Assembly (NCBI GenBank): GCA_001460835.1
Contig: CYKH01002064.1
Coordinates: forward strand, 12,979-45,657
DNA: 32,679 bases
Direction of reading: 5' to 3'
Source: Bodo saltans
Taxonomy: Eukaryota > Euglenozoa > Kinetoplastea > Eubodonida > Bodonidae
Within the stretch, counting starts at the first letter, position 1. Each line of letters starts with the position of its first letter. The translations under genes were made by a program, and so were the position numbers. Under the pieces are notes generated by a model. The model did no database searches, was not told where the DNA came from, and worked only from the letters and a program-made list of their open reading frames with translations. Shown here piece after piece: positions 1-32,679 of this stretch.

Positions 1-320
1 GCCTATGCCCTCCTACCTCTGATCACGTTTATGTTTCCACAAGAGAGAGAGAGATATTTGAAACGTTTTACTGAAGCAAAGTGACTCTCCAATTGTGAGC
101 TCTTGTTCCCCCCTCCAGTTAGGGTGTTCGTGTGTGTAAGAAGCACGATCACGCGAGTATTTTTCCGAAGAGTTTTGCCATTTCATGCCCCCCTCAAAGA
201 ATTCGCTTTCTTTTCGATTCGCACTTTCGTAAAGGAACAAATGTTTGCTGCAATGCGGTTGAGATGAACCTGCACTTTTGATTGCCTTGCCTTCGTTTTT
301 TCAACAATATCGATTGCTCG
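1..320. other. Intergenic / untranslated stretch, no gene seen
   Basis: No convincing coding sequence is visible on either strand; the short open frames here have no recognisable protein character. The stretch holds a short GA microsatellite at about 42-54 and several C/T-rich patches. In a kinetoplastid unit transcribed left to right this would be the 3' untranslated region of an upstream gene followed by the spacer leading to the gene at 379; this is inference. Confidence 0.55.
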
Positions 321-353
321 TTTTTTTTCTTTCTACGCGCAATACATCACCAG
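321..353 (+). promoter_or_regulatory. Putative trans-splice acceptor (pyrimidine tract + AG) for gene 1
   Basis: A 14-base pure pyrimidine run at 321-334 is followed by the first AG at 352-353. The ATG at 379 is the first ATG after it, giving a 25-base leader before the spliced leader. This is the usual arrangement of kinetoplastid spliced-leader acceptor sites. The exact AG used is inferred. Confidence 0.6.
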
Positions 354-378
354 AGAGGAGCATCTGCGGTATAGAAGA

Positions 379-3102
379 ATGTCGCTCACGTCCCAACCCT
401 CAATGCACTTCACGAAGTCCTTCGTGCGGCGTGCAGATGATAACACAAGTGGTTCCGTGGGAGGTGGAGGTGCACTTGCCCAGCCGGTAGGTGCTCCCGC
501 ACCGATGACGACCGCGCGCATTCTACCAACACACACGAAAGCGAACTACGAGCAGTTTCACCTCGTCATCGCAAAGCATTACGCCAATGAGTGCGAAAAT
601 GTATGTGCCGAGTTTTTGGACACATGCCGCCGTGTTTTTGCCGGAATGCAACAAGCAAACAAATACGTGACGAACCATCAACTTCAAGAAACACTGTCGA
701 TTAGTCCTGGAGGCCTCGTTGGGCTCGTGCTGGGCGGCAATAATCTTCAAAACGATCCCAATTCGAGCGATAACGCCAACGTCGAGCGTCAAGTTCGCAA
801 CGCCATTCGCATTGCGTCTAGCATCGTGAAGGATGGCTTGCACGAAGACTTGAGCCGCCAGAAACCTCTTCGGCAAATTAGCAGTCAATCCTTTGTGCAC
901 AGCGAAGAGTTGGCGTATGTGCACTTGTGGCACAGTAGGCGTGAGGGGCGTAAGTTCCAGCAACAGCTACGCAGCCTGGCCGCAGTTCGCCACCGCATCC
1001 CCGCACCCAAAATGTTGTGCGTCCCCTTCTCGGTGGCCTTGGCGTATCAGGGCCGGTTCATCACGGTGACGTGGATGCCGCCGCTCATTGATGAGTTGCC
1101 AATGACATGCACTAACGACGGAGTTGTGGGAACAATGGATGATGCATGGCGGTTTTCCTGCGGCGCATCGCTCACCCCCCAGCACACCCAGCAGCTCGGC
1201 AACAGACTGTCGTTCCACGCAGGTGCGGATGGAAGGTACTACACGATCACAAGCTGCGTACCTCCCCTCGGAGATCGCAACACCGATAGCTCAAATGTGT
1301 GCAGATATGAGCATATGATGACTGACCGCGCAGGTGCTGACGATGATCTTCGTGCAGTAGAAATTCATGTTGAGAACGCCTTGACGCGCGCAGCGGTGAA
1401 CCTCGGTGACGTTGTCACGAACGAGGAGAAGCTTCGAGAAGCAGCCCCTGATCTCGTGACGAAGGTGTGCAGGGACGCTGGACTGAACAAACAGTTTCTG
1501 TTTCGTCTTCGTAACGTCATGGTGCAGACGCTTCAAAACAGCGGGCAGGACCAAGCGGCTGGTGCTACAGTGGACATGTTGGACACCGAGATGATTGGAC
1601 GAACGCTCAAGTCTGTCGTGGAAGCTCATTTGCTGTTGTCCATTGATGAATCCGACGGCCCTTTTACGTTATCGTCTCGCCTGGTCGTGGTGAACGAGCT
1701 CATGACCATTTTCTTCCGCAACCCAGAGTTTCTGCAAGGAACGCTGATGCCGTTGATGCGGTTGAAGTTCCGTGCCACCGACGCATTTGTCATTCACCCG
1801 TCGCATTTAAAGCTTGGAATGGTGGCGCGAATGCTCGCAGAGCGATTTGCCATGACGTTCGATCCCAAGACAAGGAAGTTTGCCACGTTTCTCGAAGATC
1901 CAGTTGTTCTGGGACACACGGGACGATCCCCCATTAATAGTGCCGAATTCTTTTCCGGCAACAAGACTCTCGCATCCCGCCGTACGCAAGATCTTCTACA
2001 GCAAAGCTTTGTGGTGAAAGTGCCGCACCTTCTCCTCCCTTCGACGCCAAACTTCTCCTTTGCTCCCAAAATGGCCCCAGCGCTCTATGCCCTCTCTTTG
2101 GCTCTCATGACAACAACAGAGGCCTACGCCACCGTTGCCTCAGGTAGCGACAAAGATTTTATCACGACATCCTCCAGCGGTCGGCAGGAGCTTCCTCGTA
2201 ATGTGCTCCGTCAGTTCTACTCAGGCCTCGCTGCATACTTTGGTCAACGATCTCAATACCTTGCTGCGGATTTAGCGAGTGATTCTATCGTCGTCGAGAA
2301 CATGATTCAGCGCGAGGGGAATGCACTGGGGCATTCGATGCAAGCCGCCTCCAACCGCTTGAACATGATCGACGTCGAACATATTTTATCACGCGTCTCT
2401 GAGTGCTTGCGTACCAGCCCAGAGGCAGTCGGTATGCAGAACGACGCGTGGACACATGTGATGCTCAGTATTGTGGAGCGTGTGTGTGGGCCGAATATTC
2501 AACCGATTTCTCGTGACCATGAGAAGGAGCTGGAGGTGAAGACAACGTTGCGACGAGTGCTCTTGACGTTCTTCTCGGAGTGTCCGGTAAGCGGTCGCGA
2601 AATTATGAAGCGGCTACCCGACGCGGTTCTCAAACTTGCGCTCTCCTTTCCAAAAGAGCGGCTGCTTCCATCGTTGCTCCTTATTGCTCAAGCGTCGCAG
2701 TTTGTCCTCCTTGACGATTCCACCGCGAACACAGAGCCCCTGGATCAAAATGATTGTAGCGTGTTATGCAAGGTGTGGGATGAGTTGATTGCTCAGTCCA
2801 TCCCCATGTGGCTGATGGTATGCGATGCGTGCCCCACCGATGCTCTGTTCGAGGAGACTCTAGGAAGGCTGCTTGCCGATGATGAGGCGCTAACCCTCTT
2901 GCAGTTCGTGGTCATGGTGTCCAAGGTAGGCCATGTACAGATGCTGCTGGCAGAAGAGCATGGATTGCGCGTTGACCGAAGGAAGGCGTTGCTAGAGCAG
3001 TTCACGTCGTCGTTTAGGCACCAGATGGGCCACTTCCAACTCGAGAAAAAGATGGAGAAGGTCACCGAAGAAGTGGACAGTCTCATTCAACCGTTTGAAT
3101 AA
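379..3102 (+). CDS. Gene 1: divergent CLU (clustered mitochondria)-like protein, 907 aa
   Basis: No close named relative is recognised. Several motifs match the order seen in CLU/CluA/TIF31-family proteins. At residues 218-236 a hydrophobic stretch around VALAYQGRFITVTWMPPL resembles the family's 'dyrG.r..a..lPi' segment. At 280-296 HAGADGRYYTI followed by PP resembles 'H.GtDGRYY.lDfaR.fPPE'. At 367-383 DAGLNKQFLFRLRNV resembles 'GIN.r.lG.lr'. At 403-416 TEMIGRTLKSVV resembles 'EM.aRt.Kn'. A helical segment at 459-500 fits the part that follows in the family. The C-terminal 400 residues are helical and end in a charged coiled-coil-like tail. Family members are cytosolic; those studied affect mitochondrial distribution and bind mRNAs for mitochondrial proteins. 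Whether this divergent protein shares that role is unknown. ATG 379 is the first ATG after the acceptor. Two further divergent copies of the module lie at 14822 and 20625. Confidence 0.72.
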   Translation: MSLTSQPSMHFTKSFVRRADDNTSGSVGGGGALAQPVGAPAPMTTARILPTHTKANYEQFHLVIAKHYANECENVCAEFLDTCRRVFAGMQQANKYVTNHQLQETLSISPGGLVGLVLGGNNLQNDPNSSDNANVERQVRNAIRIASSIVKDGLHEDLSRQKPLRQISSQSFVHSEELAYVHLWHSRREGRKFQQQLRSLAAVRHRIPAPKMLCVPFSVALAYQGRFITVTWMPPLIDELPMTCTNDGVVGTMDDAWRFSCGASLTPQHTQQLGNRLSFHAGADGRYYTITSCVPPLGDRNTDSSNVCRYEHMMTDRAGADDDLRAVEIHVENALTRAAVNLGDVVTNEEKLREAAPDLVTKVCRDAGLNKQFLFRLRNVMVQTLQNSGQDQAAGATVDMLDTEMIGRTLKSVVEAHLLLSIDESDGPFTLSSRLVVVNELMTIFFRNPEFLQGTLMPLMRLKFRATDAFVIHPSHLKLGMVARMLAERFAMTFDPKTRKFATFLEDPVVLGHTGRSPINSAEFFSGNKTLASRRTQDLLQQSFVVKVPHLLLPSTPNFSFAPKMAPALYALSLALMTTTEAYATVASGSDKDFITTSSSGRQELPRNVLRQFYSGLAAYFGQRSQYLAADLASDSIVVENMIQREGNALGHSMQAASNRLNMIDVEHILSRVSECLRTSPEAVGMQNDAWTHVMLSIVERVCGPNIQPISRDHEKELEVKTTLRRVLLTFFSECPVSGREIMKRLPDAVLKLALSFPKERLLPSLLLIAQASQFVLLDDSTANTEPLDQNDCSVLCKVWDELIAQSIPMWLMVCDACPTDALFEETLGRLLADDEALTLLQFVVMVSKVGHVQMLLAEEHGLRVDRRKALLEQFTSSFRHQMGHFQLEKKMEKVTEEVDSLIQPFE

Positions 3103-3203
3103 ACGGGCGGATGCGCACATGAAAAGAACTTTAGTCAGTAGTTGTGAAACTGCAAGCGCTGGTAAGAAAGCCCCCTGCTGCTCTGGTAGACTTGGAGCAA
3201 AGG

Positions 3204-3223
3204 GCCTCATGACATCATGAGGC
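3204..3223. repeat. Perfect inverted repeat, 9-base arms, 2-base centre
   Basis: GCCTCATGA (3204-3212) and TCATGAGGC (3215-3223) are exact reverse complements separated by CA. It lies about 100 bases past the stop codon of gene 1, so in RNA it could form a tight hairpin in that transcript's 3' untranslated region. A two-base loop is too small for an ideal hairpin, so a DNA-level palindrome or a loop opened by one or two pairs is as likely. No function is known. Confidence 0.5.
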
Positions 3224-3351
3224 GCATCTCGAACGAACACATATCACTAGCTCCTCCCCGAACACAATTTTTGTACGGCAAAAGTCGAACTGTGTTGCAT
3301 GTAGCCCTTCTTGTTAGTGGTGCCTGTGTTCTTTGACAAATTGTCGTTACA

Positions 3352-3404
3352 CGTTTCTTTGTCCCTCTCAGATTAGAATTTTTAGTTACATATGCATTTT
3401 GCAG
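3352..3404 (+). promoter_or_regulatory. Putative trans-splice acceptor region for gene 2
   Basis: A pyrimidine-rich tract (3352-3369, interrupted by one G) ends in AG at 3370-3371. A second AG follows at 3403-3404. Use of the first AG would leave an out-of-frame ATG at 3392 in the leader, opening a 12-codon upstream frame that stops at 3430. Use of the second gives 3462 as the first ATG. Confidence 0.5.
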
Positions 3405-3461
3405 CATCTTTTGTGGTTAAGTTTCGTTAACGCTGCCTTCAAAGATTGCCAATCACCCCTG

Positions 3462-4085
3462 ATGCCAGCACATCACTTGATGATGATGCTTCTTAGTGAG
3501 CAGACGATACGTGGTACTCTGATCGATTTAGAGACGACAGATCGACTCATTCTTCAACGTAACGCCCTGCACCCAGAAATGGATCATATCCAGCCCTGTT
3601 CAGACAAGATTACAAGACTGTCCGAGGCCATGTCAGCATGGGATGCGTCCTCGCACAACTGGTTTGATACAGACGATGCCAGCGACGATCTCGTTCACAG
3701 TTTGCAGTTTATCACGGATGACAGGACTATTTCACAAATTGCAATGCACAGAAGTAGTATTGCCCTTCTGCAGCAACTTGAGGCAAGCGCTCGAACTGAT
3801 TTGGAAGCATTCTGGTTCGTTGAATGGGAGCTGCTTGAGGGCTCACATACCTTGCAACAGCTGCGCGAAGCAGAGCCGCGTTACGACTTTGCATCGGGCT
3901 GCGTGCAGGTGCAGCGTGGCCGACCAGGGACAGGCAGAGTAGTCGGACGAGTTCACTCCAATCAGCCACAGCAACTGGCTGCTCAGCGGCGTCCGGTTGC
4001 GTGGACACCACAACAATTGATGCATGACCGTTCTGAAAGCGCTTCGTCTGGAAGAGTGTCCAAAGAGCCTCCTCCTTGGTGGTGA
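3462..4085 (+). CDS. Gene 2: small helical repeat protein of unknown function, 207 aa
   Basis: Not recognised as a named family. The start is taken at ATG 3462 because the frame's earlier opening codon (3333) is TTG and lies before the splice acceptor; ATG 3480 is an alternative. The N-terminus (residues 10-37) reads LLSEQTIRGTLIDLE and then RNALHP, closely echoing a segment of gene 3 (residues 729-753: LLEEPLYRRHL, then RNALLP). A second charged helix is at about 104-140. The last 65 residues are Gln/Arg/Ser/Pro-rich and look disordered. The shared repeat ties it to genes 3-5, so it may be a truncated or minimal member of that set. It could also be a marginal gene, but its composition and the flanking splice signals favour a real one. 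Confidence 0.6.
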   Translation: MPAHHLMMMLLSEQTIRGTLIDLETTDRLILQRNALHPEMDHIQPCSDKITRLSEAMSAWDASSHNWFDTDDASDDLVHSLQFITDDRTISQIAMHRSSIALLQQLEASARTDLEAFWFVEWELLEGSHTLQQLREAEPRYDFASGCVQVQRGRPGTGRVVGRVHSNQPQQLAAQRRPVAWTPQQLMHDRSESASSGRVSKEPPPWW

Positions 4086-4160
4086 TGAGACAGAGCCAGT
4101 CTTCCCCCAGCTAAGTTTGACTTTCACTGTAGATTTTTTCAATTGTTTTTGAATGCAAGA

Positions 4161-4238
4161 CCTTGTTTTCCTTCCTCTGCAAAACGTGCACGTTACATTG
4201 CATCCTCACATTGTGTTTTATGGTTGCTGCACACGGAG
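4161..4238 (+). promoter_or_regulatory. Putative trans-splice acceptor for gene 3
   Basis: A 20-base tract at 4161-4180, pyrimidine apart from two G's, is followed by an AG-free stretch until AG at 4237-4238. The ATG at 4219 lies before that AG and so would be removed, leaving ATG 4250 as the first start with an 11-base leader. AG at 4243-4244 is a possible alternative. Confidence 0.5.
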
Positions 4239-4249
4239 TGTAAGAGCTG

Positions 4250-7200
4250 ATGGAACTCGCCGATCTAGAAACGCTCGAGCCTGCTGAGCGGCAAGTTCTT
4301 GAAACAGAAGAGGCGCAGCATTTTGCCGCCTTCAATGCACTTGACGCTCAGCAAAAGACGATGTTTATGTTGTCGATGTTATCTCGGCAACTTCTCGTGT
4401 CACAAGACCGCCAGCGCCGAAGGATAGAAGTAGAAGCTCTCCTCGCAGTGAGACAATTGGCGCTGATGACCAATGAAGTCGTGGGTCGTGTCACGTACGT
4501 TGCAAATGACGAAGCAAGAAGTCGTAGTCGTTTGTTGTTACAGGCAAGTCTCCACCTCGAGCAGTCGACAGAGCGGTCAGAGGAACGTCTCTTGGAGTCA
4601 TCGGAGCGATATGCTGTGCAGGAACGAGAGGCACTAGAACGCCGTGCTCTTCTTGTGCACTGGTGTTTGACGGTGAAACAAGCGTTGACCATTACAATCT
4701 TAAACGAAGAGCGTATCTCCCGTGTGATCACTATTGAAGGTCCGCATTATTGGCGCAAGCAGCTGATTAGTTGCGGAGACGAAGAATACGCCTCGCGGCG
4801 AGCTCTTGACAGTGCTGCGCTGGTGGGGCGGATCGCCTTGATGGCAGACGCATCGGTGTTCCTTTTGGCCTTGCGCACGAAGCACGCGACGGCCGTTAGT
4901 GAGATCACGGGCGCCGAGGCAGATTTTAGGCGTTTGATGACAGACGAAGAGCAGCTGCAGCGCTTAGGTCTCTGCACTGATGCAGTTCACTCAGAACACG
5001 TCGCTGCGCTGGTGGCAATGTTGACGGAGGAAATCGCATTACGAAAGGAGGTCCAACGAGAATTCTCCCTCAACACGCAGCGTTCACGATTAGCACAGGA
5101 GGAGAGCGATGCTCGGCGCTCCTTCCAAGGCCGCGAGGCGATCATCCGAAGTGCGGCGTCGAATGACATCTTCGACAAAGTGTACTTTTGGACCGAGTCC
5201 CACCGACAGGTTGCCTCCGAGGCGCGGCATCGTGGATCGTTGGTCAGGTTTGTGGAACCTTTGGCTCGTGTTGGGCTCGGTGCGGTGATCACGATGCTCA
5301 ATGAGATGCAACGATTTACGTCCGGCTACGACGCAATGTGCCAACGATTTCAGATGGAATGCTGCCTCTTGACATTGCAGCATGACGAGGAGCCGCAAGC
5401 CCGCATGAAGCTCTTCCACGAAGAAGAAAGAAGCAGAGCTCGCGACTTGACCAACGCTGCGGGCTGGAAGTACATTCGCACCGTGGAGCTAGCTCAATGG
5501 GAATACGAATGCCGCGAGGAGGTCGTAGAGGAGTGGGAGTCGGAGAGTAACGAATTGGAAACGTGGCTCCTTCAACGATTGATTCGACTGACCAACGATG
5601 CGATGATGTCTGCGTCTGAACGGGGAGGGAACGGCAGGATGGAGACGCTGGCAGCTGCGAACAACAGCCTTCGCAGTGGCCATGGTGGAGGAGGGGTTGA
5701 TGCAGGAGGAGAGTTGTTGTTTGCGTCGTCTTTCACGGCGGAATCCGACAAATTGTTTGTCAAGAATCTCATCGAGCAAGAAGAATTTCCTCGACAAAAA
5801 CTCCACCGTATTGAGCACACAGAGTTTATCGACATGGTTTCGCAATGCATCCAGCGAGGCGAGACTGTGCAGCGGCAGCAGATGCTTCGTGCCTATGACT
5901 TGGACTTTGTAGGGATCAAGTGGAAGAGTAGATCAAAGCAAAAGGTGTTGCTTCGCACTGGTGCACTGTACGATGCCGAGTTCCGCCAACGAACGGATCT
6001 TGAGGAGCTGGCAGGTAGACTTCATATTACGATGACAGAAGCATTCACGGCGTGGAGACTTTTGAAACTGGATGCGCCCCGAAGTTACCTCCATGGACGT
6101 GCGCTGGAGTCGAAGCATGCCCTTCAGCACATTGCAGCAATGGAGCGTATCGTCATGGTGGAGCACCACTACGGCGCGGCTCTGGAAGAGTGCGAGAGAG
6201 TTGCCTTTCGTCGTCTCGTCACGAAGCACCAGGTTCATGGCATGGTGACTCTTGGGTCAGCAGGAAGGCGGCAGATCACCGACCTTGAGCATCAACACTT
6301 CTTAGTCGACATCCGCGAGCCGCACGAGCGTTGGCTACTGGAGAAGCGAATCGCATCCAACTTTGTGGGGAATGTGGAATCGTTTGTGCGAGCAAATGAA
6401 GTGATGGCAGCAGAATCGAAATCAATAGTTCAGTTGTTGGAGGAACCGTTGTACCGCCGACACCTCACTGTCTATGAGGAACTGAGTGCCAGAAATGCAT
6501 TGTTGCCGACCTTGGAGGAGCTTGCTCGCCGATGGATTGCCGAGCAGTCAACCTGCGCGGTGGTGCTCCTTTCCAAGGAACATGATCAATCCGCGCTGTG
6601 GTCTCACCAGCAACACCTCAGACGTGCGATGGTGCACGGCGAGCAACTGATCATGCTCCGTCTGAAGGAATCGTTCTCTCGTAAAACTCTTGTGCTCCGA
6701 GAGATCCATACATTCCATCAAGAGTTTGCGCACCTCCCTAAGCGAATGAAGGTGTTGCTTGAAGAACATTGGGCAAGACAGGAGCTGGATCAAGTCTTTC
6801 GGTTTGTGATCGATGAGCCGCAACGGAGAAGTCATGTGGCTGCAGAGCAGGAACGTGCGTTTTTTCTCTTGAAGACTGGCGAAGGGATCAACCGAACGGT
6901 ACTTGGAGCGTTTTTTGAGAAGGAACGGAACGCCCGGAAAAAGGTAGCCCTTCACGAAGAAGACGACTGGGAAGCTGTCGGATTGTCGCAAAGATTCCGC
7001 CGTTCGTCGATTCGCCGCAGTGTACCACTTCCCTTTAAGCCCCCTGCAACACATGATCCGATCCACAACCATAACATGAATCCCCTCCTTGGCAGTCCAC
7101 CAACAAAGTTTCCATCACCCCAGTCGTGGAATGTCGCGGTGGAGCACAACGATGCTGCTGCTGCTGCTGCTGCTGCTCCTATGGAACAACAAACAAGCAA

Positions 7201-7747
7201 CAAGCTCTACACCATCATGAGCATCACGGACAACAACAATCTGTCATCGCCAACTGACGCTTTGATTATGATCGCCAACAACGGCGTGCAGCAAGGCCCT
7301 ATTGTTGCTACCGAGAATTCCACACTTGCATCACATGCTTCTTGGTGCAACAGCTCGACGCCAATCGACGCAAGCAAACTGGAAGATGCTGAAGTGCTGA
7401 TTCGTCTTCAGATCCTTCGTCATGAAGATCAAGCCACACGACAGTTGTTTCAGCTCTTGAAGAAGCCCGTCAATGCACAACAGGCACATCGGACACCAAC
7501 AAAGCCGATGTTTGCCTTTACATCGCCCAATCGGCCTCACACAGCCGTTTCCGTCACTGCTCGAGCCAACATCGTGGCGTCCAATAATAATACCGGTAGT
7601 GCCATCAAAGATGGGGTTTCTCCTTCAAGTGTCACACGGGAGATGCAGCAGTTTACGACTCCAAAAAGGCCAGATAAGAGTAATCAAGATCTGATGACAC
7701 AAGGTTCCCCAAGAAGCCACTATTTCCGGGGATCGTTCACCCAGTAG
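4250..7747 (+). CDS. Gene 3: large charged helical-repeat protein of unknown function, 1165 aa
   Basis: No named family is recognised. Residues 1-910 are almost continuously alpha-helical in character, rich in Glu, Arg, Leu and Ala. They carry a degenerate recurring motif of the form (hydrophobic)x(2-3)-E-E-xxx-R-xx-(L/F). Examples are LAQEESDARRSF (281-292), FHEEERSRARDL (389-400), LIEQEEFPRQKL (507-518), LLEEPLYRRHL (729-739), FVIDEPQRRSHV (852-863) and a late copy HEDQATRQLF near 1058. Residues 910-1165 are low complexity (Pro, Asn, Ser, Thr) with an eight-alanine run at 969-976 and two or three proline/threonine-rich patches. No signal peptide or membrane span is visible. The architecture suits a structural or scaffold protein, possibly cytoskeletal, but nothing in the sequence proves this. 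ATG 4250 is the first ATG after the acceptor. Confidence 0.8.
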   Translation: MELADLETLEPAERQVLETEEAQHFAAFNALDAQQKTMFMLSMLSRQLLVSQDRQRRRIEVEALLAVRQLALMTNEVVGRVTYVANDEARSRSRLLLQASLHLEQSTERSEERLLESSERYAVQEREALERRALLVHWCLTVKQALTITILNEERISRVITIEGPHYWRKQLISCGDEEYASRRALDSAALVGRIALMADASVFLLALRTKHATAVSEITGAEADFRRLMTDEEQLQRLGLCTDAVHSEHVAALVAMLTEEIALRKEVQREFSLNTQRSRLAQEESDARRSFQGREAIIRSAASNDIFDKVYFWTESHRQVASEARHRGSLVRFVEPLARVGLGAVITMLNEMQRFTSGYDAMCQRFQMECCLLTLQHDEEPQARMKLFHEEERSRARDLTNAAGWKYIRTVELAQWEYECREEVVEEWESESNELETWLLQRLIRLTNDAMMSASERGGNGRMETLAAANNSLRSGHGGGGVDAGGELLFASSFTAESDKLFVKNLIEQEEFPRQKLHRIEHTEFIDMVSQCIQRGETVQRQQMLRAYDLDFVGIKWKSRSKQKVLLRTGALYDAEFRQRTDLEELAGRLHITMTEAFTAWRLLKLDAPRSYLHGRALESKHALQHIAAMERIVMVEHHYGAALEECERVAFRRLVTKHQVHGMVTLGSAGRRQITDLEHQHFLVDIREPHERWLLEKRIASNFVGNVESFVRANEVMAAESKSIVQLLEEPLYRRHLTVYEELSARNALLPTLEELARRWIAEQSTCAVVLLSKEHDQSALWSHQQHLRRAMVHGEQLIMLRLKESFSRKTLVLREIHTFHQEFAHLPKRMKVLLEEHWARQELDQVFRFVIDEPQRRSHVAAEQERAFFLLKTGEGINRTVLGAFFEKERNARKKVALHEEDDWEAVGLSQRFRRSSIRRSVPLPFKPPATHDPIHNHNMNPLLGSPPTKFPSPQSWNVAVEHNDAAAAAAAAPMEQQTSNKLYTIMSITDNNNLSSPTDALIMIANNGVQQGPIVATENSTLASHASWCNSSTPIDASKLEDAEVLIRLQILRHEDQATRQLFQLLKKPVNAQQAHRTPTKPMFAFTSPNRPHTAVSVTARANIVASNNNTGSAIKDGVSPSSVTREMQQFTTPKRPDKSNQDLMTQGSPRSHYFRGSFTQ
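7154..7177 (+). repeat. GCT trinucleotide microsatellite coding for eight alanines
   Basis: Eight uninterrupted GCT codons follow a GAT codon inside gene 3. The pure single-codon run indicates recent slippage growth and probable length variation between strains. Confidence 0.9.
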
Positions 7748-8028
7748 CAGGAGCCACCACGGCCGACTGGTAGAAGCGTATGGGTCAAACATTTATTTGA
7801 GTTATTATTGTGCCCTTTCCCAAAGCCTTGTTCAACATGTACGATTGCACCCCCTTTTCTACGCGCACAACGACAGCGAATAGTACAAGTTTTCTTCCCT
7901 CTTACATTTTTCCCCCTTGATCGTGCGCTTCCTTCAAAGCTCTTCCTTCTTCACGAAAGTTCTTCGCCCCTGAGTGTCGTGCGGATGCACGCACAAAGGA
8001 TTCTCAACAGAAAGTGAAGCTTTGATTG
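7748..8028. other. Spacer between genes 3 and 4, pyrimidine-rich, no gene
   Basis: Most of a 334-base gap. It has several C/T-rich patches, notably around 7885-7920, but no open frame with protein-like composition. A 69-codon frame at 7808-8017 is made of these pyrimidine tracts and is not supported. Confidence 0.6.
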
Positions 8029-8053
8029 TCTCCTTTTTTTGCATTCTCTAAAG
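8029..8053 (+). promoter_or_regulatory. Putative trans-splice acceptor for gene 4
   Basis: A 12-base pyrimidine run at 8029-8040 is followed by AG at 8052-8053; AG at 8069-8070 is an alternative. ATG 8082 is the first ATG after either. Confidence 0.55.
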
Positions 8054-8081
8054 AAATAATACTCTGTCAGAAGGAGAGAAC

Positions 8082-11000
8082 ATGAGACAGTCCACCGCCC
8101 ATCTGCACAACCCTCATGCTGCTGCATTCAACACGTCATTTTGTACGTCCTTTACCTCAGGCTCAGCGAACATCTCCCCACGGGTTGGACAGTCCACTGA
8201 GGTTGAGGAGCAACAACCGTTTCACAGCAGCGGTCGTGCACAGAGTCATAGCGTGAGTGGTCGTCCAAGTGTTAGCAAGCCGTCTAAAGTCGCACTGATT
8301 CGACAGGAGTCCATGAGGTCGGCCATGGCGTCTGCGATCTTAAGCCCGAAAAACCCCGTCGAAGAGCAACAAGCACTCACGAGAAAAGAGCGTGCTGAGA
8401 GGCGATGGATTGCGGCAGAGTTTAAGAGTGGTCTGACAATAGTGATGCGAAAATGGATCAGCCGTCAAGAAGCGGCCGATCGTCGGGACACACAAAAGTC
8501 TGAAATGAACGAGTTGGTCGTGCTGTGCGTCGGTGTGGCAGAGAACATGGCACGCGTACGTTGGATCGAGCGAGAACGTGAGTCGCGCATCGACATGAAT
8601 GATAGGATTGTCTGCAAGACAATCAACAGCGAGGCCACATCCACCAGAGCATTTGCGAGTTTTCGCCGAAGACCAACACTCCCCTCTGCATTAGAGAACT
8701 GCATGCCGCCTACACCGATGGTGATGCATCACCGAAGAACGACGGACTGCTCAACTTCCGTCGTCCCTGATGGATCGTTTACTACTTCTGGTGAGGCGTC
8801 AGGCAGCATGTTCGCCTCTCCGCGGCAGTTCGCGGCAAATAGCGGAGGAGTAGGAGCAAGCGTGTCTGTCCAAAATTCTTCTCCTATCTTTTCAGAGGAA
8901 GACCCTCACACATCTTCTTCGTCACAAAGCGGTCGGTTCGGGCCTTCGATTGACCCAGACTCGGCACAGCAATTAATTCTCGAAGAGGAGGAAGAAAACG
9001 CAAGAGACGTGTTCGTTATGGACACACAGGAAGGCTGGTTTCGTATTGTGCTCACGAAGCGAGAGGACTATCATCGCATTCGTCAGCTGAATGCTGCCCG
9101 CCCAGTACTTCCTGTAGCAATTGCAGCACCAGCAGCAGCCTCCCCACCCACGCCGAGCACTTTCGTGCTCCCACTTGCACTGCAGCAGAAAGGAAACGGT
9201 GTGTCTCCGCTGCGATCCTCCTCAGGTATATCACCCCACTATTCTTATCGACAGCAGCAGTTACAATTGCAGTTTGCGTCTCACACCGGCACTAACGGCA
9301 GCGACCAAGGAGAGAACAGCCTTGTGTCACCTGGGTTTGGTGTTGGGAGTCGTGCGATCTCGTGGTCCCCAAGTGTAGACACAGCCCTTAGCTTTGCGTT
9401 AGATGATTCGACGTACCTTTTGACACAAGAAGAAGCGCGATACCGCGGCGATTTGCAGAGGATAGAACGGATCACCTTCAAACAAATGGCGGCACGATTC
9501 TTGCTGCGACAAGAAACCCTCAGCCGTAGAAATATTGTGCTAGGAGAGCTGCGGGGCTTCGTAGGACGTAGTTTGTCGATCGTCGAAATGATCGCACGGC
9601 AGCATGTGGTTGAGGCTGAGGATCATCGCAGGGAGCGGCTTTTGGCGAAGGTAACAAACGCGGCGTCAAAGCTGTCTTCCGATGATATGTCGCAGTTTAC
9701 GGGCATCGCTGACTCTGAGTCTAACGCCAACTCTGAGCCTCCACTGGAGAGCCATGCCTCATTTCAGCAAGTTGCCTCTGAGGCATTCTCACTCGTAGAG
9801 TTGAATGCAACAGCGAAGCCATCAGCAGGTGGTGGTGGTGCTGACGCAGCCTTGCTGGTTGAGGAAGGTGTTGTTGTGTACAGCAGCGAGCGGACTGAAC
9901 AGATGGTCGAACAATTAACAACACAAGGCACAGCGGAGGGTCAACACGATGACGTTGTCATTGGTGCTATTGTCAACCCTTCCCCAGTCTCAGTGATGTA
10001 TGTCAGTCACGACCACCAAGAAACGCTGTCAGCGCCTCGTGATACTTCCGACTCGTTGGAGGCGCCCACACCACACAGAGCTACTGTAGAGCAACTCCCA
10101 CTGACGCCGCTTATTGCAACAGCATCCTTGCCAGTGGCGATGCAAGTAGACTGCGAGACCGATCCTGTTGTGCAACCAGGAGCAAGTGCTGAAGGAGTCA
10201 ATGACGAAGCGATGCCCGAACTCCTAACTGCTAACGCAATTGTTGACCAGCACAACTCCGCACTAAGTTCACAGACCACGCAACAACAACTGTTGGTCGT
10301 TTCAGGTGTTACGAATGAATCAGAGGGCACCACTACACAAATTGTACCTCCTGGAAAGTCCGCTGATGAACTTCAACAATTAGTGAAGTTATCTGCCGAC
10401 TTACCAAATGATGTAGCGGGTGTGCCCTTAGAGGAGGAGGAGCCTCCTGCCGTAACTATTCCCTTGAACATAGCGACGACGACAACAACAATGGGAGAGT
10501 CTGCGTCAGGAGGGTTTGATAAGCATCAACCACCTTGCAGCAATGCTGATGACTTTCCGAAGTCACCGAGCGGCGCAATGGAGCAGCAGCCGTTAACATT
10601 GTCCCCGCCGCTAGCGAACTGCGAGGGAGAAGAAATGCAAGAGGCGATCATTGATGCAACGGTGGTTGACGGTGATGCTTTCGTTGCTGTGGAGCTCTCG
10701 TCGGTTGCCCATGTTGAGGAGACCGCCGTCACCACGGCGCCGCATACAGAGGTTCCCATCACAGACATTTCGCCCCAGCCCTTCCCACTGCAGTCAGAGG
10801 ACGTCACAACGCAACAAGTCAGCGGACAAACTGAGCCCGTCGAGGAAGCGCCTCAGCTGATGGCGGTACTTATGGAGAGTCACGCTCCTCTCACAATTGA
10901 TCTCGGCATGCACAGTGGAGAGTCGACTACACCTCCTGCGCAAAGGACTGAGGCGACCTTCGCAGAAAGGGAAGAGGAAACATGCGCTGACGCTGTCACT

Positions 11001-14000
11001 GTTGAACAGGCTCTGCCGCCTGAAATTGCTCGGGCGATTTGCGCTAAAAAACAACCTATTGAAGAAGATCTACCGCTTCCCTCCCTAGTGGCAGTCATAC
11101 CACAACTGCCATCGGAGGGCGCAATCGCCGTGCCACGAATCGTCACGCCCGATGAGTCTTCTATCGCAGAACGTTCACTGACGACTGTGCCCGTGGATAA
11201 TAACGCTGCTGTGTCTTTCGCTCCCGATCACACAGACGGACCACGACTTACTTTTCCCGCGCATGTGTTAGGCGATGGTGCAGTGATTCCGGCGGTTGCT
11301 GAAGTGGAGCATGAGCCAAGTCGTAGTCCTCTAGATGTTGAACAAGAGTCGCACCCGGTGCCTGCCAAGGACTCCGCACTGCATCGTTGTGCAGACAACA
11401 CCACGACGACCACTACACAGACAACCGAATGCCTCCCTGGCGATGTGACTTCAGCCGATTTGCTTGTCGTGAGTACCTCTGTAGACGTTGGAGCAGCGCC
11501 ATCTGAAGGAGGCGAAGATCCTCGACACCTACTACAGGACATAAGCAGCCAAGACACAAGCACAACTCCCGCTCGGCATGACGACACATTTGTTATCGAT
11601 AACCCTTCGATGGCTGAACAAACTGCGATGGCGGACCCAACATTGACACAATTGGAAGTGATCACTTTCGAGAGCCAAGGACTTGCTGCCGCGGCTGATG
11701 ATACTTGTGGTGAGCAGGTCGGTGCTGAGCAAACGGAGGACGAGCCCCACAACTACCAACACGACGGCGGCAACCATGAAAAAACAGCTACTCCTCAAGA
11801 TACAACAGGGTCTGTTGGTGACGTCGTGGCTGATACTGAGCAGCCACCACCAGGTGAAGGTGAAGGTACAGCAGCCATCAATTCGTCTGAACCGCAACAA
11901 TCGACGCCCGCAATGCAAAATGAAGTGACTCGAGAGCCACCCGTCGTATCTGACGAAGCCGCTGACAACAAGCCTGCTATCACCCATGAGCGAACTGTTT
12001 CGCAAGTAGCTGAGAGCCTGCGTAACCTCCCTGATGCACAGCAGGATGATTCACCATCTTCATTTGTTGAAGCACCTGACGACAGGACGACATCAACCTA
12101 TCCTGCCGAGGTGGATGCCCCCGATAACAACAACGATGTTGTCGTTCGTCCTGAGGTGATACCGACTCTATCAAGCACGCTCAACGCTCTAGCTCCTGAA
12201 GCATCACCTTTATGTACTCCAGACGCAGAGGTCGTGGAGGCTGATGAGGTGAGGGCGGTTGAAGAAGTTTTGCCTCATACGCCTGAAAGATCGTTGCCAA
12301 GTGAAGTTGACAGTGCAACTCCAGTGCTAGGCATGGAAACGGTGCAAGTCACACCGTCGGTTCCGTATAATGCAGGCGCACCTCTCATGCATGGAGCTGC
12401 AGACAAAATAGAAGTCAGAAATGGGGACTCATCGTCATCATATTCTAGTGCTTTCATCCTCGAGGTCGTTCACGCTGTCATCCAGCAGGTCCTGTGCCTG
12501 ACGAGCGCAACATTAGTAGATGACAACTCTACACGTGAAAACGACTCATTATTGCCAGTTGCACCACCACATCCATGCGTCGTCGTGGCCGATGCGCCTG
12601 CACAAGGGGATGAGGGTACAAGATGCTCTGCGACGGCGCCTCTAGAACTCTCTGCAGTTCTCGAACAGCCAACTGCTCTTACTGTTCTCGAGGAGCAAAA
12701 TGAGGCGGCACTTGTTGTTGCACGTAAATTCGTGGAGGCAGTCATTCAAAATGCATTGGCCATCGTAGGGAGCCGCTTGGTGTCGCCAACACATCCCGCG
12801 CTGGTCGTTCCAAGTAAAGAAAAAAGCGAATTGCCGACGACCAATGAATGCTCCCACGCTACCGCAAATCATGTTCAACCACATGCCCCCGCTGATCACG
12901 TCCCCTCGACGCCTGATCGAACGGCGTTGGAGGTTGCGGAATGGCTTGTGTCCCTTGTCGTGGAAAACGCACTGACTGCGCAGCCACAACATGCCACCGC
13001 CGCTACACGTTTGAGTGAGGAGGCAAATGAGGGCCCCACGAAGGCGGTGTTTTTGGAAGCCGCAGTCCCAGAGGCGATGAACGCCGTCGTAACGGTTGAG
13101 ATTCATTCGCCAACAATTTTCTTACCTGTCAATGATGAGGCAGTGTTGCCGATACAACAACATCAACAAGTGGTACCACTCTCATCCAACACTGGAATAG
13201 AGGAGGGCTCAGTTCAACATCTTGTAGATCTTACTACGTTGTCTCCCAGCGAGCAGCAGCTAGGCGACACATTGACTTCTGGGGATGTGACAGTGACGTT
13301 AGCATCGTCAAGGGATGCGAACAACATCACCGACCAACCAAGTGAGCTCCAACCGGACGCCAACGTCGTAGCTGAGGACTCTGCCGAATGCGATGATCGC
13401 ACGACGGTTGCGTCGCATGAAGCCGAGCACAGACGGTTGTTGTGGGAGCAATTTGTGCTGTCGCAACGCGCCGCAATGGCATGTGCCGAGCTTCGCTTGG
13501 CGGCTGTCGTCGTCGTCACACCGCAGCACAACGGCGTGCACGGCACTCCTCGTTCTTCTGCTGATTCTGCTCTGTCTCCGAAGAAACCGCTCACTCCAAG
13601 TAATGTCAGTCGCCCTGCTGTCAGACCAATCAGTAGCAGTAGTGGTAGTAGTAATGGTGGCGGTAGGTCTACCAGCAACGTGCGGCAAATTGCACAAATG
13701 CCTCCGTTGGCGGAGAGTCGACCAAAAAGCGGAGCACCACCACCGCTGCAGCCGCGTGCACATGCATCGCGCCCATCGACTGGGCAACCTATGACTCGTG
13801 CGGCGGCGGTATCAAGCATTGCCCAGTCACCGAAGCGTCGACCGCCGCTTGCGACGCCAACAACGAACGACAGCGCCGCCGCTGATGGAGCGATTGCGGC
13901 AACAGCGTGTGGGAGTCCCATCCATTCCCGCCCCCCTCGACCACCAACCGGCAGCAAAGCGCCGCCGATCGCTGGCAGACCACGCGCCCCTCAGCCACTA

Positions 14001-14624
14001 CGCACCAGTCCTGCGAAAAGTTGCTCTTCCTCAAAAGAGAAAGAGATTCAGTTTACTCCAGAGAAGTTCTTTACGTCATTGAAGAACGAGCTCGAGCACC
14101 CAACGCATCCCTCATCGCCACTCTCTTTATCTCCCTTACTTCCTCACATTCCTACTGCCTCTCCGCAAGGAGGTGCGCCTCCGCGACGACCCCACACCGC
14201 GACGGTTGTTTCCCTTCGCCACGCTGGCGTCGGCATTGTGTTGGGACGAGTTGCCTCATTTTCCTCCAGAGCACGCCTTCAACGTGCGTTGCTAGAGATC
14301 CAAGAATCCGAAGAATCATCGCGTTACACATTGGAGGTGGCATGTGCCGAGGCGTCGTCGGAGTTATCCATGCAGCATGCAATGGTGATGATGCGTGAGG
14401 CGATTGCAACGGGAAGTTTCCTCCCCGTTCCTTCTGTTCGCCCGTCGTCCGCCGCGGTTCGCTTTCGACCGCGAAGTGCAGTGGAGAGCAAACGAGGCAA
14501 CGATATCGCAGAAGACAGCACCTCGCTGCCCATGGTAGTTCCCATGGAGCCGATGTTACCCGATGAGCCAAGAGCTGTGAATGTGCAACGTATTCGTCAA
14601 CTACTTTACAACTTCCCCTCCTGA
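8082..14624 (+). CDS. Gene 4: giant acidic, mostly disordered protein with helical islands, 2180 aa
   Basis: Not recognised as a named family. Helical, charged islands lie at about 95-190, 298-335 (beginning with a five-glutamate run), 445-545, 1775-1800 and 2060-2115. Several carry the EE-xxx-R-xx-L type repeat seen in genes 2, 3 and 5, for example LLTQEEARYRGDL near 446-458 and ESEESSRYTL near 2074. Between about 545 and 1450 lies a very long segment rich in Ala, Val, Pro, Thr, Glu and Asp with threonine runs, which should be intrinsically disordered and acidic. Three similar amphipathic helices follow at 1457-1473, 1543-1562 and 1615-1633. Residues 1800-2060 are basic and Pro/Ser/Arg-rich. 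No signal peptide or membrane span is visible. It could be a flexible scaffold; this is inference. ATG 8082 is the first ATG after the acceptor, and the frame is uninterrupted. Confidence 0.8.
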   Translation: MRQSTAHLHNPHAAAFNTSFCTSFTSGSANISPRVGQSTEVEEQQPFHSSGRAQSHSVSGRPSVSKPSKVALIRQESMRSAMASAILSPKNPVEEQQALTRKERAERRWIAAEFKSGLTIVMRKWISRQEAADRRDTQKSEMNELVVLCVGVAENMARVRWIERERESRIDMNDRIVCKTINSEATSTRAFASFRRRPTLPSALENCMPPTPMVMHHRRTTDCSTSVVPDGSFTTSGEASGSMFASPRQFAANSGGVGASVSVQNSSPIFSEEDPHTSSSSQSGRFGPSIDPDSAQQLILEEEEENARDVFVMDTQEGWFRIVLTKREDYHRIRQLNAARPVLPVAIAAPAAASPPTPSTFVLPLALQQKGNGVSPLRSSSGISPHYSYRQQQLQLQFASHTGTNGSDQGENSLVSPGFGVGSRAISWSPSVDTALSFALDDSTYLLTQEEARYRGDLQRIERITFKQMAARFLLRQETLSRRNIVLGELRGFVGRSLSIVEMIARQHVVEAEDHRRERLLAKVTNAASKLSSDDMSQFTGIADSESNANSEPPLESHASFQQVASEAFSLVELNATAKPSAGGGGADAALLVEEGVVVYSSERTEQMVEQLTTQGTAEGQHDDVVIGAIVNPSPVSVMYVSHDHQETLSAPRDTSDSLEAPTPHRATVEQLPLTPLIATASLPVAMQVDCETDPVVQPGASAEGVNDEAMPELLTANAIVDQHNSALSSQTTQQQLLVVSGVTNESEGTTTQIVPPGKSADELQQLVKLSADLPNDVAGVPLEEEEPPAVTIPLNIATTTTTMGESASGGFDKHQPPCSNADDFPKSPSGAMEQQPLTLSPPLANCEGEEMQEAIIDATVVDGDAFVAVELSSVAHVEETAVTTAPHTEVPITDISPQPFPLQSEDVTTQQVSGQTEPVEEAPQLMAVLMESHAPLTIDLGMHSGESTTPPAQRTEATFAEREEETCADAVTVEQALPPEIARAICAKKQPIEEDLPLPSLVAVIPQLPSEGAIAVPRIVTPDESSIAERSLTTVPVDNNAAVSFAPDHTDGPRLTFPAHVLGDGAVIPAVAEVEHEPSRSPLDVEQESHPVPAKDSALHRCADNTTTTTTQTTECLPGDVTSADLLVVSTSVDVGAAPSEGGEDPRHLLQDISSQDTSTTPARHDDTFVIDNPSMAEQTAMADPTLTQLEVITFESQGLAAAADDTCGEQVGAEQTEDEPHNYQHDGGNHEKTATPQDTTGSVGDVVADTEQPPPGEGEGTAAINSSEPQQSTPAMQNEVTREPPVVSDEAADNKPAITHERTVSQVAESLRNLPDAQQDDSPSSFVEAPDDRTTSTYPAEVDAPDNNNDVVVRPEVIPTLSSTLNALAPEASPLCTPDAEVVEADEVRAVEEVLPHTPERSLPSEVDSATPVLGMETVQVTPSVPYNAGAPLMHGAADKIEVRNGDSSSSYSSAFILEVVHAVIQQVLCLTSATLVDDNSTRENDSLLPVAPPHPCVVVADAPAQGDEGTRCSATAPLELSAVLEQPTALTVLEEQNEAALVVARKFVEAVIQNALAIVGSRLVSPTHPALVVPSKEKSELPTTNECSHATANHVQPHAPADHVPSTPDRTALEVAEWLVSLVVENALTAQPQHATAATRLSEEANEGPTKAVFLEAAVPEAMNAVVTVEIHSPTIFLPVNDEAVLPIQQHQQVVPLSSNTGIEEGSVQHLVDLTTLSPSEQQLGDTLTSGDVTVTLASSRDANNITDQPSELQPDANVVAEDSAECDDRTTVASHEAEHRRLLWEQFVLSQRAAMACAELRLAAVVVVTPQHNGVHGTPRSSADSALSPKKPLTPSNVSRPAVRPISSSSGSSNGGGRSTSNVRQIAQMPPLAESRPKSGAPPPLQPRAHASRPSTGQPMTRAAAVSSIAQSPKRRPPLATPTTNDSAAADGAIAATACGSPIHSRPPRPPTGSKAPPIAGRPRAPQPLRTSPAKSCSSSKEKEIQFTPEKFFTSLKNELEHPTHPSSPLSLSPLLPHIPTASPQGGAPPRRPHTATVVSLRHAGVGIVLGRVASFSSRARLQRALLEIQESEESSRYTLEVACAEASSELSMQHAMVMMREAIATGSFLPVPSVRPSSAAVRFRPRSAVESKRGNDIAEDSTSLPMVVPMEPMLPDEPRAVNVQRIRQLLYNFPS
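12450..12980 (+). repeat. Three spaced amphipathic-helix repeats in gene 4 (PKA-anchor-like)
   Basis: Residues 1457-1473 (FILEVVHAVIQQVL), 1543-1562 (VVARKFVEAVIQNALAIV) and 1615-1633 (ALEVAEWLVSLVVENALTA) align on V-xx-(A/L)-V-(I/V)-xx-(A/V)-L. They are about 90 and 72 residues apart and are the only strongly hydrophobic helices in an otherwise acidic disordered stretch. The hydrophobic spacing resembles the RII-binding helix of A-kinase anchoring proteins. Similarity is to a loose pattern only, so binding is a hypothesis. Confidence 0.45.
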
Positions 14625-14776
14625 GTGATGGCATCACCATCGGCTGTGTATTGACACAAGAAGTTTGTGTTGTGTCCTCCCCACGAGTTTCATCGTGCTG
14701 TTGTGCGTGTACCATATGATTAGTGAACAAATTCTGTTTTGGAACTGAAAAGAGGATTGTGACTTCGCACTGATGG

Positions 14777-14800
14777 CTTTTTTGTTTCGACTTTTCAAAG
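14777..14800 (+). promoter_or_regulatory. Putative trans-splice acceptor for gene 5
   Basis: A T-rich pyrimidine tract at 14777-14796, broken by G and GA, ends in AAAG with AG at 14799-14800. ATG 14822 is the first ATG after it, giving a 21-base leader. Confidence 0.55.
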
Positions 14801-14821
14801 GATAAAAGGAGAACGCTGCAC

Positions 14822-17800
14822 ATGTCACTGGAAGCAAGTACTTTCCCTAAGATTGTTCTCCAAGCGTGCAGAGACGCAACACGATGCATTGTAGACGGAT
14901 TGATTGTGTCCGACCCATCTTCCAACGAGATTAGCAGCACCACGACCGCGAACACAACTATTACGAGAAAAGGTGCGACGAAACCCCCTCCTTCAACGCC
15001 ATCTACGGAAACGGGGTTCCCTGCTAGAAAGCCCGCTTCAGTCTCCACCACGTTCTTGTCCAGCTCCATTACAGCAGGTGAGGAGCAGTTTGCCGTGGTG
15101 GCGGATCGTTTTCTGCAGAAGCATGCGATGTGGATCCTAGGAGACTGGCGAGCTGGTGTTCCTAAGGGGACGCATTCTATTATTCTTTCACACACTAGGA
15201 AGGAATTGTTTTGCTTCTGGGCGCCGTGCGATAGCGCCGGGGTGGACTCGGTGGTCTCGTCGAGCAACAATGAGTTCCGTACTCCGTCGTTTCTCTTGTT
15301 GCGCATTTGGTTCTCACGCAGGGACGCCCTTGAGGCCCATCGAGCACTCGCATACGCTGCGGCTCGTGTGCAGCAGCAACAACTTCGATCCTTGATCGCC
15401 ATTCCTAGATCGGCTGTGTTTGCGTGCCATGGATCCATTGTGAGCGTGACGGAGGTGATGCCACTGATGCTAGATGGAGGCCCGAAAAGCGATGTTGTTA
15501 GTGTAGCTGAACGAGAGTGGCATGACTGCTTGACGGAGCAGATTTTAGGATATGATCATGTGCGACGAAGCGGTCCGATTAACAAAGAGAACGAAGGCGA
15601 TACAGATGCCCAGGAGAGACAGCTGACGGGTGGGGTGTTGTGCCCATTGTCGGCGTCAGAGATGGGCGGTCGACTGCTTGGATCGTTGAACATTAGCATT
15701 CGAGACGTATTGAACTTCGAAAAAGCGCAGGCAGCCGCTACCAGCAATACTCCTCAGACACCTCAGGGCACCGCTGCTAGTCATGTTCCTCAAATACAAC
15801 AACAGCATGATGGAGTGTTCTGCCGCTGGTTATTCGTTCCCTCGTCCCCCGACGTATTTGTGGGGCTAAGCCCTGAACTCCAGCGCAGCGCACTGCATTC
15901 ACGTTTCCTTCGAAGACATCACCTGATGGACTCGTTTGGCACCGTTCAGTGCAGAATCGAGGAACTCGTTGATGGCCTTGTGAGCAGGACAGACGAGGAG
16001 GCCATGATTTCGTTCCCACTTGGACCTGAGCACTACAGGGCACGGAAGTCTTCTCTGTCTGCGATTTTTCATCGTGCCGGCGTCAATTTTAGATTTGTCC
16101 CCGAAGTTCGTGCCGCTTTGGTTCAGCGGTTTGTGCAAGGAGGAGGGGTAGTATCTCGCGGCTTGCAAGCTGCTCTTCACCTTGCACTAGATGAGAGGTT
16201 GGCGTCCCGCAGCGTTACCTGTTTGCTGCAGAACCGTTTGTTTGATGTCGCCGAGCGAACAGCCCGACTTCCAACAACAGAGAAAGTGTTGCGCGAACGC
16301 CGTGGCGTGTCGAACTTACTTGCGAAACTGTGGCGAGATGCTTCCTCTTCCTTTCTTTTGAATGGCATCAAGGACCACTACGGCGCTGATGCATGTGACC
16401 GTTGCCTTTTAGTGAAGTTTCCGCTGCACAAAGCTCTCACAACTCCAGGGTCCACTGGACTGGCTGCGGTTCTTGGCGCTGCGACGCTTTCGCTGGGCAT
16501 CCCGTGCACTGTGGACGTTTACACGGGAGACAAGACAATCGACGCTGTTGCTGTTTCATTTGAAACGGAAGGGACTCTCCCATCTTTCTTTTCTTCCTGC
16601 GTCGTTCGGCTGACATCGTTACGAGAAGGAGACATGTTTGACACGTTGATGATCTCCCCTCTACAAGCCGCCAATGAGCAGCAGCAACAAAGCGTTCTTG
16701 CAAATATCCTTCAACGCCTTCTCCTTCCGTCAAGTGAGACGGACGCACAACGTGCGCTCAATGTCCTCTTGCCGATGGAAAGGTCGAGCAAGCAGACAGA
16801 TCAGCTAGGGGTTGCTGTGTACGTGTTCATGTTGGCGCACCGACAACTCCGTCAGCAAGTGTATGCGACTCCACCTTCGTGGGAGGAAGTTGTTCTCTCC
16901 GGCTCATCCTTAGAGTCCACCGAGGTGCAGAAGTCCCTCAGCACAATTGTTGCCTCTGCTCTACGCACATTGACTCGGTATGTTCTTGCAGAACAGTCAC
17001 CATCATCTCCGTTTCAGACACAGAGGTGCGTTGCGTATCAGAGCATTAGGATGATCGTGAAGTGGTTGCACCGGAAGACGACCCTCTTGATGCAAGGAGG
17101 CGATGCCCCACCCACGAACCACGTCAACGCTGGTAAGAAAGACAATCAGTGCCACGTGGAGTTATTGTCTGCCATCACAGCCGCGTGTGGTGTGTGTGCT
17201 GCGTGGAGGCTTGGGCATGAGTATGTCCTCCAACATCAACAATCGCTTGAACAACGCGGTGACAATAACATGCGTCAGCTGCGCCTTGCAAGTGCACTGT
17301 TTCTGACATACGAGCACGCTGAGGTAGATCAAGAAATTCAGCAGAAGCCCTCGGCGATTGTTGGGCCCTCCACTTGGTCTCTGTTCGTGTTGCGTAGTGT
17401 ATTGCTAGGGAAGAGTCATGGTCCTGTCCTTCAGCAAGATGACGTCTTTCTCGGTGCGCTGTGCCTCGTGGCAGCTCACATCGCCCATGCGGCTCACGTG
17501 GAGCAGCGAGAGGATCTTTCAGCCCTTGGCCTCCTTGTTGCCCTTCCAGCAGCCACCCTGCCTCTTGCTACTATCGAAACCATCGAGAGTTTGTTGCAAC
17601 TGCGTAGCGTTGGTGGGATAGGAGTGCCCTACACCTTATCCTTCTTAATGCTGCAGCTGATGGTGGAGTTGGAGCAACTAGACAATGTCATTGTCCCCAC
17701 AGTGCTGGGCACTGCATTGGCTCGTTGGATGTTTGCAGGGGTTGAGCCACTTTCCTCCGCAATTGTCGAGATGATGAACGATGCAACATCTCAACTCTTT

Positions 17801-20203
17801 CCACCGCCTAGTAGTATGAACCTTATTAGTTCTCTCTCTCCTCGAAATCGAGCGAGAAAGGCATTGGAGAGCTACTGTCAAGGAAAGGCATTTCAATCCC
17901 AACGAGTTGCAATGAGTAGGGCTGTCCTGGAGAGCGCACTCGCAAGCCCCACGCGTCATCTAACGTTGGCAATCGCTGGCGATGCACCAACTTCAAGTGA
18001 ACATCTCGATGCCCAACTGCAAGGAGCCCGTGCACTCCTTGTGACCGTGCTTGTGCGAGGAGGTGATCCCACTGGTCTCTCTTCCGCTACTGCCACCCCA
18101 CGCACTGATGTGAGCTTGAAACCTCAGCGACCTCTAGGCCCCAATGGAAGCCCTCACCGCCCCATCAACAAAAAATCAGGCCAACCAACCCAACAGGCAG
18201 CCCAACAGCACAAACCACAATCACTTGTGGAACGTGTCTGCAGCCGATGGCGTCACTTTGACACGCCTACTGCGATGGCACGATATGCAGACGAGTCATT
18301 GTGGGGCCGCACTGTGGGGATTCTGAGCTCATCCTCTACTGTATCTGAGGTGGATGCAGAGTATTTCCTGCTAGACTTTGCCCTTTTCGGTGAAGTGTAC
18401 GAAGCAGAGGTGGCTGCCTCACTGCCTCACGCCGCTGAAAGTGGCGACGTGGCAATGCCACAACTGCAATACGGCGCTGTTGGAAGGCCACTTGAAGAAG
18501 CATTTCGTGAGCCTTTTCAACGAAGGGCAGTTCTGGTCGCGCTGCTCCTTGCGTCTGCTCGTTGTGTGACTCTTTTTGGAGCACAAAAGCCACCACACAC
18601 GACGCGCACAAAGGACGCCATGGGCTCCGTGGTGGCGTCTGTCATTTTGATCCTCAAGCTGCAAGATGAGCTGGTAGCGGAGCTCGATGACGAAGACCCT
18701 GTTCTGCAGAGCTTGTTGGATATTGCTGAGTGGCTCTCAGGCACCGGGAATGCAGAAGACAAGGTCCTAAGTAGGTGCGTTGCCTTGTTCGTCACCCGTG
18801 AGCTTCTCCCTTGGGAGTTGCTGTCTCAATCCGCCTCGGTCGAAGCGGTGGAGGCCGTCATGGATCTGTTTTACCGCTTCGACACCTGGCAGGTAGACCC
18901 GTGCTTCGCAGAGCTGCCCACGTTTATGACGGTAGATGGCGCAGCCGAAGCCATCATGCTTGTGCTCGATTCTTTTGAGGACGGCGAGGATGAATACCCG
19001 GCCGTGCGGCGCACTGCAAGAATCCTCAACCGAACTCTTGCCGGCTATCAGGAGATCGCAACATCATTAGCGATAAAGAAGCAGCGAACCATCGGCATCC
19101 CTCGGCCGCCCTCAACATCTGTGACAGGGAGAAAGAGAGTGATCAGTGCTAACGCCACCCGATCGCTGCTATCTTCTCACCCAAGCAACGCTTTTATTGC
19201 GGCAGAGGAATCCGACCGCACTCTTCTGTGCGCCGAGGAAGAACGAGAATTTTTCGAGAGCATTCTCAACGTACACAGGCGACAATTCCCACCTCTCCAC
19301 GAGCGTCATCTTGTCTATGTCACACAATCCACCGTTGAGTTACGCCCAGAAGACTTACTCCAGCACTTGATTCAAGACGTTGAGCCCCGTAAGAGGCAGG
19401 CGCTGTACAAGACGTGGATCAGCGAACTGCGAGCCCTGGAGATCGACATGGAGTTTATCTTAACGTCGCCGCAAGACGAACACTCCCACGGTGACGCTGG
19501 CCGTCATACAGCGTTGGCGACGCTACCTCGAAATGCTTCATCTGAGTCACCAGCACTCGGGGCGTTGCTACAGAAAAACCATGCAGACGACGAGGGCGAT
19601 GCCGCCCTTCAGGACATCTTACTCAAGAGTAGTGAGACGACAGCAGCACCACCAACTGTAACCTCAACTCCGTATGCATCGGGTCTCAGAACAAGTGGGT
19701 CACGCAGTGCAGGACAGACGGCGTTGGAGCTTCCTTCACACAGCAGAGCAACCAGTTACCAAGATGATGAGACTCCGTATAAAATACGAGCTGCAACTTC
19801 TGCCGCTGAATCTGCGTCGCTGACAAATGCCCGTCGCCAAGACGCAGAGCTGCGCGAAGATCATTGGGCACGGCGTCGAGAGCTGGAGAAGGAAGAGAAC
19901 CGAGAATTCTTAGCGTTGCTATCGGGTGCACAGTTGGAAGCGATGCAACTGGTCGACGTGCCGGACGAAGAGAGAGCGTTCTTTAGTCGCAAAACACCGT
20001 CACGACCACCCACTCCCGTCCTTGATGAGGTAGCACAATCAGCCATCGCACTTGACCAAGCCACTCTGCGTCCTCCAAAGTGTTTCCGTATTGTGGACGA
20101 CGAGGAGCGACTACGCACGATGATCGAAGACATGTGTCACACGTATTGGGGAGTGTTGTTGTTAGAAATGAAGCGCAGCTTCCTACTGAAAAGAAAATAT
20201 TGA
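14822..20203 (+). CDS. Gene 5: divergent CLU-like module plus helical-repeat C-terminus, 1793 aa
   Basis: The N-terminal half aligns in order with genes 1 and 6. An N-terminal helix (9-30) contains CIVDGLIV, matched by CIVDLLLV in gene 6. FLLLRIWFSRRDALEAHRAL (157-176) and the following strand region to VMPL match the first CLU-like block. LSAIFHRAGVNFRFVPEVR (412-430) matches the 'GIN.r.lG' block. FLLNGIKDHYG (511-521) resembles the family's 'I..KfG' segment. The EM-xRT-K helix is poorly preserved. Residues 580-1090 are Leu-rich helical sequence of unknown fold, followed by a Pro/Gln-rich linker (about 1090-1135). The last 330 residues carry the charged repeat shared with genes 2-4: LLCAEEEREFFESIL near 1466, REDHWARRREL near 1677, VPDEERAFF near 1713, VDDEERLRTM near 1756. 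It is thus a fusion-like bridge between two module sets. No catalytic motif is seen; function unknown. ATG 14822 is the first after the acceptor. Confidence 0.78.
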   Translation: MSLEASTFPKIVLQACRDATRCIVDGLIVSDPSSNEISSTTTANTTITRKGATKPPPSTPSTETGFPARKPASVSTTFLSSSITAGEEQFAVVADRFLQKHAMWILGDWRAGVPKGTHSIILSHTRKELFCFWAPCDSAGVDSVVSSSNNEFRTPSFLLLRIWFSRRDALEAHRALAYAAARVQQQQLRSLIAIPRSAVFACHGSIVSVTEVMPLMLDGGPKSDVVSVAEREWHDCLTEQILGYDHVRRSGPINKENEGDTDAQERQLTGGVLCPLSASEMGGRLLGSLNISIRDVLNFEKAQAAATSNTPQTPQGTAASHVPQIQQQHDGVFCRWLFVPSSPDVFVGLSPELQRSALHSRFLRRHHLMDSFGTVQCRIEELVDGLVSRTDEEAMISFPLGPEHYRARKSSLSAIFHRAGVNFRFVPEVRAALVQRFVQGGGVVSRGLQAALHLALDERLASRSVTCLLQNRLFDVAERTARLPTTEKVLRERRGVSNLLAKLWRDASSSFLLNGIKDHYGADACDRCLLVKFPLHKALTTPGSTGLAAVLGAATLSLGIPCTVDVYTGDKTIDAVAVSFETEGTLPSFFSSCVVRLTSLREGDMFDTLMISPLQAANEQQQQSVLANILQRLLLPSSETDAQRALNVLLPMERSSKQTDQLGVAVYVFMLAHRQLRQQVYATPPSWEEVVLSGSSLESTEVQKSLSTIVASALRTLTRYVLAEQSPSSPFQTQRCVAYQSIRMIVKWLHRKTTLLMQGGDAPPTNHVNAGKKDNQCHVELLSAITAACGVCAAWRLGHEYVLQHQQSLEQRGDNNMRQLRLASALFLTYEHAEVDQEIQQKPSAIVGPSTWSLFVLRSVLLGKSHGPVLQQDDVFLGALCLVAAHIAHAAHVEQREDLSALGLLVALPAATLPLATIETIESLLQLRSVGGIGVPYTLSFLMLQLMVELEQLDNVIVPTVLGTALARWMFAGVEPLSSAIVEMMNDATSQLFPPPSSMNLISSLSPRNRARKALESYCQGKAFQSQRVAMSRAVLESALASPTRHLTLAIAGDAPTSSEHLDAQLQGARALLVTVLVRGGDPTGLSSATATPRTDVSLKPQRPLGPNGSPHRPINKKSGQPTQQAAQQHKPQSLVERVCSRWRHFDTPTAMARYADESLWGRTVGILSSSSTVSEVDAEYFLLDFALFGEVYEAEVAASLPHAAESGDVAMPQLQYGAVGRPLEEAFREPFQRRAVLVALLLASARCVTLFGAQKPPHTTRTKDAMGSVVASVILILKLQDELVAELDDEDPVLQSLLDIAEWLSGTGNAEDKVLSRCVALFVTRELLPWELLSQSASVEAVEAVMDLFYRFDTWQVDPCFAELPTFMTVDGAAEAIMLVLDSFEDGEDEYPAVRRTARILNRTLAGYQEIATSLAIKKQRTIGIPRPPSTSVTGRKRVISANATRSLLSSHPSNAFIAAEESDRTLLCAEEEREFFESILNVHRRQFPPLHERHLVYVTQSTVELRPEDLLQHLIQDVEPRKRQALYKTWISELRALEIDMEFILTSPQDEHSHGDAGRHTALATLPRNASSESPALGALLQKNHADDEGDAALQDILLKSSETTAAPPTVTSTPYASGLRTSGSRSAGQTALELPSHSRATSYQDDETPYKIRAATSAAESASLTNARRQDAELREDHWARRRELEKEENREFLALLSGAQLEAMQLVDVPDEERAFFSRKTPSRPPTPVLDEVAQSAIALDQATLRPPKCFRIVDDEERLRTMIEDMCHTYWGVLLLEMKRSFLLKRKY

Positions 20204-20480
20204 TGAGGTTTTTTTGTGTGTGTGATGCAATGCCCATTGTGATGCTGTGTTACTACAATAATAGTTGCGTGTTGCGCAGAGTATTTTTTACTTGTTACTA
20301 TTCCCCACTTTCCTTCATCGACACCGTTTTACGATTTATGATGGAGAGATGTACCGCTGAGACCGCCTGCTTGTGAAAATGTCCGGAGAGCAACAATGTG
20401 TATGGAACGAGTGCTTTAGATCTTTTTGTAATTTTAACAACATCATAACATACGCCAATTGGTCTTTGGCTTCTCCTAAT
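20204..20480. other. Spacer between genes 5 and 6, A/T-rich, no gene
   Basis: Part of a 421-base gap, the second longest in the window. It is A/T-rich with several T-runs and pyrimidine patches (for example around 20300-20320). A 98-codon frame beginning at 20080 overlaps the end of gene 5 out of frame and lacks protein-like character. No RNA gene is recognised. Confidence 0.55.
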
Positions 20481-20522
20481 CCGTTTTTCTTGTTGCTTTT
20501 TGATGTTTTGCCGCGCGAACAG
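20481..20522 (+). promoter_or_regulatory. Putative trans-splice acceptor for gene 6
   Basis: A T/C-rich tract runs from 20481 to about 20508, with the AG at 20521-20522. No ATG occurs between this AG and 20625, so the leader would be about 102 bases, the longest in the window. A second small pyrimidine tract at 20593-20602 with AG at 20616-20617 is an alternative that would leave only seven bases. Confidence 0.5.
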
Positions 20523-20624
20523 TTGTAGAAACCTGCAGGTCTCGTACCCTCACTCTATTGCGTCAAATCAACTGTACACTGTGAAAAAGTAGTTCTCCTC
20601 CCAACAATAACAAAAAGACTCCCG

Positions 20625-23600
20625 ATGAAGCCGAGCAACCAACGGCGAAAGAGCTCTGTTGGGTTGCCACCAGCCGATGCCCCTATGAGCCTTAAGAGTC
20701 ATAGCACAACAACCAAAGACCCACTAGCATCGAGCACATCATCTGGACGTTTTAAGCAACAACAGTTCCCGCCTACTGACAGCCCGTTCCTGCCCATTCA
20801 ACAGGAACACGACACCAAGAAGAACGGTAGCAGTAGTTCAAGTGAATGCCGCTTGCTGATGAAGTGCATCGTAGACTTGCTGCTTGTGAAGCGTCCTGAA
20901 CCGTTTAGGACGCAACAAGTGGCAGACCGCACGTCTCAGCGGAAGGAGACAGCTGGTGATGCTCAGCCACCATTGAGCACCTCCTCGACTTCCACCGCAG
21001 AAGTCACCAACATCGTTCACAATGAGATTCAGCACGATGCTCGCTTGACGCAACGTGAAGTTCTTAGTTTGTTCACCCGCCAAAGCAACACCAAAGGAGG
21101 GAAGAGGGATGATGCTCCCTCAGTAGTTCTTGCTAGCGATCCTTGGCCTGAGACAGAATGGAAATGTTCCCTCACTGCAATGGAAATTGTGTCGGAGCTA
21201 TTCGGCGGTAACGGTGGCGGTCATCAAGCACGACAGACGATGGAGGAGAATCTTTCCGAAGGTGCTGATAAGACCCACCAACCCCCTCCTCATCGCCGTG
21301 AGTTTGCGAATCTTGCGGCGGAACACCACAACAACGGCGGTCCTTCTGATGACACCTTATCGCAAGGAGCAACATTCTACTCCTTTGATGACGCTGCGGT
21401 GGTTCACATTTGGAAGTCACGACGATCAGCGCATCGGTTCATCTCTTCGCTGCGAGACATCGCTCAAGTCTGCCACGAGCTTCTTCTCCCCTCGTGCTGG
21501 TCAACACTACACACCGCTACGTTGGCGTATGGTGGCGCGGTGTTGACGGTGACATGGCTCCCCCCAGTAGCCCCCTCCTCGTCAGTTTATGAGGAAGTGC
21601 CCAACACGACGGACTCGCACGTAGACGAAGTGAGCCACGTCTTGCACCAACTTCTTCCTGCATTTCAGAACAGCGCGCTTTGCATCGCGGAACGAGGGGC
21701 TTCCGTTGGCTCCATATACTTTTTGCCAACGTTTTGTGCTTCTCTGAGTGACGACTCAGAGCAGCCGCAACGCACAGTTCCGTCCCCTGGAAGTAGCAGC
21801 ACAGTTTGCTGCGAACTACGATGCATTTCCGCGTGCTTCCCGTCGCGCTTGGAGTTGAAAGACACCGTTGGACCGACCACACGGCGACTCTCCCACGAAG
21901 GAGGCCTTCATCGTGTACGATTAGCAGATGAAGCGGTCCTCATTCAAGCCGTTGTATTGCGCCTGTTGTCTTCCCCATCCCTCGCCCCGCCATCATCGCT
22001 ATCAACTCACGACTTGACTCTTGTCATGGAGAAGGGAGCCGATGCGGCACCGTTTCCGAGTCTGGCCCTTCGTTCTGCATTCTGGCAATCGATGAACGCT
22101 GGAGGCGGCGTTAAGAAAAACAGTTTCACTTCGTCTTCGGTGACAGGCTTTACGGTGTCATCGATATTTCACGATTGCGGAGTGCCACTTGGGTGGATAC
22201 GTCGCGTTCGTGACACAATCCTATCGATGTCGGCGACATCGGGAAAGATAGCCCATGATGAAATTACCGCCGCCGCCTCCAAGAGTAAACTTCTGCAGCG
22301 ATGGTACGTGGCAGAGGTGCTCGGCGCGGAAATGGTTGCCCGCACACTGAAGAACATTGTATCTTCTGCGTGCTCGGCACAATTCGCAGAAGCACCATTG
22401 GAAGAAAAGACCAATAATGGGGCGAGCGAACAGGCTGTGCCAATGCTGGTAGGTAGACGAGCATCTGTTGCAGCCGCGAAGCAGAATCAACCCTCATCCC
22501 CACTGCAGCGAAGGCAGTCAACAGTTAGTAGCGTCAATGCAGCCGCACAAACTGCTGCTCCTGTGACAGCCAATCGATCGTTAGACGATGCTTTGGCTCA
22601 ACGGAGAGCGCACTATGAAAAGAAAGCCAACTCTGTCTTAGACATTGCAAACCAAATGTTGCCGATATTGTTCCATGATGAGGCTTCGCAATCGTTTTCA
22701 GCTTCCGTCAAGCGCAGTGCCGGGCAGTCGTCCTCATCCGCCTCGTCTGCAGTGGCGGCTGTGTTTGTGAAGGACTGCTTGATTCCGTCCATGATGCAGA
22801 AATATTACCATCACAACCGCAGCAGCAATTCTTCGTCGTCGGCATCAACAACAACTCAAGCGAACGAAACACGCAGGCGTGAACGAGAAGATTGCGAGCG
22901 GCTCGTGCAGTGGTGGTTACCGTTGTCAACGCAAGGACACAGAGATGACATCGGTGGATACTCTGCTTCTTCGGTTGACGACCTGATGAGCCGGTCGATC
23001 AACGCGCCACCGATCAACAAAGATAGTGCTGCGGTACCAAGTAGCAGCAGCATCGGCCCTCGTCTGTTTCTCTTGCGGCATCTGTCGAGCCGCCTTGGGT
23101 TCCACTTCAACGTCGCCGTGAATCGATTTGATCGCTTATCCAGCAGAGAAATGCTGCGATCATCTGGGCGATCTGCTGCGACGTCCATGACGACGGCGAT
23201 GGACGGTGGAGCATCCTTATCCATGCTTGAGGCGGCAAAATCTTGGATGATTAGTCGTCTTCAGGAGTTGTCCCAAGACGACTATGCGGATCGTGGGAGC
23301 CGCACTTCTGTCATGTTGTTTTTCAGAATTGTTGCACATTGGCTCCTGCGAACCTCTTCAGTTCACAGAGCGCATTCGACCAAAACCAACGAAGTGCAGT
23401 TGAGGTCGTTTCTATCAGAAATACGATCTGCTGTCATAAAGCACATGCCACCAGGAACGCTGAGTGATGATGCCACTGAGAAGGAAATGCTACGTGCACT
23501 GTTGGCAGCAACGGTTCCGTCTACTACTCTTTATCAACGGCATGACACTATTCGTGAGCAGCGACGTGAAATTTCAGAAGAAGAGCTCGCTCGAGGGTAC

Positions 23601-26600
23601 CTGATCAATAAGTGGAAGGGCACGATGGACAAGTGGCACGACGCGTTCAGCAACACTCACAAGAAAATTGCACTGGAAGATGCCAAGCGGCAGAAGGAAA
23701 GAGATCTCCTTGATGTTGCTCAGCTGTCTGCCCGCACGCAAGCCGCAGTTCCCTCAGAGCACTCAGGCATTGCCGCCCCTCGTCCCCCGCCAAGCATCTT
23801 TGCGCAGCTGTTGTCCAAAGCGGCCAACTCTGTGATTGTGGCGAATCGCATCGCGTCAGAGGCAGCGCAGGCCCGTCCCCGTTTGCTGCTGACAAAGCAG
23901 CGCAGCGCCGCTGGCGGTACAGCAACAGAAGGATCAAGGAAGCCTGGTGCTGTTCGATCTGTCCTTCACGCAGTAGACGACTCCTCGGACGATGATGAAG
24001 AGGACGGCATCATGATCACGCATCGACCAACATTGGCAGGAGATGTTCGTAAAATTCGAATCGGCGGACATCATCACGAGCAGCAGCACCTTGGCCATTC
24101 TGCAAATGGCGTCGGAAGCGATGATGGAAGTTCATCCCCCACAGCAAGCCCCACAGCAAGTCGATCTCCTGGCCACCGAGGCAATCGATCAGAAGGTGGC
24201 GAGGACGATGCTTCCGCTGATGACCTTGTTGCCGGCAGCCCAACCGCATCGATGGAATCCGCAGGCTTTGCCGAGTCCATTTTACGGAACATTGTGTTCG
24301 ACACAGAGGAAGAGACGATTGCAGGCCGTCAAGAGCTTCTTGACGCTCGGAGTTTAAATGATCAAAATGAGCAAGCAAGATTGAACTTCCAAGCCGCAAA
24401 CAACAACACAACACCGGACGAGTTAGTGGAGAGTGCACCGTCGAGCACACCACCACTGATGGTTGAGTTTGAGCAGATTGTAGACAATGAGGTCGCGGTA
24501 GTGAAGAGTGACGGCCCCGCCCCACTAGGAGGAGGTGATGATTATCTCCTCAACCCCTTAGAACTACCAGAGCAAGCATCATCATCGGTAGAGTTAAAGT
24601 CGCTCCATATTCCTCGTGGTGAGGGAGTGACGCAACCACCTACTCCCAATGATGGCATGATGGTAGAGCCGCTACCGAGGCAACAAACGCCACGACATGA
24701 CACGTACGGAATTGACCAGGCTGGTCGAGACGATCCTGTGCAAGAAGCCGTACCAGAAACCAATGAGAGAGTCATCGTCACAGACGCGGTGGGACCCCAG
24801 CCAGCAGCAGAGGCGCCTCATCCGTCGGAGGTGCAGGAGGTGACTGTTGTTGGAGGCGTTGACGAGTCTCTCAATCCGCCACCCAGCTTAGATTCGAGTG
24901 ACCGGCTGCAGATCTCGGCACTCGCACAGGATGTCCATGCAGTGTCACTACTTGAACCGCACGACGACGCTTGTGATCTAGTTGGTGAAGCGGATGCAAC
25001 GGATGCAGCTGGCGGTGAGGAGAAGTTACTGAAGACCGACAATGAGCTCGTGGCTAATGAGTTCGCTGAACCATCAGTCGAACCACCCATCTCAGCGGAG
25101 GAAGAACTCCCTTCGCATGTGAATGATGATCTTCCTAAGCATCTTGAACCAACTGCTGCTGCCGATTCTCCGACACACCCAACGGATGCAAACTTAGAAA
25201 TTGCTCTAGAAGAGGAGGAAGCAAGCGGCGCTCCTCCTAGCGCAAGCATTACAGCGTGCGGTGCGCCTTTCACACAAGATCCAGCAGGCGAGCATCAATC
25301 ACTGTCACTAGAAGACAACATCACCAAGTCCGCTAGTCTTAGCTTGCCACCACATAACGCGGATGCTCCCACTGATGATGATGCCACTCTGGCCGCCCCA
25401 CCTACAGACGAAGCAATTGCGGCCCCCACAATAGCAAATGAAAGTGCGCTCAATGCTTCGACGCCGCCATCCGCTGGAGAAGTTGCGGCCCCACCACCAC
25501 CACCACAGCACGCATCCGAGGAGCAGCTGCAGCCACAGTCCGTGGAAGAGAGAATCCAACACGAGGTTGCTGCGAAGGAGGCCGATGAGCAAGCAGCGAA
25601 TCACGACGATGACATGGAACTTGATGCACTGTTCGCCATGTTTGCACCCAGAGGGCAGAGTCCTGCTGTTGCTGACGAGATGGCCGGGGAGCGAACAGCT
25701 TCAGGAGGAAGCCAGCATAACAATCCACGAAGCACAAAGTCTAAGCCCAACAAACATGCTATCGCGGTTCCCATCTCTGCGCAGATGATAAAAGAAGCAA
25801 TCAAGAAGTTTAAGAAGATCGAATCCGACAGCAGAGGGCGCCTCATCGCTCTCGAGCACAGCCTCCACGGCACTTTGCTGGAGTCGTACGCCTGGTCCTG
25901 GTTGCAATCCCGCTGCCAAGAATTCAAAATGTATGAGGAGATGACGTTATGCACTATTGAACTGCGCTTTGAAGCTCCTCACCAAGACAACAGCATCAAT
26001 AGTTGTTCAGAAACGAACTTCGTGCAGCAGGCGCTTAGCTACTTTGCCGAGGGCTCCATAGCAGTAGAAGAAGTTTCTGTACGCAACAGCGCAGAGGGCG
26101 AGATGCTCGAGGAGCATGTTGCATTTGGATCTGTTCTTTGTCTGTTTGTAGACGCATGGATGGACCTTTGTGCCGAAGAGCTTCACGCGTGGGAGGACAT
26201 CATGGCTGCGAACGAATCGGATCAACGAACTGCGCACGGATTGGCGCGGTGGAGGAAGAAGCGACTTGACGCATACTACTCTGCGCGTGAGGCCGATTTA
26301 GCGGCGAGACATGAGCAGGAACTCCGGGAGGCGAATGTAGAGATGGCCGTCGCCAAAGCTCGTCGTCGTGCGCGCGAAGCGAAAGGCAAGCCCACTACGA
26401 CTGACCCGCTGCCTCCTCAGTCATTGGGGCCTGAGGAAGATGCTTTGGAAAGAAAGCAGCGTAAAGTGCTCTTAGCGCACATGGAGCGTCGTAAACTGCA
26501 GGAGACACGACGAGAGCAGGCTCTGCAACAGACTTCTGTGGAGCGATCGAATGCAATGAGACAGTCACCGCATGATGCATCCTCATCGGTTGAAGTGGAA

Positions 26601-27047
26601 TCGATCACAAGCTCCCTGCACCATCGGCGAACCCACGCACTCCACGCACATCAAGCTCGTAGAAGGGCACAGGAAGAACGGCGCGGTCGTCAAGCTCTTC
26701 AACCCCCAATGGATATGCGGGCAGTCGATGCTGAGCATCATCAGCAAGTGATGGAGTTGCTAGTTGCATCGGTCAAGATGAATGACGATCTCGCTGCAGA
26801 GCCACATGGGCTCGGTGGTACGACAACGCCGCCCCCCAGGCGACAACACGAAGGAGACGTGGCATCACCACCAGGCAAGTTGGAACCCATGTTTAGTCCC
26901 GAGGAGATTCAACGGCGACTCGATGAAGCTGAGTTGGAGTACGAGAGGAAGGGTGCAACAATTTTAAGCCGGCGAGAGCAAGAGAGACGCATTGCACTCA
27001 GAGCCGAAAAACTTCGATCGTTCCACCCAGCGAAGCCCTCGTACTAA
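20625..27047 (+). CDS. Gene 6: divergent CLU-like module, long acidic linker and basic helical tail, 2140 aa
   Basis: The third member of the local CLU-like set. Residues 255-315 (VVHIWKSRRSAHRFISSLRD, then LAYGGAVLTVTWLPPV) align well with gene 1 residues 178-236. Residues 512-532 (SIFHDCGVPLGWIRRVRD) match the 'GIN.r.lG.lr' block, and 569-579 (EMVARTLKNIV) is the best-preserved family-like helix of the three. Residues 717-728 (KDCLIPSMMQKY) and 813-836 (RLFLLRHLSSRLGFHF) fit the following helical segments. The HxGxDGRYY motif of gene 1 is not conserved. Residues about 1100-1710 are acidic, Pro/Ala/Glu-rich and probably disordered, with an SDDDEED cluster near 1121 and SPTAS repeats near 1171-1209. 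From about 1715 to the end the protein is helical, first globular-looking (AMIKEAIKKF style helices, Trp-rich) and then strongly Arg/Glu-rich and coiled-coil-like. Function unknown. ATG 20625 is the first ATG after the acceptor. Confidence 0.78.
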   Translation: MKPSNQRRKSSVGLPPADAPMSLKSHSTTTKDPLASSTSSGRFKQQQFPPTDSPFLPIQQEHDTKKNGSSSSSECRLLMKCIVDLLLVKRPEPFRTQQVADRTSQRKETAGDAQPPLSTSSTSTAEVTNIVHNEIQHDARLTQREVLSLFTRQSNTKGGKRDDAPSVVLASDPWPETEWKCSLTAMEIVSELFGGNGGGHQARQTMEENLSEGADKTHQPPPHRREFANLAAEHHNNGGPSDDTLSQGATFYSFDDAAVVHIWKSRRSAHRFISSLRDIAQVCHELLLPSCWSTLHTATLAYGGAVLTVTWLPPVAPSSSVYEEVPNTTDSHVDEVSHVLHQLLPAFQNSALCIAERGASVGSIYFLPTFCASLSDDSEQPQRTVPSPGSSSTVCCELRCISACFPSRLELKDTVGPTTRRLSHEGGLHRVRLADEAVLIQAVVLRLLSSPSLAPPSSLSTHDLTLVMEKGADAAPFPSLALRSAFWQSMNAGGGVKKNSFTSSSVTGFTVSSIFHDCGVPLGWIRRVRDTILSMSATSGKIAHDEITAAASKSKLLQRWYVAEVLGAEMVARTLKNIVSSACSAQFAEAPLEEKTNNGASEQAVPMLVGRRASVAAAKQNQPSSPLQRRQSTVSSVNAAAQTAAPVTANRSLDDALAQRRAHYEKKANSVLDIANQMLPILFHDEASQSFSASVKRSAGQSSSSASSAVAAVFVKDCLIPSMMQKYYHHNRSSNSSSSASTTTQANETRRREREDCERLVQWWLPLSTQGHRDDIGGYSASSVDDLMSRSINAPPINKDSAAVPSSSSIGPRLFLLRHLSSRLGFHFNVAVNRFDRLSSREMLRSSGRSAATSMTTAMDGGASLSMLEAAKSWMISRLQELSQDDYADRGSRTSVMLFFRIVAHWLLRTSSVHRAHSTKTNEVQLRSFLSEIRSAVIKHMPPGTLSDDATEKEMLRALLAATVPSTTLYQRHDTIREQRREISEEELARGYLINKWKGTMDKWHDAFSNTHKKIALEDAKRQKERDLLDVAQLSARTQAAVPSEHSGIAAPRPPPSIFAQLLSKAANSVIVANRIASEAAQARPRLLLTKQRSAAGGTATEGSRKPGAVRSVLHAVDDSSDDDEEDGIMITHRPTLAGDVRKIRIGGHHHEQQHLGHSANGVGSDDGSSSPTASPTASRSPGHRGNRSEGGEDDASADDLVAGSPTASMESAGFAESILRNIVFDTEEETIAGRQELLDARSLNDQNEQARLNFQAANNNTTPDELVESAPSSTPPLMVEFEQIVDNEVAVVKSDGPAPLGGGDDYLLNPLELPEQASSSVELKSLHIPRGEGVTQPPTPNDGMMVEPLPRQQTPRHDTYGIDQAGRDDPVQEAVPETNERVIVTDAVGPQPAAEAPHPSEVQEVTVVGGVDESLNPPPSLDSSDRLQISALAQDVHAVSLLEPHDDACDLVGEADATDAAGGEEKLLKTDNELVANEFAEPSVEPPISAEEELPSHVNDDLPKHLEPTAAADSPTHPTDANLEIALEEEEASGAPPSASITACGAPFTQDPAGEHQSLSLEDNITKSASLSLPPHNADAPTDDDATLAAPPTDEAIAAPTIANESALNASTPPSAGEVAAPPPPPQHASEEQLQPQSVEERIQHEVAAKEADEQAANHDDDMELDALFAMFAPRGQSPAVADEMAGERTASGGSQHNNPRSTKSKPNKHAIAVPISAQMIKEAIKKFKKIESDSRGRLIALEHSLHGTLLESYAWSWLQSRCQEFKMYEEMTLCTIELRFEAPHQDNSINSCSETNFVQQALSYFAEGSIAVEEVSVRNSAEGEMLEEHVAFGSVLCLFVDAWMDLCAEELHAWEDIMAANESDQRTAHGLARWRKKRLDAYYSAREADLAARHEQELREANVEMAVAKARRRAREAKGKPTTTDPLPPQSLGPEEDALERKQRKVLLAHMERRKLQETRREQALQQTSVERSNAMRQSPHDASSSVEVESITSSLHHRRTHALHAHQARRRAQEERRGRQALQPPMDMRAVDAEHHQQVMELLVASVKMNDDLAAEPHGLGGTTTPPPRRQHEGDVASPPGKLEPMFSPEEIQRRLDEAELEYERKGATILSRREQERRIALRAEKLRSFHPAKPSY

Positions 27048-27171
27048 TGCGATGAACTGTTTCTTATGCAAATTTAGCCTTTCCCTTTCTCTTTCCGTTA
27101 GCTACTTTAATGATTTTGCTTATTCCCTCTTTTACGCACGCGCACACAATTTATCAGTGTAATACTCCTAC

Positions 27172-27194
27172 TCGTTTTCGTCTCTGCTCACAAG
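27172..27194 (+). promoter_or_regulatory. Putative trans-splice acceptor for the glycosyltransferase gene
   Basis: The 160-base spacer holds three pyrimidine tracts, at 27078-27098, 27118-27133 and 27172-27188, followed by AG at 27100-27101, 27156-27157 and 27193-27194. The first would leave an out-of-frame ATG at 27110 in the leader, so the later two are preferred. The last gives a 13-base leader to ATG 27208. Confidence 0.45.
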
Positions 27195-27207
27195 ACAAGT
27201 GGTCGAA

Positions 27208-28440
27208 ATGCAAGCACGTCAACGGCCTCTCATTGCCGCTGACCCTCTCAATCCATCAACAGCGCTGGCTGTTGGTCGCATCAGTCCTGCATGTCGCATC
27301 GGACTGTTAGCCCTGCTAGTTGTCATGGGAGTGTGCCTTCTGCAACTGACGACGACGACGACGGATTCATCAAGACGCATCGTGGCACCTTCATCAGGAC
27401 AAGGAGATGTCACACAACAACTCGAGTCGCATGTCGTAGAGGCAACTAGCACACAAAGCGAGCAACAGGCCCCTTCAACACCAGGAGAGAACGCGGCAAC
27501 AATCAATGAGATCAATGTCGTGGTAGCAGAAAGCCATGGGAGCAGTAGCTGGGGTAACCCACGCATATTCGAAGTCTTTCTGTTCTACAACGAGATTGAG
27601 TTGCTGGAAATTCGCATTGGAGAACTGTTTGACGTGGTGCAGACGTTTATTCTCGTGGAGACTCTAGAGACCTTTCAAGGCGCTAGGAAGGTGAGTCACT
27701 ACGACACAATGCAGTTTCAACTTCCAGAGCACTTTCGAAAGAAGGTGTTTCACCATAAGTGCGACACGCTCCAAGGCGCCAATGCTTGGGCCCGCGAACA
27801 AAGCGCTCGGGCGTGCATGAAGTTGGCTGTCTTTGCCGCCGGTGCTCGTCTTTACGATCTTGTTCACCTGAATGATGCAGATGAGATAGCAAATCAGCCA
27901 ACCATGCGCCGGATCCAGCAGCGGGTCACAGGTGTGATGAATCGCCGGAGCGGCAGTGCGAGCATCAAACGGCGTGCTTTGGCGTCAATGTTTCCCATGG
28001 GCATCACACTGCACAACCACTACTACAACTTTAGAACGCATAACTTGAAAGATTGGCACTCTGACTTATTTCTCATTTTGAACGTTCAGCAGTTTCTTCG
28101 CAAGGCAAAGAGACTTGGTGGCATGAAATCCCGTGTCCCTGAAGGCGGCTGGCACTGCAGCTGGTGCTTTCCGACTGTGGCTCATTTCCGAGAAAAGTTC
28201 TTATCATTTTCTCACACGGAGACCGTCGATGAACGAAATTTTGCAGCTGAGAATATTTGGAATTGTACTTGTCATGGAGTCAACATTTTTCGCTACAAAG
28301 GCCCTTCGTTAATCATCGTTCAAAACCCACTGAACATGTCAATCGATGCGGTGCCTCAGTACTTGAAAGATCATATGCACGAAAAGCGATTTGCGTTTCT
28401 TCTTCCAAATGCAAGTACATGTCAGCTTCCCTTGTCTTGA
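27208..28440 (+). CDS. Family-17 glycosyltransferase (MGAT3-like), type II membrane protein, 410 aa
   Basis: Matches the GT17 family, whose best-known member is the beta-1,4-mannosyl-glycoprotein 4-beta-N-acetylglucosaminyltransferase that adds a bisecting GlcNAc to N-glycans in the Golgi. A short cytosolic tail (1-30) precedes a single membrane anchor (31-47). A low-complexity stem (48-115) includes a Thr run coded by ACG repeats. The catalytic domain begins near 118. Family hallmarks are FYNEIELLEIRI (126-137), ETFQGARK (154-161), the acidic DADEI (223-227; the family's metal/sugar-nucleotide type motif) and GGWHCSWCF (313-321). Three N-glycosylation sequons occur late (NCT, NMS, NAS). The open frame starts at a GTG (27199), which is not a eukaryotic start here; ATG 27208 is taken. 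Family assignment is strong; the exact acceptor sugar cannot be told, since protists use GT17 members on unknown substrates. Confidence 0.9.
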   Translation: MQARQRPLIAADPLNPSTALAVGRISPACRIGLLALLVVMGVCLLQLTTTTTDSSRRIVAPSSGQGDVTQQLESHVVEATSTQSEQQAPSTPGENAATINEINVVVAESHGSSSWGNPRIFEVFLFYNEIELLEIRIGELFDVVQTFILVETLETFQGARKVSHYDTMQFQLPEHFRKKVFHHKCDTLQGANAWAREQSARACMKLAVFAAGARLYDLVHLNDADEIANQPTMRRIQQRVTGVMNRRSGSASIKRRALASMFPMGITLHNHYYNFRTHNLKDWHSDLFLILNVQQFLRKAKRLGGMKSRVPEGGWHCSWCFPTVAHFREKFLSFSHTETVDERNFAAENIWNCTCHGVNIFRYKGPSLIIVQNPLNMSIDAVPQYLKDHMHEKRFAFLLPNASTCQLPLS

Positions 28441-28598
28441 TTGCATTTTTCTCCCCTCCCCCTCCGCTTTTTCCATGTTCCCTTGGTGACCCTCGGAGAG
28501 AGCCACTGAAGCGCATCCTCCCTGATCCTCCTGTTCCTGTGTTTTTTTTTCCTCTACTCGCCCCCTTTCTAGGTTTGTATTCTTTTAGCTTTCTTCGT
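28441..28598. other. Pyrimidine-rich spacer after the glycosyltransferase gene
   Basis: Dense C/T tracts (28446-28477 and 28525-28572) with no gene. With the upstream duplicate that follows, the distance from the glycosyltransferase stop to the amidohydrolase ATG is 555 bases, the longest gap in the window. Confidence 0.6.
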
Positions 28599-28874
28599 GG
28601 AAAAATAGTGGAGGTCTTCATGCCTTTTCTGTTTTTTTTTTTGAAGCGGATGATGGTATTGTCATTTTTTATTTTTGTGTTTTTTTGTTCGTGGCTATTG
28701 CAGAGTCGATCATTGGTTTCCATGAGAATGCCACAATCACAGGTTCCACGGGCGAGAACCTACATGTACTTTTTGGCTTGCATCTGCTGCTGCTGTTGCG
28801 CCTCGAGTGGCAGTAGTTACTTTGCTGCCTCTGTTATGCACTTCCCGCTGAACTTGACTTCGAACATTTCAATT
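28599..28874 (+). repeat. Direct tandem repeat, copy 1 (276 bases)
   Basis: This unit repeats immediately as 28875-29148. By eye the two differ at four substitutions, all clustered around the start codon region (28719-28765 in this copy), and in the lengths of two T homopolymers (11 versus 8 and 7 versus 8). The last 110 or so bases, coding the signal peptide, are identical. The unit contains a pyrimidine tract, the AG acceptor, the leader, the ATG and 51 codons of the amidohydrolase gene. Confidence 0.92.
28722..28874 (+). pseudogene. Duplicated 5' fragment of the amidohydrolase gene
   Basis: Codons 1-51 of the downstream gene are present here with four nearby substitutions, three of them changing residues (P5Q, W10R and N13T relative to the downstream protein). 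The acceptor-like TTGCAG at 28698-28703 and the first ATG (28722) are kept. After codon 51 the frame runs into the leader of copy 2 and continues in a non-homologous frame to a stop at 29088-29090, giving a 122-residue product if translated. No catalytic residue is included, so it is a relic unless the hydrophobic peptide or the spare acceptor has a use. Confidence 0.8.
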
Positions 28875-29148
28875 GGAAAAATAGTGGAGGTCTTCATGCC
28901 TTTTCTGTTTTTTTTGAAGCGGATGATGGTATTGTCATTTTTTATTTTTGTGTTTTTTTTGTTCGTGGCTATTGCAGAGTCGATCATTGGTTCCCATGAG
29001 AATGCCACCATCACAGGTTCCATGGGCGAGAAACTACATGTACTTTTTGGCTTGCATCTGCTGCTGCTGTTGCGCCTCGAGTGGCAGTAGTTACTTTGCT
29101 GCCTCTGTTATGCACTTCCCGCTGAACTTGACTTCGAACATTTCAATT
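28875..29148 (+). repeat. Direct tandem repeat, copy 2 (274 bases), carrying the working gene start
   Basis: Head-to-tail with copy 1, with no bases between them. This copy supplies the acceptor, leader, ATG and first 51 codons of the intact amidohydrolase. Homology ends at 29148, where this copy continues into the rest of the gene and copy 1 instead joins the start of copy 2. Confidence 0.92.
28941..28977 (+). promoter_or_regulatory. Putative trans-splice acceptor for the amidohydrolase gene
   Basis: T-rich tract from 28941 to about 28964, including an eight-T run, then CTATTGCAG with AG at 28976-28977. The first ATG after it is 28996, an 18-base leader. The same arrangement exists in copy 1 with AG at 28702-28703. 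Confidence 0.55.
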
Positions 29149-30603
29149 GCGGAGAAAATTCGGCTGAACTTGGCTGCGTACGATCAGCACGTCGCAAATG
29201 CCGCGGCCCAAAATGCACAAATTATTGTCTTTCCAGAAAGTGGTACCGGATACCTTGCGGGCGGTGACAGTGAAATCCGCTCCTGGTGCGAACCGATGCC
29301 AGCCCCTGGGTGGCGTGCAGTAGACTGCAGCAACGCGTCCACCACAACGCCACCTGCCTTCCGTCACATGCAACATGCGTACTGGGCATCTTGCGCGGCA
29401 CAGACGTATAAGATCGACATTGTTCTCAATTTCGGCTACCACCAGACCACTACCAACGAGTACTTCAACAGCGATGTTGCGTTTAACCAGTACGGCTTCC
29501 TCCTTGCGATTTACCTCAAGTCCCACATCAACGCGAGACCGTACTTGACGCAACCTGCGAAGCCTGACCCAGTTACGTTTGTGTCATCCTTCGGCGTTCA
29601 GTTCGGCATGTTCACGTGCTACGACATGTGGTTCCATGACCCAATGGATGAGGAGATTCGGTTGTTGAACGTGACGGACTTTGTGTATCCGAATGGGATG
29701 GGGAGCATGGCGCCTCTCATGACCATTGATCAAGTGCACGCGGGGTGGTCGTTAACGCACGATGTCAATTTGGTGAGCGCTGCGTTGTTTCCTACTGGGG
29801 GTGCGGGAGCATTTCATCGAGGAAATGCGCTGGGCATGAATGCGTACCAACCGTATGTGAATGCTGTGTACTCCGTGACGGTGACAGAAGTGCCAATGAT
29901 TACGAACTCTGATGGCCGCATGAAGGATCATCGATCAAAGAAGCTGGCGCAGCCTTCAAATGTTAAGACGCCAGTGCTCAGTGAGAGTCAAAGCAGCTCG
30001 AGCGGCAGTCATGCGTCGTGTTTCGGCGGTATGGCATCCTGTGATGTTTTCCAGCCTGCGCCAAACTCTACGTTTTACCTATCTGCTTCCTTTCAAGGAG
30101 CATTTGCGTTGGTAAGCTGCACTGCGACAGTCACCACGGCGTCGAACTCTTCTCATGTGTGGATGCTTGCTGCTGGCCAAGTGGACATGGTCCCACAGAG
30201 CAACGGAACACTTGACGCGAATGAAGTTGCGTTCTGCCTCATTGTCCACTGTGACGACCCTCAAGCAAATTGTGACTTGGGTGCCCCTGTGCCTGCGTAC
30301 TGGACATCAGACTTGCTCGTTACCAACGTGGCGGTGGAGGGAGAAGTGAGTGGCGGCATGAATCGTTCCAGTAAGATCACTTTTTTCCCCATGTATGCGT
30401 TTCTCAACACAACAGCTGTCAGCTCCGACACTCCGTTTCCCCAGGTGATGGCAACCACTGCGTCTGTGACTGCTGGCGTAAGCCCAGCAACATCGCAAAC
30501 GAATGATACGGTTGCGTACTTTCTTACTATCACGCCAAACGACGATGTTGTCACTGAAAATCCTGTGTACAGCGTTGGCTTGTACTTGACAGCCAAAGGC
30601 TAA
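28996..30603 (+). CDS. Secreted biotinidase/vanin-like amidohydrolase (nitrilase superfamily), 535 aa
   Basis: Belongs to the carbon-nitrogen hydrolase superfamily and looks most like the biotinidase/vanin (pantetheinase) branch, which cleaves amide bonds in biocytin or pantetheine outside the cell or in vesicles. The catalytic Glu-Lys-Cys triad is visible: E81 in VFPESG, K175 in YLKSHI and C208 in FTCYDMWFHDP. The last segment is very close to the biotinidase/vanin pattern. A C-terminal domain (about 355-535) with paired cysteines (AFCLIVHC, then ANC) fits the vanin C-terminal domain. The N-terminus is a signal peptide with a remarkable cysteine run (ACICCCCC, 19-26). There are many N-glycosylation sequons and no hydrophobic C-terminal GPI signal, so a soluble secreted or lysosomal protein is likely. 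The open frame extends upstream only from a TTG; ATG 28996 is the first after the acceptor, with M3 and M15 as alternatives. Two stop codons follow in tandem (30601-30606). Substrate is not proven. Confidence 0.9.
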   Translation: MRMPPSQVPWARNYMYFLACICCCCCASSGSSYFAASVMHFPLNLTSNISIAEKIRLNLAAYDQHVANAAAQNAQIIVFPESGTGYLAGGDSEIRSWCEPMPAPGWRAVDCSNASTTTPPAFRHMQHAYWASCAAQTYKIDIVLNFGYHQTTTNEYFNSDVAFNQYGFLLAIYLKSHINARPYLTQPAKPDPVTFVSSFGVQFGMFTCYDMWFHDPMDEEIRLLNVTDFVYPNGMGSMAPLMTIDQVHAGWSLTHDVNLVSAALFPTGGAGAFHRGNALGMNAYQPYVNAVYSVTVTEVPMITNSDGRMKDHRSKKLAQPSNVKTPVLSESQSSSSGSHASCFGGMASCDVFQPAPNSTFYLSASFQGAFALVSCTATVTTASNSSHVWMLAAGQVDMVPQSNGTLDANEVAFCLIVHCDDPQANCDLGAPVPAYWTSDLLVTNVAVEGEVSGGMNRSSKITFFPMYAFLNTTAVSSDTPFPQVMATTASVTAGVSPATSQTNDTVAYFLTITPNDDVVTENPVYSVGLYLTAKG

Positions 30604-30818
30604 TAAAGATGGGGGTGGAGCGAGCGTGAAGTGCTCTTGTACTCAAAAAACGGTCGATAAAATGTGTTTCTTAGGCTTTCGCCTGAATGGAAACGTCGTT
30701 AACTGACACGTATCTTACGCGAGTGCTTTTTTTGTCATTTCCAATATCAAAAGTACCGACTGCATGATTTCCTCAAAAGACTATTTATTGTCCGCTCAAT
30801 GTTTTACAATGTTACGAT
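30604..30818. other. Spacer between amidohydrolase and helicase genes
   Basis: Presumed 3' untranslated region and spacer, A/T-rich with a T-run near 30727-30733. No coding sequence or RNA gene is recognised. Confidence 0.6.
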
Positions 30819-30852
30819 TTGACTTTCCATTTTTCTTGTCAACATTGTGAAG
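30819..30852 (+). promoter_or_regulatory. Putative trans-splice acceptor for the helicase gene
   Basis: Pyrimidine-rich tract at 30823-30840 (interrupted by A and G) with the first AG at 30851-30852. ATG 30862 is the first after it, with a nine-base leader. ATGs at about 30800 and 30810 lie upstream and would be removed. Confidence 0.5.
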
Positions 30853-30861
30853 TGGCAAACA

Positions 30862-32679
30862 ATGCCCACACCAGTGAAGACAATGCTGCGGCTCTCAACT
30901 GGACTTGGGTGCCCACATCAGGCTGACATAGTGGACACCAGTGCGCAGATCGGTAACCAACCAGCACTTCAAGTGCTTAGAGTGCAAAAACTTTCTCGAC
31001 AGCATGATGCTGCAGCTGCCAGTGCAACGAAGCGACCTCGAGAGGTGAACGATGATTGGCTATTTCAAGAGGATCTTCACAACAGACAGACAGCACAAAA
31101 CACCGCTGCTGCAACAGTCAAAACAGAACATTCATTTGTAGTGAAGAAAGAAGAGGTTGATGCATCACCACCACCACCACAACAATGGAGGGCACCATAC
31201 ACCACACCTGGATGCGATGGGATTGTCGTCGTCTCGTACGACACTGCTCCAACCCATCCCCTTCACAAGCCGCATGATCGTGATGATTCTCTTTCCTCCT
31301 CAGGCACAACTAACTGGAAGCCCACAGCCAGCGGAGTGGATGTAAACGACGGTACCTGCATCCCAGTCGAGAGTAGCAGAGAACGCCCGCTGGATAAGTT
31401 CCAAATGCTCTGCGTGACGCATGACACTAACGGACCGCTGTTAATTCGGGCAGGAGCAGGCTCAGGGAAAACGCAAACCATCTCAAAACGGATCGCATAT
31501 TTGATGGAGCGCGGCGTGCCGCCGTACCACATCCTTGGGTTGAGTTTCTCACGTGCTTCCGCAGAGGAGCTTCGGCATCGAGTCGCGGCAACGCTTCCTC
31601 GTCATCGAGTGCCTGATGCAGCAAAGTTGAAGCTGAAGACGATTCATGGGTTTTGTCTTGAAATGTTGCGCAAATATCATGAGCAAGGTGGTCGGCTAGT
31701 TCTGTTCGATGATAAGCAACGGCGAAAGGTCGCCGAACGCGCAGTGATGTCGATGATGGCCGCTGCCAATCGAGGCCAAGCTCCTCGACGGATCGATCGG
31801 GACGCGGTGAATAAGCTCATCAAGTTCATTGATCAAACAAAGCGCACGATCCCTAGCAATGGAGCAAGAACATGGAATGCTCTCGGGCGTGGTGGTCAAG
31901 AGTTGGCCGCACAATTTAAGAAGTACGAGGATATTCTTCACGACGAAGAGGGTGCAGTCGACTTCGCAGATCTTCAGTGGTACTTGTACCTACTCCTAAC
32001 AGACGCGACACCCCGAGATGATCTTCAAGGGCGCACTGTGGCCCAAGACATTCAACGTAGATTTACGCACATCATCGTGGACGAGGTGCAAGATGTCGAC
32101 TCCGTGCAATACGAGATCTTATGCAGGGTGGCGGGCGATGCCTGTCGGGTGTCGTGTGTTGGAGATCCACGCCAGGCAATCTACGGATTTCGAGGAGCCG
32201 TAAAGAATTTCTTTGACACTTGGAAGTCTCGTTTTAGTGTCAAGGACGAGGGGCAACGAGAGCTTCTTTACAACTATCGCAGCGTGAGCCAAGTCGTGGA
32301 GGTCGGAAACGTCGTTGCTGCTGGCTACGCAGGAAACTGCTCAAGCACCAAAGGCACTGGAGCCTTCCCTGTGACCATTCACTACGCTGCGCATGTGGAG
32401 GACATGAACCATAAAGCTCTGAACCTCATCCAATCGATCACATCCTCATCATCTACGAGGGGGTTGAGGTACAGTGATATTGGCATTGTCACAAGGAAAA
32501 GCGCCACTGGCAGAGAACTACAAAAGTTTCTACAGTGTCATCACATTCCATGCAAAACGCTCCGTCGACGAGACCCAACGGCGGCGGTGATGATGCGTGG
32601 ACTTTTGGCGCACCTACGCTGCATCATTGACCCATACGCCTCAAATGTGGATGTGATGGAGGCGCTGGAGTATCCTGAG
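30862..32679 (+). CDS. UvrD/PcrA/Srs2-type SF1A DNA helicase, N-terminal 606 codons (cut by window end)
   Basis: Read directly from ATG 30862; the frame stays open to the window edge, so the C-terminus is missing. Superfamily 1A helicase motifs occur in order. Q motif glutamine is Q181 in LDKFQMLCV. Walker A is GAGSGKT (198-204). Motif Ia is GLSFSRASAEEL (226-237). TIHGF (260-264) matches motif Ib. Walker B is VDEVQD (406-411). Motif III is GDPRQAIYGFRGA (434-446). Motif IV is LYNYRS (469-474). Such enzymes are ATP-driven 3'-5' DNA translocases acting in repair and in removing recombinase filaments. The first 175 residues are a non-conserved, low-complexity extension containing TKRPRE (56-61), which could be a nuclear localisation signal, and a proline/glutamine patch. 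The Walker B variant DEVQD, where relatives usually have an aromatic third residue, is mildly unusual. Whether it is nuclear or mitochondrial cannot be told. Confidence 0.92.
   Translation, partial: MPTPVKTMLRLSTGLGCPHQADIVDTSAQIGNQPALQVLRVQKLSRQHDAAAASATKRPREVNDDWLFQEDLHNRQTAQNTAAATVKTEHSFVVKKEEVDASPPPPQQWRAPYTTPGCDGIVVVSYDTAPTHPLHKPHDRDDSLSSSGTTNWKPTASGVDVNDGTCIPVESSRERPLDKFQMLCVTHDTNGPLLIRAGAGSGKTQTISKRIAYLMERGVPPYHILGLSFSRASAEELRHRVAATLPRHRVPDAAKLKLKTIHGFCLEMLRKYHEQGGRLVLFDDKQRRKVAERAVMSMMAAANRGQAPRRIDRDAVNKLIKFIDQTKRTIPSNGARTWNALGRGGQELAAQFKKYEDILHDEEGAVDFADLQWYLYLLLTDATPRDDLQGRTVAQDIQRRFTHIIVDEVQDVDSVQYEILCRVAGDACRVSCVGDPRQAIYGFRGAVKNFFDTWKSRFSVKDEGQRELLYNYRSVSQVVEVGNVVAAGYAGNCSSTKGTGAFPVTIHYAAHVEDMNHKALNLIQSITSSSSTRGLRYSDIGIVTRKSATGRELQKFLQCHHIPCKTLRRRDPTAAVMMRGLLAHLRCIIDPYASNVDVMEALEYPE

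Follow-up and report, generated by a model that had tools for sequence, protein, structure and literature searches.

Diverged CLU-type modules in three large open frames of a Bodo saltans contig, two assigned firmly and one as a likely member of a dispersed family

The window, meaning the whole stretch of DNA analysed (32,679 nucleotides; Bodo saltans assembly GCA_001460835.1, contig CYKH01002064.1, positions 12,979 to 45,657, forward strand), contains three open frames, W1, W5 and W6, which carry the sequence blocks quoted in an earlier note on this DNA and which all lie on the (+) strand. The three were described there as consecutive genes, which is not the case, since frames of 250, 1165 and 2180 residues separate W1 from W5 and W6; the latter two of these frames did not match the model built from diverged copies (-1.5 and -12.5 bits). 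No Rfam match was obtained in the window at gathering thresholds. The features are as follows.

379..3102, + strand: W1, 907 residues, shortest of the window's assigned diverged CLU-family proteins; all blocks present, including GADGRYY
889..1089, + strand: W1 block 1 (VHLWHSRRE ... AYQGRFITVTWMPPL), aligning with the initial part of the CLU domain in Pfam-CLU proteins
1207..1248, + strand: W1 FHAGADGRYYTI, corresponding to the GxDGRYY motif of CLU
1453..1527, + strand: W1 DAGLNKQFLFRLR block, near the position of the paralogues' weak Pfam eIF3_p135 matches
1582..1629, + strand: W1 EMIGRTLKSVV block
1684..1881, + strand: W1 further shared blocks, VVVNELM..FF..FL...LMP...KF and ARMLAERFAMTFDPKTRKF
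14822..20203, + strand: W5, 1793 residues, most diverged copy; blocks 1 and 2 alone recognised
15293..15472, + strand: W5 block 1 (LLRIWFSRRD ... HGSIVSVTEVMPL), 21.6 bits for the stretch
16052..16132, + strand: W5 block 2 (IFHRAGVNFRFVPEVR), 11.7 bits for the stretch
20625..27047, + strand: W6, 2140 residues, diverged, ordered blocks; GASVGSIYF in the DGRYY place
21372..21572, + strand: W6 block 1
22155..22370, + strand: W6 blocks 2 and 3 (DCGVPLGWIRRVR, EMVARTLKNIV)
22635..23129, + strand: W6 later blocks (ANQMLPILF ... DCLIPSMMQKY ... LSSRLGFHFNVAVNRF), with inserts between; weak
32173..32679, + strand: window end, 507 bases within a gene for a UvrD-type helicase, overlapping bases 1-507 of C257 (98.8%)

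The quoted strings were located in order, as the earlier note had it, starting at residues 181, 230, 279, 366 and 404 of W1, at 159, 209 and 418 of W5, and at 259, 309, 517 and 569 of W6. Pairwise BLASTP joined W1 to W6 in block 1 (E 9e-12) and in blocks 2-3 (E 0.013), and W1 to W5 in block 1 (E 0.005) and block 2 (E 1.1). Because the W5-W6 comparison gave only E 0.26 and 0.82 within the blocks, with its match at 0.004 falling outside them, the link of W5 is weak when pairs alone are considered. Profiles of the diverged copies, built with the tested protein left out, gave 152.7 bits for W1 and 91.5 bits for W6, and all 11 diverged modules treated in this way scored between 43.8 and 175.7 bits. 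W5, which was never in the training set, scored 30.1 bits, the best background in its run being 2.8; the background consisted of 39 frames, which reached at most 5.4 bits over all runs. As judged by these profiles, the scores show that the sharing of blocks among W1, W5 and W6 exceeds chance. Two further ordered blocks, N..F...FL...L.P...KF and then RLG..FD....F, were found in W1 and W6. The first two of the later W6 blocks aligned, and the third matched stretch (residues 817-913), containing the RLG..FD....F block, was weak at 3.6 bits. The C-terminal part of W6 is long and polar-rich.

Neither Pfam CLU (at E up to 10) nor Pfam CLU_N was detected in W1, W5 or W6, and Pfam eIF3_p135 was not seen in these copies. 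The relation to CLU proteins, proposed in the earlier note, emerged when 10 diverged modules, including W1 and W6 (A1), were aligned by profile with the four Pfam-CLU proteins of the same genome (A2), giving a probability of 98.1 and E 9.4e-14 over 339 columns, with the blocks in order. A model of the four Pfam-CLU proteins scored C567 at 37.1, W1 at 34.2, C673 at 31.4, C572 at 25.4 and W6 at 13.9 bits, against a best background of 3.9, while W5, at just 6.4, came near that background and C302a (1.5) and C90 (0.3) did not rise above it. As for the profile-profile match suggested earlier as a check, hhalign against A2 gave W1 a probability of 75, and just 11 for W6 and 1 for W5, which therefore tie to CLU mainly via the family. 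In paralogues, Pfam eIF3_p135 matched under its cut-off at the GVN block (C302, E 0.0013; C567, 0.015; C673, 0.028; C257c, 0.17), and on the profile W1 and W6 possess the eIF3_p135-like region with GIN.RYLG and EM.aR..K, of which W5 has the GVN block only. The DGRYY motif, intact in W1, is degenerate in W6, and in W5 neither it nor EM.ARTLK could be clearly recognised; the decay noted earlier in two copies was thus seen, and the motif grades by degrees among other intact paralogues. PDB searches with the C899 protein, A1 and A2 found no credible relative. These sequence comparisons make descent from CLU firm for W1 and W6 and likely for W5, and both W1 and W6 almost certainly belong to a diverged CLU family.

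The genome contains at least 12 diverged loci in addition to 4 Pfam-CLU genes, spread out, and the Pfam CLU model misses 12 of the 16 confirmed CLU-type loci; C590, C525, C50, C452 and C703 were counted as possible extra members only. A match at C904 (E 0.016) fell in a 98-residue frame containing a stop, and was treated as chance and kept outside the counts. C447 is split into two frames, and C302 has two modules within one protein. Most copies have the module nearer to their N-terminal end, the exceptions being C257a and the second module of C302. The earlier note read the window copies as a local expansion, which the trees contradict: the nearest relative of W1 is C572 (E 1.9e-44), its sister on another contig (tree support 99/99), and a single clade of W1, W5 and W6 was rejected (p-AU 0.0027), as was a W1+W6 clade (p-AU 0.008; 0.017 with W5, C302b, C611 and C169 omitted). 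Because branches are long, these tests share the bias of the model. Two further diverged CLU genes, C257a and C257c, are present on C257, on the same strand, and from the end-to-end overlap of 507 bases both would lie just downstream of the window. W1, W5, W6, C257a and C257c are thus probably a five-gene cluster, resting on the contig overlap, and the family is dispersed, with local clusters.

Outside the module, tails are mostly unrelated among paralogues. No Pfam TPR was found in W1, W5 and W6 at E up to 10, or in C572, C567, C673, C257a and C257c at E up to 1, and the TPR matches of C611 (best E 7.5e-6) lay under Pfam cut-offs. Because C899, itself a Pfam-CLU protein, also had no TPR in the 1367 residues read of its 2109-residue frame, the missing Pfam-visible TPR distinguishes the window copies poorly. 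An AlphaFold model of W1 residues 150-907, with W6 and W5 stretches as the alignment, was of very low confidence (pLDDT 34.8) and placed helices after the module. Strict IQ motifs, using a pattern picked after viewing the C567 tail, numbered 12 in five proteins (C567, C673, C302, C781a and C781b; shuffle means 0.00-0.01 each), and Pfam IQ matches in C567 and C781b were under cut-off. C781b combines CLU with eight DUF7623 stretches, giving it a look like that of FLAM3. IQ motifs and DUF7623 were absent from W1, W5 and W6, and the IQ and FLAM3 links concern other members. A pattern search for a regular coil motif gave at most one match per protein.

CLU proteins have been studied mostly as mitochondrial mRNA regulators, and elsewhere generally occur in one or few copies. 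CluA, Clu1 (TIF31), Clueless and CLUH resemble the present family in having a CLU domain and then an eIF3_p135-like region, a likeness drawn via the genome's own Pfam-CLU proteins, whereas the window copies fall under Pfam detection, lack CLU_N and TPR, and have many relatives in one genome. Within that genome, C781a (2749 residues; Pfam CLU plus eIF3_p135) is the top of the four Pfam-CLU proteins in the diverged model (69.4 bits), but differs from the window copies in its two IQ motifs and Pfam-visible domain; it lies ∼3 kb from C781b, with a 376-residue frame between. According to the available part of its description (PMC4541047), FLAM3 (Tb927.8.4780) of Trypanosoma brucei belongs to the flagellum attachment zone; this giant kinetoplastid protein has a CLU domain at its N-terminus, the importance of which its authors call unclear, and C-terminal repeats related to ClpGM6 repeats, and a Bodo saltans orthologue is stated. 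We take these repeats to be DUF7623, and C781b is then like FLAM3 in joining CLU to them. Compared by architecture only, the window proteins are like FLAM3 in being giants with an N-terminal CLU, in diverged form only, and a tail of their own, but are without DUF7623, IQ motifs and a Pfam-visible CLU domain.

We lean towards the reading that W1, W5 and W6 belong to a large, old, fast-diverging family of mostly giant proteins, in which a CLU plus eIF3_p135-like module has a scaffold role. The CLU-type module would act as a scaffold that binds other proteins or associates with itself, and the location and partners of each protein would be set by its tail; a scaffold module with a targeting tail would make these proteins structural scaffolds, and not regulators of mitochondrial mRNAs. 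In favour of the scaffold are the TPR-free searches of the window copies, the need of Drosophila Clu for its TPR part in mRNA binding and its self-association (PMC4823986), the attachment-zone role of FLAM3 (PMC4541047), the FLAM3-like look of C781b and the IQ motifs of other members. The choice of a scaffold over an mRNA-binding role is tentative, and a place in the flagellum or the cortical cytoskeleton, on the pattern of FLAM3, may be proposed for these proteins with still less assurance.

A rather unlikely, yet substantial, alternative is that they are diverged CLUH-type RNA-binding regulators, whose module and cryptic helical-repeat tail bind mRNAs, one transcript set per paralogue. Kinetoplastids regulate their genes after transcription, the profiles give CLU homology, and helices follow the W1 module in the model described above; the lack of TPR in the part of C899 read means that TPRs may be too diverged for detection. 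The available part of a study of Drosophila Clu (PMC4823986) reports that it binds mRNA and ribosomal proteins, but also that its TPR part is needed for mRNA binding and that it self-associates. Against a regulator stand the TPR-free searches of the window copies and five paralogues, the mostly unrelated tails, and the flagellar role of FLAM3, the sole studied kinetoplastid member found, as far as its available description goes (PMC4541047).

That W5 is no homologue, and that its blocks are like the others by chance or composition, is improbable. A genome search with W5 returned itself alone, hhalign gave 41% against A1 as well as the 1% against A2, and two blocks only are recognised; but in models free of W5 it scored 30.1 bits, as above, and 35.5 bits (15 sequences), where 1000 shuffles, 646 of them reported, reached at best 8.1, its two blocks are ordered and at the expected place, and its neighbour W6 is a member. 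On this evidence W5 very probably belongs to the diverged CLU family. That the three are functionless decaying copies, as loss of DGRYY in W5 and W6, of EM.ARTLK in W5 and the two frames of C447 might imply, is highly improbable given intact frames of 907, 1793 and 2140 codons, the gradual variation of DGRYY in intact paralogues, and the 34% identity kept by W1 and C572 over about 364 residues. Origin from one another by local tandem duplication is slightly less credible again: contig and strand are shared and two further members are probably adjacent, but the tree tests reject it and the sister of W1 is on another contig.

The earlier suggestion of an undescribed architecture holds in part, since a giant CLU protein was already described in FLAM3 (PMC4541047, available part), while no account of the larger diverged family was found. 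Among the matches listed, titles and the starts of abstracts, a scope outside which lay subscription journals, preprints and supplements, contained no description of a CLU expansion in kinetoplastids, and CLU terms had no match in PMC12047770 and PMC11555346. That one genome has no fewer than 16 CLU-type loci, of which the Pfam CLU model overlooks 12, suggests that the module has been widely reused in this lineage, and counting CLU genes through domain searches gives a serious underestimate, at least in this genome. In a somewhat doubtful scenario, a mitochondrial-mRNA regulator that is normally low-copy would have given rise, in a free-living kinetoplastid, to a family of structural proteins, most of them giants and 16 to 21 or more in number, including the C302 double module and a branch with calmodulin-type IQ strings, with parasitic kinetoplastids keeping FLAM3 for flagellum attachment. 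The family members provide relatives for FLAM3, a set for testing what the CLU module does. CRISPR editing is reported for cultured, free-living Bodo saltans (PMC9544060).

As a separate observation, the tail of W1 (E 0.048) and the 1165-residue frame (E 0.002) gave collinear matches to the tail of C572; one more match of that frame (E 0.27) was not collinear. Among 300 block shuffles, 7-12 reached the W1 score and 1-2 that of the 1165-residue frame. The idea that W1 and this frame together correspond to C572, divided in two, is suggestive, and we do not claim it.

The genome searched comprises 29.3 Mb in 934 contigs and would be that of a kinetoplastid, probably a free-living bodonid, judging by the spliced-leader tail, a FLAM3-like gene and the window (C832:12979-45657), where the long frames run on one strand. 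The earlier note had described shared, ordered motif blocks in three of these frames, W1, W5 and W6, and the strings that it quoted were found in all three, in the right order and in their places.

Features of the window
379-3102, + strand: W1, open frame of 907 residues
14822-20203, + strand: W5, open frame of 1793 residues
20625-27047, + strand: W6, open frame of 2140 residues
27199-28440: glycosyltransferase family 17, downstream of the CLU genes
28948-30603: carbon-nitrogen hydrolase, downstream of the CLU genes
30823-32679: UvrD-type helicase, downstream of the CLU genes, cut by the contig end

A repeat of ∼274 bases, in two tandem copies with 97% matches (28598-29149), lies upstream of the carbon-nitrogen hydrolase frame and extends into it.

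Pairwise comparison revealed clear kinship between W1 and W6 (E 9e-12), a marginal match between W1 and W5 (E 0.005), and no significant match within the blocks between W5 and W6 (E 0.26 and 0.82). With E values of up to 10 admitted, Pfam gave no credible match in W1, W5 or W6, and the AlphaFold model of W1 was of no use (pLDDT 34.8). When the genome was searched with W1, matches were obtained in C572 (E 1.9e-44) and C567 (1.4e-14) on other contigs (C plus number; a, b and c denote separate genes or modules), then in W6 of the window (3.4e-9), and more weakly in C90, C257, C302, C673 and C447 (E 2.6e-4 to 0.0091); W5 as query matched only itself. Searches with C572, C673, C257c and C90 confirmed the same set and added C169 (E 0.049), which scored 84.2 bits in models never trained on it and carries the blocks in order; judged by sequence, it proves to be a real family member. 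The diverged copies, CLU-type modules missed by Pfam CLU, amount to at least 12 loci with 13 modules (W1, W5, W6, C572, C567, C673, C90, C257a, C257c, C169, C447, and C302 with two), beside at least four genes with Pfam CLU above cut-off (C899, C781a, C781b and C611), these counts being lower bounds because the search scores just its best candidates and C169, a real member, lay near noise. PF12807 matched 11 times in the genome, six times in loci already named and five times in new ones (C590, C525 and C50 above cut-off, C452 below it, C703 above it only with its neighbours), and three to five of the latter are possible further members. On the minus strand of C302 (L020/L037), one open frame of more than 3500 residues holds both modules (131.6 and 43.8 bits, leave-one-out), and in C447 (L022) the module is split over two frames, 4265-5557 and 5554 onward, which overlap by four bases and score 54.3 and 34.6 bits in a model built without C447; the split could be a frameshift, an assembly error or a broken gene.

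The derivation from CLU that had been proposed for the window copies was supported, firmly for W1 and W6 and as likely for W5. An alignment of ten diverged modules, W1 and W6 among them (A1), matched that of the four Pfam-CLU proteins (A2) with a probability of 98.1 and E 9.4e-14 over 339 columns, spanning block 1, DGRYY, GVN and EMVARTLK, on to the KF and RLG blocks; as a control, the window frame of 1165 residues was compared with A1 and gave E 0.56. In leave-one-out models, 11 of 11 diverged modules scored from 43.8 (second C302 module) to 175.7 bits, against a best background, all runs together, of 5.4 bits among 39 frames, all of at least 300 residues and lying in the window or in the loci retrieved, with those of the family excluded. 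W5, outside all training sets, reached 30.1 bits in the diverged model, and the Pfam-CLU proteins 69.4 (C781a), 32.2 (C899), 26.7 (C781b) and 18.3 bits (C611). Alone against A2, W1 gave 75% (E 2.5e-5), W6 11% (E 0.0028) and W5 1% (E 0.047), while W5 against A1 gave 41% (E 2.8e-4). In the reverse model, built from the four Pfam-CLU proteins, C567 (37.1 bits), W1 (34.2), C673 (31.4), C572 (25.4) and W6 (13.9) were followed by C302b (7.6), C257a (6.8), W5 (6.4), C169 (5.2) and C257c (5.1), with C302a (1.5) and C90 (0.3) lowest and a best background of 3.9. Given these low scores, several members, W5 included, are, as far as sequence goes, tied to CLU via the family and not on their own.

The earlier note had also proposed a local expansion, which the tree does not support. 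Among sixteen modules, with long branches, three of 13 inner branches were firm: W1 with C572 (99/99), C567 with C673 and C302a (99/99), and C257a with C257c and C90 (96/98; 91/91 in a smaller tree). Forcing W1, W5 and W6 into one clade gave a p-AU of 0.0027, and a clade of W1 and W6 gave 0.008, or 0.017 with W5, C302b, C611 and C169 removed. W5 and C169 take no firm place in this tree, and a putative old duplication with dispersal is supported. The window's last 507 bases, within the UvrD-type helicase gene, match bases 1-507 of C257 at 98.8%, ungapped and end to end. The simplest reading is that C257 continues C832, the alternative being a duplicated helicase gene. If the contigs are joined, C257a would start ∼1.35 kb and C257c ∼11 kb beyond the window on the same strand, placing five diverged CLU genes within ∼48.5 kb, interleaved with large non-CLU frames (window frames of 1165 and 2180 residues, -1.5 and -12.5 bits; C257b, -4.4 bits).

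In the stretches after the module, the proteins have little in common. By BLASTP of 15 post-module stretches, C567 matched C673 (E 5e-10), C781a matched C781b (7e-4) and the C567 IQ stretch matched C781b (1e-6), with no remaining pair at E 0.05; phmmer added marginal C781a-C257c and C781a-C302 matches (0.007). Strict IQ motifs, a pattern picked after the C567 tail was seen and for which Pfam matches remain below cut-off, number four in C567, four in C781b, two in C781a and one each in C673 and C302 (shuffle means 0.00-0.01); of the 21 frames inspected, the remaining 16, including W1, W5 and W6, have none. The long C572 tail has weak collinear matches in the tail of W1 and in the frame of 1165 residues at 4250-7747 (E 0.048 and 0.002; scores reached by 7-12 and 1-2 of 300 block shuffles, respectively). 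On this basis, W1 and the frame together may correspond to C572, split in two. A short charged motif seeded from frames 4250-7747, 8082-14624 and W5 found C257c weakly (7.4 bits, E 0.005; best block-shuffled control 2.4 bits).

FLAM3 was the sole studied kinetoplastid protein of the CLU-giant type found in our literature search. In the available text of PMC4541047 it is a flagellum attachment zone protein with an N-terminal CLU domain, whose importance the authors call unclear, and with large repeats akin to the ClpGM6 repeats; a table row in the accessible part of PMC4827413 also lists it. C781 (L024-L026) carries two Pfam-CLU giants ∼3 kb apart, and the second, with eight DUF7623 stretches and four IQ motifs, looks like a FLAM3 orthologue, whereas W1, W5 and W6 have neither IQ nor DUF7623, the features linking other members to FLAM3. 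Kinetoplastid CLU giants as such are already known, via FLAM3; no CLU expansion of this kind was described in the titles, abstract openings and passages covered by our searches of the open-access literature. According to the sections available of PMC4823986, Drosophila Clu requires its TPR part for mRNA binding and its Clu domain for function, and self-associates. We infer that a CLU module retained without a visible mRNA-binding part and joined to changing tails is somewhat more in keeping with a scaffold than with a regulator of mRNAs. The absence of TPR from W1, W5 and W6 in the Pfam scan is weak evidence for such a role, because the portion of C899 examined likewise has none; C611 has TPR-like matches below cut-offs.

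The sequence TTTCTGTACTTTATTG, which we take to be the spliced-leader tail, occurs 55 times genome-wide, 54 times in contig orientation (reversed-pattern control, 0), and 18 of the 55 begin at bases 1-5 of a contig. Since the sequence 3' of the tail differs in each of eight loci inspected (L042-L049), these occurrences have the appearance of SL relics or of RNA reads that entered the assembly, and not of SL RNA genes.
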